NCBI GenBank assembly: GCA_026075535.2
Contig: AP026547.1
Coordinates: forward strand, 7,192,001-7,256,000
DNA from: Tricholoma matsutake
Lineage: Eukaryota > Basidiomycota > Agaricomycetes > Agaricales > Tricholomataceae
DNA length: 64,000 bases
Direction: 5' to 3'
The translations under genes and the position numbers were made by a program. Every line of letters starts with the position of its first letter. Position 1 is the first letter of the stretch. The notes under the pieces are model-generated. The model worked only from the letters and a program-made list of their open reading frames with translations, did not search any database and was not told the origin of the DNA. Below, one piece after another: positions 1 to 64,000 of this stretch.

Positions 1-740
1 AGGTATGATAGTTTCTTTGAGCATCTGAGAATTTCTTGGACAGAAACCCAGCGGAGCAGCATGTCTGCCACTCAGGTCCTTGTCCCTACATTGCTCCAGT
101 CCCAAAGACTGAAGCATCACCCATATGGGTTTGGGCGATTCGGGGTTGATCAGCTTCAGCATGGGTGTCATGCAACAGATGGTTTTAATCATCTGGAAGC
201 AGGAATCATGTAATGGCTGCCAAAGGAAGGCTTGGCCATTTCTAGTCATCACTGAAAGTGGACTAGTGTATGCACTGATATCTGGCAGAAAGTGTGCCAG
301 ATATTGCACAAGTCCCAAGAAACACTGGACTTCATGATAGTTATGAGGTGTCTTCCACTCTCATATGCAGGCCATCTTATCGCTGTCTGCATATAGCCCA
401 TGCTTGTCAATCATATGACCGAGACACTCTACCATTTAAGCATAGAGTTCACATTTCTCTGCACGAAATTATAGAGAATGCTCTCATAGTTTGTTAAATA
501 CAAGCTCCAGATGTTTCTGGTGTTCTTCAATTGTGTTACTGAACACAAAGATGTTGTCCAAGTAAACATGAACAAATATTCCAATGTAATCTCGAAAAAT
601 TGAGTTCATCAACCTTTGAAAGGTTGATGGTGTGTTACAGTCACCTTGTTGCATAACAAGGCTCTCGTAGACTCCTTGGACCATTGAAAAGGCAGTCTTC
701 CAGCTTTCAAACACTAGTTTGGCCTAAAAACAGAAAAGGC
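1..740 (-). pseudogene. Ty3/Gypsy reverse transcriptase-RNase H fragment
   Basis: Reading the minus strand from about 740 down gives the second half of a Gypsy reverse transcriptase: a QQGDCNTPSTFQRLMN block, then the catalytic motif as YLDN (YLDD in active family members), then a connection region with FLGLVQYLAHFLPD and the start of an RNase H-like domain that runs off the window edge. Stops interrupt it (for example in place of Arg or Gln before FRAEKCELYA), and the second catalytic Asp is replaced. It is a dead fragment with no LTR visible here. Family assignment is secure from motif order; its relation to the other Gypsy elements in the window is unknown. Confidence 0.8.
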
Positions 741-1525
741 AGAGATAGGCAGATCAAGGCCACCAAATGACATCACACCAAGGGGTAGATGTCAGAAAGG
801 GTACTCTGCCTCTAAATATAAAACTGTCAACATGCACAAATGTGATAGAAAGGAAAATTAGTAATAAAATAAGGAAAAATCACAGAAAATGGAGAATAGG
901 AGGAAATGAAGTGAGGAAAAATATAGGATGAACATAAAAAATAGGAGAAACACATGGGACACCCTGAAGTCCCCTTACATATCTCTTGGGCTGTTTTTCT
1001 TCTTTTCTCATTGTGCCTGTCATCCTGGTTTGCCAGGTGTTCATCATTGTTGTCCTCATTGTTGCCATCCTCTTCATCATTTCCATGCTCTTCCTTGTTT
1101 CTATGCTCCTCTTCATTGTTGTCATCATTGTCATTGTCCTCATGTGTTGCCTTGGAAAAACAGGGATAGCCTGATACAGTAACAAGCAACAAGGGCGACA
1201 GAGATGACAGGCATGGTGGTGAGGAGACAAGTTCTTATTTTTTTTAAGTCTGATAATTGCCAAACCAGGAAGTTCAACATTGCCATCACACATTTGTGCA
1301 AGATTCTTCCAAAGCTCATTTCCAGCATCACTAGTATTCCAGATGGATCAGACTGCCTAGAAACTCCAATGGCCTGTCATTTTCCTGATGAGTGATACAG
1401 TTTGGTGGACATGAATTACACCCATCAGGAAAACTACACCTGTCTGGCATGGTATGGAACATGTGGCAGGTATGGGAAGAGCCAGCATAGCCATGCCACA
1501 CACAATCTCAAAATCTCACCACAAT
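741..1525. other. no supportable gene; Asp/Asn/Glu-rich low-complexity stretch
   Basis: A minus-strand open frame (about 1192-827) encodes a run rich in Asp, Asn, Glu and His from imperfect GAT/GAC/AAT repeats at 1040-1150. No domain is recognisable and the three frames of the opposite strand are also open, as expected of a simple repeat. It may be an acidic linker of the neighbouring dead retroelement. Nothing else is seen. Confidence 0.4.
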
Positions 1526-1962
1526 TAGTGCTTTGAGGTCCAGTCCATAGGACTGAGGACCAGACTGGACTGGACCATAAATTTGAACTGGTCCTATAGG
1601 ACTGCAGTTCCAGTTCTAATCAGTTACATAGCGGTTACAGTCTTGGTTCTTCAAGATCATGTGTGTGTGCACAGACCATCCAAAACTGGTAAGGACCAGT
1701 CCAGAACCAAACCCTTGGTTCTGGTTGCTAAGGTGGGTGATCAATCATTTTGATGCATGTTGAGTCACACACTGCCAGCTCACACTCTACCAGCAACCAC
1801 CACCACTATTCCCCTCAATGCCATCACCACCTCCCTTCCTCATCACAACCTCTACCACCCCCCCTCCATCAACTTCTTCCCCCACCATTTTCATACCTAT
1901 CCACACACCATGATCAGATCCAACATGGGCATAAATGATGGCAACTGTCATTTGGGCCCCTG

Positions 1963-2035
1963 GTATGTTTTTTTGCTTGTTTCTTGTTTATACCAACTAA
2001 CTAACTGCTGTTCTTTATTCTTTAGAATATCTATA
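1963..2035 (+). other. intron-like segment after GGGCCC hairpin (CL1)
   Basis: Donor GTATGT at 1963, branch-like AACTAACTAACTG, a pyrimidine tract and TTTAG at 2035. It follows directly a hairpin whose arms are GGGC-ATAAATGATG and CATTTGGGCCC (1927-1958). The same arrangement recurs at least ten more times in the window (see the findings). Confidence 0.6.
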
Positions 2036-2397
2036 TCTAGGTTCTACCTTGATGAGAACCACAACACCCACAACCCATCACCAGAACATCCCCCACTGCT
2101 GCCATGAGCCTCTTTGCTCATGGGGTAGATGTGGGGTGCATGGTGACATGGCAATGACAATGCCCAACACTGAACATGCCACCAGTGACAACTCCACCAT
2201 GCCAACTCCACCAATGCCAACTCCACCAATGCCAACACTGAACGCACCACCAACACTGACTCCACCACCAGCACCAATTTCACCACCAGCACTGACTCCA
2301 CCAATGCCAACTCTATCACCAACACCAACACCAAACATGCCACCAATGCCAACTCCACCACCAACACCAATGCCAACCACTCCAGCATTGACTCCAG

Positions 2398-2600
2398 GAG
2401 GTCTTTGTCCTCCCCCACCTATTCCTGGAGGAATCCTGGAGGATTATTGGGAACCAATGTTCCAGCCATTTGTCACTCAAGTAATTCCTGGAATTCCCCA
2501 GGACTCTACCAGGACTCTACCAGGACTCTACCAGGACTCTACCAGGAATCCACTGGGACTCCACTGGGATTTAACCAGGAGTCCTTACTATTAAAAAGGA
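2398..2600 (+). repeat. CE1 left subterminal repeats (CCAGGACTCTA units)
   Basis: At least four tandem copies of an 11-bp unit (AGGACTCTACC) lie at about 2505-2548, next to TCCTGGAGGAATCCTGG. The right subterminal region (4820-4890) holds the inverted counterparts. These are probably transposase binding sites, by analogy with hAT subterminal repeats. Confidence 0.65.
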
Positions 2601-2605
2601 AACCT

Positions 2606-2676
2606 TGGAGGATTGAACCCAGGACCCCGGGGTTAAATTAAACAGGTGCAATATACCATTATACCATAGTGTCCTT
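2606..2676 (-). repeat. tRNA-like cap, left side of CE1
   Basis: On the minus strand a box A-like TATGGTATAATGGTATATTG is followed by a box B-like GGGTTCAATCC about 45 nt later, the layout of an internal Pol III promoter. The cloverleaf is degenerate and no CCA end is visible, so this is a tRNA-derived (SINE-like) sequence and not a tRNA gene. Transcription from it would run outward to the element's left end. Confidence 0.6.
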
Positions 2677-2715
2677 CTAAAATGCCACATAAGTTGATCT
2701 AAGTACCACATCGAG

Positions 2716-2743
2716 TGGCTGTGTATGACAAAGCACACAGCCA
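2716..2743. repeat. GGCTGTG palindrome next to the cap
   Basis: Inverted repeat TGGCTGTG...CACAGCCA around a short spacer containing ATGACAAAG. It is repeated at 6446-6472 in CE2, and a relative with arms GGTGTGATGACA/TGTCATCACACC lies at 33023-33059 in CE4. It always sits between the less conserved tRNA-like cap and the GGGCCC hairpin. Confidence 0.7.
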
Positions 2744-2939
2744 CATCTGCCAGCTCATCAACCAACCACCACCACTCTCGACAATGCTGTGGCCACGGCC
2801 TCCTTCCCTTCCTTCTGCCACCTCCCCTCCATGAACACCCACCACCACCATGCTCCCATACCCCCTTGTCTAACCCCACCAACAGCTGCATTTGCACCAC
2901 CTCGGGCCCAAACGATGACAGATGTTGTTTTGGGCCCAG

Positions 2940-3005
2940 GTAATGTTTTTTATGTTCTTTTTTTCTTTTTCTTTCGACTAATTATTGTTTTGTTTCTTTC
3001 TTTAG
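2940..3005 (+). other. intron-like segment of CE1, copy 1
   Basis: Donor GTAATG at 2940 lies two bases after the 3' arm of the GGGCCCAAAC...GTTTTGGGCCC hairpin (2904-2937). A branch-like GACTAATTATTG, a T-rich tract and TTTAG follow, ending at 3005. The downstream sequence starts GTTCTAACTAGG, as after other copies. At 66 nt it fits basidiomycete intron size. Confidence 0.6.
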
Positions 3006-3082
3006 GTTCTAACTAGGTTATGACAATGAGATGGCACCACCAGCCCCACCCACTGAACGACACACCACCCACATCCAGCCCC

Positions 3083-3105
3083 ATGAGCAACTGCTCATGG
3101 GGTGG
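3083..3105. repeat. GAGCAACTGCTC palindromic module (CE1)
   Basis: CCCATGAGCAACTGCTCATGGGG is a near-perfect 22-24-nt inverted repeat, flanked by GGGTGGA. It is one of roughly 28 copies in the window; here the arms extend beyond the core by five pairs. Confidence 0.75.
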
Positions 3106-3192
3106 ATCGTGGGTGGAACAGCATGGATGAGGAGGAGGCAAGCCAAATGAAAAAGGCCCAGGAGATGTTGTCAACATCTCCTGGGCCACAGG

Positions 3193-3593
3193 TGTTAGGA
3201 AACCATCCCATTACCTAATAAACTTTCATTTTATTTTATTATGTCGAATTACGCTACATGACGCCAAATGATGCTACATTTTGATAGCATGAGAGTTTTA
3301 TTTTGCATGCATCAAAATGTACGCGCATGTATGAGTGCGTCGGTAACAACAATGTACAATATATGTAACATAGTATATAAACCCTAAATATATGCCTAGG
3401 GGACCCCAGTTGTGTTCTCTTAGGTATTCCACCTACGTTTTCGGTGTGAAAGGCCTATCTCAACAAACTTACCTATTAATAACCCCTCGCATCAAAACTA
3501 TCAATTCCCCCATCATGTGTGTGGATCCCACCCCCTTCTTGTAGAGAGAACCTGCACGGTCTTAGCTAGCAGATAGTGGGTGTCGCCCTAACA
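3193..3593 (+). mobile_element. solo LTR of the GyC family, TSD ACAGG
   Basis: A 401-bp LTR starting TGTTAGGAAACC and ending GCCCTAACA, flanked by the perfect 5-bp duplication ACAGG (3188-3192, 3594-3598). It matches the two LTRs of GyC at 51197-51598 and 52923-53324. No internal region remains, so this is a solo LTR left by LTR-LTR recombination. It entered CE1 between a GGCCC hairpin and its intron donor. Confidence 0.93.
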
Positions 3594-3597
3594 ACAG

Positions 3598-3645
3598 GTA
3601 AGTTTTTTCTTTTCTGGTTTTTTTAATTTTTAATAATTTTTTTAG
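3598..3645 (+). other. intron-like segment of CE1, copy 2
   Basis: Donor GTAAGT at 3598 and TTTTTTTAG ending at 3645 (48 nt). Without the LTR and one duplication copy, the donor sits a few bases after the hairpin GGCCCAGGAGATG...CATCTCCTGGGCC (3155-3187), the same spacing as in copy 1. No clear CTAAC branch site. Confidence 0.5.
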
Positions 3646-4261
3646 ATTGATAATGGAGATGACAGGACCAGCACAACCAGCACCTGCCACCACCATGTGA
3701 GCCCCTGCTCGCAAGGTGAATTGTGGGCACTCAATGACAAACCAGACGGCCACCACCACCACAGCACCCCAATCTGCTGCTGCGAGCAACTGCTTGTGGG
3801 GTGGAATCAGGGAACCATTGGGATGGGGATGATGTAGAGACAAGGATGGGGATGATGTAGAGACAAGGATGGGGATGGGGATGGGATGTGGATGAGGACA
3901 AGGACAAGGATTGGGACAGGACAACAGGGATGACCCACCACCACCGCCACTGCGAGTGGTTTCACAGGGTGGAGGGAGGTCCGAGGATGGAGATGACGAC
4001 AGTGGCAAAAGACAGTGAGGGTGAGGAGAACAAGACCACCAGCACCACCACCGGCACCACCACAGCACCCCAATGGTACCACGGGGACAGGGACAACAAG
4101 AGGAGGGCACAGACACCATGGATGGCCCACGAACACGACCCAAAGCACCAGGACAACAATGAAGGGGACAACCACAAGGACAGCGAGGACAGCAGCCAGG
4201 GATGACAGGAGCGGGGCCCATGCATGCCCAGGATAACATGCAACGATGCACCCCCACCAGG

Positions 4262-4515
4262 CTGCCCCCGCATTTTGCATGGGGCAGTTTTTTCAATTTT
4301 TATTTATGGTAATGCCTCCCCCCTCGCCTGCATTTTACATGGGTGAGGGGTTTTTCTCTCTTTTTCTTTATAATTGTAGTTCTCCCCTTGCGTTCGATGC
4401 GGGGGGAGATTAGTTTTATATCTAAATATTGGTAGGACTTCCCCTTGCACTTTGTGTGAGGATGGTCTTTTTTTTATGTAATTAATTGTGTATCCCTCGC
4501 ATCTAACACAAGGGA
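4262..4515. repeat. GC-clamped hairpin block of CE1
   Basis: Five successive short inverted repeats of the form CCCC-TCGC...GCG-AGGGG with loops around ATTTT/ATCTA, separated by AT-rich spacers (for example CCCCTTGCG-TTCGA-TGCGGGGG). Equivalent blocks occur in CE2 (10286-10372), CE3 (6950-7240), CE4 (31830-32030) and, modified, in CL3 (35200-35600), always beside the better conserved cap. They could be RNA structures or protein sites. Confidence 0.65.
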
Positions 4516-4620
4516 TGTAGTTAATAAATTTTGTTTGATCTTAATTGTGAGTTTCGAGAGAGAAATACCTGAGTTTGAGTTTGAGTGCATAAATACACTT
4601 TATATTAGTAACTAATAATT

Positions 4621-4708
4621 CTCCTGTGGCTCAACTGGTTGAGCACACTTGGTTTGTCATATGATCCATGATCATGAGGTCTGGAGTTCATCCCTGCTCT
4701 GAACACAT
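4621..4708 (+). repeat. tRNA-like cap, right side of CE1
   Basis: CTCCTGTGGCTCAACTGGTTGAGCA (box A with a perfect GCTC/GAGC D-stem) precedes GGAGTTCATCCCTGC (box B-like) after about 45 nt. This cap type is shared with the hairpin-side caps of CE3 (6786-6875) and CE4 (31690-31776). It points outward to the right end. Confidence 0.65.
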
Positions 4709-5115
4709 CTGTTTTGTAGGCACTTTGTGAAATTCATGAAGTCCAAAGCACTTGAAACTCATAAGATATCAAATTGACTTTCCATTATGGTTTGACTTTA
4801 GGGTACTGCAATGTACTGGGAATCCTGGTGAGTCCTGGAGGAATCCTGGTCTTTCTGGTAGGACTACCAGGATTCCTCCAGGACTCTGTGGGGGAGTCAT
4901 AAAGTTCTGGACTCCAGCACCAAAACCAACACCAATGGTGCCAACAATGACAATGACAGGGCCAACACTGAGCACAATGCAATGGCACCAACATGGGCCA
5001 ATGCCAATGCTGAGCACCCACATCCAGCCTCATGAGCCACTGCTTGCAAGGGAGATTGTGAGGTGTTTTCTTTTGTTTCTTTTTTTGTTTTCTTTCTCGT
5101 TTCTTTTTCATTTAG

Positions 5116-5474
5116 TAAATAGATAATTATTTGTAAGTAGTCAGTACATAAGTAACATACTAGTTACAGTAGTGGACAAGCAAAGCCCGCTTATTTTCTC
5201 AACAAATTATTTGGACAGCTGCAAAGGTCCAAATGGGTTCTAAATGTCAAAATATGGTAGTTTAGATGGTAATGATAAGATCTGCATGAGCCGATCATGT
5301 AAAACTGACAAATTTAGATTTTGACCCCAAGAAATTTGGCTGTACCCCTATTTTAGCACTAAAAATCACAGAAAAATCACTAATCAATTGCTTTTGATGA
5401 GTTGCGTCTCAGCATGTTGAAAAATGATCAATGAACATGAATGGGACTGTCTAAAAAAATCTTGAAGTTCCATC
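5116..5474. other. no gene; AT-rich flank of the 5475 ORF
   Basis: No open frame with recognisable content. ACAGTAGTGGACAAGC at 5163 resembles the start of a Tc1/mariner-type inverted repeat after TTA, and could be the end of a DNA element carrying the next ORF. No matching right end is present because that side is replaced by CE2. Confidence 0.25.
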
Positions 5475-6068
5475 TTGCACTCATGGCTAGAGGTTGACCC
5501 TCAAAGAAGTCTTGGCCCACACCCAACATCGCTGGTCTCAGAAATCAATCCAGACAGTCCTCTGCATTCTCTGAGTCAACCCACTCCACCCAGATCCAGA
5601 GCCCCAAGCCCCGATGGTAATGAATCTGATTTGGAGGAGGACAACAAGGATCTTGATTTGTTGATCCATTTTGATTCTCTGAAGACAAACCTTGCACATG
5701 CGGAGGTTTGCCAAGACAAGGGAGAAGATGATGATAATGAAGAGTTGGAGGAATGGGAGGGATTTGGCAAGGAAGATCTTGCTGAGGCGATGATAGGCAT
5801 GCTCGAGGTTGAAGAACCATCTGATCTGGATTGGCTGCCTGAGAGACTGAAGAACAAGAGAAACAAGAGAAAGCAAGAGAAGAAGGGCATGGACTCACAA
5901 TTGTTTTCACTTATCTTGCTACTGATAATGCAACCAGAAAGACCCAAGACATATCAGAAAGGTCCAGATGTCATGGCTAAATCAGAGCGGACCCAGTGGT
6001 GGCATGCAAGAGCTTTCCGAGGCCAGAGACAGCTGACAGGGTTTGGGTTCAAGGCCCCTTCATATTGA
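5475..6068 (+). pseudogene. uncharacterised transposon-associated ORF, 3'-truncated
   Basis: An open frame of 197 codons with an acidic segment (SDLEEDNKDLD, DDDNEELEEWEG) and a basic C-terminal part (KNKRNKRKQEKK, then KGPDVMAKSERTQ and LTGFGF). The combination of acidic N-region and basic SERTQ segment resembles the N-terminal part of Agaricomycete DNA-transposon proteins, but I cannot name the family. The frame stops only because CE2 starts at 6067. The true start and whether an intron splits it are unclear. No catalytic motif is visible. Confidence 0.45.
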
Positions 6069-6322
6069 GGTCTTTACACTCCCCCCCCCAATCTGAGCAG
6101 ACTCCGCTCAGACACTCGGACAGTCCTAGGACTGTTGCTTGGACTTTGCTCAGACATTTTTTGGCTAAGACTCCTGCCAAACCAGGATGTACAGTCTGAG
6201 CTCTGTCCTAAGACTGTCTGAGCATCCGAGCGGAGTCTGATTGGACACATACTCGTACAGTCCTAGGACTGTCCGAGTCAGAGTGTTTGTTGTTGTTATT
6301 ATCAATTAAATAAAATATGTTA

Positions 6323-6404
6323 CACCACAAAGAGTTGAACACCCGTCCTAATGACAAGGTTACATAATCAGTAGATGACAATAACCATTGCACCAAACAG
6401 GCTT
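6323..6404 (-). repeat. tRNA-like cap, left side of CE2
   Basis: Minus strand: TTTGGTGCAATGGTTATTG (box A-like), then GTGTTCAACTC (box B-like) about 48 nt on. It belongs to the same positional class as the caps at 2606 and 33104, next to the GGCTGTG palindrome. Confidence 0.55.
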
Positions 6405-6445
6405 GAAAGGTAGGTAGAAATCTCACAGCCACATACCATTGCTGG

Positions 6446-6472
6446 TGGCTGTGTATGACAAAGCACACAGCT
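6446..6472. repeat. GGCTGTG palindrome of CE2
   Basis: Same sequence as at 2716-2743 except for one arm change (ACAGCTGC). It lies 40-odd bases after the left cap. Confidence 0.65.
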
Positions 6473-6785
6473 GCATCATCAACAACGCTGGCACATCACC
6501 TCTACCACCACCACAGTCAATGGTGCCACCTCCTCCCTACCTCCTACCCCAATAACCAACAATGGGAATGAGCCCAAACAATGGTATTGTCATTTGGCAG
6601 TAATTTACACTCCTCTACCTAACCTATTCCAATTGGACTCACCGGAGTCCAGTGGATTCCAGTGGATTCCGGTTATTCCGACCAGATTCCGGTTACTCCA
6701 GATGCTCAACTCAGAGTATATAACCCTAATGGATAGTCAAATTTCAAGTCTTAAGTTGTCAAAGTGCCTACAAAATATATTCATG

Positions 6786-6875
6786 CAGAGTAAGAATTGA
6801 ACTCAAGACATCTTGATTAGAGTGATCACATGACAAACCAAACATGTGTGCTTAACCAGTTGAGCCACAGGAGAA
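6786..6875 (-). repeat. tRNA-like cap, left side of CE3
   Basis: Minus strand CTCCTGTGGCTCAACTGGTT, then TTGAGTTCAATTCTTAC; clearly homologous to the caps at 4621 (CE1) and 31690 (CE4). Points outward to the left. Confidence 0.65.
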
Positions 6876-6949
6876 TTATTAGTTAGTAATATAATGTTTA
6901 TTCATGACACTCTAATTTTTTTCAAAGTAGTTAAGATCAATTTTTTTTA

Positions 6950-7240
6950 ATTAACCACATCCCTCACATTGAATGCGAGGGAGTGGGCATGATTGTGATT
7001 ATATACATAAACAAAAAATCCCCCCTCTCACAAGATGCGAGAGGGAGTTTTATTTATATACATAAAAAGCTAACCCCTCGCGCCGAACATGAGGGGGAGG
7101 TAAAAACATGATGAAAAAAATCCCTCCCCCACACAAAACGGGGGAGGGGGGGCACAATAATAATAAATAATTAAAAGTACAAAAAAAATCCCTCCCCACA
7201 TGAAGTGCAGGGGAGGGGGAGGGGACGCAACCCGCTGTTG
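6950..7240. repeat. GC-clamped hairpin block of CE3
   Basis: Inverted repeats such as CCCTCGC-ATTGA-ATGCGAGGG and CCCCTCTC...GAGAGGG, plus CCCCTCGCGCCGA-ACATGAGGGGG, spaced by AT-rich linkers including TTATATACATAAA. Same position relative to the cap as in CE1. Confidence 0.6.
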
Positions 7241-7261
7241 TCTGTCCTTCCACCAATGATC

Positions 7262-7455
7262 CACCCCACGAGCAGTTGCTCGTGAGGCTGGGGGTAGGTG
7301 GCTTGTCGTCATTGTCGTTCCACCCACGATCCACCCCACGAGCAGTTGCTCATGAGGCTGGGGGCGGGTGGTGTGTCATCGTTGTCTCCTGTCCCTGCGC
7401 CTGGGCATTGTTCCACCCATGTTCCACCCCACAAGCAGTTGCTCGTGAGGCTGGA
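7262..7455. repeat. three GAGCAGTTGCTC palindromic modules (CE3)
   Basis: Copies at about 7262, 7332 and 7424: CCACCCCACGAGCAGTTGCTC followed by GTGAGGCTGG and a GGTGGGTGG tail, at 70-95 bp spacing. Reverse orientation relative to the CE1 and CE2 modules, as expected from the reversed element. Confidence 0.75.
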
Positions 7456-8008
7456 GGTGGGTGGCTTGTCGTTGTTCGTCACCATTTCTGTCTTTTTTTT
7501 TTGGGGGGGGGGGGGGTTTGGGCATGTCAGTGCGACATGGTGCGTGTATGGGGGTTGGTGGGTGCTTACTACACAGGTATCCCCCTTCTGGGGTCTCCTG
7601 GCATCCCTCTGCACCCACCAAGCCCGTGTTGATAGCCTCACATCCCATTTGAATGGGGAGGAGGGGATCGGGTGGGTGTGGGCGTGGGTTGTGCATTTTT
7701 CCGTTGCACGTTTTCCATTGCAGCAGGTCATCCCCAGTAGTATATAGCCTAAAAAGCAATAAATTAAATTAGTTGATTGATAAAAAGAAAAAGAAAAAAG
7801 AAAAAAACTTATCTATGGCCCAAACAACAATTGCTGTCATTTGGGCCCGTGTTCCGTCCAGTCGGCTCATTTGAAGGTGGTGGTGATGGTGGCAGTGGGC
7901 ATGGGAATGGTGGTGGCGGGTGCACATGCAGTGGTGGTGGTAGAGTGGAGAGGAGGAGGAGGCGGCGTTGACAACAGTGGTGGTGGTTGTGAGCTAGCAG
8001 TCACATGT

Positions 8009-8410
8009 TGTTAGGGTGACACCCACTATCTGCTAGCTAAGACCATGCAGGTTCTCTCTACAAGAAGGGGGCGGGATCCGCGCTCATGATGGGGGAATTG
8101 ATGGTTTTGATGCGAGGGGTTATTAATAGGTGAGTTTGTTGAGATAGGCCTTTCACACCGAAAACGTAGGTGGAATACCTAAGAGAACACAACTGGGGTC
8201 CCCTAGGCATATATTTAGGGTTTATATACTATGTTACATATATTGTACATTGTTGTTACCGATGCATTCACACATGCACGTACATATTGATGCGTGCGAA
8301 ATAAAATTCTCATGCTATCAAAGTGTAGTGTAATTTGGCGTCATGTAGCGTAATTCGACATAATAAAATAAAAATGAAATTTTATTAGGTAATGGGGTGG
8401 TTTCCTAACA
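8009..8410 (-). mobile_element. solo LTR of the GyC family in CE3
   Basis: A 402-bp LTR in reverse orientation (TGTTAGGGTGAC...GGTTTCCTAACA as read on the plus strand), flanked by CATGT (8004-8008) and CGTGT (8411-8415). These form a 5-bp duplication with one transition consistent with CpG decay. No internal sequence remains. Confidence 0.9.
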
Positions 8411-8516
8411 CGTGTCACGTGTCATGCAATATGCATGTGTGCATATTCCGTTAATGGCTGTAACTATGCACCTTGGTTGGGTAATAAAAGTATTAGATGT
8501 ATGTAGATGAATAATG

Positions 8517-8589
8517 ACCTGGTAGCTCAGTGGTTAAGCGTGCTGTTATGTGTGCAGACCTGAGGTTGAGTGTTCAATTCTTGTTGCAT
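8517..8589 (+). repeat. tRNA-like cap, right side of CE3
   Basis: CTGGTAGCTCAGTGGTTAAGCG is an excellent tRNA box A/D-arm, followed by GAGTGTTCAATTCTTG (box B-like). It is the most tRNA-like cap in the window, but acceptor stem pairing is poor and it lies in a transposon, so I do not call a tRNA gene. Confidence 0.6.
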
Positions 8590-8868
8590 GTTGAAATTTT
8601 ATTTGGGAAAGCACATGCATTCCGGTTATTCCGGTTATGCTAGTGCCATGCATCCGGTTGATCCAACTGTTCCAGGTAAAAATGAGTCCGGGTAGATTCT
8701 GGGGATTCCAGAGGTAAAATTGACCCCCCAGTCCGACCGGAATGTGAGAAAAATATATGTAAATGGAATTCCCCAGAATTCCGGAAATTCTGATTGGAAT
8801 GGGCATTCCGACTGGAATCCGACCGGAATAGGTGGAGGAGTGTAGTGTACTCTCATTTGGGCTCACTT

Positions 8869-8932
8869 GTAAGTGTTTTTTTACATGTTTTTTGTTGTTT
8901 TGTTTAACTAACTGAATTTTCCTTAATGATAG
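8869..8932 (+). other. intron-like segment of CE2, copy 1
   Basis: Donor GTAAGTG at 8869, branch-like TTAACTAACTG, acceptor AG at 8932. The upstream hairpin is the one split by CE3. Confidence 0.6.
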
Positions 8933-9199
8933 GTTTTATCTATGTTATCACAATGCTGCAGCCTCAAATCCATGACAACGGCCAACATAGCCACCACCCT
9001 AGGACCCAGAACCACCACTGCAAGCAACTGCTTGTGGGGTGGGAACTACAACTGCAAAACAGCAGGGTTAGCACAATGAGGCAACTGGAGATGACTGGGA
9101 GATGGAATGATGAGGGGATGAGCAGGAAACAATGAAAGGAAGGCAAAGCAAACAAAGAAAAGGCCCAAGAGACATCAAACGACATCTCATGGGCCATTG

Positions 9200-9253
9200 G
9201 TAAGTTTTTTTTTCTTGTCCTTTCCTTATTTTGTTACTAATGAACTTTTTTAG
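9200..9253 (+). other. intron-like segment of CE2, copy 2
   Basis: Donor GTAAGT at 9200, directly after the hairpin GGCCCAAGAGACATC...CATCTCATGGGCC (9162-9195). A TTACTAATG branch-like motif and TTTTTTAG end at 9253. Confidence 0.55.
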
Positions 9254-9715
9254 GTATTATCTAGTACTGCTGATGACAACGAGCACTCAGAACCACTGCT
9301 GCGAGCAGCTGCTCGTGGGGTGGGAATGGGTGCAACTTCAAAATGACAAGAACAGCAACCCTGACAGAACAACAAGACAATGAGACACAGCCCCCACCCC
9401 CAGCCCTCATGCCCACCACGCAGGATGCAACACCCACCTCCAGCCTCATGAGCAACTGCTCCTGGGGTGGATGGTGGGTGGAATGATGACAATGGCAGGG
9501 AACGATGACAGCACCTGCCCCAGCCCTATGAGCCACTGCTCGTAGGGTGGATGACAGGTGGAATGACGACAATTAAGGGAGATGCCAACAACAGCCAGCA
9601 CCCCCCATAACTGCTGCAGGCAGCTGCTCGCAGGGTGGATGGGGGGTGCAAGAGTGCAGGTACCAACAGGGAGACAAAAAAGGCCCAAGAGGTGTCAACG
9701 TCTCTTTGGTCCTAG

Positions 9716-9770
9716 GTAAGTTTTTTTTTTTTTCTCATTTCATTTTTTGATGCTAACTAACTTTTTTTAG
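9716..9770 (+). other. intron-like segment of CE2, copy 3
   Basis: Donor GTAAGT at 9716 after a hairpin (GGCCCAAGAGGTG...CTCTTTGGTCC, 9682-9713). Branch-like GCTAACTAAC, acceptor TTTTTTTAG at 9770. Confidence 0.6.
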
Positions 9771-10285
9771 GTACAAACTACTACTGGCAATGACGACGAT
9801 GGGGGGACACCACCACCACCACTGCTGCAAGCCCCTGCTTGCAGGGTGGAAGGTGAGGGTGAAGAGACGAGGGGGAAGGGAGACAACAATGAGAGTGTAG
9901 ACACCCACAACAACACCCGCCCCATGCCTATGAGCATCTGCTTGTGGGGTGGTTCAGGGGGGAGAAGAATGGGGACAGGAGAGCGAGACAGCCAGGGGAC
10001 AAACCAGGGAGAGATGAACAACAACACAGGGAAGAAGACCAATGACAACGACAACAAAGGAAGGTGACACCACCTGCCCCCAGCCTGACGAGCGACTGCT
10101 CATGGGGGTGGTCATGGTGGAACGATGACGACAATGGCACAGCACCCACCCTTCACTGCTGTGAGCAATTGCTCACAGGGTGGACTGGGTGCTAATAGCC
10201 ACAGGGCAGAAGGAGATGCTGCAGACCACTGCCATGAGCAACTGCTCGTCGTGGGTGTTTTTAATTTATTTTTATAATTGATAGT

Positions 10286-10372
10286 TACGGCCCCCTCCCC
10301 TCGAGCTTGTGAGGGGAGGGCCTAGTATTCTACTTATTAATTAGGTTGTACCCCTCGCACAGATGCGAGGGG
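10286..10372. repeat. GC-clamped hairpins of CE2
   Basis: CCCCTCCCCTCGAGCTTGTGAGGGGAGGG and CCCTCGCACAGATGCGAGGG, immediately inside the right cap. Confidence 0.65.
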
Positions 10373-10445
10373 GTCAATCTATTCATGATATATATAAAAT
10401 GAGATTTCAGTAATAAATAGATATAATGTATGTAAATTTAAATGA

Positions 10446-10536
10446 CTACTTGGCTTAAGTGGTAGAGTGTGCATGTTTGGTCATCATGTGATTGCTAGTC
10501 CAGAAGTCTGTTGGTTCAATTCTTGCTGTGCACACA
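10446..10536 (+). repeat. tRNA-like cap, right side of CE2
   Basis: CTACTTGGCTTAAGTGGTAGAG (box A-like) and TGTTGGTTCAATTCTTGC (box B with the GGTTCAA core), about 60 nt apart. Points to the right end of CE2, which is separated from it by GyA. Confidence 0.6.
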
Positions 10537-10566
10537 TCATTTCATGAGACTTATATATAAGAATTT

Positions 10567-11149
10567 TGTCAAGACCGATTCTTCTGACTGGACTTCTGAT
10601 CATTTTCTGCCCCCATTCATGGCCGCCTTACATCACAGCCCACCTCCTATCAGCAGCACTGCCTAGAGGTGAAATTCTCTCATTTCCAATTAAGTGAAAC
10701 AGTTTCAGGAATTGCCTCGGAAGCCAGTTTTCATATTAGCCACAGCCTCGGAAACTCCGACCTTAGTATTTAAGCTAGCTACTTCCGTTTTGTATCGCCA
10801 GTTTGTAAATCAACCAAGTCTCCCACTTAATCCTATCCTCTTTAAAACTCCAATTATGTTCTTAAGTCATTTTCAAACTCTTACTCATCCTCTCCGGAAA
10901 TTCTCCGGACCTCTGGTCACCTTCCTTACCCTTGCCTTGAAATTAGGACACTTGATGAGGAGAAGGGCACAACTTCTTATAAGTTGAAGCCAAGTCCTTT
11001 CTGCTCCCCCACTTGGTACGACACATCAAGTAAACCCTGCCCCAGATTTCTGTAGGATTCCCTGTCTTACTCCATCCAACCACTACAACTTCTATTGTCC
11101 AGGTATGACCGGAATTCCGACGACTTCCCCTCAAGATCAGTACTTAACA
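10567..11149 (+). repeat. 5' LTR of GyA
   Basis: 583 bp, TG...CA ends; about 95% or more identical to the 3' LTR by eye, with most differences being C/T or G/A transitions, and an 11-bp difference near the start. Confidence 0.93.
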
Positions 11150-11198
11150 GTATTTACAAACTCTCACTTCTCTCGTCAAAACCATCCCATCTTTCCTT

Positions 11199-12605
11199 AT
11201 GACTCCTACTGAGTCAAAAACCCAACGAACTACAAGAAACTCCCACCATGCTGGCACGTTACCAGGATTATCAGCAATACGCCAATCCATACTTCCTTCC
11301 CCTAGACACACTTCGACTTTTGGTGCATCCACCAGACCATCCAACATCTTCAGGCAAATCAGTTCTGGAGCACCCTCCATCAGTGCTAACGTCATGTCTC
11401 AACCTCCGGAGACCCCTCGGAATACAACTCCACTTGAGTACATAGAGGATGTTGGGCAACCTAACCCCTTTGATGAGGAAGGTCCAGGTAAAGAGGATGG
11501 ACTTCCCGGTGGACCTGATGACCCTAGCTGTCCTGACGGCCCCGGGGATGACCCCAATCCTGATGACCCTGATGACCCTCTACCTCCCATTGGTGGAAAT
11601 CCTGATCCAGGAGATAGGTTTCTCGATGCTCTCTTCGAGCTCTCAGATAGTCTCCGAACCCTCTGGCAGAACCAAGCACCCAAGACCGAGAAGATCAAAG
11701 TTCATGATCCTGATACTTTCGACAGGGCTAATCCCCGGAAACTTCGGGACTTCCTAGTCTCGTGCAACCTTCACTTCCATGATCGTCCTCAGGTATTCGC
11801 CTCCGATGAAAAGAAAATTCTATTCATCCTTTCCTACCTCAAAGGGTCAGCTCTTAGCTGGTTTGAACCTGGACTCAATGACCCAACAAATTCTGCCCAT
11901 TGGATGTGGAACTACGAGGTATTCCTTAGTGAGTTGGAAAGCAATTTTGGTCCTCATGACCCTGTCGGGGACGCGGAAAAGGCTCTTTCAGAACTCACAA
12001 TGAAGAAAGGTGGAAGAATAGTGAAGTATAATGTGGACTTCTGGGAACTGGCTTCCCGGGTCAACTGGAATGAGGCCGCTCTTCGCAACCGGTATTTCCA
12101 TGGTCTTCCGCTCCGTCTCCGCATAGAAGTCTTATGGGGGGGACAACCCGAAACTCTAGTATCCCTATGTCTTAAAGCCCAGGATGCTGACAACATCTAT
12201 TGGATGCAGGAAGAAGAAACCCGCTTAGAAACAAAGACCCCCAGAAATTCCGCACACACCGGAAAGAAGGAATCTAAAGGTTCTTCTAGCTCCAATTCCA
12301 ACACTCAGTCCAAACCCCAGCCCTTGTCCAGCACCAACCGCACAAACCAATCCTTGTCCGGCAGCTCCTCTGGGTCAAGGAACAACTTCCAGAAGGACAA
12401 GCCAAAAAACTCTATTTCTGACAAGTTGGGGAAAGACGGTAAACTAACTGGAGATGAATGTGAATGCCGCATGAAGGAAGGACTTTGCCTCTACTGCAGT
12501 GAGAAAGGACATGGAGCCAGGAATTGTCCGAAGTCCAAAGTGGCCAAAGCCCGTGCTGCAGCAGTCACTGAGTCCAAGCCGGACTCTGTGGACCCAAAAA
12601 AATAG
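11199..12605 (+). CDS. gag: GyA Gag polyprotein
   Basis: An intact 468-codon frame. Residues 1-130 are Pro/Ser/Asp-rich (a PDDPNPDDPDDP stretch). Residues about 165-340 match the retrotransposon Gag capsid domain (FIGL-type LKGSALSWFEPGL, then DAEKALSELTMKKGGRIVKYNVDFWELASRVNWNEAAL). A Ser-rich linker follows, then one zinc knuckle CLYCSEKGHGARNC (C-x2-C-x4-H-x4-C) near residue 430. It forms the particle that packages element RNA. The first Met (50 nt after the LTR) is taken because no other upstream start exists. Pol follows in a different frame, so it must be made by frameshifting or reinitiation. Confidence 0.9.
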   Translation: MTPTESKTQRTTRNSHHAGTLPGLSAIRQSILPSPRHTSTFGASTRPSNIFRQISSGAPSISANVMSQPPETPRNTTPLEYIEDVGQPNPFDEEGPGKEDGLPGGPDDPSCPDGPGDDPNPDDPDDPLPPIGGNPDPGDRFLDALFELSDSLRTLWQNQAPKTEKIKVHDPDTFDRANPRKLRDFLVSCNLHFHDRPQVFASDEKKILFILSYLKGSALSWFEPGLNDPTNSAHWMWNYEVFLSELESNFGPHDPVGDAEKALSELTMKKGGRIVKYNVDFWELASRVNWNEAALRNRYFHGLPLRLRIEVLWGGQPETLVSLCLKAQDADNIYWMQEEETRLETKTPRNSAHTGKKESKGSSSSNSNTQSKPQPLSSTNRTNQSLSGSSSGSRNNFQKDKPKNSISDKLGKDGKLTGDECECRMKEGLCLYCSEKGHGARNCPKSKVAKARAAAVTESKPDSVDPKK

Positions 12606-14715
12606 TTTGCAACCCTCGGGAACATGCCATTGGGGCTGAGGGTTGCATTGACCTTTCCCAACTGGCTGCTTACGTCTGTCTCAATGCGTCTGCTCTTTCT
12701 GATCCTGAATCCCTTACCATCCTGTTATCCCTTTCCAAACAATCCCTAAAAATCCAAACTCTTATCGACTCTGGTTCCTCACATTGTTTCCTCGATTCAT
12801 CATTTGTGCAGGACAACCAACTTAGTACCAAACCCATTCCTCCAATCGGACTTTTCGACTATTTGATGGAACTTGTAACTCCACCATAACTCAAGTCGTG
12901 GAACTCCCAGTCACTTTTCCATCTGGTGAAGTGTTCAATCTGACATTTTATGTAACCTCGCTGGACTCTTCCTGTTCTGCAGTACTTGGTCATAACTGGC
13001 TGAAGCAATACAATCCATTGATTGACTGGTCTTCAGGCCAAATAAATTTCTGTTCTGCAGTTCAAAGAGGTCCTGCCCCCTCGACGTCCTCCCACTCTCC
13101 TATCTTGTGTGAGTCACCTTCAACTCTGAACCTTCCAGTGGAAACCCACGAAAACCCCATAATCACTAAACCCTCAAAACTTGTACCACATGAGATCTCC
13201 TTCATCAATGCTGCCACTTACATGCATGCAAGCAAACTTCCTGGGGCTGTTGCCTTTCAGATGACATTCTCCCTCGAAGGACTGGCGGCTAAATCCTCAG
13301 CAGTGTCCAGAAATCCCCTGGACCTTTCTGATGTTCCGGAAGAATATCACGAATTTGCAGATGTTTTCAATAAACAAAAAGCCGACACCCTTCCTCCACA
13401 CCGTCCCTATGATCTCAAGATAGAGACGGAGGATAATGCTTCCCCACCTCTAGGTCACATGTACTCCCTCTCTCCCTCTGAGCTCGAGGCCCTCCGAATA
13501 TTCATTGAAGAAAATGTTCATTCAGGCTTCATCCGCCCCTCCAAATCCCCTCATGGTGCTCCTATACTCTTTGTCAAGAAAAAGGATGGGAGTCTCTGAC
13601 TTTGTGTTGACTACTGGGGACTCAATCGCATCTCAAAAAAGGACCGCTACCCACTTCCTCTAATCTCAGACCTCCTGGATTCTCTGGGAAAGGCACGCGT
13701 GTTCACCAAAATTGACCTCCGGCATGCTTATCACTTAGTCCGCATTGCTGAGGGAGATGAATGGAAGACCACTTTCCGCACGCGCTATGGTTCTTTCGAG
13801 TGGCTGGTAGTTCCTTTCGGACTCACCAATGCACCTGCTGCCTTCGGGCGGCCCTAGTGTTGCCACTGGCTCAGCCGAGGTTTTTCAATAAAATGGCTAT
13901 AGCATGCCAGGTAAATTTCTTAAATTCACCAAGATATTTGAGCATGTGGATGGGCCCATAAGCCGAGGGGTTGTCTGCCAAAATTAGTTGAACCAATCAA
14001 TTGTCCCTGAGTTATTTAATAAACAAAATTCGGCTTGATGGCTCGGCTTGAAATCAAAGCTGAGTGAATAAGTCAGGAACAGGGGATCCAGTCAGATAAT
14101 GTTGGCAGAAGACCCCTCGGCTTATGGGCTCGTCCATATGCTCAAATGTCCTAGTGAATTTAGGAAATTTATCTGGTATGCTATAGCCATTTTATTGAAA
14201 AACCTTGGCTGAGCCAGTGGCAACACTATGCAGCCTTCCAGTGCCTCATGCACGACATCTTCAGTGACCTATTAGATGTCAGTGTCATTGTCTATCTCGA
14301 TGATATCCTAATCTACTCCAATGACATGAGTCAACACAAGGCTCACATCAAGGAAGTCCTCCAGAGACTCCGGAAGAATGGCCTCTACGCTGCTCTGCAG
14401 AAATGCGAGTTCCATAAAGACAGCATGGAATACTTGGGGTTCATCCTCTCTCCAGATGGGCTCCGGATGTCCAAAGATAAAGTCAAAACCATCCTCGACT
14501 GGCCTGAACCTCGAAAGGTTAAGGATATCCAATCCTTCCTGGGATTCTGCAACTTCTACCGACGGTTCATCCACGGATATTCTGACATCATCATTCCACT
14601 CACCAGACTCACCCGGAAACATATGCCTTGGGACTTTGGCAAGAAATGTCAAGAAGCCTTCAACAAACTAAAAGAAGAATTCACTCATGCCCCAATACTC
14701 ACTCAATGGCTCCCA
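12606..14715 (+). pseudogene. pol: GyA Pol (protease and reverse transcriptase), broken
   Basis: Protease signature LIDSGSSH is at about 12765, followed by a frame change near 12850 and the FYVTSLDSSCSAVLGHNWL block. The RT begins at about 13340 (FADVFNKQKADTLPPHRPYDLKI). Its first part ends at a TGA (13597) exactly where the family has Arg (KKDGS[stop]LCVDY). RT resumes with [32 protein letters not shown], is cut at NAPAAF by the foldback element, and continues with VYLDDILIYS and the connection domain SFLGFCNFYRRF. The sequence ends at LTQW, where RNase H and integrase should follow. It is non-functional through at least four lesions. Confidence 0.88.
13855..14228. mobile_element. foldback/MITE-like element with about 130-bp inverted repeats
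   Basis: Inverted repeats begin TAGTGTTGCCACTGG and cover about 130 bp on each side (about 90% identical), leaving roughly 110 bp in the middle (GGCTTG...AGCTGAG). The GyA RT reading frame resumes across it. Flanks GCTGCCTTC (13837-13845) and GCAGCCTTC (14230-14238) look like a 9-bp duplication with one mismatch. Eight extra bases (GGGCGGCC...) precede the left repeat. A 9-bp duplication would suit a Mutator-like origin, but this is tentative. No coding capacity. Confidence 0.85.
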
Positions 14716-14719
14716 GAGT

Positions 14720-15394
14720 TCCCGCATTTCCTTCTTCACCCCCTTAACTGCCCCCACCAGCTCCTTAAGCAACTCCATCACTCCCTTGTTCTCCCCTAGC
14801 CCGGGTCCCACCTGCAACACCTGGCCCTACCACACCACCTCTTTGCACTTGTGCTTTGCTTTTGTACAGGGCTCGCAGGCCCAACCCCGGGTTCCTGTCC
14901 GGAAACACAACAACTTTTGATCTGAACATCTACCAGGAAGTCAGCATACAAGGGCAACAAGAATAAAGAGCGACTCACCTTTTGCAAGAAATAGTGGCTT
15001 GCAGCTGCAAAGGGACTTCATTCTCGGGCACCTCCACCCTCTCCTTTCCTTTTGCCTTCTTCTTGGGGGGGGAGCTCCCTTCAGCCTCTTCAGGCTCCAC
15101 TTCTGCAGCTTTCCGCTTCTTTTCTGCCCTCTTAGTGGCAGCAGTCTTCTTCCGTTCCTCCTCTGCAGCCTTTTTCTCAGCCTCCACCCTAGCCGCCTCC
15201 ACTTTTGCAGCCTCCTCAGCAACCCTGTGCTCCTCAGCCTCCCTTGCCTCTTCCTCGAGCTGGAGCTCCTCCATCAGCTTTTCTTGCTGGGCCCTGAGGG
15301 CCACGATTTTCTCCATGTGCGAGGACATGTTAGAGGTGGTGGTGGTTGAAGAAAAAGCCTGAGAACCCATCAACATCAAAATCAACATACCCAA
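14720..15394 (-). pseudogene. GyA antisense gene: charged coiled coil plus cysteine cluster
   Basis: Reading away from the 3' LTR on the opposite strand to gag-pol, exon 1 (15394-14997) encodes MEKIVALRAQQEKLMEELQ followed by about 90 residues of Glu/Ala/Lys/Arg heptad-like repeat and a basic stretch SPPKKKAKGKERV. It ends at a donor GTGAGT (about 14995). After a roughly 85-bp intron-like gap a frame gives GWACEPCTKAKHKC, the C-x2-C-x6-C half of a fungal Zn2Cys6 cluster, then a leucine-rich tail (GVMELLKELVGAVKG). The cysteine frame is off by one from the splice I can draw, so the gene is damaged or the intron differs. A similar antisense gene lies in GyB. Function unknown; DNA binding is an inference. 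Confidence 0.6.
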
Positions 15395-15447
15395 TTTGGA
15401 TTCAAACCTTCACGTGCCTCATAGGCTTGGCACTAAGGGGGAAATAC

Positions 15448-16019
15448 TGTCAAGACCAATTCTTTCTGATCATTTTCCGCCCCCCTTCCTGGCTGCCTTA
15501 CATCACAGCCCACCTCCTATCAGCAGCACTGCCTAGAGGCGAAATTCTCTCATTTCCAATTAAGTGAAACGGTTTCAGGAATTGCCTCGGAAGCCAGTTT
15601 TCATATTAGCCACAGCCTCGGAAACTCCGACCTTAGTATTTAAGCTAGCTACTTCCGTTTTGTATCGCCAGTTTGTAAATCAACCAAGTCTCCCACTTAA
15701 TCCTATCTTCTTTAAAACTCCAATTATGTTCTTAAGTCATTTTCAAACTCTTACTCATCCTCTCTGGAAATTCTCCAGACCTCTGGTCACCTTCCTTACC
15801 CTTGCCTTGAAATTAGGACACTTGACAAGGAGAAGGGCACAACTTCTTATAAGTTGAAGCCAAGTCCTTTCTGCTCCCCCACTTGGTGTGACACACCAAG
15901 TAAACCCTGCCCCAGATTTCTGTAGGATTCCCTGTCTTACTCCATCCGACCACTACAACTTCTATCGTCTGGGTATGACTGGAATTCCGACGACTTCCCC
16001 TCAAGATCAGTACTTAACA
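15448..16019 (+). repeat. 3' LTR of GyA
   Basis: 572 bp, bounded by the polypurine tract on the left and the duplication AATTT on the right. Confidence 0.93.
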
Positions 16020-16679
16020 AATTTCTCTAAGTCTGGAACTCAGACTTTACTCGGACAGTACTTTAAAGGTGTAAATAAATGCACAATTGATGTTGTCCAA
16101 GTGAAGTCTGAGTGCAGTCCTCGGACTGTCCTAGGACTTTACTCGGACAACTCGGACAGTCCTCGGACAGTCCAAGTAGTGTTTGAAAGTCTGGTTCATC
16201 AAACCAGAAAAAAACTGAAACTGAGCCGAACTGGACTGCGGTTCAGTTATTTTGTGGTTGTGGTTGCCCTCATTTGCCCAGCCCATCGGTTGCGGTTGCA
16301 TTGATTTGAATACTTATTTAAAGTCGATTGAAACCAGTTCTAACCAGTTCTAACTGACCTCAGTCTACACACTATAGTAGATGTAATTTAATTATAATCA
16401 AATGTAATAATAACTAAAATAAAATAATACTGGGATGTGCCCAAGAGAAGAACACAAAAAGCAAGGGTTTATATACTGTGAGGCTGCGCATGGACCATTT
16501 TGTCATGTTTGCACAACCAAGAAATGAAAGTGGCACCACTTTCAAACATCTTTCACATGACCGCCAAACAACCAACACCACATCACCCACCTTCCACGTC
16601 CACCAGGACCACCACCACTGCTACAAATGAACCAACATGGCCCACCCAGACGATGCCAGTCGCATCGTCTGGGCCTTAA

Positions 16680-16742
16680 GTATGTTTCTTTATTATTGAT
16701 TCCTTGTTTTTCAACTAACTAACTATTTTGTCATTGTTTTAG
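16680..16742 (+). other. intron-like segment of CL2, copy 1
   Basis: Hairpin CCCAGACGATGCCAGTCGCATCGTCTGGG (16645-16673), donor GTATGT at 16680, branch-like AACTAACTAACT, acceptor TTTTAG at 16742. Confidence 0.6.
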
Positions 16743-16830
16743 GTTCTTACCATTTGATAATGGCACCATAGCCACAAATGGACCAACACAACCAACCCAG
16801 ACGATGCCAGTCATGTTGTTTGGGCATTGG

Positions 16831-16890
16831 GTATGTTTTTTATCATTGATTCATTGTTTTTTTAACTAGATATTTTGTTGTTGTTTTCAG
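16831..16890 (+). other. intron-like segment of CL2, copy 2
   Basis: Hairpin CCCAGACGATG...GTTGTTTGGGC (16796-16826), donor GTATGT at 16831, AACTAGATA, acceptor TTTTCAG at 16890. Confidence 0.55.
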
Positions 16891-17245
16891 TTCTTAATCT
16901 TTTGATGATGCCTACACCCAACCACCACACCATGCCTGCAAGCCCCTGCTTGTAGGGTGGTAATGCAAGCAATGCCAGACAATGAGGGCAGCAGACAATG
17001 ATGCCAAGACCAGACAACAACAATGACACAAGCAACCTACAATGACACCAACACCAACACCAACACTAACACCAGCACCAACACCAATGCTAACACCAAT
17101 GCAGACAACAACACCAACACCAATGCCTAACACCAATACCATCAATGAGGACACTAACGCCAACACCAGACACACCTGCCACTACACCCACATCCCCCAC
17201 ATCAGATAGCGCTGCCAAACTGGAAGGAAGCTGGAGCTTCCAACA

Positions 17246-19335
17246 CTCAGGGATGGAGAAACTATAAGGAACTTAATATATTTCGAGGGGGGAATCTAGA
17301 ATACAGTGCAAGTACTCAAAGTGTAGACTATATACCAACAGAATAACATGTGATAATAGACATGCATGTGATAATGCAATGCTGATGTAAGAGGCACTCT
17401 TACACTCTCTCATACTCCAAGAAAATGACCGGGGGGGGGGTAGGTGGCAAGGTAAACATGGTCATGGTAACCAAAAATAACTTTACATGTTTGCAAGAAC
17501 ACTGAGTCATAAGTGGGCATTGATGAGGATGGGCAAGGACAAGGATGTGGATGGGCTGGTGACAGTGCTGGTGATGTGGACAGTGCTGGTGATGTGGACG
17601 GTGCTGGTGACGTGGATGGTGCTGGTGACATGGATGGTGCTGGTGATGTGGATGGTGCTGGTGACATGGACAGTGCTGGTGTTGAATGCAGTGGCGAGGA
17701 CAGGGCGAGGGCGTGGAACCATGGCAAGTACAGGGTGGGGAACTGTGTTGAGGACATTGGCGCAGCTGACGATGATAGGGTGTTGACAGTGCTGGGTACA
17801 GCAAACAGTGGCAGTGTGCTGGATAGATCTGTTGCGATGTGGTGCATGGGTTGCAGGATGAACGAGTTACAGAACATATTGCAAGTGGGGGGGTGATGGT
17901 GGCCTTGAGGGCAGGAGGTGGACCAGGTGCTAGGGAACTGTGTTTTTGATGAGGCATGGATGATGCAAGCGTAAAAAAATAGTTCGATGCGAACTGGGGT
18001 GAGCTGGGGTGTATGGATGGAAACATGGATGTAGACAGTGAGCGGGGGGTGTTGTCAGGCATTGATGGCACCATTAGTGACATGGCAGGGGTGTAGGGCA
18101 CAGGTGGCAGCAAAACAGTTCACTTTGGGGGGTTCAGCGGCAAGCTAGGGTCTGGTACATGTTTTGGGGGTGTTTTGCTGGTTCTGGCTGCATATGTCAT
18201 CATTCTGGAGCTGCCAGCGGTGGTTGTGAGTTGGGGGATTCAGTCATCATCAATGAACATGTCAATGGTGACATGGCAGTGTCACAGGGCAGCTCGAGGT
18301 GTGGAACAGGGGTTTGGGGATTGAGTTGGGGTGAGCTGGATCGTGCAGTAGAGCTCCTAGACCTTCGTTTAAGGTTCTCGGGCATGCAGGTTTGTTCTGT
18401 CAAGCAGACGACACATTTTGATGAATGTGTCTTCTCGTCCTCGTGTAACTGCATCCTCAGGGCTGTAGTCTGTCTCTGTACGTAGTTTAGCACCTGGTAA
18501 TCGATTTCAGAGGTGGTAGCCATCATCTGGGTACCAGCTGTAGCCCAAGTTGTCATTTTGGCAGTAGTTGTAACAGCTTTTGTTGCCGTTGTTGGACATG
18601 ACATGGCAGAGGGACGGTGGGCCTCAGGGCTCAAAACCAAGGGCTGGGAACTCGGCTGTGGGGCTGTGAGTGGAGTCAGCAGTGTGTGGCATCCTTTTCA
18701 AGGTCTTTGGGACTGGTTTGGGGCAAGGGAAGGGGTGGTCGTGGTTGTTGACAATGACGTTGGTGTTGTTGATGGCATTGTTGACATGGCTGATGGGGGC
18801 TGTGCAGGTGTCATCAATGGTGTTGTTGAGTGGGCAACATGTTTCGACAAAGGCATGGGCGCATATGCCTGCAACTGGTTTTGCCGGGTTGTGGATGTCT
18901 TTCAGGCATTGCAGGGGTCTGTAGAGCGAGTTGAGGGGCTGTTGACAGTTCAGGGAGGTTGTCTTGATTTGGGAAATGAGACAAGTGGGCTGAAGACAAC
19001 AGGTGAGACCAGCAGGGTGGAAACAAGCCAGGTGGGGAGTCATTGGGGGGTTGTTGGGCATCACTCGAGTCATTGGGAAGCAAGGTGGGAGTTGTGCTGG
19101 GTCATTTTAAGTGTTTGGAGCTGAGCAAGACAGGCAGGGTCAAGCCAGGGTATAGGCAGTGTATAAACGAGAGTAACTCAGGGACAGAGAAACTATAAGG
19201 AACTTAATATATTTCGAGGGGGGAATCTAGAATACAGTGCAAGTACTCAAAGTGTAGACTATATACCAACAGAATAACATGTGATAATAGACATGCATGT
19301 GATAATGCAATGCTGATGTAAGAGGCACTATTACA
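17246..19335. mobile_element. unit bounded by 159-bp direct repeats (LARD/TRIM candidate)
   Basis: Direct repeats 17246-17404 and 19177-19335 differ at only about three positions over 159 bp. On the minus strand each starts TGTAAGAGTGCCTCTTACA, itself a hairpin, and ends TCCCTGAG. They flank about 1.77 kb with no recognisable domain, only Ser/Thr/Pro-rich and Gly/Val-rich open frames on both strands. An identical octamer GCTGCCAA lies outside both repeats (17211-17218, 19341-19348) but leaves 27 extra bases on the left and 5 on the right, so the true ends are unsettled. It could be a short-LTR non-autonomous retroelement. Confidence 0.45.
17563..17690. repeat. 18-bp tandem repeat (GTGCTGGTGATGTGGAYG)
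   Basis: About seven copies with C/T variation at two positions. It produces the Val/Leu/Met- and His/Pro-rich open frames of this stretch on both strands. Confidence 0.85.
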
Positions 19336-19394
19336 CAAATGCTGCCAACAAAACACATTGGGCACAAATGATGACAGATGTTGTTTGTGCCCAG

Positions 19395-19450
19395 GTAATG
19401 TTCATTTAATGTTCTTTTTCAATTAACTCATGTTTTCTTTTCTTTTCTAG
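19395..19450 (+). other. intron-like segment of CL2, copy 3
   Basis: Hairpin GGGCACAAATGATG...TTGTTTGTGCCC (19360-19392), donor GTAATG at 19395, AATTAACTCATG, TTTCTAG at 19450, followed by GTTCTAATTATG as in other copies. Confidence 0.6.
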
Positions 19451-20224
19451 GTTCTAATTATGTTATAACAATGTTAACGAGACCACACCAAGATGCCCCA
19501 CACACCGCTGCAAGCCCCTGGTTGCAGGGTGGTTAATGGGTCTCCTCAATGTGGCAGCAGTGCCATGTCACAACCACCTACCATGAACATTGACAACAAC
19601 AACAACGATGAATATGACAACAATGACAATGAATACGATGATGTGGTGCTGCCACCACATCACCAATGATGATGACAACGTGGCAGCAGCTGGCGTATAA
19701 TGCCAACACCAGATGCTGACACCACTGACACCTGACAACAATGCCAGCCCCTCTCGCTCCAAATGCGGAGGTTTTTTTCTTTCTTTTGATAGCTGACTCC
19801 CCCTCCTCACATATCCTGTGAGGTGGGGGGTTTTCTTAGTTCTTATTTTATTATCTACGTGACTGCTTTCAGGCTCCTGCCTGTGAGGGGCATTATTTTA
19901 CTCTAGAATATTATTAGTATGTATATAACTGTGTAGATAACCTCAGTTTAGACCAATGCAAGTCAGTCAACAACCAGTTGTGGTTGAACCAATCATAACC
20001 GGTGGTCGAGCCAGACCGAACTGCAGTGAACCGACTATGTGCAGTTTGGTCCAGTTTTATTTAACTTTTGAATGTAATTGGACCGGTTGTGGTTCTGGTT
20101 CCATCCTAAAATGGAAAAAAAACTGGACCAAGCTGGACCTTCAAACACTAAGTCCGAGTGTCCGAGTGTGTCCAAGCGGAGTCCACTTGGACTGAGGGGG
20201 GGAGTGTAAAGTACTGCAATGACA

Positions 20225-21990
20225 GGCTTGCTGGATGGAGCACCTATCCCAATTCAATATGACAATATTGTATATCCGGGCGAGGACAACACCATTGCCA
20301 ATGCCCTCTCATGCACACCTTTGACAAGTGAAAGCTAATTCTGACCCTGATGATGAGCTGGAAACATGCACCATTACAGGATCTTTTAATGCAGTAATGT
20401 CTATCTCTACCAATAAAAAGCTCTTGCATGACATCCATGAAGGATATAAGGAGGATGACTTCTGCAAAAAGCTGTCCTCCATGGCAGAAAGCACCCCTGG
20501 GGTCTGATTCGCAGATGAATTATGGTACATTGGTGACTGTCTGGTCATTCCACCTTTTGGCTCTCTCCGGGAAGACCTATTCCAGCTCGCCCATGACACT
20601 TTAGGCCACTTTGGTGCTGACAAAAGCTACGCATCCTTGCATGATAGCTACTACTGGCCCAACATGCATCGGGACTTAGAAACTGCATACATTCCTGGCT
20701 GCACTGAATGTCAACAAAATAAGGGATCTACCTCAAAAGCAAAAGGTCCTCTGCACCCCTTGGCTATACCTGATGATCGAGGAGATTCAGTTTGTCTCAA
20801 TTTCATTGGGCCATTACCTGAGGATGAAGGCCACAACTGCATCCTAACAATAACAGACCAATTGGGCTCTGATGTCTGCCTGATCCCTACACGAATGGAC
20901 ATTGCTGCACCTAGACTCACACTACTCTTCTTCAATGAGTGGTATTGCAAAAATGGCTTGCCTCTAGAGTTGATTTCAGACAGGGACAAGTTGTTTGTTT
21001 CAAAGTTCTGGAAAGCGCTGCATAAGCTAACTGGAGTCCACCTGAAGATGTCTACTGCCTACCACCCCCAGACCAACAGTGTGAGTGAATGCACCAACAA
21101 AATGCTGAATTAATGTGTTTGTTTTCATGTCAAACAAAATCAATGGGGCTGGGTGTGAGCATTACCCATCATCTGGTTCAATATCATGAACTTGGTTAAC
21201 ACCTCCACTGGTTTCTCAGGTTTCCAGCTACAAATGGGACGCACCCCCCATATCATCCCGCCTTTTGTACCGACTACCATAATGGAGCAAACAAATGAGG
21301 AATTAATGACAAGAAGCATCGTTTCTCAGCTAGAAACTGACACAAGACAACCTACTGGCATCTAAAGTGAACCAAAGCTACCATGCTAACAAAGGGTGCA
21401 GTACTGAAGATGTCTACATGGTAGATAATAAGGTGATGTTGTCCACCCTGCACTGTCATCGGGAATACAAAGCGGGGAACAAAGATTGTGTTGCCAAATT
21501 TTTTCCTTGCTGGGATGGTCCATTCACTGTGATGCACACATTCCCAGAAAAATCCAACTACACGATTCACATGCCCAATGCCCCTGAAGCTTTCCCTACC
21601 TTCCATGCTTCCCTGCTCAAACGCCACATGGAAAACAACCCAACACTGTTCCCTTCCCACAAACATGCCTGACCCGGACCTGTTGTCAAGACAGATGGAA
21701 TTGACGAATACAAAATCAAGAAGATTGTGGATGAATGAAAGGTTGGATGCAGTTTTCAATATCTCGTTCACCGGGCCAGATACACAATCACCGATGACCT
21801 ATGGTTACCATGATGCAAGCTAGAAGACAGTGCTGCCCTGGATGCCTGTTTGGCTTGTAGGTTAGAGGAAATGTGGTAGCTTTTTCCCACCGGGTTTTTT
21901 AATGCACCCATTAGTTTTTTTTTTGGTGATGTTGTAATGAATTTTAGCAACTACTTACACTTCACACTCCTGCCTTTCTTCTTAAAGGGT
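20225..21990 (+). pseudogene. pol: GyD: Gypsy integrase-chromodomain fragment
   Basis: Begins in the end of RNase H (YPGEDNTIANALSC). The integrase has an HHCC zinc region (LAHDTLGHFG...GCTECQQNK), the catalytic core GPLPEDEGHNCILTITDQLGSDV, SDRDKLFVSKFW and STAYHPQTNSVSE. A stop at about 21112 and frame changes follow. The C-terminal part (KVMLSTLHCHREYKAG, WDGPFTVMHTFPEKSNYTIHMPNAPEAFPTFHASLLKRH) leads into a chromodomain-like IKKIVDERK...YLVRWAGYT...DDLWLP. The 5' half is lost at the right end of CE2. This lineage differs from GyA, GyB and GyC. Not functional. Confidence 0.85.
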
Positions 21991-21997
21991 GGGAGGG

Positions 21998-22249
21998 TGT
22001 AAGCCTCATGACTTATGCATTGCTTGTACTTATTTACTCTCGGCTATCTCCACTAATATCTAGATCGCCTCACATACTCTCTCTCTCTCCCTTCCTCCCA
22101 TATATTGTATGCCCTTCTCCTTACCAACTGTTATAGATATCTATCTCAAATACCACGCTGTTGTCCTATCATTCCCCTACCTGGACCAACCATGAGTACT
22201 TGTATCTTTCCCCGCATTCCCGATATAGTGTAGTCCATGCCTGACAACC
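21998..22249 (+). repeat. 3' LTR of GyD (right end approximate)
   Basis: The purine tract AAAGGGTGGGAGGG is followed by TGTAAGCCTCATGACTTATG, a plausible LTR start. The sequence continues unrelated to GyC until about 22250, where GyC2 begins; it ends near CTGACAACCA. With only one copy the boundaries cannot be proven. Confidence 0.55.
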
Positions 22250-22256
22250 AGGAATG

Positions 22257-24588
22257 GACTTCCAGTGCCCTTTACAAGTGGAATCAGATGCATCCGATTT
22301 TGCTACTGGAGCAGTATTATCAATGCTGTGCAAAGATGACAAATGGCATCCTTGTGCATATTTGTCCCGAGGGTTGAATGATGTGGAAAGGAATTATGAT
22401 GTGCATGACAAAGAGATGTTGGGAATAATATGAGTGTTGGAGGCATGGAGACATTATTTGGAGGGATGTACGCATCAGATTGAGATCTGGATGGATCATC
22501 AAAATCTGCAATACTTCATGTCCACTAAAAAGCTTAACCACCGGCAAGCACGTTGGGTGTTATTCCTATCATGTTTCAATTTTCACTTGGTCCACAAAGT
22601 GGGAAGCTTGATGAGGAAAGCAGATGCATTATCCAGATGTATTGATCACAAAAGGGGGGTGGAGGAGGACAATAAGAATGTGACCTTACTCAAACCCAAA
22701 TACTTTCGCATTTGTGCTATGTGTCAATGGCATCTATTAATAGACAGCTCAGAAACAGAAATGTTGTCTAAAATTAGACAATGTTCAGAAAAGGACGATG
22801 AAGTAGTGGAAGCCATGAAAGCTCTGAAGGGAGAGAAGAAAGGTAATATTAAAGGAGATGAATGGGCTGAGGAACAAGGGTTGGTGTTATTCCGAGGAAA
22901 GGTGTATGTACCGAAGGATCAGGATTTGTGAAGGGAGATCATCTTGTTACATCATAATACACTGACTGCCGGACACCCAGGAAGATGGAAGACATTGGAA
23001 TTAGTAATGAGAAATTATTGGTGGCCCAGAATTTCTAAATATGTGTTGGGGTATGTGGATGGATGTAATATGTGCATGAGAGGGAAGAAATTTCCAGAGA
23101 AACCTGCAGGGAAATTAATGCCAAACCCTACCTAAAACACCATGGTGAGATATATCTGTGGATTTTATCACTGGATTACCCGAGGCTCAAGGGTATGATG
23201 CAATATTTGTAGTATGCGACTGCTTCACAAAGGAGGTCCATATTATTCCTACTACTACAGAAACCTCATCATTGGGCTTGGCACACCTCTATCTAAATCA
23301 GGTATGGCAGTTACAAGGATTACTGGATACCATTAACTCCAATCGCAGACCACAATTTGCTTCCATGTTTATGCGAGAACTAAACAATGTATTGGGGATT
23401 CAAACTAAATTATCTATGGCATATCACCCACAAACTGATGGGCAGACAGAGAGAATGAACCAGGAGTTGGAGCAGTACCTACATATGTTTGTCAACTACC
23501 AACAAACTGACTGGCCCAAATGGTTGGCAATTGCTGAATTTTCCCACAATAATAAATTCCATTTGGCTACTTGCATGTCACCCTTCTTCACTAATTACGG
23601 GTATCATCCCCACATGGGAATAGAACCCCAAAGGGAAGTTAAGGTACAATTGGTAGAAGACTTTGTATCTAAGATGCAAAAGGTACAAGAAGAAGTGGAG
23701 GCAGCATTGATGAAAGCATGTTGAATCAATGAATCAGGAGTTGGAGCAGTACCTACATATGTTTGTCAACTACCAACAAACCGACTGGCCCAAATGGTTG
23801 GCAATTGCCAAATTTTCCCACAATAACAAATTCCATTCGGCTACTCGTATGTCACCCTTTTTCGCGAATTATGGATATCATCCTCACATGGGAGTAGAAC
23901 CCAGAAGGGAAGTCAAAGTACAGTTGGTAGAAGACTTTGTATCTAAGATGCAAAAGGTACAAGAGGAAGCAGAGGCGGCATTGAAGAAAGCACATGATGA
24001 CATGATGCGACACGGGGATCATACTCAAGCACGCGCTCCAGAGTACAAAGTTGGTGACTTGGTATGGCTAAGTACCAAGGACCTGAATATTCCACGACCT
24101 TCAAGGAAACTTACGGAAAAACAAGTTGGCCCATATGCGATTTCTAAAGTAATCTCGCCTAATGCGGTAGTGCTAAAATTACCCCGATCATTCAAGATTG
24201 ATCCTGAGATTAATGTATCCTGCCTATGCCCTTACCGCCCGCCCACTATTCCTGGCCAACAAACTACTCCACAACCTCCCATAATAGTAGAAGGTGCTCC
24301 AGAATATATAGTTGAAGAAATTCTAGACTCACATCTTCGACGGAATAAATTGGAGTTCCTAATAAAGTGGAAGAACTATACCGACAAAAATAATTTGTGG
24401 GAACCCAAAGAGAATTGTAAGTGAGTGCGTAATGCAATCACCCAATTCTTCAAACGTAATCCAAATGCTCCACATCGCATTGCGAGAATGGTGTATGAGG
24501 GGATGAAATTCCGGCCTTACCAAAATTTCACAGAGGGGACAGATACAATATTTTCTTGCCTGGAAGTCAAGGCATAAAATGGGGGTAA
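22257..24588 (+). pseudogene. pol: GyC2: 5'-truncated Gypsy pol (RNase H, integrase, chromodomain)
   Basis: Starts inside RNase H (QVESDASDFATG, matching GyC at 47.8 kb) and runs through VERNYDVHDKEMLGII, HNTLTAGHPGRWK with the CMRGKK zinc region, the integrase core VDFITGLPEAQGYDAIFVVCD, and AYHPQTDGQTERMNQELEQY. A segment is then repeated (23455-23720 and 23729-24000). The second copy continues into GDLVWLSTKDLNI and a chromodomain EYIVEEILDSHLRRNKLEFLIKWKNY split at its end by a stop. Further stops interrupt it (22432, 22929). It directly precedes its 3' LTR. Confidence 0.88.
23455..24000 (+). repeat. imperfect internal duplication in the GyC2 integrase
   Basis: Two copies of about 268 bp (23455-23720, 23729-24000), both coding MNQELEQYLHMFVNYQQTDW onward, separated by TGAATCA. 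They differ at roughly 25 positions (about 9%), too much for a fresh tandem duplication. Confidence 0.8.
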
Positions 24589-25007
24589 TGTTAGGAAACA
24601 GCCCCATTACCTAATAATATTTTATTTTATTTTATTGTGTTGAATTACGCTACATTATGTTGAATTACACTTCATTATGCTGAATGACGCTACACTTTGA
24701 TAGCATGAGAATTTTATTTCACATGCATCAATATGTATGCATGTGTATGAGCGCGTCGGTAACAACAATGTACAATATATGTAACATAGTATATAAACCC
24801 TAAATATACACCTAGGGGACCCCAGTTGTGTTCTCTTAGATATTCCACCTACACTTGTGGTGTGAAACACCTTTCTCAACAAACTCATCTATTAACAACC
24901 CCACATCAAAACCATCAATTCCCCCATCACGCACATGCATCACGCCCCCTTCTTGTAGAGAGAACCTGCACGGTCTTAGCTAGCAGATAGTGGGTGTCAC
25001 CCTAACA
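24589..25007 (+). repeat. 3' LTR of GyC2
   Basis: TGTTAGGAAACAGCCCC...GTCACCCTAACA, after the purine tract AAAATGGGGGTAA. 419 bp, longer than the 402-bp copies because of small insertions near the start (TTATGTTGAATTACACTTCATTATGC). Confidence 0.9.
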
Positions 25008-26653
25008 CTTACTACACACACACAACATGCATGCAAAACACCTGTACACACCAACACATATAATGTGCATGCAAAACAACTGTATATACCAAAAACACTC
25101 CAATGCATGCACACATCAATATCCACATCAAAGAACTGCTAAATATAGAATCAGACCATGAAACAATGCCCACTATGTGTTGATATCATGTTCCCATCAA
25201 TTCTGCATCAATTCTGCATCAATCTGCGCCCCCTATCATTCCCATCAAAAATCCCATCAAATTCCCATCACTGCCATCAATCCCTGAGAATGACATGTTC
25301 CCATCATTCCAAGTCTTCATGCAGCCCTTCTATATATAGAAAGTCTTCATGCAGCCTTTTTCTCAATATGTACAAGGTGGAAAGCTATATTTAGGTAGTA
25401 GACTGTTTTCCCCTTTGTTGCCCCATCCCTTACTCTCAGCAACAAAGGTATATTTAATTATTCTTCCTGCTGTACAGTATTAACATCCCTTACTCTCTGC
25501 AATGAAGATAACCTATTCCTGTCTGTCTGTCTGTCTGACTACTGAGTGAGGTTCCCTTGATTGATGTGTCCAATGCACGTTGAGGTCAGGAATCCCTCCC
25601 AATCACTTCTGTAACACATCCGATGTCAGTATATAGGTAAAATAAGATATTTTATGGACTATGTGTCACTAAATCACTATTTCCAACTTTGAGGAGGTTG
25701 TAGAATGGATTTATACTACTAATTGACTTGTATTATAGTCGTTTTAAAGCATGAGCACCTAACTGAGCAGTTCAACAATAAAATATGGGTCCCTGTGAAG
25801 GTGAACCAGCCATTAAGTGACTCTGAAGGTGTTGAGAAGTGGTAGGGATGGTGTAGGATTTAATAAAACTGTAGAATAGGGCAATTGTGATAATTTCACA
25901 TTTTTGACTGGAATCTCCTCTCTGTCTCTTACAGTAGAGATACCACAATACAGGACATAAGGGGTATGCACAATGTTAGTTTGGATATCATAGAAGTCAT
26001 ATATATAGAAAAAACTACAAGATTTGCTTGAGAACTGCACAAAAATGGTCTGCTTCACTCAAAATGATGGTTTAGTGGTGTTTGTTTACTTAAGTTTGAC
26101 TGCAGCTTTACCTGAGATTGCCCCCCAACTATAATTAAGACACAGGCACTACCTCCCTTTTGTGCATGAACAGTCAACTAATTCCAGATGACACTCAGGA
26201 TCACTTGTTGGTAGTATTCACACAACAGGCAAGCCTTGATTTGTAGTTGATTTGTAGTTAACTCATGTTTGACTCGTGTTTGACTGGTAGTTGTCATTTG
26301 TAGTGATGTAATATACTTTAGTAATAACAATTCATTTCATGAGTGACGTTAACACTGAATGTTTATCATCCAGTTCATGCCAAGTTCATGCTATAGTTTT
26401 AGCTAAAAACTTTATTCTGTACTTCAATAAACAATTTATTTCTGATCAGAACTACGATACATTGCTGCCAGAGGTGTTGAGGGTGTCGACGACTCAACAC
26501 AGTGAGTTCAGCAGGTTCTGATGCATCATGTGATCATGCTTGCAGCAATTTCAAGTTCCTTTGTTCTTGATGCATTTGTGCATACTCATCCTCTGGCTTT
26601 ACTGGATACCTGGACTCTTTATTCCATCATCTTCTATTGACTCTGAAACTACA
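25008..26653. other. intergenic, no gene recognised
   Basis: Contains short direct repeats of CCCATCAATTC (25190-25290), two AGTCTTCATGCAGCC copies (25310, 25341), a CTGT microsatellite (about 25520-25534) and AT-rich sequence. No frame with a recognisable domain. It may hold decayed ends of the element that encodes the next two genes. Confidence 0.4.
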
Positions 26654-28244
26654 ATGAATCCTCATGCGAGTTCTAGTTCAGGGGAGGCTGGCCCATCTCA
26701 GGCTGGACTTGGCAAGCGCAAGCATTCTCTGAGCAACATGAACCCCGGTTCAAGAGCTTTGCAAGCAAAGAAAGCCCGCAAGGCCTTCGCAAAGCAACCC
26801 AAGAAGCCCAAGAAGCCTAGTGATTGGCACATGAGAAAAGGGGAGGTACCAAAGGAGGCTGAGAAGACAAAGATGCACATTCATTGTATTCAAGCACTTT
26901 AAAGTCTAAATCACTTTCAGGCTGCACTTGAGCTTCATCTCCATGTCCTTTGGGGCTTACCACACCAGACTACTGTCCCCCCCAAAGTCACAGAAGATGA
27001 CAAAGTACCCTTCACCCGCTGCTTTACCTCTGAAGCACAGTTGCAGAACTCTGTCACAGCCAGTCTTGACGACAACTCGGCTAGCATTCAGGGCACCCAA
27101 ATGAAAGTGCGCGAGCTCCTTAACTCTATCTCAGACTCAGTTGGGATTATTGCCAACAATATCAAGCACATTCTGGAATCCCATCTGTTGCTCATGTTCA
27201 GGTCGGTGGCATGCCTTGGGCTTCAACAGTGGGCACATGATGTCTTGGGTAACGATCCGGAGTCTATGTATAATCTCCTTCATGAGCACATTGCCTTCAA
27301 GACATTTGAGCAGGTCTCAGGCGCATTTGGATACTCTCACATGGGAACAAACCTGTCATGTGTCAATGATTTTGCACTTATGCATAAACTTTATCGAAGC
27401 TTCATTTTCTTGTATATGCATGGTATTGCCAAGTCAGAGGCAAAGAATCCAGGAAGTGTTGCAAAAGCAAAGCAGATGACCGGAGTATGGAAACAACATA
27501 GTGTGGTATGTAATTCCTGCAATTCTGTATATGCCATTTGCAGATTGTATTTACTAATAAACCTTGATAGCTTGCTGATGGCAGGATGGACATGTTCAGG
27601 GCACATGGTTTCAATAAACACGTTGTGGCCTTGGCTAGAGAGAATGAGGCCCATTTGGTTGATGAGTTGGCTGAAGGGAATGCTGAGTCAGTTGATGCAG
27701 TGTACCACATTAAGGAGAAGGAGGGACGTTCGACAAAAATTACTGCATTCTTTAGAATAGCTGATCAAGAGTGCAAGTGGATGAATAGAAGCAAAAGAAG
27801 ACACCTTAAGTTGGCCAATCTTTGTTTTTCTTTTTACATTTGACTGATCCTATTTATCTGTAGACTGGAGCGACACCATGAAGACTCCCCCATGCCAAAG
27901 TTATCTGAGCTCACTGCTCTCCCAAAGAAAGTCCCAATTGATTGGTTTGATCCTATCTATTGGAACAATCTTTCTATCCGTGAGCATGCCCAATATGTCA
28001 AGAATGGTACTTATGTTGCTCTGCCACCTGCAGAGCTCTGTGCCAGCTGGGATGAGTGTGATAAATGGAAGAGTATGCCAGAGAAGGAGTTTATGGCCAA
28101 ATATGGTATGAAGTGCAGGCAGAATACAAGCTACCTATGCCAGACAAATTGGAACAACTTGAGCAGCAGGATGATGAGGATGATGAAGATGAGCCAGATG
28201 TATCAGGTGAGGGGTTGGGAGGTGAGGGGTCAGGTGATGAATGA
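26654..28244 (+). pseudogene. accessory ORF of a Tnp2-type element (uncharacterised)
   Basis: Exon 1 (26654-26899) has a Lys-rich segment (KKARKAFAKQPKKPKKPSDWHMRKGEV), typical of a nuclear basic region, and meets an in-frame TAA. The frame continues with LELHLHVLWGLP and a helical region (27041-27500), an intron with donor GTATGT at about 27507, a second exon ending KITAFFRIADQECKWMNRSKRRH, another intron ending TGTAG at 27863, and a third exon with KVPIDWFDPIYWNNLSIREHAQY and EKEFMAKYG. One frameshift precedes an acidic tail (PDKLEQLEQQDDEDDEDEPD). I recognise the WFDP...FMAKYG arrangement as common beside Agaricomycete transposases but know no function. It is convergent with the Tnp2 gene. 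Confidence 0.6.
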
Positions 28245-28953
28245 GATATGGGTGTTGTTTAATACATATTCTGGTCAATGGTGGTAATTGATTTACTTAC
28301 CTCTTCATATTCATGCTTGCCAAGTCACTTAATGTATTTCAAGTTAATACCATCTTTTCTATTTATCCAAAGCTATTGTTACAATCTGAGACACATGAGA
28401 GACAGATGTAGGGCAAAATGGATGTGGGGAAAATCTATGACCTGATGAAAGACAACTGTTGTGATCCAAGACATGTGAGAGATATGGATGTAGGGTAAGG
28501 CAGATAAAGGGAAAATCTATGACCTGACAAAAGACAACTGCATGAGTAGAGCGCAATATGCGCACAGAGCGAGTGAGCCATGCAGCAACATACAAGGGTG
28601 GAATGGACTTGGCTTCAGTGAGCTGTGCCTCCCTGCGCTTATGCGTGTCCATAACTTTGAGGGGTGTTGTGCACGAGATGAGCAAGCTAAGAACTAATGC
28701 ACAGGGTTATGAGTTGCAAGTTGGTGTTAATCGAGTGCAATTATCAGACTAAGGTATTACAGACAATACTATAGACTTAAATATGCAGAAACAGAACATA
28801 GGTAGTATGCTAAAGATAGCACAGAACAGAATAAGGAAGTAGAAGTGGAACAAGATTTCAAGTTGGAAAGAAGTCAGAACAGGAAAATGAAGTGTAGAAT
28901 GAAGGCATAATTGTGGTTATAACAGTTATTTACACATTGCCAGGGATGCAAAA
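28245..28953. other. convergent intergenic region
   Basis: Between the 3' ends of the accessory ORF and the Tnp2 gene. Near-duplicate stretches at 28386-28435 and 28447-28530 (GACACATGAGAGACAGATGTAGGGCA / GACATGTGAGAGATATGGATGTAGGG; GGGAAAATCTATGACCTGA twice). No gene. Confidence 0.5.
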
Positions 28954-31379
28954 TTATTGGCACCCTCTGTTGGGAGCCCAACATACAACCAGGACCTTCC
29001 TGCCAATACCATAAGTGCCTGCTGGCTGCTGGACAGTTGTGACATGAGTGATAATATGGACAGGCTCAATAATACTAAGGTTGTTAGAGGGGAGTGCATC
29101 AACAATTCGTACCATAAATCCAGGGTGGTGTATGAATGGTGCCTGCCTCTCCTCTTGTGTAGATAGTGATTGATGTAAGTGGACTCTTATAAAGGTGTGC
29201 ATTATTCCCTCCAGCGGAAGTCTCCAAATGTTTTGAATGAATCCTGTATCATGAGCCTGTGTCAATGGATTGTAGAACTTTATAGCACTGTTTCCTTTAT
29301 GTGACTTTTCACAACTGAATGTGCACTCATCATGGTGCACCTGCAAAAGATGCTGGGCTTGTGGAGGGAGAATAATGGCATTTGGTGGATGGGGAAGATC
29401 AGAGTAAGCTTGGTATGGTCTTCCTGTCTGGTGAAGATAATTAAGCAGATTGTTATAATCTACTTCAAGAAGGCAAGGTGCCTTTGCTAGAATATCTGCC
29501 ACTTCTGTAGGCTGGAGAGGTACTGGATGGTCATCCATAGCCATGTCTCCTGGCTCAAGAATATCACATAATTCTTTTAAATGATCTTCATTGTGCAGTA
29601 AAGCATCTACACGTGCTTGACGACTCATCTGACAAAGCATTGTAAGATCTAAATCCCCTGATCTTGGTATTAGCTATCAATTTTTGAGCAAAATAATTGA
29701 AACACATATGGAGATGATAATTGGTGTTCATTTTTTGCAACTTTCCATTCATTCGTTCACCTGGAAACTCACTAAAAGAAGCCAAAGGACCCCAGTATTT
29801 GAGAAGAGCACCATTATGCATTGCATAATGATGGTTTGGCTTGGATGGACGATGTGGAAAAAGCTGTTGAATAGCAGTTCGATATTGAATATAATGCTGA
29901 GTATAGGCATCAGCATCAGCATTGAGGTTTGATATGCAGCTACAATATTTGTTGCTGCAACATGATAGAAGCAGTAGAAGTGCTGGTGGTGGAAATTTGT
30001 GGCAGTAGTCATGTACCAGAATTCAGGAATAATGAGGGGAAAGATACATGTGAAGAGGGTGAGATATTCCTGAGCTTTGAGCTTGCCATGGCTTGGTTCA
30101 CCAAGATTGGTTGGTGGTCTTTGTATCCATGTTGGAAGAGTGATATCATGAATGCAATTTCTTATTGCTTGTAGCTCAGTTTCTGTGAAGCTAAAAGGCA
30201 AAGGGTCAACAGGAATATAGTTATCATCATCATCATTGTCATCATCATCATCATCATAATTGAAGTCATATGCATAGGGATTTGTGTGGCTCTGTGTGGC
30301 TGTAGGTGTTGATGATGAGGATGAATCTGATAATTCAGAAGAAGATGGTGAGGGAGACATAGGTGGTGGTGTATGGTGCATTGCCATTGCAGCCTCAAGA
30401 TTATGTTTAGCTGCTTCTTGAAAAAGGTCATCCAATTCTTCAGCAGAATCTGATACATCTGCCTCACTCCACTGCTCATCCTTTTCCACCTCTTTAACTT
30501 TTTGGCTTTCATCCTCATCCCGTCCAACTCCCCAGAGTGCACGAAGATGATGCTGTAAAACACCCTCAAGCCAGTTATGCATAAAACCTAGTACAACATG
30601 TTTGACTGGATCCCAATATGGAAGATTATGCAGTGGAGTCCATCGCACACCAGTTGTCTTTTGCAGAGCATTTTGACCAGCTTTGGTTGTCTGATGCAAC
30701 CATGCCTCTGCCTGTGCTCGCACCTGTGCACCATTACAGAGTTCCCAAGATTGAATATTGAGATCCTCTAGCTGATCACTGGTGCAGAGGCAGAAAGAAC
30801 AGAACATTGTAGCACCATGTCCCAAAAAACCAGTGGCCTTGCAACCTCCCTCAAGATCAGCAATCACAGGTGCCATTTTTGCTTTCACAGAGATGCCATC
30901 AGGATGTCTAGATGTTGGCAGATTTTGGCCTGGTGCAGCACCATACTTGGCAACAGATTTAATAACAGGTTCAAGAAGATGAGAGATGGTTGTGGGGTCA
31001 GTTTGATGTTTGGAAGCTTGACATTGAGTCCAGATGATGAAAGAGCAACCTCGACAATAGAGAGAGTCACAGAAATAATAAGTTGAAGTCCTTGTAGAAT
31101 TTTGTTGGTGATAGAACAACTCACACCAGCTCTATTGTGGAGCCAGATGACAAGGAGGCAGATCATCTTTGTGATAAGTACTGTAGAAAAGTTGATATCT
31201 GCATAATTACCATTAGTCTTGATCTAACAATAACAATGTAGCACTTACCTGTGGGAGAATTAGAAGCTCTAGAACATTTTGGTGATGGGCTTGGGGATGA
31301 TGATTGCCACTTCCCCTTTGCCAGTTGTGAAACAGGCCGTTTATCCTGTTTCTCATGCTTCAAACATAAACTTTGCACT

Positions 31380-31560
31380 CCCCCCCATATTCCTATCGGA
31401 GTCCTAGGAGTCCGAGTTTTCTGATAAGAGTCCAATCGGAATCCGATAGGAGTCCTACTAGTCCGACACTAGTCCTAGGAGTCCAATCGGAATCCGATAG
31501 GAGTCCTACTAGTCCGACACTAGTCCTAGGAGTCCGATTGGAATGTATCTTGATGACCAT
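31380..31560 (+). repeat. CE4 left subterminal repeats (53-bp tandem unit)
   Basis: AGTCCAATCGGAATCCGATAG-GAGTCCTACTAGTCCGACACTAGTCCTAGG occurs twice in tandem (about 31429-31529) with a partial third. Each contains the palindromes ACTAGT and CTAGTCCTAG. Inverted relatives (CGATCGGAATC, GATCGGACTC) fill 33220-33480. Confidence 0.75.
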
Positions 31561-31689
31561 GTACTTTTATTTCCAAGAAATTCCTAGTAAATTCCGAGTA
31601 AAGTCCTATGCAATTCCAACAGGTAGTAGTCGGAACACCACACCATTTCGGAAGACTTAACTTGATGAAAGTGCTTACAAAATAAATGG

Positions 31690-31776
31690 GCAGAGCAGGA
31701 ATTGAACTCTAGACCTTGGGATATAAGTGACATGACTACCAAACAAGTGCTCAACCAGTTAAGCCACAGGAGCATT
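31690..31776 (-). repeat. tRNA-like cap, left side of CE4
   Basis: Minus strand CTCCTGTGGCTTAACTGGTT, then TAGAGTTCAATTCCTGC; same type as 4621 and 6786. Confidence 0.65.
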
Positions 31777-32164
31777 AATAAATATGTAATATAAAGTCCA
31801 TTTAAAGCACTTAGGATTAGTTCACTTATTTTTAACCTCTCTCACAAGAGCTCGAAAAAAAATTGTTGAGCCCTCACATCTTTGCAAGGGAGTAGATAAA
31901 TATAGATTTAAAAAAAAAACCCCACGCAAACGCGAGGGGGAGAATTAATTATACTATTTAATTATACTATTTTAAATTCTACAAAAAAAACCCACCCCCC
32001 CGCAAAATGGGGGGGAGGGGGTGGTGGTGCATCGTGTTGGCTGTCTCGTCAGCCCTGTCCCATTGTTTCCCCTCCCTCTCGTCTCCGTCATGTCTTGCCT
32101 CCCTCACCTTGCCTCCCCCGTGGCTTCCCTCCCCTCCCTTGTCTCCCCTCCCTCGTCGTTCCAC

Positions 32165-32530
32165 CCACCGTCCACCCCATGAGCAGTTGCTCGCGAGGCT
32201 GGTGGTGGGTGGTGCATCGTATGTTGGTGGCAGTGTTTGTCCATTGTCTTTCCTTCTGGTCGTTGTTTCCCTTTCCTCTTGTCGTTTTGCCACCCTTGTC
32301 GTTCATCCCCCTCATCGTCTGCACCCATGAACCACCCTACGGGCAGCTGCTTGTAGGCGTGTCGTTTGGTGCTGTCGTCATCCCTCCACGCTGTTCCCAT
32401 GTTCTCGCACCCCATATACACCCCACGAGCAGTCGCTCACGGCAGTGATGGGGGGTGCTGGATGTCATTGGTGTCATGGGGGGTCCATGCACTCATGATC
32501 CACCCTACGAGCAGCAGCTCATAGGCGTGG
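32165..32530. repeat. four palindromic modules of CE4
   Basis: CCACCCCATGAGCAGTTGCTC (32165), CCTACGGGCAGCTGCTTGTAGG (about 32335), CCCCACGAGCAGTCGCTC (about 32420), CCTACGAGCAGCAGCTCATAGG (about 32505). The second and fourth have arms CCTAC/GTAGG and CCTA/TAGG, showing compensatory changes. Confidence 0.7.
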
Positions 32531-32759
32531 GGTGGGTGCATTGTTGGTTTGTCAGTGACGTGGCTCGAGGGGAGGGGTTGGGTGGTGCTTACCGAGCGGG
32601 TATTCCCCTTCTGGGGTCTCCTGGTGTTGCTCCCCATGCTCCTGACCATGATTGATACCCTCACATCCCGTTTTGACGGGGAGGAAGGGGGTTGCCAGGG
32701 GCGTCGTTGGGTGTGGGTTTGGCTTGCGTCAGTCCATTGTTACTCATGTAGATTAGAAC

Positions 32760-32824
32760 CTAGAAACAAAAAAAATGAATTAGTTAGTTTACAAAAGTAA
32801 AAAACGAATGAAAAAAAAACTTAC
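32760..32824 (-). other. intron-like segment of CE4
   Basis: On the minus strand: hairpin GCCCAAATGATG...CATCGTTTGGGCC (32856-32828), donor GTAAGT at 32824, branch-like CTAACTAATTC, acceptor TTTCTAG ending at 32760, then GTTCTAATC. Confidence 0.6.
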
Positions 32825-33103
32825 TATGGCCCAAACGATGATTGCATCATTTGGGCATCATTGGCCATCGAAACCAGTCGTTTCCAGTCTTGGGGGCTCG
32901 TCTAGAGATGGGGGTGAAGTGGGAGTGGTGGGAGTTGCTGGGTTGAGGTGGTTGAGGTGGGGGGGATGGAGGTGGCATGCTTGTCGTCGTTGGTGGTGGT
33001 GGGAGGAGTTGATGAGCTGGCAGGTGTGATGACACGGCTATGTGCTTTGTCATCACACCCGCAGGAATGGTATGTAGTGTAGTATGATCACTTACCTGTA
33101 ATG

Positions 33104-33180
33104 ATTGTTTAGCCTAATGGTATTGTTGTCGGTTTATGCTTACATAATCTTCTGTAGTCAAGTGTTCAATTCTCATCTGT
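33104..33180 (+). repeat. tRNA-like cap, right side of CE4
   Basis: TTTAGCCTAATGGTATTGTTG (box A-like) and AAGTGTTCAATTCTCA (box B-like). Same positional class as the caps at 2606 and 6323. Confidence 0.55.
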
Positions 33181-33603
33181 GTGTTTAATTTTTCATACTA
33201 TATTACTAAGCAAGGCTGCTTTCATTCCTATCGGAATCCTATGTTGTCTGATGTCTTAGCATAACTTCGGACTAGTCCTATGTGATTTCTATGATTGGAA
33301 ATTCCTAGGAAATTCCGATAGTCTGATCGGACTCTGATCAGACTCCATCGGACTGGACTAGGACTAAATGTGCCATTTCATGTCAATTTGGCTGGTGAAA
33401 ATGACATCGGAATATGGTTGGATTCCAATCGGAGTCCGATCGGAATCATCAGAATCATCAGATTCCTATAGGAATATGGGGGGGAGTGTAAAGACCTCCT
33501 TCAAACGGGTAGAACCATCAACATACTGTCCTGGCTGTTCAACACCATTGATGAAGATGATTTTTGTGCTACAAATTGTGCAGTTACATATGACTGGAGG
33601 CAT

Positions 33604-34080
33604 GGTGAACTTGGTTAAGCCTCAGTGAAGGAAAAGAGGGGGAAAGAATGACAGCTGTTTTGGACCATTTTGATAGAAACATCAAAATTGGTTGCTATTG
33701 TAACTGATGTACATCCTCTAACCATCCCATGCAACAGTCTGATGCCTGTCACCATAGTCACTATCATGAACCTATTGATTTAAACAGATATTTTTTTGTA
33801 AAAGGAAGCATCAATCCAAGTGCTCAATTTGGTAGGATTATGTAATAAGGTGCAAACTCCAGTCAACCATGAGTCAACCGCGAGTCAACTGCCTCGGAAC
33901 TTGCCCATTGTGTGTCACTGTGAAGATATCATGCTCAAGACAACATTGGACATTTTCAGATATTTATTACTCTTTTGTCATTCTTTTGTTATCTCTTAGT
34001 TACATCCAATTTGCTTAGTTTACTTCACCAAGGTAAGCCTATGCCCTATGCTCATATATATATATGCTAATAAGTAGATA
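33604..34080. other. intergenic, upstream of the Tnp2 gene
   Basis: No open frame worth calling. Probably contains the 5' flank and perhaps the terminal region of the Tnp2 element, but no inverted end could be identified. Confidence 0.4.
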
Positions 34081-34827
34081 TTAGAGGACTCGTTCATGCC
34101 AGGCTTTAGCCATGGCCCAATTGGACAAGTTCAGTTGTATGGAAGTCTGATTCCTGATGTGATCCAGTGGGCTGGGTTGCTGATCCATGAACTCTGAAGG
34201 TTCAGAATCTTCAGATATCTCATCCTTGAATGCATCTTGATACTCTTCTCCCTTCGGTAGTGTGCAGTTTCCTTCGTACGTTCTCATGGATGCTACCACA
34301 GCATTCCATTCATCTGGCATTCTGGGGTTGTGTAGCCAATCATGTTGTGGTCGGGGTACTGGTCTATCCCAAAATGAATGAGTGCTTCGACTCATTGTTG
34401 CTTTATCTTGTTCCTCAAGGATCTTTTCCTCTTTGTCCGTGATCATATCTTCTACTTTTACCTTAGAAGATTAAGGAATAGCACGGGTATGGGTAACACC
34501 GTGGGTTTCTGGTCACGGGTATGCCCGGGTATGGGTATGGGTATGGGATTGCCATACCTGTGGAACACCATACCCATAACCATGGGTTTATGGGTACTGA
34601 ATTACTGGTCAGGTGAGTGATCATCTGACTTCATTGATTCACTCATGATGTATTTGATTTCAAACTACAGGATGATCAATGACACTACGATAGCACCCCC
34701 AACCACTGCCATGAGCAACTGCTCACAGGGTGGGGACAGGGAGCTCTGACGACCAGGAAGCGACACAAAACAACCACATCGCACAGGGAATGGGCCCAAA
34801 TGACATTTAATGTCATTTGGGCCCTAG

Positions 34828-34894
34828 GTATTTTCTATATATCTTTCATTCTCATTTTCTTTCTAACTAATTAATATTTTTATTCAATTTTTAG
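34828..34894 (+). other. intron-like segment of CL3
   Basis: Hairpin GGGCCCAAATGACATT...AATGTCATTTGGGCCC (perfect 16-bp arms), donor GTATTT at 34828, branch-like CTAACTAATTA, acceptor TTTTTAG at 34894. Confidence 0.6.
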
Positions 34895-35017
34895 ATTCTA
34901 ATAGTGCTATAGCAAGGAGCCAACACCGTTGACTCAGACAGCACCCACCACTGTTGCAAGCCTCTGCTCACAAGGTGGCGATGGGACCAGCAATGATGAC
35001 AATGCCAACGATGAGGG

Positions 35018-35085
35018 CAGGACAAGGAGGACAGGACAAGGAGGACAGGACAAGGAGGACAAGGAGGGCAGGACGACAAGGAGGA
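35018..35085. repeat. 15-bp tandem repeat (GACAAGGAGGACAGG)
   Basis: About four copies, with decay at the right end; no coding meaning seen. Confidence 0.75.
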
Positions 35086-36384
35086 CCCAAGGACCACCAC
35101 CACGACAGCACCTCCAACTGCCACCATGAGCAACTGCTCCTGGGGTGGAAATGGGATGCATTTTGGATGGGGACAATGAGCAGGCACCACCCCCCCTCCC
35201 TCACTCCAAATGTGAGCTGGAGGGGGCTATATTCTTCCTCTAGGCAACAATAACAACAGCTCCCCCTCCCTCGCTTCAAATGTGAGCCAGAGGGGGCTAT
35301 ATTCATTTTCTAGGCTGCAATGACAGCAGCTCCCCCCTCCCTCACCTCAAATCTGAGCTGGAGGGGGCTATCTTTGGTTGACTCCCCCCTCCCTCGTGTC
35401 TAGTATGAGAGGGGGGTTTCTCATTGCAGGTCCACCACCCCCTCGTCATCGACGAGACAAGAGGACAAGAGGACGAGGTCCACAGGCACCACCCCCCTCG
35501 CTCCAAATGTGAGCAGGGGTGGTTTTTCATGTTGTTCTGGGCGACAACCACCACCACCACCCCCTCCCTCACTGCAAATGCAAGCAGAGGGGTTTTTCTC
35601 TTTTCTATATATTAATTTAGTGTAATTAAAATATTAAAATACATATTTATGCCGAAACCCATGAATAAGCATGGGTAACCCGCAAAAACCCGCAGTAATA
35701 CCATACCCCTACCCATGCAGGTATGGTGTTCACGGGTACGGGTATGGGTATGAGAAAATATACCTGAGGGTTACCCCTGGCACTCCTTATAGAAGATGTG
35801 GGTTGACTCTCCATAACATTAGGTTCTTCACAATTTCCTCTAGGTTTTGAAAGTTTTGGTGCTGGTTTTTCCCCCTGTTGAAGAGTCTTACTAGTAAACT
35901 CTTCATTATCCATGAGGAGTGCAGAAACTCCTCTGGGTAGTATATGTCCATTTTTCTTGTTGTCATCATCTAGTATTTCTTCCATGGTCGGTTTACTATC
36001 ATGTAGTCAATTCTTACATTTGTTGATGCTTTGATACCTGACATAAGCATCCATCACTATCATCCAATAAGACTTTCATGCCAGATGTTGGCTTGCCGTT
36101 GACAATCACTTGCTTATTCTTGAAATCCAGTATAACCTTAGCCCAAATGAGTCCCAGAACAACCAAACAGATATCCTAAGCATTAAAAACTCGGATTCAT
36201 CAAGACCATACCGTTTGATTTCGGAGACAGTATACTGTACCAATGCAATCAATTCGTCAGGGGGTGTGACCTGTGACCAACCTGATTAAAAGTGATTTTT
36301 GTCAGGTCACGAAAACTTCTGTGACCTGGGTGAAAATTCGGCCAGAAACACATGAAAATTGCCTTTTTTGGATGCTTTTGTCGA

Positions 36385-36754
36385 GTTTAAAGCCTGTTTA
36401 CCCAAGTCCAATGGAAGAGGCCTGATTGTGGCATATGCTCTCGCCTGCTTCCCTCAGCACCATGTGCGACACCCTCCAGCACTGCATGCTCACTCTCGTG
36501 ACCTTGCACTGCATGCACGCACCAGTCACTGTACTACATGCGACAATGATTCATGCTGAACCTTAGTCTGGGCCATGTCATGTGCTGTGACCCCCTATTC
36601 CTAGTGAGATGTGTGAGTCGCAGAGACATTGTTCCAGTGTCTCTCTACTTCTCACTCTCTCCTAGGTAAGGGGCTCTCCCTAGTATTAGTCTCTCTACTT
36701 CTCACTCTCTCCTAGTGTCATCTTGCTGTGTATCTCATATATATTTTTGTACTT
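36385..36754 (+). repeat. NgT repeat A1
   Basis: TTTAAAGCCTGTTTACCCAAG to TATATTTTTGTACT; matches A2 at 58872-59184 apart from an extra 40-bp duplicated CTCTCTACTTCTCACTCTCTCC stretch and a CGTGACC-rich insertion in A1. Confidence 0.85.
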
Positions 36755-36777
36755 CAAATCTACACATTGTTCCTCAT

Positions 36778-38224
36778 ATGACAAGCGATGCACATGCAGC
36801 CTATTTCAGACAAGCAGTCGTAATGGAGGGAGAAGGATCCACCATTCAAACTGACCTTGCAGGATCATCTGGAGGGCAAGGCATGGGAAACCAATCTTCA
36901 CAAATGGCCCCTACTATTGGAATGGCTGGACATGGACTCAACACCCCTACAGGTAACCATGATAGGGGAAGATCACCTCTAGTTGCACCTGTACAAGGAC
37001 CACCTACCAGGGAAGGAGTCTTCAGGGCCAATCTCTTCTCAAGGATGGATGACCTTGTCAAAGACTTCAGGAAAGAGAAAATCTCGTGCATGGAAACCTT
37101 ATACCAAATCCTACAAATCTTACATGACTCGAAACTCCCCAAACCAGTTAGAAAGGCCACCCTTGAAGAAACACTGACCTCATCACAGTTTGACAAAGAG
37201 GAGCTGAACTACAAGGACTGCAGGCTCAAGGGTTCCAAGACCAAGGAGCTTCAGGGGGTGAGGGAGATGTTAGCAGTGAACAGGGAGGAAGCAGCCAACC
37301 AAACCAACCAAATATGGGTGAGGCCAAGCATCTCCTATATGGACTTCACAAAGAACTGTTCTGCAAGAAGTGACAGCGGAGCCTTTCAGGATCCTCCAGC
37401 TCTGACGGTGACTCCCAAGCTGGGGGGGAAGGAGGATCAAATAAGAAGAAGTGGGTCTACCAATCTCAATTACCTTGGTACATTGCTGAAATTGCCGCCG
37501 AGGGGAAAGAGGTCAACAAAAACCGAAAGAAGACTTGGGAAACCCTCGCTATTTTCCAGAATGACCTCACCTTTGCCAAGCAAGAAATATGTCGAGCAGC
37601 CTCAGCCCCCCAAGGGTTCCCAGAGTCAGAATGGAAGCAAATCTTCAAGGGTGAAGCCATCAATCTCAATGTTGTCTTCAGTAATCTCCACCACATTGCC
37701 CCTCCTAAGGAGAATGTGGGACACACTGGAGGAACAGAGGTATCTCTTGGGAAAACAGATCCAGCATGAAAAGTCCAAACAAGTGGCAATTGGACCGTTA
37801 CCTGGCATCGGCCTCTAAAGTGACTGCATTCGCTTTCCCACACAGAAGCGAGGAGCTGCAACAGTGGGGAGACTACATGGCCTCTGAATTCTCTGCCAAG
37901 CAGCTCAACACTCACCACAAGCTCATCTCTTTCAACAAAGCAGTCAGGGCAATGGTCAGCGGAGGGCAGGCAATCTTACTCACTGACCATGACCATTTCA
38001 CCTACTTGTACTTGGCATATCTCCTCCCTGACAGAATCCAAGGAGTGTCGAGTGGATGCTCCACAGGAGACCAACACCTCAAAGACCGTGTATCCAAAGT
38101 ATGCAGGCGTTACAACAGTGCAGGAGGATGTCAAAGTGCAGTGGGCACATGTAGATACCGACATACATGCAGCAAATGCAAACAGCATGGACATGGACAA
38201 GAAGCTTGCACTCAGCAAAATTGA
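36778..38224 (+). pseudogene. NgT gag-like protein
   Basis: A Gly/Ser-rich N-terminal part (36778-37050) precedes a charged helical region. The frame changes near 37430 (KKKWVYQSQLPWYIAEIAAEG in another frame) and again near 37770, where LASASKVTAFAFPHRSEELQQWGDY, TDHDHFTYLYLAYLLPDR and a Cys/His cluster (CRRYNSAGGC, CRYRHTCSKCKQHGHGQEAC) follow. The C-terminal cluster resembles a nucleic-acid-binding finger. Frameshifts and at least one stop (after SLGKTDPA) make it non-functional. Assigned as gag-like from position and family resemblance. Confidence 0.7.
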
Positions 38225-38394
38225 CGTGGCTTACAGGATGCACCTGAAGCATCTCAGGTATAATATCTGGAGTAGTGAGGAAGAAGGGTCTTTTGGCTAT
38301 TCACTCACTCCACCCTGCCTTGTGGCATGGACAGAGTATGCAAAACCACTCCCCAGAGCACGACCTCAAGAACACTGAAGCAATACAAACAATC

Positions 38395-39342
38395 GGAGAT
38401 AACCCAGATCTATTCAAGATTGTCATGCCCATTAATATTGATCGCTTCAAAGAGCTACTCAAGACCCATCCTAACTGACCTTTCATCCAATCTGTCTGCC
38501 AAGGACTACGTGAAGGTTTCTGGCCTTGGGTGAACACACAACATGACTCTTACCCAAGCATTGTCAATGAATCACTAGGGATGCCTCACAAAGCGGCAGA
38601 GAGAGATTTCCTGTTGGCACAAAGGGACCATGAGTGCTTGAAGGGTATGTTCTCTGGATCTTTCAGTCGAGACCTACTTCCAGGCATGCATGCATCCCCA
38701 ATCCATGCAGTGCCTAAACCACACTCTGAGAAGTTATTAATGGTAATCAACCAGAGCACAGGTCCGTATGCACCTAATACAATGATCACGCATGAGGACG
38801 TCAAGGGGTTTCCCCTGGACAACATGCAGCACCTTGGAGACAGTTTACTCACATGCCACCAAACCAATCCCAATCAGTCCCTAGTCTTGTTCAAATCAGA
38901 TGTAGCTGAAGCATACCACCTACTTCCCATGCACCCACTGTGGCAAACCAAGCAGATAGTCACCATTGACAGCGAACACAATGTTGACCGAAACAACTGT
39001 TTTGGTGGACATGGTTCTGCAGTGATCTACATCCCTTTCAATGGCCTTGTGACATGGATCACCACGAATGTCCTTTCGATCCTCGATCTATGGACCTACA
39101 TGGACAACTCTTTTGGGATTGACAAAGAGGGGAATAAACTCATGCCGGCAAACCAAGTTAAACTTCTGTCCCTGTGGGATGAACTGGGTATCCCACACAA
39201 AGTATGCAAACAAGTTTTTGGCAAGAAACTCACAATCATTGGTATCAAAGTCAATGCCAACAGCCTGACCCTCACTCTCCCCAAACAAGGACTCAATGAC
39301 CTCCTGCAAGAGCTCCAGGAGTTCACATCAAGGTCTGTGTGA
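38395..39342 (+). pseudogene. NgT reverse transcriptase (DIRS/Ngaro type)
   Basis: A long frame covers most RT motifs: GFWPWVNTQHDSYP upstream, AERDFLLAQRDHECLKGMFSG, PGMHASPIHAVPKPHSEKL, LVLFKSDVAEAYHLLPMHPLWQ, NNCFGGHGSAVIYIPF and IGIKVNANSLTLTLPKQ. The catalytic box that is YVDDN in relatives reads YMDN, so one Asp is missing. RNase H follows in broken frames to about 40040 (HIPGEKNEVADAISQ is its last recognisable block). The motif order with FGGR/FGGH and IHAVPKP is characteristic of DIRS-type RT and not of Gypsy. Confidence 0.88.
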
Positions 39343-40040
39343 AAGTGAACCCTACATTGCTGGCAGCAACTAGCAGGGTGGATGAATTGGAGTTTTAACA
39401 TGTTCCCTATGATTTGCCCAGCCCTCAACAATATATACCCAAAGTTTGCAGGAAAACAGCAGCCTCTGATGAAGATGTGGGTTAACAACTGACTCCAGGA
39501 AGACCTCGCATGGGCAGTAGAGCATCTACAAGTGTCCTTGGGGGTCAGATTGTTATCCTCCATGAGTTGGAATGCAGAGGATGCAGATGAGACTTTGTTC
39601 TGTGATGCATGCATGGAGGGGATGGCTTTCTGGTACCCCAGCCATCGTCAAGGCTTTTACTCATGAGTACCTTCAGGTGTGGTGTGTGACATTATTTTCT
39701 ATTATGAAGCCTTAGCCGTCACAAGTGCGATTGACAACTTACATGTGAGAGGTTCTGAGTACTCTACAGTAATCATCTCCACCAACAGTATGAACACAGT
39801 AGACATCTTCAGTTCACTCCATTGCTGACCCGAGTACAACCCCCTGCTACAGCACTGTGTCGATGTTTTCCTTGGCAACAATTAGATGTGCGCATACTAC
39901 ACATCCCAGGAGAGAAGAATGAGGTTGCAGATGCCATCTCTCAGCATGATTTCGACAAAGCAACCAGACTGGTCCCTAGGATACACATCTCAGCTTTCAA
40001 ACCCCCACAATTCGTGACGTTGGGGGCAACAAAAAAATGA
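39343..40040 (+). pseudogene. NgT RNase H-like region
   Basis: Interrupted by many stops, but the sequence ends with the conserved LDVRILHIPGEKNEVADAIS and a linker RIHISAFKPPQFVTLGATKK that in relatives joins RNase H to the recombinase. Confidence 0.7.
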
Positions 40041-40200
40041 TTACATCTCATGTCCATGCCCAGCAACCATTATGGGAGCTGTGGTCACAGGAGCAGCTTG
40101 TCTGAGAACAAGCAATTGCACTTGGGCAAGCAATTGACATCAGCACATGGAAAAACTATGGTTCCACCCTCAACTCTTACCTATCCTTCGTACACATGCA
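40041..40200 (+). pseudogene. NgT tyrosine recombinase, N-terminal part
   Basis: A frame reads HVHAQQPLWELWSQEQLV, EQAIALGQAIDISTWKNYGS and TLNSYLSFVHMH, the SAM-like core-binding domain of DIRS/Ngaro recombinases. It breaks exactly at GM2 (duplication at 40193-40200) and continues at 56866. Confidence 0.8.
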
Positions 40201-40609
40201 TAGGGCACGGCATGGGTACGGGTAACACCGTGTGTTTCCAGTCATGGGTATGCATGGGTATGGGTATGGGTATGGGATTGCCATACCCAGGCAACACCAT
40301 ACCCTTTTCCACAGTGTTACGGGTATGTGCAGGTATTCTGGTACCTGGATTTTGGTCAGGTGAGTGATCATCTGTGTTGAGATTTCGACTTTTTAATGAC
40401 ATATCACGGGAAAAACCCCCTGTGATGAGATGTGAACATCTTTTTCAGCAAATTTCTATCAAATATCATAAAAAATAACAGTAAAAAATGCAGGGGTACT
40501 TTTTGATGACATATCGTGGGTTTACCCCCTGCAAGAAGATGCAAACATCTTTTTCAGCAATTTCCTATCAAATATAATGAAAAATATCAATACCCATGAA
40601 TAACCACGG

Positions 40610-41614
40610 TGATGATGCTCAACCTGGAAGCTCAACCAAAACCAACTAAACTGGTCTTAGGAGATATAACACAAGTCAGAGTAAGGTTGCGAGGTAGTAC
40701 TGAATATCACCATGCTATCCAAAGACTGGTAAATGTACTGTAGAACATTGCGGAGCAGTATTAGGCTGTGCGAAGTTCTGCAAAGCCATCTGAAGTAACA
40801 CAAAACACTACAAAGTGTTCCGAAACAACACGAAAGAGTTTAGTGGCAATGTGAATGAGTTCGAGAATCTCCAAAATGGTTTCACAAGTGCTGGACAGGG
40901 TGACAATAGTTGAAGGTGAGGTAAGAGATGATGACACAGTAGATAGACGATTTGACGAAAGTTTCGAGAAACTATGTGGTGAAACGACATAGTTCACAGA
41001 ATACTTCAGTGAATTCAGACTAAGACTAAGCTAAAACTCAAGAGTTAAACCCTTAAGTCAGATGATAGGTGATGGGAGAAGACGATTTCCTGTTGTCTCG
41101 ACAGTAAATACACCAAACTATATATGTTTTAGAGAGATAGTACTAAAAAGGTAAAAGGCCATGAGGCAAAACATGTGGTAAACATGAGGCAGTGAACAAG
41201 GTGTTGAAATCATGAAGTAAATGAGAAAATGATAAGAAAGAAACATGCCATATATATGATATATCAAATCTCCTTGTCTTGTGGTTCCAATAAATCATGA
41301 ATACATCTAAAAGCACCTCGATGCACACTAAGTTGCTAGCTGTTGTGTTTCTTCGTGTTTGTGGTGGCAGGAACGTGATGCATTAGTGTGTGTAATGGTG
41401 GGAGCATGTGTTCGAGGTTTGGTACGATATGAATATGGCAGCCGAAGTCGTTCAAATTGGTTCGAAGTCTTTTGAAATGTTTCGAAGTGTTGTTTCATTG
41501 TTTCGTGCATTTGTAGGCATTTGTAAGCATTCGCGAAATTGTAGGACTTTGGAAAGGAGGTGTCTGAGTGTGATTTCTTGATTTCAGAGCTCTGCTGCCA
41601 TAGTGGACCTATCA
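40610..41614 (-). repeat. 3' LTR of GyB
   Basis: 1005 bp. On the minus strand it follows the purine tract AGTAAGGGGGAGGA and starts TGATAGGTCC. Contains many CpG/TpG differences from the other LTR. Confidence 0.9.
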
Positions 41615-41736
41615 TCCTCCCCCTTACTGAAATCCTGACTGTCCCAGTCAGCCAATCAGTGTCACATGCCAAATCCATGATTGTGTTGAAAAACCTATAA
41701 AGGTAACTCAAAAACCTCGCTCTTTTTCTCCCATCT

Positions 41737-43117
41737 TTGAGTCGAACTCATCTCTTACATCCTCTGATCATGTTGCTACTCCTCAAATTCAAACACGACA
41801 TCCTCAAACACACGAAGTCCATGCCTGAGGTTGGTAAAGCAGAAAATATCAATTTCAAAGTTTGGGGGCAAGATTTTTGTGAGAAAATGGTGAGTGTCAA
41901 CACATTTTCTGAGATGGTTTTAGTTGCTAACGACTTTTCATAGTATGAATATGACAATCTCACAGACAATGTCGAGGAATCCCATTCGCAGGCCATTCAA
42001 AAGGTCGTGGACAAGGTATTCGATTCGTACGCTCCTCTGGCATGTTGGGAGTGGCTTTCTTGGGGCGCCAAGGTCCTATTCCAGGACCTAGCAGACAAAG
42101 TCGAACGAGAGGAGCAAGAGGCCAGGGCTGCTCAGGTGAAGTCTGAGGCAGAAGCAGCAGAGGTGAAAGCGCTGGAGGAAGCTGCAGAGGTGGAGGCAAA
42201 GCTTCGGGAGGAGGCAGAAGTGTTTCGGCACGAGGCAGCGGCAGCAAAAGCTGCCAAGCTCGACGAATGATGGAAGGCTCTTGAGTCTACTCAAGCTATT
42301 CTCGTTGCTGAGGTTCAGGCGAAGACAATTTCAAAGGATGATCTGAAGAGGCAGAATTTAGCTTTGCAGGCAGAAAGTGTGGTGATTCGGGTAGCAGAAG
42401 TTGGGGAGGAGGATCAGGAGGTGGACAAAGACCCAGTCATTATCCTGGGCACCCAAAAGCGGCAGGCTATGGAGGAGGACCTCGACGCAGATGACGATGA
42501 TGGCAAACAAGGAATTGCCACTAACCAAGCGAGATTTGAGGAGGGGGGACTTCTCGAGTTTGAAGGACCAGTAAGTCATATGAAATGCTTTGCAAGGATT
42601 TCAAAACTAACGAAATGCCTGTAGTGCGATCGATGCTCTGGCTTCAAGAGCCGGCCCATGTGCGTTGTAGACAAAAAAGCAGCAAAGTGCCGGAAATGCA
42701 TGCAAGAGTCACAAGGATGCTATTGGGAGGGTGTTTCAAGGCGGGGGGCTCATAAGGTGAAAGGAAAGAAGGCTGTAGGGAGTTGTGGGGGAAAGGTTTC
42801 GGAGCGTCCGAAACCAGGTAAGCCACTGATCCATGTCTTTTGAAGCATTTGCTAATATTTCATAATGTATAGTACCTCGAATTCGAGTCGTCGGGCCTTT
42901 GTTAGCACCAGAGGCAGGACCTTCGCAGTTGCAGGGTCAGACAAAGCTGGACAGGAAAGGGAAGGGGTGGGAAATCCGAGATGGTGACGAGGGCATGTTG
43001 GGCATAGAGCAGCACCGACAAATAATTTTGGAGGAGATGGCGAAGAAAAAGATGCAGCATCGTATGCTGGATCAGGAGATAGCGGCACTGGGTAAAATGT
43101 TGGACAAAGAAGAGTAA
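41737..43117 (+). pseudogene. GyB antisense gene: coiled coil plus Zn2Cys6-like cluster
   Basis: Runs from just inside the 3' LTR toward integrase, convergent with pol. A TATAAA at about 41697 precedes it. Segments: SMPEVGKAENINFKVWGQDF; after a stop, YEYDNLTDNVEES and ACWEWLSWGAKVLFQDLADK; a long Glu/Ala/Val coiled coil (42090-42250); an acidic stretch (DLDADDDDGKQG). Intron 1 (GTAAGT...TGTAG, about 42570-42622) leads to CDRCSGFKSRPMC and KCRKCMQESQGC, spacing C-x2-C-x8-C-x8-C-x2-C-x6-C, close to fungal Zn2Cys6. Intron 2 (GTAAGC...TATAG, 42815-42871) leads to a C-terminal helix ending GKMLDKEE. Two in-frame stops make it damaged. DNA binding or transcriptional regulation is inferred. Confidence 0.65.
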
Positions 43118-43453
43118 AATTTTGTTGTTTTAGTTTTTGCTATTTTTGTATAATAAATTTGTGCTTTGTCGAACTGGAAACAGAAGATATAAGAAATAAG
43201 TAGAGTAGAAGAAATATCTGAACATTTTTCGAGATGAAATTCATTGCTGAAACTTGTCATTGTAAGTGTTCTGAGCGCATTTGTAAGAGGAAATGAAAGG
43301 AAACGATGTTACGAAGTAAGGGAAAGGCTCAGTAAATCATCATGGCTGAAAAACCCTTTTGGAGGTTGTGCAATGCAATATCGCGACTTGTATGATACAC
43401 TAAGAGAAATCAAGATCATAGGTAAGTAATTGTGAACCATAGAAAGAGAATAG

Positions 43454-44600
43454 TTAATCATCTTTGGGGTGTGGAATGTCATCAGGAATATCTTCGTTGA
43501 TGTCCAAAGTTTGTTGAAGTGTTTCAAGACGTGCTGAGTCAATGTCGAGGAAGTTCGGAGGGAGTGGAATTGATTTTCGTGCTAAGTAAGGGAGTAGACG
43601 AAAGGCAGCAACAGGGTGATGGAGTACTGATCCGTCAAGCTCACAAAGGATGTAGGCTCCTCCATAGTTTTGATCAATGACAATGAGGGGACCTATGTAT
43701 CTAGGTTGCATTTTGCAATTAAGGGACTTTTCGATCTGTGTATTGTGAAGTAGGACTAAATCGCCTGTTGCGAAGTTGTAGTCTTTGACAGTCCTCTGGT
43801 GGACTTGTTCAAATCGTTTCACAGCTTCGAGACGGGCCAAAAAAACCTTTGAATAAAGGTTTTCGAGGTCAATCAATCATTTTTGTAAGGCGATAGCTCT
43901 TCATGCCATAAGGTCGGTTGTCAAAAGTATTGAATTCGGAGGGGGCTGCAAATATGTAGCTTCAGAGATGTTGAGTGGAATGAGGGGATGGGATCCTGTT
44001 ACTGCAAAGTAGGGCAAACAACCCATGCATTTGTGAACTGTTATGTGTTCTGCCCAAAAGACAGAGTGTGCTCCATCTGACCACTTGCTCTGGTCTCCGT
44101 CGACTGCTTTGAATAACGATTGTTGAACATCAAAGTGTGCTCTTTCTACAATCCCATTTGCTTGAGAATTGTAACCACTAATTCGGATGTGATTGATATG
44201 GTATCGTTTTGCGAGATACTCCATTGCTGCAATAAATGTTGATCTGTTATCAGTCACGATTTCATAAAGAGACCCCCAGCAACAAATGATGTCTTCGAAG
44301 ATCCAGTCTCCTAATGTCATGGCATTTTCACGTCGAAGCTTTCGCCATTCTGGATAGGCTGTTAGCAAACATTGCCCTAGAACAATGTATTTAAATCCGT
44401 TCGATGGGGGCATTTGCATCATGTTGATGTAACTTTGCCAAAAAGTGGTGCTGGTGTTGCCACTGTGGGCAGAATAAGCAGATTTCGGGTTTGTCAAAGT
44501 TGGCATAGGTGACAAGAACAAATGTACCATGCAATGTCGGCTTTCATATTGGGTCACCAAAATCGGAGTGCGACAAGGGTTTTTGTAGCAAATACCATCT
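43454..44600 (-). pseudogene. pol: GyB integrase
   Basis: The core contains LGDWIFEDIICCWGSLYEIVTDNRSTF, SGYNSQANGIVERAHFDVQQ and a C-terminal DLVLLHNTQIEKSLNCKM/PRYIGPLIVIDQN/YILCELDGSV domain of the GPY/F kind, ending in NEDIPDDIPHPKDD. Stops and frame changes occur around 43880 and upstream of 44560, where the HHCC region is recognisable only in broken frames (44600-44750). No chromodomain. Confidence 0.82.
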
Positions 44601-44796
44601 TGTGACCAATATCATCATGAGCAGCTCAAACAATGTCGAGGCGGTGTTCAGGGATAGCAATGATCTTGTGGGCTCCTTGTGAATCTTTTTGCCAAAGCTT
44701 TCCAGAATCTATGAAGAACTCAGTACAATATCGCACAAAAGTGCTGTAGTCTGCTTCGGAGAGGCCTGGTGGTCATTGTAAATCTTTGAGCCATTT

Positions 44797-45493
44797 TCAA
44801 ACATGAAGAAGTCGTTCATCATCTCTTTTGGTGTTTTTGGAATGAGGGACATCTTCATAAGTGATGTTCTCCCCCTTACTGATATGTGAAGGTAGGGTGA
44901 ATGTTGGTTGGAGTGAATGCATTGGGAATGGGCGAGTTGTGAGCGGGTTGATTTGATGAATAAAACCATGCAGTTGGTTGATCCAATCTTCGAAAGATCC
45001 ATCATTTGGTTGTGCATCATCTCCATTCTGTAGAGGACATCGCGAAAGTCCATCTGGGCCATGATGCGTTCCAGCGACATGTACAAGCATAAAATGGAAG
45101 GTAAGGATGGATACAATCCATTGATTAATGCTTGCACTTGGTGCGATGTCAGGATTTGCTAGCATACCTTTGATGTATCTGGCATCGACTTCGACGATGA
45201 GATTTTGTATGCCAATAACATACAATTGAAGTGCGCCAAGGGTGCGATAGAGTCTGTAGAGCTCTAGTTTGGGTTGCGAAAAGCGAGATTTGTGGGCATT
45301 GAGCATGATAGATCCAAAACAACTGTAATAGTGTTTACGAAGATTTTCTGGGTCGCACTGAGCCAAGAAAAATCCTACTGCTATGTGCAAAGTGTTGACT
45401 GAGAGGATGACAGGTGCGTTCGAGGTGTAGTCAATTGCACGAATTGCGGGAGAAGTGATGAGTGTGAGTTTAAGATCTTCTTGTGCTGCAATT
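44797..45493 (-). pseudogene. pol: GyB RNase H domain
   Basis: Frames read APVILSVNTLHIAVGFFLAQ, CFGSIMLNAHKSRFSQPKLELYRL, NLIVEVDARYIKGML and FHFMLVHVAGTHHGPDGLSR, the order seen in this Gypsy lineage (the usual Asp replaced in VILSVN). It continues into a linker and the integrase. Confidence 0.78.
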
Positions 45494-46529
45494 TATGTTG
45501 TACCAAATTCAAATGGAACATCCTTACGTGTGAGGTTGATAAGAGCCACTGCTCGTTTAGTGAAATTCTGTATGAAAATACGACAAACTCCTATGGTTCC
45601 TAAGAAAGCTTTTACTTTAGTGAGACTTTGACAAGGTCCCCATTTGCTGATTGCATCAATTTGAGTTGGGTCAGCCATACAACCTTCGATGTTACAACAA
45701 TGTCCTAAAACAGTAATTTCGGGGACACAAAGGAATAGCTTGGGTCCTGAAAAAGTCCCTCCACAATATTTCATGCGTTGGACTACTCAGTTGAGATTTT
45801 CGAAGTGTTCCCAAACGAAACAACAAATTCCTGGATTCTGTGAAATAGTTTCGTAATCTCCTCCAGGGAGTGAGTAGCATGATTTTGGACCTTTAATGGG
45901 TGTGTCATCGATGTAGGGGATTGTAACATGGGGAATCTCAGGTTGTAGGATAAACAAAATGTTGTCATGCATGATGGGCACTGAGTTGGTCCAACCCATT
46001 GGTAGAGTGACTATGTGAAGTGCTCTGAAAGGCGTTTGAAAGGTAGTCAGGTCTCGAGATGATTCAGCTACTTTTTGTTCGTCGAATGCAACGTAGAGAT
46101 CTAGCATTTCTCCACAAGCGCGTCCTCTGAACTGTTCTGCTAGATGTTCAGCGATTGGAACGACACCTGAGTGCTGTATAGTGACTTTGTTGAGTTGTTC
46201 AAGACCATGGACTGAGCAAAGTGCTTTGCCATCTTTCTTCGTGATGCAAAACCAATGCAACCTATAAGATGAGTTCAATGTTTCGTAGATGCCTGCTTCT
46301 ATTTTCTTCTTGAGCATGGCGCAAACCTCTTCGTAAATCCCTGGCAGGATAGGAATGTTTCGTTCAATCCATGGGGTGTGTGGAATAACTGGGAATTCAA
46401 TTGGAGGGAAGAAGTTGGGGCAAATAACTTCCTTGTTCTTGTTCAGTCCATGCAAAACCAGTTTCGTGATTTCGAATAAAATCATGCATGAGTTTTCTTT
46501 CCTCAGGCCAAAGGAAATTGCCTGGATGG
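45493..46529 (-). pseudogene. pol: GyB reverse transcriptase
   Basis: Begins at the inversion breakpoint with HPGNFLWPEERKLMHDFIRN (frame shifted by one from the next part), then FFPPIEFPVIPHTPWIERNIPI, YRLHWFCITKKDGKALCSVHGLEQLN, CGEMLDLYVAFDEQKVAESSRDLT, LPMGWTNSVPIMHDNI and VTIPYIDDTPIKG. The catalytic box reads YIDD. A thumb/connection part (VLGHCCNIEGCMADPTQIDAI, AFLGTIGVCRIFIQNFTKRA) follows past a stop. The upstream part of the same protein lies at 51604-52150 on the other strand because of the inversion. Confidence 0.85.
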
Positions 46530-47871
46530 AAAATTCGGCAATTGCCAGCCATTCAGGCCAGTCAGTTTGTTGGTAGTTGACAAACATGTGTAGGTACTGC
46601 TCCAACTCCTGGTTCATTCTCTCTGTCTGCCCATCAGTCTGTGGGTGATATGCCGTAGATAGTTTAGTTTGAACTCCCAATATGTTGTTCAGTTCTCGCA
46701 TAAATGCGGAAGCAAATTGTGGTCTGTGATCAGAGATAACAGTATCAGGTAACCCATGTAACCGCCATACCTGATTTAGATAGAGGTGCACCAAGCCCAA
46801 TGATGAGGTTTCTGTAGTAGTAGGAATAATATGGACCTCCTTTGTAAAGTGGTCGCATACTACGAATATTGCATCGTACCCTTGAGCCTTGGGTAATCCG
46901 GTAATAAAATCCACAGATATATCTCGCCACGGCGCTTTAGGTATAGGGTTCAGCATTAATTTTCCTGCAGGTTTCTCTGGAAATTTCTTCCCCCTCATGC
47001 ACGTATCACATCCATCCACATACCCCAACACATACTTTGAAATTCCAGGCCACCAATAATTTCTCATTACTAATTCCAATGTCTTCCATCTTCCTGGGTG
47101 TCCAGCAGTCAGTGTATTATGATGTAACTGGATGATCTCCCTTTGCAAATCCTGATCCTTCGGTACATACACTTTTCCTTGAAACAACACCAACCCTTGT
47201 TCCTCAGCCCATTCATCTCCTTTGATATTACCTTTCTTCTCTCCCTTCAGAGCTTTCACGGCTTCCACTACTTCATTGTCCATTTCCGAACATTGTCTAA
47301 TTTTAGACAACATTTCCGTTTCCGAGCTATCTATTAATAGATGCCCTTGATGCACAGCACAAATGCGAAAGTATTTGGGTTTGAGTAAGGTAACATTCTT
47401 ATTGTCCTCCTCCACCCCCCTTTTATGATCAATATGTCTGGATAATGCATCTGCTTTCCTCATTAAGCTTCCCGCTTTGTGGACCAAGTGAAAATTGAAA
47501 CGTGATAGGAATAGTGCCCAACGCGCTTGCCAGTGATTAAGCTTTTTAGTGGACATGAAGTATTGCAGATTTTGATGATCCATCCAGATCTCAATCTCAT
47601 GTGTACATCCCTCCAAATAATGCCTCCATGCCTCCAATGCACGTATTATCCCCAACATCTCTTTGTCATGCACATCATAATTCCTCTCCACATCATTCAA
47701 TCCTTGGGACAAATATGCACAAGGATGCCATTTGTCATCTTCGCACAGCATTGTTAATACCATTCCAGTAGCAAAATCGGATGCATCTGATTCCACTCGT
47801 AAAGGGCGTGTGAAATCCACCAGGGCTAATATTGGTCCCTCCACAAACTTCCTCTTCAACTCCTCAAACAC
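46530..47871 (-). pseudogene. pol: GyC RNase H and integrase core
   Basis: Open throughout: RVESDASDFATGMVLTML (RNase H start), ERNYDVHDKEMLGIIRALEAWRHYLEG, WMDHQNLQYFMSTKKLN, KADALSR; then HHNTLTAGHPGRWK, CDTCMRGKKFPEKPAGKL (HHCC), VDFITGLPKAQGYDAIFVVCD, ISDHRPQFAS and QTDGQTERMNQELEQY (the Asp-Asp-Glu core). The frame runs on without a stop into GyB RT sequence across the breakpoint at 46529, which creates a spurious 694-codon reading frame. Confidence 0.88.
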
Positions 47872-47910
47872 TGTCTGCTGCTGCTCTCCCCACCTCCATA
47901 CTACTCCCTT

Positions 47911-48736
47911 TCACGTAAGGTTATGTAAGGGTGTGGCAATTTCAGAAAAATTGTGCACAAAGCGACGATAATAATTTGCGAGTCCCAAGAAGGCTTGAAC
48001 CTCCTTGACATGGGTGGGTGCAGGCCAATCTGTGATTGCCTGTACCTTGATCGGATCCATTTTGATCCCGTCAGGGCCGATCAATAATCCTAGGAACTCA
48101 ATCTCGCTTGCCCCAAACACACACTTCTCTGGTTTCAAAAATAGATCATTCTCTGCCAACCTCCTGCACTATCGCCTCATGATTCTCTTCATCCTCCATG
48201 AATATCAGAATGTCATCAATAAATATTACTACCATGCCTTTGTCTATTACGTCCTTGAAAATGTCATTCATTGTATTTTGAAAGGTCGGGGGACTATTAG
48301 TCATCCCAAAAAACATGACAAGCGGCTCGAAGGATCCTTGACGTGTGGCAAATGCAGCCTTCCACTCATCTCCTTTCTTTATTCGTACATTGTTGTATCC
48401 CCATCATAAATCCAATTTTGTAAAGACCTTGGCTTTTCCCACCTTGTCAATTATTTCTGAGATCAATGGCAGGGGGTACACGTTCTTCACTGTCCACTCA
48501 TTCAGATACCTATAATCTGTACACATCCTCTTTCTTTGGTCTTTCTTTGGCACGAAGAATATTGGTGACGTCTGCAGTGACTTCGAAGGTTGTATGTATC
48601 CTTTATGCAATTGCTCCTTCAGGAATGCATCCACTTCTTCTTGTTCCATTGGAGATAACAGATATACCTTTGACTTCTTCAGCACAAACCCTGGCTTCAT
48701 CTTGATTGCATGATCCCATGGCTTCCGCACCGGCAT
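47911..48736 (-). pseudogene. pol: GyC reverse transcriptase
   Basis: [90 protein letters not shown], then a stop and frame changes, the catalytic box as FIDDILIF at about 48215, and ECVFGASEIEFLGLLIGPDGI with VQAFLGLANYYRRF. The catalytic Tyr is replaced by Ile and the frame is broken at least twice. Confidence 0.85.
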
Positions 48737-49377
48737 TCACTCAGACTCCTTCTTCTGCAACACTGACAGATATTCATGATACACTTTTGGCACCCATTCC
48801 TCCACTGGCTTCTCCACCTTCATGATATTCTTGTCCCATGACTGTCCTCCATGAATTGCTCTAAGGGTTTGCTTCTGCTCTTCTTTCTTGATCATGACTG
48901 GAACTTCCTCATTTGGCATTTCCTCATCCTCCACTTCCTCCATCGTAACAGAATACTTCCTTGGACATTCTTTCTCTTTCTTTTTCCTTTTTTCCTTCTT
49001 CATCTTCCTCCCATACACTTAGGACAACGAGTCATTTGTACTTTCCCAGTTTTCCAATCAATTTCAGGATTATGCTTCCGTAACCACAGACATCTGATTA
49101 TTAGATTGGTTTTCCCAAGATTGCACACTTCGAATACTGCTCGCTCCTGATGCTCCTGATACTTTAGTACCATAGTCACCTCCTCCTTGATAGTTCCTCC
49201 ACGATTGACTGTTCCATCAATATTGTACACCATTATAGGTTGCGCCAGCTTGCGTGTGTTAATACTGTTTCCGGTAATTAAGGACTGATTAATAAATAAT
49301 CCTGTAGCACCACTATCAAGCAACGCTTCCACCTCAATCGCTGCATGCGTGTCCACTGTCTTCAGTCCCACAGTCAA
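48737..49377 (-). pseudogene. pol: GyC retroviral-type aspartic protease and linker
   Basis: VEALLDSGATGLFINQSL is the catalytic DSG motif, with NLIIRCLWLRKHNPEIDWKTGKV as the second half. A Lys/Glu-rich linker (KMKKEKRKKKEKE, EVEDEEMPNEEVP) and a final stop before RT follow. Confidence 0.85.
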
Positions 49378-49601
49378 GGTGATTTCGGGTTCTATTCACG
49401 CAGAGCGAATAAAGAATGTAGGGGTTTTCAGAAATGACGCGTGACAATTGTCTTTGTCATGTGATTGACCACAGTTGTACTCCTTTTCATCACGTGATTC
49501 AGAATGGTTGTACTCCTCCTCGATTTCCTTTTCTGATTTGCTCTGGGTTTCCTTGGATACTAATACATTGTAACAATTCTGGGTCATCAATGGGGAAACC
49601 T

Positions 49602-50699
49602 TCACTGGGACTCTTCCACAAAATTCTTCTGCTTGCCTTCCTCTGGCTTCACTTCCTTGATTGTAGCTTCCCTAATCTTTCTTTTGTGCCTACAATTCCT
49701 AGAAATGTGTCCTAACTGCCCACAGTTAAAACATTTAAGTGGGGCTTGTCTCCCTGCTTGATCAACCTCCATTGCCTCTGCTGGTGCTGCTGACTCCATA
49801 ACTATAGGTGTCACTGCCATGGCCGGTGGCTTTGCCCTTGGAGCTTGCACCTGAGGCGCCTTTCCTTTCTCGGACTTTCCTCCTGATGACTTTCCAAATT
49901 TACTACTTCCATACATCAACTTTGACTCCGCCTGTTCCTGCCGATATTGCCGGTCAAGGCGCATTGCCCAATTATACCACTCATCCAACTTCTCTGGCAT
50001 AGAAGGTAGTCAGTAGATAGACTTGAATAAAGAGGGATTTAATCCTGCTTTCAAAAACTCTACCAATGCAGCTTCTCCCATGTCTGTTTGCGAAGCTTCT
50101 GCTTTGAACTGCAAAATAAATTCATCTGCCATTAGGGAACCTTGGCGCATGGTCTTTAATTTAGCATTGGCTGTCGCCTTTGGATTAGGGTCTCCAAACT
50201 GTGCCTCCAATCTCTCCAGAAATTCTTTGAAGGTTGCAAATGGTTTATTTCCCGCAGCAATTTGATTAATAGCCTCGTTTCTCCAGAACTGTGCTTTCCC
50301 CCCCTGAATGTATGAGAGAGCAAACATAATCCTAGACTCGGCTGTACGAAACTCTGGCTTCCTCCCATGGATGTACAATACTATAGAGCTGATGAAGGAT
50401 TTTGTATTCTCCATGGTACCGTCAAAGATTTGTGGGGGCGCGTACTTAGGTAAGCGCACTTTTCCATTTCCAGATTTCTCTGCTGTCTCATCCTCCTGTG
50501 ATATCCACTCCACCATCTCCTCCATCTCATCATCTCTTTCTCCTGTCATCTCTGGCTGTACTTCCACTTGTCTGGGCTGTGATGCTGCCAACACTGACAC
50601 TAATTGGGACATTTGCACTGTAAGCGCATCAATTTTCATCTCTAGTGCTGGTATGGGAACAGGATTAGGGCCGGGATTAGAAGTTGAAGGTTCGGACAT
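49602..50699 (-). pseudogene. gag: GyC Gag
   Basis: From the ATG at 50699: SEPSTSNPGPNPVP, then a Gag capsid domain (PPQIFDGTMENTKSFISSI, SYIQGGKAQFWRNEAI, FLERLEAQFGDPNPKATA, LKTMRQGSLMADEFILQFKAEA) ending LFKSIY at a TAG (50010). Beyond it PEKLDEWYNWAMRLDRQYRQ and the zinc knuckle CFNCGQLGHISRNC (49720). Only one stop separates capsid and knuckle, so the gene is recently dead. Confidence 0.88.
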
Positions 50700-51196
50700 A
50701 ATTGTAGAATCTGTGATGAATCACTTCTTCGACAAACTCAAGATTTGTTCTTCGAGACCTCTCCAAATGTTTACGGGTCACGTGATGGTTCGTCGATTGT
50801 TTGTCAATTGTTTGTTGATTGTTTGTCATTCGTCAGACGCCTAATTTGACACTTTGGATCAATAACCCTTCCAACAGTGCCTGATCTCGGAGATAACACT
50901 GAATTTGGCTTGTAACTAAAATAGTCGTCCAAATAGAGTGATGTAAATCGTAACTAAACCAGATCCAATTGGTTGTCTGGTTGCAGCTGTCCTAATGACG
51001 AGTGCTGCCTCTCGATCACTGGCAGTCGCAATGTAAGGCGAGGCCTGGCGTCGGCTTACAAAAGAAAAGGTAGATTACGTATATACAAGTACTTCCAGCT
51101 CGTGCCAAAAGGATGAGTAATCGGATGTGGTGCGGTGAAACAATGATGTATGCACAAGTAAGAGAAGGCGCACTGATATGGGAAGTTGTGTTCTTC

Positions 51197-51598
51197 TGTT
51201 AGGGCGACACCCACTATCTGCTAGCTAAGACCATGCGGGTTCTCTCTACAAGAAGGGGGCAGGATCTGTGTGCATGATGGGGGAATTGATGGTTTTGATG
51301 TGAGGGGTTATTAATAGGTGAGTTTGTTGACAAAGGCCTTTCACACTGAAAGCATAGGTGGAATACCTAAGAGAACACAACTGGGGTCCCCTAGGCATAT
51401 ATTTAGGGTTTATATACTATGTTACATATATTGTACATTGTTGTTACCGACGCACTCGTACATGCACATACATATTGATGCGTGCGAAATAAAATTCTCA
51501 CACTATCAAAGTGTAGCATCATTTGGTGTCATGTAGTGTAATTCAACATAATAAAATAAAAATGAAATTTTATTAGGTAATGGGGTGGTTTCCTAACA
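51197..51598 (-). repeat. 5' LTR of GyC
   Basis: 402 bp in reverse orientation, TGTTAGG...CCTAACA. Nearly identical to the 3' LTR. Confidence 0.92.
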
Positions 51599-51603
51599 TG
51601 ATC

Positions 51604-52150
51604 CTAACTCGACAAGATCATCTACTATCCTGACCTTTCCTAGAACCACGAAATGCCGAAAAGTAGTTCGCGAGGATTTTCGTTACTAGAGGATAATATT
51701 TTGGAGACCAAATTCATCATTTCTTTTAACCATTTGAACTCTTCTATATTTATCGAATGCACTGCAAACATTCCTGACTTTGAATCCTCGCCTTCTTCGA
51801 ATGCCACTACTACTTCAGATATTATTGCCCATCTCTATTTGACAGCTAGTGAACAGTATGTTACATTTTTAATGGCCTCGATGGCCCCCTCTATGCCAGA
51901 TTCATCTAGATATTCCACATCCTATCTATCCTCCGACTCTCTATATCCTGCCTTCGCAGCCACTAAGAAGAAGTACAAGCCTGTCGCATTGAAAGTACAA
52001 CCAGTCATCACCAACCTGCCTGATCGATTTTGCATTACTCGCATGATCACAGGGAATCCTCTCAAAGAAATGCCAAAACTTAATCCTAAACCTCCAACAT
52101 TTTTGCCATCTTCCCGATATAACCTCAAACAAAAAGTGATTATTGATAAT
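51604..52150 (+). pseudogene. pol: displaced GyB segment (protease-RT linker), inverted
   Basis: Plus-strand frame KSSSRGFSLLEDNILETKF, then KKKYKPVALKVQPVITNLPDRF, MPKLNPKPPTFLPSSRYNLKQK, IIDNP. In Gypsy elements of the GyB type this stretch lies directly upstream of the HPGxFLWPEE block that now sits on the minus strand at 46529. It is therefore GyB sequence turned round together with the GyC 5' portion. Confidence 0.85.
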
Positions 52151-52911
52151 CCCACAATAACAAATTCCATTCGGCTACTCGTATGTCACCCTTTTTTGTG
52201 AATTATGGATATCATCCTCGCATGGGAGTAGAACCCAGAAGGGAAGTCAAAGTACAGTCAGTAGAAGATTTTGTATCTAAGATGCAAAAGGTACAAGAAG
52301 AAGCAGAGGTGGCATTGAAGAAAGCACATGATGACATGATGTGACACGCGGATCGTACTCGAGCACGCGCTCCAGAGTACAAAGTTGGTGATTTGGTGTG
52401 GCTAAGTACCAAGGACCTGAATATTCCACGACCTTCGAGGAAACTTACGGAAAAACAAGTTGGCCCATATGCGATCTCTAAAGTGATCTCGCCTAATGCA
52501 GTAGTGCTAAAATTACCCTGATCATTCAAGATTGATCCCAAGATTAATGTATCCTGCCTACGCCCTTACCGCCCGCCCACTATTCCTGGCCAACAAACTA
52601 CTCCGCAACCTCCAATAATAGTAGAAGGTGCTCCAGAATACATAGTTGAAGAAATTCTAGACTCATGTCTTCGACGGAACAAATTGGAGTTCTTAATAAA
52701 GTGGAAAAACTATACCAATGAAAATAATTTGTGGGAACCTGAAGAGAATTGTAAGCAAACACGTAACACGATCACCCAATTCTTTAAATGTAATCCGAAT
52801 GCTCCGCATCGCATTGCGAGAATGGTGTATGAGGGGATGAAATTCTGGCCTTACCAAAATTTCACAGAAGGGACAGACGTAATATTTTCTCACCTGGAAG
52901 TCAAGGCATAA
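52151..52911 (+). pseudogene. pol: GyC integrase C-terminus and chromodomain
   Basis: HNNKFHSATRMSPFFVNYGYHP, EDFVSKMQKVQEEAEVALKKAHDD, a TGA where GyC2 has CGA (Arg), EYKVGDLVWLSTKDLNIPRPSRKL, another TGA for CGA before SFKIDP, then the chromodomain EYIVEEILDSCLRRNKLEFLIKWKNY...NNLWEPEEN, and TRNTITQFF to the end. Chromodomains bind methylated histone H3 in related elements and target insertion to heterochromatin. Confidence 0.88.
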
Positions 52912-52922
52912 AAGGGGGGTAA

Positions 52923-53324
52923 TGTTAGGAAACCACCCCATTACCTAATAAAATTTCATTTTTATTTTATTATGTCAAATTACACTACATGACGCCAAAT
53001 GACGCTACACTTTGATAGCATGAGAATTTTATTTCGCACGCATCAATATGTATGCACATGTACGAGTGCATCGGTAACAACAATGTACAATATATGTAAC
53101 ATAGTATATAAACCCTAAATATACACCTAGGGGACCCCAGTTGTGTTCTCTTAGGTATTCCACCTACGCTTTTGATGTGAAAGGCCTTTGTCAACAAACT
53201 CACCTATTAATAACCCCTCACATCAAAACCATCAATTCCCCCATCACGAGCGCAGATCCCGCCCCCTTCTTGTAGAGAGAACCCGCATGGTCTTAGCTAG
53301 CAGATAGTGGGTGTCGCCCTAACA
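52923..53324 (+). repeat. 3' LTR of GyC
   Basis: 402 bp after the purine tract AAAAGGGGGGTAA; followed by the target duplication GATCA (53325-53329). Confidence 0.93.
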
Positions 53325-53330
53325 GATCAT

Positions 53331-54273
53331 AGATAGTAATTGTCTGAGATTCATTGCTCCAGTGTTTGATGGCGCTTTCGGTGACTACGTCAAAGGGTCA
53401 ACCAAGTATTATGTTGTAGGCAGGGTTTCAGATTATATGAATCTGCATATAGATGGTGATCATGCCAACTTTGCAAGGAACATTTCATGCTAATCCTAGA
53501 CTTTCATCAATGCCACCGTTAGCTGATTGAAGTGGAATGTGGATGGAAGGATCATATGCAAGACCTAGTTCATGGCAGACTTCTTCGGACATAGTGATAA
53601 TCGAAGAACCTGGGTCAACTACACTTTTGACAGGGTTTTTACCATTGACGTTCATCATAACTGATCTGATCGAGTGAGATTCCTTCGCAGCAACAAAGGG
53701 TTTTGGGATGTCACCAATTCGAAGGGAACTGATATAAGTTTCGTATGGGTCATTGATCATAAGTACCTCTTCATTGATGAGGTGCCCTGCTGTTCCTTCC
53801 ATTTTGTATGAACTTTGGGTGATAACAAAAGAAGTTCTTCCATAGTAAGGGTGACGATTGGTATTTTCATTGAACATGAAAATATGTCCTGAGCAATTGT
53901 GTTGTTCTGAATGGGGGCTACTGTGTGGTATGAAGGACCATCGCATTCTTTACCTTTACTAGTTGATGCAAAGTTTCATTTGTGAGGGGGTAAGTAAGTG
54001 TTCTCTGAAGCTGCGGCATAAGGATGAATTGGGGGTTGCGAACTCATGAGAGGTTGCAAATTTGGTGTGGGTTGCAAATTCAAAGTTGTCTGTGAAGCCA
54101 TCGCTGGTGCTATATTGGATGAAGATGGATTGGTCACAGTAGAGGATATAGATGGTGGTGCAATGGTTGGAGTGGGAAGGCCTACTGGCTCTGCAGATGG
54201 AGCTGTGGATGAAATTGATGGCTGAACCACAGGAGCTGCAATTGGACCGGGTTTGTGTCGAGCAAAGTTTCAA
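53331..54273 (-). pseudogene. pol: GyB protease region
   Basis: Pro/Ser/Thr-rich linker (54230-53976: SSTAPSAEPVGLPTP), then HPYYGRTSFVITQSSYKMEG and the aspartic-protease motif VVDPGSSIITMSEEVCHELGL (DPGS in place of the commoner DSG) with QSANGGIDESLGLARN. The coding continues to SNESQTITIYD at the GyC insertion point. Stops separate the parts. Confidence 0.8.
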
Positions 54274-54485
54274 CCACTTCGTAAGGCATATAATTCTTGT
54301 TCTAAATGAGTGATATGAATATCAGCTGTGGTATTCATGTCCGTGATCTGGTAGAATCCCCTAGGAGCAGGAGCTGGAGTGGGGGAAGGGGCAATGCCGT
54401 ACATGAGGGCAGGGACGATATTTATGTCTGGGTTTCGATGAATCCACTCATCGATGTGATCTTTGATACAATGCCCAGGGATGTT

Positions 54486-55734
54486 TCATGGCGTGAACTG
54501 TCCGTTCGGAAGCACAACTTTTCCTTTGGCATTCTTCTTACACTTTCCATTGTTAATATATGTTTGACAGACCAAACAATCACTAATGAAGTGTCCCGAA
54601 AGACTGCAGAAAATACAAACTAGATTTTCGAGTTGGTCCTGGCGAAACCCTTGATTAACACGAGGGGAATTGTTGTTGTTATTGTTGGTTTGAGCTCCTG
54701 TTAAGGCTGTGATGAGAGTGGTCACAAATTTCTCGAGAATCATTGATAAATCCTCTGTTTTGATTTGTGGGGACGATGTAGAGGTAGTAGGGATAGAAGT
54801 CGAAGCCGAAGATGAGGATGGATCTTGTGAAGTTGAGGCCAAGGGAGTTTGTGATGATGTAGTACCTGCTAAAACAAATTTTGCAGCAGCATGGATGTCA
54901 TCGAGAGGATAGGGGTCGTCTGGGTAGTGGTCGGGGAATTTGAGTTCTAGACGTCGCGCGATTCACGTCCATAATCCTGGTTGAAAGCCGCAAACGAAGG
55001 CTCTGCTTTGTTTGGCTGCCGAAAGTCGATTTTTCGTGGTGAGGAACTTAGTAATATTGTAGAAGGACCTGTAATATGATCCTAATTCGTTCACATCATA
55101 GATACCAATGCGAAGCTGTTCGCTGATCAGTTTATCCATATTGGCGATCGACCACTTGTGGTCGTCTTCGGATCCAGGGTACAACTTGTGAATAGCTGTA
55201 CAAAATTCATTGAACGAAACCCCTGTGTCATATTCTGGGATTGACTCCCAAAGTTCAGAAGTATCAATGTCGACGTATCAACAGGCATGCTTCTTCATAT
55301 CTTTGGAATCGGTAATTCCACATGTTGGAAACAGCATTTCGAGTTCATTAAAGTATCTCCAAAGTTCTTGAGGCTGAGTAGGACCGAACTTTGGAGCCAT
55401 GGAGTGACCACGAGCTGGCATAGTAGCTTGTGTAGTCATGAGTTTGATAGCTCTTGGGGTAGGGGTTAGGACTTGGGTGATAGATGGTAGCGGTGTCGAT
55501 GTATTCGGAAAGATGAATGAAGCGCTAGAAACTGAGGATGAAGAAGTAGAAGATGATGATGAAGACGATGGAATGGGTGAAGGGAAATAGTCGACAATGT
55601 GTTGATTCTGCTTCAGATACTGGAATTAGGATATCTCCCAATTGTTCGAGAGATTCGAAGGCGTGACGAGTATCGATTCGGAGGTTTCTGGCTTGGGTTG
55701 GCCTAAGCCAGGAGATTTGAGATGGATTAGGCAA
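54486..55734 (-). pseudogene. gag: GyB Gag
   Basis: Fragments in order: PNPSQISWLRPTQARNLRID near the start (55734), DDHKWSIANMDKLISEQLRIGIYD and LGSYYRSFYNITKFLTTKNRLS (55184-55000) of the capsid-like domain, a Ser/Thr/Pro linker, then a zinc knuckle CIFCSLSGHFISDC (C-x2-C-x4-H-x4-C) and CQTYINNGKC. Several frameshifts. The start lies only about 40 bp after the 5' LTR, which suits this lineage. Confidence 0.8.
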
Positions 55735-55750
55735 TGAAATGATTCAGAAA

Positions 55751-55769
55751 CCCCTCGCGGTGGGCTCCA
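55751..55769 (-). promoter_or_regulatory. primer binding site of GyB
   Basis: Three bases after the 5' LTR on the minus strand is TGGAGCCCACCGCGAGGGG. Its complement ends in CCA like a mature tRNA 3' end (CCCCTCGCGGTGGGCTCCA). This fits tRNA-primed minus-strand synthesis; I cannot assign the tRNA species. Confidence 0.75.
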
Positions 55770-55772
55770 GAA

Positions 55773-56746
55773 TGATGATGCTCAACCCAGAAACTCAACC
55801 AAAACCAACTAAACTGGTCTTAGGAGATATAACACAAGTAAGAGTAAGGTTGCAAGGTAGTACTGAATATCACCGTGCTATCCAAAGACCGGTAAATGTA
55901 CTGTAGAACATTGCGAAGCAGTATTAGGCTGTGCAAAGTTCTGCAAAGCCATCCGAAGTAACACAAAACACTACGAAGTGTTCCAAAATGACACGAAAGA
56001 GTTTAGCAGCGATGTGAATGAGTTTGAGAATCTCTGAAATGGTTTCACGAGTTCAGGACAGGGTGACAATAGTTGAAGGTGAGGTAAGAGACAATGACAT
56101 CGTAAATAGATGATTTGATGAAAGTTTTGAGAAACTATGTGGTGAAACGACGTAGTTTGCAGAATACTTGAGCAAATTCAGACTAAGACTGAGCTAAAAC
56201 TCAAGAGTTAAACCCTTAAGTCAGATGATAGGCAATGGGAGAAGACGATTTTCTGTTGTCTCGACAGTAAATACACCAAACTATATATGTTCTAGAGAAA
56301 AAAAGGTAAAAGGCCATGAGGCAAAACATGTAAACGTGAGGCAGTGAACAAGGTGTCGAAATCACAAAGTAAATGAGAAAATGATAAGAAAGAAATGTGC
56401 CATATATATGATATATCAAATCTCCTTGTCTTGTGGTTCCAATAAATCATGAATACATCTAAAAGCGCCTTGATGCACGCTAAGTTGCTAGCCATTGTGT
56501 TTCTTCGTGTTTGTGGTGGCGGGAATGCGATGTGTTAGTGTGTGTAATGGTGGGAGTGTGTGTTTGAGGTTCGGTATGATATGAATACAGTGGCCGAAGT
56601 CATTCAAATTGGTTCAAAGTGTCATTTCATTGTTTCGTGCATCCATAGGCGTTCATAAGCATTCGCAAAATTGTAGGACTTTGGAAAGGAGGTGTCTGAG
56701 TGTGATTTCTTGATTTCAGAGCTCTGCTGCCATAGTGGACCTATCA
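55773..56746 (-). repeat. 5' LTR of GyB
   Basis: 974 bp, TGAT...ATCA ends; about 30 bp shorter than the other copy, with small deletions near 56300-56340 and 56600. Confidence 0.9.
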
Positions 56747-56865
56747 ATGGGTAACCCACAAAAACCTGTGGTAACACCATACCCCTACCTGTGCGGGTAC
56801 AGTGTTCATGGGTATGGGTAGGGGTATAAGAAAATATACCCGAGGGTTACCCATGCTGTGCCCTA

Positions 56866-58475
56866 TGCATGCATGACATGCCCATGGAACCGACAACAGA
56901 TACTCTCAGCCTCAACACTGTTTACATGTGTCATCATATCAAACCAGACTCTGTGGACACTTACCTTTCAGGAATCTGCCACCAACTCAAACCTTACTTC
57001 CCCCGTGTTCATGAGATCAGGAAGTCTTGACTCATTCACTGGATGCTAGAAGGGTGTAAGCAGTTATGGGGGACTCCCATGGTGAGAAAGTGAGCTCTCA
57101 CGATTGCTGATCTCAACATTGTGTGTGCCAACCACACTGACAACCCAACACATGAGGACCTCTTGTTCTGCACCCAACTGTGTGTTGGCTAGTGTTTAAA
57201 GGTCCAGTCCAGTCCAGTTTTTGACTTCCAAATGGGGCAACTGGCAACCGCAACCAGTTTAGGACTGACTCAGACATTGGGGGACCGTAACCAGACCATT
57301 TAGGACTGGTCTTTTGTCATAAAATTTTTCATAGGAAATAACCCATATTTATCTCAATAATTATAATCAATACCTTATATATATTACATTCATGGATAGA
57401 TATTGTAATTCCCCGTAGATTGGTCAACTTTGAAGGAATTCCACCAAGATTTGACTGAGATATGGCCAAAACCAAAAGGACATGCATTCAAGTTGTGGTT
57501 TATAGTTTGTAATTTGTAGTTTGTAGTCACAACTCATGTGGGCTGTTGAATCAGTAAAATCACATGGTACAGATGGTTAGGTGTGTTCTTGTTATATTTA
57601 TGATGTCATATAGCTGTACAAAAAAAAATATAGCTCAGGTAATAAGCAATGCTCTGATACAACAAAATACTCATACAAAAATGTTTTTGGTCATATCTCA
57701 ACCAATTCTTAACCGTTTTTGATGATCCAGGGACTGAAAATGAAGTAAATATGTGTGGGAGTAAGGTCAAACACACTTTGGGACAAAAGACCAGTTGCAA
57801 CTGGTTTAAACTGGTTTTTCATCGGTCCTACTATATTTTTAAAAATGAAAGACCAGCAACTGGACTGCAAAAGACTGGTCCATAAATAGACTTTTGGTCT
57901 AGTCCTTTCTGGTCCAATTCAGTCCAGTTTCAGTTTTTTTTTCGGTCCTATGGACTGGACCTGCAAACACTAGTGTTGGCTTCTTTGCTCTGATGTGCTT
58001 AGGTGAACTGACCTGGCCAAACGACAACGATTTGCAGGATCCCTGTAAACTCACCAAGCACAATTTTGTCATCATCAACACAACTTCTTTTCAATTTTTC
58101 TTGCCTGGCCACAAGGCTGACAAGTTCTTTGAAGGGAACACCATCATTTTATGCTCCAATCCTTTCCCCTGTGACCCAACAACCCTGTTCTGCACCTACT
58201 TGCAATCTCGTGACTGCCTGTTCCCTCTATCATCTCCACTCTGGCTAAAATCAAATGGGGCCATACCAACCAGAGCTTTCTTCATGCATTGACTGCACAG
58301 TGTATTTGAGAGAGATGTAGGGGGTCAGTCCATGAGAGCAGGGGGAGCAATGTCACTGGCAGAGAATGGTGTGGCACCCCACATCATACAAGGCATCGGA
58401 TGATGGGCATCGCCCACATGGCAAATCTACATTTGTATGCACCCCGTACTTCTGCAAGCGATGCTTCATGCTTGA
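56866..58475 (+). pseudogene. NgT tyrosine recombinase, C-terminal part
   Basis: MPMEPTTDTLSLNTVYMCHHIKPDSVDTYLSGICHQLKPYFP, then EDLLFCTQLCVGFFALMCLGELTWPN (first catalytic region; the usual R of LLRLGE is C), interrupted by SE7, then FQFFLPGHKADKFFEGNTII, RAFFMH and QSMRAGGAMSLAENGVAPHIIQGIG-[stop]-WASPTWQIYI. The active-site Arg (SMRAGG) and the final Tyr are present. The Arg before WAS is a TGA. Several other stops. The enzyme would integrate the circular element DNA by site-specific recombination. Confidence 0.88.
57190..57972 (+). mobile_element. SE7: 783-bp element, perfect 8-bp TSD GTGTTGGC
   Basis: Ends TAGTGTTTAAAGGTCCAG and (inverted) TAGTGTTTGCAGGTCCAG, subterminal GTCCAGTCCAGTCCAG. 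Duplication GTGTTGGC at 57182-57189 and 57973-57980. Removing it restores the recombinase frame (TQLCVGFFALM). Interior AT-rich, no modules, hairpins, caps or coding. Same end type as CL1 and CL2. Confidence 0.93.
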
Positions 58476-58744
58476 TGCACTTGTTTGCTTCCTCCATGAG
58501 AGGAACTGTTTCGATGATGTATACACATTACTCTTTTCTTTTTTACTTACTTTCCTCGCTTTCTCCCCTGGACTTACTTTTCCTTTTGTTCCTGGACTAA
58601 ACTCCCTGATCTCTCACATTGGACACTGCCTGCCAGACAACTTTACTCTCACATCCTCACTCCTCACATCGGAATCCTCATCTTCCAACTCCCCTGTTAC
58701 CTACTTTTCTACCCATCTCTTCCTTCTTCTAACTATAGGTTTTA
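58476..58744 (+). other. NgT 3' untranslated region
   Basis: C/T-rich non-coding sequence between the recombinase stop and repeat B1. No frame with recognisable content. Confidence 0.6.
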
Positions 58745-58869
58745 GGTGTACCTCGAGAATATGAATGATACTAGACCCTTCTGACTGACCTTTTGGGTCA
58801 TCAAAGGCATTGTTTACGCTATTTTTTGCCCCCTCGTGAGAAACCTAACATCACACCCTCACCCATTGG
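58745..58869 (+). repeat. NgT repeat B1
   Basis: GGTGTACCTCGAGAATATG to CCTCACCCATTGG; about 92% identical to B2 (59212-59335). Confidence 0.88.
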
Positions 58870-58871
58870 TC

Positions 58872-59184
58872 AAGTTTAAAGCCTGTTTACCCAAGTCCAA
58901 TGGAAGAGGCCTGATCATGGTGTACGCTCTTGCCTGCTTCCCTCAGCACTGCATGCGACACCCTCCAGCACTGCGTGCACACACCAGTCACTGTACTACA
59001 CGCGACGATGATTCATGCTGAACCTTAGTCCAGGCCACGTCATGTGCCATGACCCCCTATTCCTAGTGAGATGTGTGAGTCGCAGAGACATTGTTCCAGT
59101 GTCTCTCTACTTCTCACTCTCTCCTAGGTAAGGGCCTCTCTCCTAGCATCGTCTCAGTGTGTATCTCGTATATATTTTTGTACT
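58872..59184 (+). repeat. NgT repeat A2
   Basis: Copy of A1 without A1's extra segments; directly abuts B1. Confidence 0.88.
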
Positions 59185-59211
59185 CCCACCTCCCTCCACT
59201 CTTTACATTTG

Positions 59212-59335
59212 GGTGTACCTTGAGAATATGAATGATACTAGACCCTTCTGACTGACCTTTTGGGTCGTCAAAGGCATCGTTTATGCTATTTTTCACCCCC
59301 TCATGAGAGCCTAACATCATGCCCTCACCCATTGG
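59212..59335 (+). repeat. NgT repeat B2 (right end of the element)
   Basis: Second copy of B; marks the right terminus of NgT. Confidence 0.85.
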
Positions 59336-59776
59336 GCTCTCCCAAGTTCGTCCATCATCGTTGTGACCCATGACTTCCATGACCTTTCATTTCGACACAA
59401 AGGCCATCAGCAAAACCCAGGACCCGTCTTTGGCGTCTTTTCACATCTCTGAAAAGACGCGAAAGCTCTGAAAGATCAAAAGACATGCATCTTTGGAAAG
59501 ATGTCGGCGATCTTTTCTGAGCAAGGTACATCGTCTTTCCAAAGATGACTCTCAAAGCCATTCTATCTTTTGCAAGATTCATATAATAGGCCAGGTTTTT
59601 TACATTCAAATGTTCTACATTTGACAAATGATACAATGTTGTAGCCTGTATGAAACTTATCTATAGTACCACTGGACACCCGTTTATGAACACTGAAATC
59701 CCTGCACTATACATCACTCGGAATTAGATAGTTATGATACTACAATTAAGGGCTGAAGCTCACCTGTGATGGGATA
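59336..59776. repeat. hairpin-rich stretch of ATCTTTGGAAAGAT-type motifs
   Basis: Between about 59420 and 59580 the motif CATCTTTGGAAAGATG and relatives (GAAAAGACGCGAAAG, CGTCTTTCCAAAGATG, GATCTTTTC) recurs five to six times in both orientations. No credible protein is encoded. It lies just outside the 3' end of the minus-strand gene, so it may be the subterminal region of the Plavaka element or a small independent element. Confidence 0.5.
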
Positions 59777-62291
59777 TTAATCAAGCGACTCCTCATCCAA
59801 CATCATCACGAAGTCCTCAACTTCAACATCCATGGCTTCCAAGCTTGCTCGAGAAGCACTTCGCGCATGGCCTTTCTTCTTTTTATCAGGAAAGAATTCC
59901 TTTGCCTCCATAATCAAGTCTTCCCATCGTTCCTGGTTCCAACCCTTGATGGTCGGGACAAAACCCATAGTGCGCTTCTCTGGAACATGTTTCCACCTGC
60001 CATTAGGGCCCTTGATACGTACCACCTTATCACCATAGTTGTCAACTGAGAAATGGGTGTCAGTGTTCGAGGAACTATATGAAGTTCCCATCTTGCGGAG
60101 TCTGAGTGCCCGGCCGACCTAATACAGACAATAGCGAGTCAACAAAGAGTTTGAATAAAAATGATGGACTCACAGCCTGCATCGAAAGGATCAGGGCACC
60201 AATCAGCTTGTCATCAGTTTGGTCATCGATGTCTTCCAACCCTATGAGATGCGCCAAGGCGAATGTACGAAGGATGAGGTGATGTTGAAGGAACCCCTGA
60301 GAGGCCAAGATGAGCGTAATATCTTGAGAAGTATCAGTACTCACTTTTTTCTTCTTGCCTACATTCCATTCCTTCCAGTGAAATGATGCAGTCATGAGTG
60401 GCTTGATCGTCTGCTCAGTTTCATCATCCAAATCTGTCCAAGTGGCATTTCTGTGTACCGGAACTTCTTCGAGGGAGAAGTTTATATAGTCTTGGATGTC
60501 GTCCTCGGTTGAAAGGAATTCAGCATTGTCCTTGATCATTGTCTTGACACTTTCAACAGCTGCTGTTGCAAAGCCATTCCGCCAATTTCTGAGGCGATAA
60601 GACAGCTCCACAAGAAAATATGAGTAATGTTACAGAAGAAGGGTGAGATAGATGTTAACGCACCAACCGATACCATACATTATCCTCTGAGACAACATAC
60701 TTACCCTCTCCATAAACGCGATCCACGATGTCCTGAGTATCAGCAACGGAAAGGACTGCCCATGCATCCAAAGTGCCTAACTTCTCACGAGCAAGAGCGA
60801 TGAGTTCACTCCCAAAGAGATCGGCTGTACCCCCAGGCAGGTGACCAATTTTCCATTTTGTGTCGCCACCACGTGCTGCTTTCTGTGTCTTGACTGAAAT
60901 CGGTTGATGGTTAGGCTCGATCTTGACCATAGTCTAGTTGACACTTAGCAAGTTCCATCTCAGGAAGAGGGAATAGTATGAAGGTGGTACTCAACATGAA
61001 ATTGATGCTTATCATTCCCGATCCTCCCCTTGCCCGACACTTTCACATGTGATCCAAGTGCCACCTGTTCAACATCATCTGTCTCTCCCTCTTCAACGAC
61101 ACCACCATACTGAACCATGGACTCATCAAAATCCAATGCTGATGTGGCCAGCGATGGAGTTCCAGAAGCACGGCGCTTAAGCTTCTCCTCCCAGCCATTA
61201 TTGAGGCCAGTTAAACTATCTTGATGGTTAGTCGCCTTGAATTTCTTCTTCATGGCTTCATGTTTCAGTTCATATCTTGGTGATAGAGTGAGAGATATAC
61301 CCGAGTCGAAAGAGAATCATAATGTGAGTTGACAACACACCTTTTGATGTTGATGCTGTCTGTGGTCTTCCGTTTGTTGCCTCTGGTGGCAGTGCTAGTG
61401 ATGTCAGGTGTTCCCAAGGCAGGGTCAGTCTTCTGGATTGCGGTGATATCAGTACGTCCACTTTTACTCCACCTGCCTTTCTTGGCTTTTTGTTTGTTTA
61501 CTTCATCTTCAAGTTCTTTGTCAACTTCTGACTCCCCCTCTGACTCCTCCTCTGACTCTGGACCATTTTCATCTTTGTACTCATCACCACTACCCTCGGA
61601 CTCTAGGGGCCTCAGACCTGGTAACGTATGTCAGCAACTTTCAGATTCAGAATTAGATCTCTAACCATCATCGTCTTCTTCTGTTCGCAGGTTGCTGACG
61701 TGGCCAGTTGACTGCTCTAACCTGCGCTCTCGTATCTTACTAGTAGGTGCTGCTGATTAAGGTGGTGAGTACTTTGTTCCTAAGTAAACAATAATATGGT
61801 TACCGTCTTGTTCTAGCTCGGTGTTCATATTATTATCACCGATTTGCACATAGGTTTCCACTTCATCGTGACCTTGATCAGTAGGTAAGCTAGAAAAAGT
61901 GTTTAAAGCTAATATATAACTCACAATTTTCTTCAATCTCAGGGTTGTCAGCTACTTGTAGGTCCTTGCAACTTCCACAAACAACTTTGGGCCTCGATTT
62001 TTTGACAGCATCCAAGTCTTCTCTTGCTTTGGTGGCGCTACTGTGGAGCTTGGCATTGTGAGCGATATCCTCATGTTGTAACATATCTTCAATTTCTGTG
62101 ACACGCTTGAGGGCTCTTTGCTTCTCTTCCATGGTGATTTGCTTTTGCTCAGCCTCTTGCTTGCGGATGAGTTCCATTTCTGCATGACTGTGGCATGCTT
62201 TTGGTATGAACGCGGCTCCTGGATGTTGATCTTTATTGCGCGCTCTGGTTTTCATTAGCGAGTGGAAGTTGAGAGACATTTTTGGTGGCAT
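59777..62291 (-). CDS. multi-exon accessory gene divergent from the Plavaka transposase
   Basis: Start ATG at 62291. Exon 1 (to about 61925): KTRARNKDQHPGAAFIPKA, a coiled coil (EAEQKQITMEEKQRALKRVTEIEDML) and VVCGSCKDLQVADN. Short middle exons encode LPTDQGHDEVETYVQIGD, an EDDDG segment and a Ser/Glu-rich EEESEGESEVDKELEDE. Then GWEEKLKRRASGTPSLA, KAARGGDTKWKIGHLPGGTADLF, DTQDIVDRVYGEGKYVV, YRLRNWRNGFATAAVESVKTMI, LRTFALAHLIGLEDIDDQTDD, and a last exon GRWKHVPEKRTMGFVPTIKGWNQERWEDLI to EESLD at 59777. Introns are 45-65 nt. Frames join with few or no stops, though the first intron is uncertain. I recognise the family as frequent beside Agaricomycete transposases; function unknown. Confidence 0.65.
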
Positions 62292-62427
62292 AGTGGTTGG
62301 AATGGTGTTTGTTTGTGCAATGGAGAAATTTTTTTTTCTTGTCATGTTTGGGCTGTGATTAAAGTTTATGATTGCACAATTTACCAGTTCCGAGCCGAAC
62401 GTTCTTCTGTTCACCATTTTCTTCAAC
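62292..62427. promoter_or_regulatory. 136-bp shared promoter region
   Basis: The only sequence between the two divergent start codons; contains an A/T run (AAATTTTTTTTTC) and GGGCTGTGATTAAAG. A bidirectional promoter is inferred from geometry alone. Confidence 0.5.
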
Positions 62428-64000
62428 ATGCCCCATACTTTTCAGCCACGAAATATTCCTTGTTCTGTGGAGGGGTGCAACCGGTATTTTACAAACTGCG
62501 GCGGACTGAGGAATCATCTGAGAATCCACCGCCATGCATTCCAACTGTTAAATCAACATCCACATCCACCAATGTCAGCTCAGGCTGGTGATACAAACTC
62601 TGCGCCTCACAGTCCGATAAACTATGAGTATGATCTTCCTGAAGCACCTCCTACACAGACACCATCTCCTGAAGCCCAAGTGTTGGGAGAAACATGTAAT
62701 ATCCATCCACTAATCAATGGTTAATATTATTGGATGATATCCTATCTGCATATTGAAATACAGTGTCACAGGTCACCCATGTAATTTACAGGGGGATTAT
62801 TTACCAGATGGAGCTCCGCCACCTCCATGGGACCATCCAGCACCAGATGATTGGTCTCCCTATGACAATTGTCCATGTTTCGAGCTTGCGGATCTTTTGT
62901 ATTGCTGCAACCAAATGCCTGGCTCACACATATCTGATCTCATGCAAATCTGGGCTACTACACTGTCCAACGACCATGATCCTCCATTTTCCAGCAAAGA
63001 CGACCTGTACAATACTATTGACTCTACTCAAGTTGGCGATATACCATGGCAGTCATTCATGGTCTCTTATAATGGTGAACTGGGTGATGGAGATGTTGCA
63101 CCCTGGAAGGTTGCTTCATATGATGTATGGTACAGGGATCCTCGAGATGTCCTCAAAAGTCAGCTATCGAATCCTGATTTTGCTAAGGAGATGGATTTCG
63201 CACCAAAGGAAATTCGGGATGCGAAGACCAGTCGCCGTTGGTTCCAAAATTTTATGTCAGGATGCTGGTCTTGGCATATAGCTGTGCGTTAGTTTCCTTC
63301 CATCTCGAAAAATGTTTGCTTATGACACTCCAGGATCAAATAGCTGACAATGAACACAATCACGGTGCGACACTTTGCCCAATCATTCTGGGGAGTGACA
63401 AAACAACTGTCTCTGTCGCGACAGGTCAAAATGAATACTACCCCCTCTACATGTCAAACGGTCTTATCCATAACAATGTATGCCATGCACATCGGAATGG
63501 GGTTACACTTATTGCATTTCTTGCAATCCCCAAAAGTACTGTTGCCACTTCGCTCTGATATTTATATCTACTGACAATAATTTTCTGATACAGCTGACCA
63601 TGAACATCAAGGTAGCCCAGAGTTTCATCAATTTCGATGCAACCTATTTCATGGATCACTGCGGCAGATCCTCTGGTCTTTGCATGCTGGCATGGAGGAA
63701 GCTGAGATTATCCATTTTGCTGATGGTCACTTTCGTCGGGCGATTTATCAGATCGGGCCTTACATTGCTGACTATCCGGAGCAAGTGCTGTGTACATGCA
63801 TTGTCCAAGGATGGTGTGCCAGGTAACGTTCTTTATTCTATGAAATGGTATATAGGTTTGACACTGCACAGATGTGATGCCCTGGCAAGCAACCTTGATG
63901 GTGAAGGGGGTCGACAAACACATGAACTGACGCTTGCACTCTTTGATGCTCTTGACAAGAAGGTTCTCTGGGACAATTATGGAATAGTTGATGATATTAT
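62428..64000 (+). CDS. Plavaka-type transposase (5' part, apparently intact)
   Basis: Five exons are visible: 62428-62719, 62772-63283, 63334-63535, 63594-63822, 63872-end, with GT-AG introns of 49-58 nt and codons that join in frame. Exon 1 holds a C2H2 finger (CSVEGCNRYFTNCGGLRNHLRIH). Then HPLINGHPCNLQGDYLPDGAPPPPW, FELADLLYCCNQMPGSHISDLMQIW, VPWQSF-type IPWQSFMVSYNGELGDGDVAPWK, HGATLCPIILGSDKTTVSVATGQNEYYPLY, HRNGVTLIAFLAIPK, HFADGHFRRAIYQIGPYIADYPEQVL and CIVQGWC, all hallmarks of the fungal Plavaka (CACTA-like) transposase. No stop or frameshift is seen up to the window edge. It would cut and paste its own element; the catalytic acidic residues lie partly beyond the window. Confidence 0.88.

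What the first reader, a model, noticed from the sequence alone, without database searches (positions are those of the whole stretch)
2398..33498. A transposon family capped by outward-facing tRNA-like sequences (CE1-CE4)
Four copies share one architecture: hAT-like end, palindromic subterminal repeats, tRNA-like sequence pointing outward, GGCTGTG palindrome (decayed or changed in some), GGGCCC hairpin plus intron-like unit, palindromic modules, GC-clamped hairpins, a second tRNA-like sequence pointing outward, subterminal repeats, end. Three copies have perfect 8-bp target duplications (GACTCCAG, TCATTTGG, CTTCAAAC). Stripped of nested insertions they are 2106, 2447, 1848 and 2133 bp. hAT-like mobility combined with paired SINE-like tRNA heads is not an arrangement I know. 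Two different tRNA-derived types occupy fixed positions, so the caps are part of the element and not chance SINE hits.
Basis: partly seen in the sequence, partly recalled or inferred. Interest (0 to 1): 0.88.

Follow-up and report, generated by a model that had tools for sequence, protein, structure and literature searches.

The report
Jumping DNA with tRNA-like gene caps
In the matsutake mushroom, a large family of jumping DNA pieces carries a small tRNA-gene-like unit just inside each end, both pointing outwards, an arrangement we did not find described and whose purpose can now be tested.

Summary
The window is Tricholoma matsutake chromosome 10 (assembly TMA_r1.1). CE1-CE4 belong to a high-copy lineage of TIR transposons without transposase-sized ORFs: CAGTANTTTACACTCC ends occur 569 times, GAGGTCTTTACACTCC ends 1011 times, reversed controls 0. 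Ends coincide with insertion boundaries: perfect 8-bp target duplications in 13 of 20 loci fetched by place, paralogous empty sites for 8 of 18 elements tried, and for CE4 in 40 of 40 scored places. In 22 tallied elements an outward cap II lies on the GAGGT-type side in 22, an outward cap I on the CAGTA-type side in 21. Of 55 cap sites found by profile, 44 have an end within 600 nt, always of the predicted type. Two copies fetched by ends alone fit; one, a 1.07-kb deletion derivative, kept both caps. The caps give no Rfam tRNA match but look like compact pol III genes: A box, B box, TTTT 11-17 nt later in 42 of 43. Cap I is conserved across subfamilies more than its surroundings. 'hAT-like' is unproven: no matching transposase was found. 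Best reading: non-autonomous cut-and-paste elements with built-in divergent pol III units, probably cis-acting promoters or chromatin barriers (inferred).

The parts
2398..4909 (.). CE1, whole element (GAGGT-type end left, CAGTA-type end right, both decayed), includes a nested solo-LTR-like insert at about 3193-3593
   Evidence: TSD GACTCCAG 2390-2397 and 4910-4917 (by eye); caps by HMM; insert limits
2585..2680 (-). CE1 cap II (A box TATGGTATAATGG, B box GGTTCAATCCT, TTTTT 11 nt later)
2715..2744 (.). CE1 hairpin GTGGCTGTGT..ACACAGCCAC (TTTGTCAT on the cap II strand)
   Evidence: 64 nt upstream of the cap II anchor
2904..3005 (+). CE1 GGGCCC palindrome followed by an intron-like unit (GT...TTTAG)
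   Evidence: sequence printed; similar units
4608..4715 (+). CE1 cap I (A box TGGCTCAACTGG, TTTT 16 nt after the B box)
6067..20216 (.). CE3, outer element interrupted by CE2, an LTR-type retroelement (about 10570-16020) and a TAGTG-ended element (16177-20150); no TSD
6308..6416 (-). CE3 cap II
6445..6474 (.). CE3 GTGGCTGTGT.. hairpin upstream of cap II
   Evidence: sequence, by eye
6598..8852 (.). CE2, whole element (CAGTA end left, GAGTAC end right), includes a nested solo-LTR-like insert at about 8009-8414
   Evidence: TSD TCATTTGG 8/8; flanks joined without it match palindrome-intron modules in L001, L010, L025, L026, L036, L038
6771..6885 (-). CE2 cap I
8504..8609 (+). CE2 cap II (a different type, GTAGCTCAGTGGTTAAGC)
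10433..10541 (+).
31366..33498 (.). CE4, whole element, 2133 bp (ATAAACTTTGCACTCC left, GAGGTCTTTACACTCC right)
   Evidence: TSD CTTCAAAC 8/8; empty site in 40 of 40 scored places of 140 candidates; left edge shared by 29 of 29 other cap-selected copies
31679..31784 (-). CE4 cap I
32760..32857 (-). CE4 GGCCCAAA palindrome and intron-like unit (limits by eye)
   Evidence: sequence; the regex missed it; related modules
33020..33062 (.). CE4 hairpin with TTTGTCAT upstream of cap II
33089..33200 (+). CE4 cap II

Best explanation
CE1-CE4 are copies of a lineage of non-autonomous TIR DNA transposons in Tricholoma matsutake. Ends are CAGTA[A/C]TTTACACTCC (or close variants) on one side and GAGGTCTTTACACTCC (or GAGTAC...) on the other, followed by GGA/TCC-rich subterminal repeats. 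A transposase supplied in trans (not identified) cuts and pastes them, making an 8-bp target duplication. Each element carries, as a fixed part, two pol III gene-like units pointing outwards: cap I on the CAGTA side and cap II on the GAGGT side. Shown: boundaries, TSDs, empty sites, polarity, position, A and B boxes, tRNA-like terminator spacing, conservation of cap I between subfamilies, retention in a 1.07-kb deletion derivative. Inferred: that TFIIIC and pol III really bind; that short RNAs of about 100 nt are made and end about 15 nt after the B box; and that the useful thing is the bound promoter itself (open, nucleosome-poor DNA next to the transposase binding region, or a barrier against spreading methylation).
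For: Ends: 569 and 1011 exact matches, reversed control 0 for both. Polarity: on C1:0-11.84 Mb, 11 facing CAGTA/GAGGT pairs within 4 kb against 0.72 expected from random placement, and 0 facing like pairs against 0.95. TSDs: 8/8 in elements of 13 of 20 loci fetched by place, plus L037, L058, CE2, CE4, CE1 by eye and L106, L107. Empty sites: 8 of 18 elements tried (L009, L010b, L012, L013, L020, L025, L028, CE2) have clear uninterrupted paralogues among the held loci; CE4 has 40 of 40 scored, of 140 candidates. Caps: cap II in 22 of 22 and cap I in 21 of 22 tallied elements; leaving out the four of the finding and the two loci chosen by cap I, 16 of 16 and 15 of 16. Profile hits: 23 of 28 cap I and 21 of 27 cap II sites have an end within 600 nt, all 44 of the predicted type. 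TTTT 11-17 nt after the B box in 20 of 21 cap I and 22 of 22 cap II; background 4-6% per window. Found by cap alone: 29 of 29 other CE4-type cap I loci stop at the element edge; 10 of 10 cap II hits on C1 below 11.84 Mb have an outward end motif at 203-398 nt, three of them in loci already held. Found by ends alone: 2 of 2 fetched have both caps in place. Cap I similarity exceeds shuffles (z above 4) in 21 of 21 pairs of seven representatives, flanking windows in 3-7 of 21. TTTGTCAT or a close variant lies 59-64 nt upstream of the cap II anchor in 17 of 21 elements. No tRNA model match in 8 loci.
Against: No expression, ChIP or methylation data. No transposase with these ends was found. L009 has no recognisable cap I; the four CE2-subfamily elements lack the TTTGTCAT motif; cap II is only weakly similar between subfamilies (8 of 21 pairs above z 4). 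Eleven of 55 profile sites have no end within 600 nt, and within 12 kb facing like pairs also occur (7 against 16 unlike). Scored against a strict consensus, single caps are often not significant (CE2 cap I p 0.17; CE1 cap I p 0.75 with the true cap not picked), and inward-strand controls reach 15-20 of 22 against 17-22 outward; the case rests on recurrence and terminator spacing. L018, L019b and L024 cap II also have TTTT directly after the B box, which could stop transcription early. Within the young CE4 subfamily cap II diverges like the body (0.7% at non-CpG columns in both), so single copies show no selection on caps. The folding test has no power: an intact-looking tRNA-Ile control scored z -0.56 like the caps. 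Most loci were chosen by end motif; the cap-based scans list only the 40 best hits each.
Confidence: 0.72

Rival explanations
1. The caps are old SINE insertions captured once by an ancestral element and carried since as passengers; position and polarity are inherited, without function.
For: Homology of cap I across subfamilies is what common descent would give; within the CE4 subfamily cap II diverges like the rest.
Against: Cap I stays similar between representatives whose adjoining windows mostly do not; dissimilar cap II types all keep A box, B box and TTTT at +11 to +15, which drift would tend to lose; the deletion derivative L106 kept both caps while losing most of the body (one element).
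Confidence: 0.25
2. The caps make functional short RNAs, for example a guide, a decoy or a primer, and the RNA is what is selected.
For: Complete pol III gene layout with terminators; many near-identical young copies; the folding test could not exclude structure, since its tRNA control also failed to stand out.
Against: No Rfam tRNA match in 8 loci at E up to 5; cap II sequences are weakly similar between subfamilies.
Confidence: 0.15
3. They are ordinary hAT MITEs; the tRNA-likeness is a chance match to short degenerate boxes.
For: 8-bp TSD and TIRs; single-cap scores are often modest and inward controls overlap them.
Against: Outward, end-specific recurrence in 21-22 of 22 elements and terminator spacing in 42 of 43 caps against a 4-6% background.
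Confidence: 0.03
4. They are non-autonomous partners of KDZ (Zisupton/Dileera) and not of hAT elements.
For: Zisupton and a Dileera family make 8-bp TSDs (PMC12730594, passages); KDZ is abundant here (831 candidates).
Against: Of 29 listed KDZ matches on C1 one has a facing exact CAGTA end within 8 kb, and that end belongs to a CE2-type element.
Confidence: 0.2

Closest known systems
hAT non-autonomous elements and MITEs
   Same: Short TIRs, 8-bp TSDs, subterminal repeats, no transposase-sized ORF, high copy number
   Different: Terminal bases CAGTA / GAGGT instead of the usual hAT form (recalled); 1.07 to about 3 kb; two outward pol III gene-like units at fixed places; no matching hAT transposase found
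tRNA-derived SINEs
   Same: A box and B box of a tRNA-like pol III promoter
   Different: TIRs, 8-bp TSDs around the whole element, two units facing outwards, TTTT terminator right behind the B box
Cassandra TRIM retrotransposons of plants (recalled)
   Same: A mobile element with a built-in pol III gene unit as a structural part
   Different: Cassandra carries 5S promoters in LTRs; this is a TIR DNA transposon with tRNA-type boxes
megB1, the dimeric Alu-like element of Agaricomycetes
   Same: Short, pol III-style repeat reported in matsutake relatives (PMC10627285, passages)
   Different: Described there as a dimeric Alu-like element, mainly in rRNA IGS1, one copy elsewhere in section Caligata; no sequence comparison was made here
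tDNA insulators (recalled)
   Same: Pol III genes at borders of a DNA domain
   Different: Those are host tRNA genes; barrier activity of the caps is only proposed

Membership tests
hAT superfamily | 8-bp target site duplication | tested here: met
hAT superfamily | short terminal inverted repeats beginning with a YARNG-like motif (recalled) | tested here: not met
   The inverted TTTACACTCC core is present, but outer bases are CAGTA, GAGGT, GAGTA or ATAAA/GTAAA; some hAT families deviate, so this lowers but does not exclude
hAT superfamily | transposase with hAT dimerisation domain bearing the same ends | tested here: inconclusive
   449 PF05699 candidates, 151 matches; 0 of 15 listed on C1 face an exact CAGTA end within 8 kb; the mapped family has TAGTGTTTAAAGG ends; seven further hAT loci show no pair of such ends. 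Variant ends would be missed
KDZ (Kyakuja-Dileera-Zisupton) | KDZ transposase within the same ends | tested here: inconclusive
   831 candidates, 165 matches; 0 of 29 listed on C1 after checking the single near case
MITE | non-autonomous, TIR plus TSD, high copy | tested here: met
   longest ATG ORF 69-225 aa in 21 of 22 sequences checked, L020 (296 aa) holds retroelement ORFs; Pfam was not run on all of them
MITE | small size (under about 0.8 kb, recalled) | tested here: not met
   1074 bp (L106) to 3297 bp (L015); 8192 bp for L020 with its nested insert
tRNA-derived SINE | pol III A and B boxes | tested here: met
tRNA-derived SINE | TSDs around the tRNA-headed unit itself | tested here: not met
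   TSDs flank the whole TIR element; a 3' tail was not searched for systematically
tRNA gene | cloverleaf recognised by the Rfam tRNA model or ARAGORN | tested here: not met
   0 in the window; no tRNA match at E up to 5 in 8 loci; the same model finds tRNA genes elsewhere in the genome
pol III transcription unit | T4 or longer terminator just after the B box | tested here: met
   42 of 43 caps
pol III transcription unit | transcription in vivo | not testable with these tools
   no expression data available

The most novel reading that the evidence does not exclude
A class of DNA transposon bracketed by pol III: two divergent pol III units next to the ends are cis-acting parts of the mobile element that recruit TFIIIC/TFIIIB to keep the transposase-binding ends open and unmethylated, so that selection on mobility keeps the promoters, replaces worn ones (several cap II types), and keeps them in deletion derivatives.
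Probability: 0.3. Interest if true: 0.82.

Novelty: new variant of a known kind. Interest (0 to 1): 0.62.

Why it matters
Pol III promoters are known as heads of retroposons and in a few LTR elements (recalled). A high-copy DNA transposon lineage with a matched, polar pair of them would tie pol III machinery to cut-and-paste transposition and offers a natural test of whether pol III units protect mobile DNA from silencing. It may also explain part of the 25.4% of this genome listed as unclassified repeats, where SINEs number only 13 (PMC10211490, passages); which class these elements fell into there was not checked.

Tried and rejected
Cloverleaf tRNA or known RNA family: no match. Structured cap RNA: ten caps fold like shuffles, but the tRNA-Ile control did too, so this test decides nothing; I raised the RNA rival from 0.12 to 0.15 on noticing that. 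Caps conserved within a subfamily by per-copy selection: not supported; the 99% identity of cap I hits against mostly 90-95% elsewhere goes with CpG decay outside the caps (CpG-capable columns diverge 21-34%; other columns 0.6-2.1% outside cap I and 0.16% in cap I, which was the query that selected the loci). Autonomous partner: looked for among hAT, KDZ and Plavaka matches, by end mapping of a hAT pair and in further hAT loci; not found. Two cap pairs 7-10 kb apart (L034, L043) looked like longer elements, but L034 carries a repeat also seen at window 723-980, and the insert of L043 matched none of the loci I printed. A KDZ match near a CAGTA end proved to lie next to a CE2-type element. Intron-like pattern by strand: 22 hits on the cap II to cap I strand against 20 on the other, no enrichment; only palindrome-linked units are persuasive, seen in 9 of 19 elements, all among the printed hits of that strand. 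Literature: search listings with abstracts only; none listed a DNA transposon with paired tRNA-like ends, in this open-licence library. Other species could not be searched (no relatives held). PMC6980582 has no occurrence of hAT, SINE, MITE, tRNA or DNA transposon in its main text (term count).
Full report
What the window is. The genome handle has 161,040,721 bases in 13 contigs and the window is C10:7,192,001-7,256,000. The total and the contig lengths (C10 10,915,969; others) equal those printed for the telomere-to-telomere assembly of Tricholoma matsutake (PMC10211490, passages). That paper lists 25.4% unclassified repeats and 13 SINE copies.

The element. CE2 and CE4 were recovered by a search for TTTACACTCC-type ends with 8-bp repeats outside them; CE1 fits by eye (GACTCCAG both sides); CE3 has both ends but no TSD. 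The same search over L009-L058 found 17 more elements with perfect TSDs, 15 of them in the 20 loci that I had fetched by place (13 of those loci gave one or more, seven none); most of L029-L058 do not reach the right end. Of the 30 loci selected by CE4 cap I one is CE4 itself; the other 29 are all homologous to CE4 up to 31364-31367, its left edge.

Ends define the insertion. With flanks joined and one TSD copy left out, 18 elements were compared with all held loci. L009, L010b, L012, L013, L020, L025, L028 and CE2 each have clear uninterrupted paralogous sites; L014 has a weak one (74% identity to L022); L015 matched only itself; the other eight gave none there. L010b sits inside another family member, whose relatives L011, L012, L014 and CE3 are empty at that place. 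For CE4 the joined flank matched 40 of 40 scored places (of 140 candidates) over its full 238 nt at 97-99%: CE4 lies in a multicopy sequence next to an ORF with a below-cut-off Plavaka match.

Copy number and polarity. Exact CAGTANTTTACACTCC occurs 569 times and GAGGTCTTTACACTCC 1011 times; the reversed patterns 0. On C1:0-11.84 Mb, facing pairs of unlike ends within 4 kb number 11 against 0.72 expected, facing like pairs 0 against 0.95; within 12 kb the counts are 16 and 7. The element thus has a CAGTA side and a GAGGT side.

Caps. I tallied 22 elements (19 plus CE3, L106, L107; the outer element L010a, which holds L010b, was left out, as were incomplete copies). Cap II is present on the GAGGT-type side in 22 of 22 and cap I on the CAGTA-type side in 21 of 22; L009 lacks cap I. 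Without CE1-CE4 and the two loci chosen by cap I (L037, L058) this is 16 of 16 and 15 of 16. Distances from the end are mostly 170-400 nt; L025 cap I is at 496, L025 cap II at 1034 and L015 cap I at about 1470. Over L001-L028, L059-L071 and the window the cap HMMs give 28 cap I and 27 cap II sites at E up to 1e-8; 23 and 21 have an end motif within 600 nt outward, and every one of these 44 ends is of the predicted type (TACTG-like variants for cap I; GACCTC, GACCTT, GTACTC or GTACTT for cap II). The 11 others include CE1, CE3 cap I, CE2 cap II (variant end) and interrupted or cut-off copies. No site lies in the 49 kb of loci fetched for hAT genes, or in the window outside CE1-CE4.

Tests free of one of the two marks. 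By cap alone: 10 of 10 cap II hits on C1 below 11.84 Mb have an outward end motif at 203-398 nt, nine GAGGT and one known only as TTTACACTCC; three of the ten lie in loci already held. By ends alone: six new facing pairs came out; I could fetch only the two shortest. Both have 8/8 TSDs and both caps in place. One, L106, is 1,074 bp; it lost most of the body but kept both caps, one palindrome-intron unit and both ends.

What the caps are. A and B boxes lie about 44-65 nt apart. Against a strict consensus single caps often do not beat shuffles, and inward-strand controls reach 15-20 of 22 against 17-22 outward. The strongest sign is the terminator: TTTT begins 11-17 nt after the B box in 20 of 21 cap I and 22 of 22 cap II; the background is 3.6-5.8% per window. 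The exception, CE3 cap I, has TTTC. L018, L019b and L024 have an extra TTTT directly behind the B box. A TATA-like word (from a word list chosen after looking) lies 26-28 nt upstream of cap I in 17 of 20 elements checked; the others (L013, L025, L107) have one-base variants there. TTTGTCAT or a close variant lies 59-64 nt upstream of the cap II anchor in 17 of 21; the four without it are the CE2 subfamily. There is no Rfam tRNA match at E up to 5 in eight loci, though the same model finds tRNA genes in the genome. Ten caps fold like shuffles, but so does a tRNA-Ile control (z -0.56), so folding decides nothing. What is demonstrably kept is a pol III gene layout.

Conservation. Among seven representatives (CE4 and L020, and CE1 and L020, share some sequence by BLAST) cap I is similar in 21 of 21 pairs (median z 13.3), three adjoining windows in 3, 5 and 7 of 21; cap II in 8 of 21 and its neighbours in 3 of 21. 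Cap I is therefore kept through subfamily turnover, while cap II has been replaced or has diverged while keeping boxes and terminator. Within the CE4 subfamily (31 loci) non-CpG columns diverge 0.6-2.1% outside cap I (0.16% in cap I, which was the selecting query) and CpG-capable columns 21-34%; cap II behaves like the body. The burst is young and the copies have lost CpGs, as expected of methylated DNA (inference).

Body. Units with GTAAGT, CTAAC and TTTAG follow GGGCCC-type palindromes in 9 of 19 elements by regex, on the strand from cap II to cap I; overall the regex shows no strand bias (22 against 20) and it missed CE4. By eye similar units sit in uncapped sequence of this window (near 1951-2030, 16620-16920 and 34790-34900). 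The longest ATG ORF is 69-225 aa in all sequences checked except L020, whose 296-aa ORF belongs to a nested retroelement by eye.

Transposase. hAT (449 candidates), KDZ (831) and Plavaka (786) are all abundant. A hAT pair, L059/L060, has TAGTGTTTAAAGG ends; one copy has TSD TATCAATC, the other a repeat with mismatches. None of 15 listed hAT and, after checking one, none of 29 listed KDZ matches on C1 lies within 8 kb inside an exact CAGTA end. The 8-bp TSD suits hAT and Zisupton/Dileera but not Plavaka (2-3 bp; PMC12730594, passages). The partner remains unknown.

Mechanism. Shown: non-autonomous TIR transposition with 8-bp TSD; paired, polar, outward pol III gene-like units as built-in parts. 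Inferred: transposition in trans; pol III occupancy; a cis role in keeping ends open or insulated. Passenger SINE capture is the main rival and is not excluded.

Noticed in passing
L103, L104, L105, L084 and other loci: The listed tRNA matches of the genome (53, of 11061 candidates with 63 scored) are dominated by near-identical tRNA-Ile(TAT)-like cloverleafs sharing an upstream stretch and a 3' end (..TTTAACA or ..CCTACA): a repeat that carries an intact-looking tRNA near its end, possibly a TRIM/LTR or SINE.
   Followed up: partly
window 16177-20150: An element with TAGTGTTTGAAAG ends, like the hAT family of L059/L060, is nested in CE3 (AGTCCAAG / AGTCCGAG flanks) and has palindrome-intron units but no cap HMM hit.
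   Followed up: partly
window 2904-3005, 32760-32857, 34790-34900; L012, L018, L023: GGGCCC palindromes directly before intron-like units with good splice and branch signals recur in element families with different ends (and by eye).
   Followed up: partly
window 34465-35775: A further repeat with GGGTATGGG-rich ends carrying the same palindrome modules; a similar end is nested in L025.
   Followed up: no
window 29749-31340 and 33507-33620: CE4 sits in a multicopy sequence (140 candidates, 40 scored at 97-99%) next to a 456-aa ORF with a weak, below-cut-off Plavaka match.
   Followed up: partly
CE4 subfamily, 31 loci: Divergence is about tenfold or more higher at CpG-capable columns than at other columns, suggesting strong methylation-linked decay.
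   Followed up: yes
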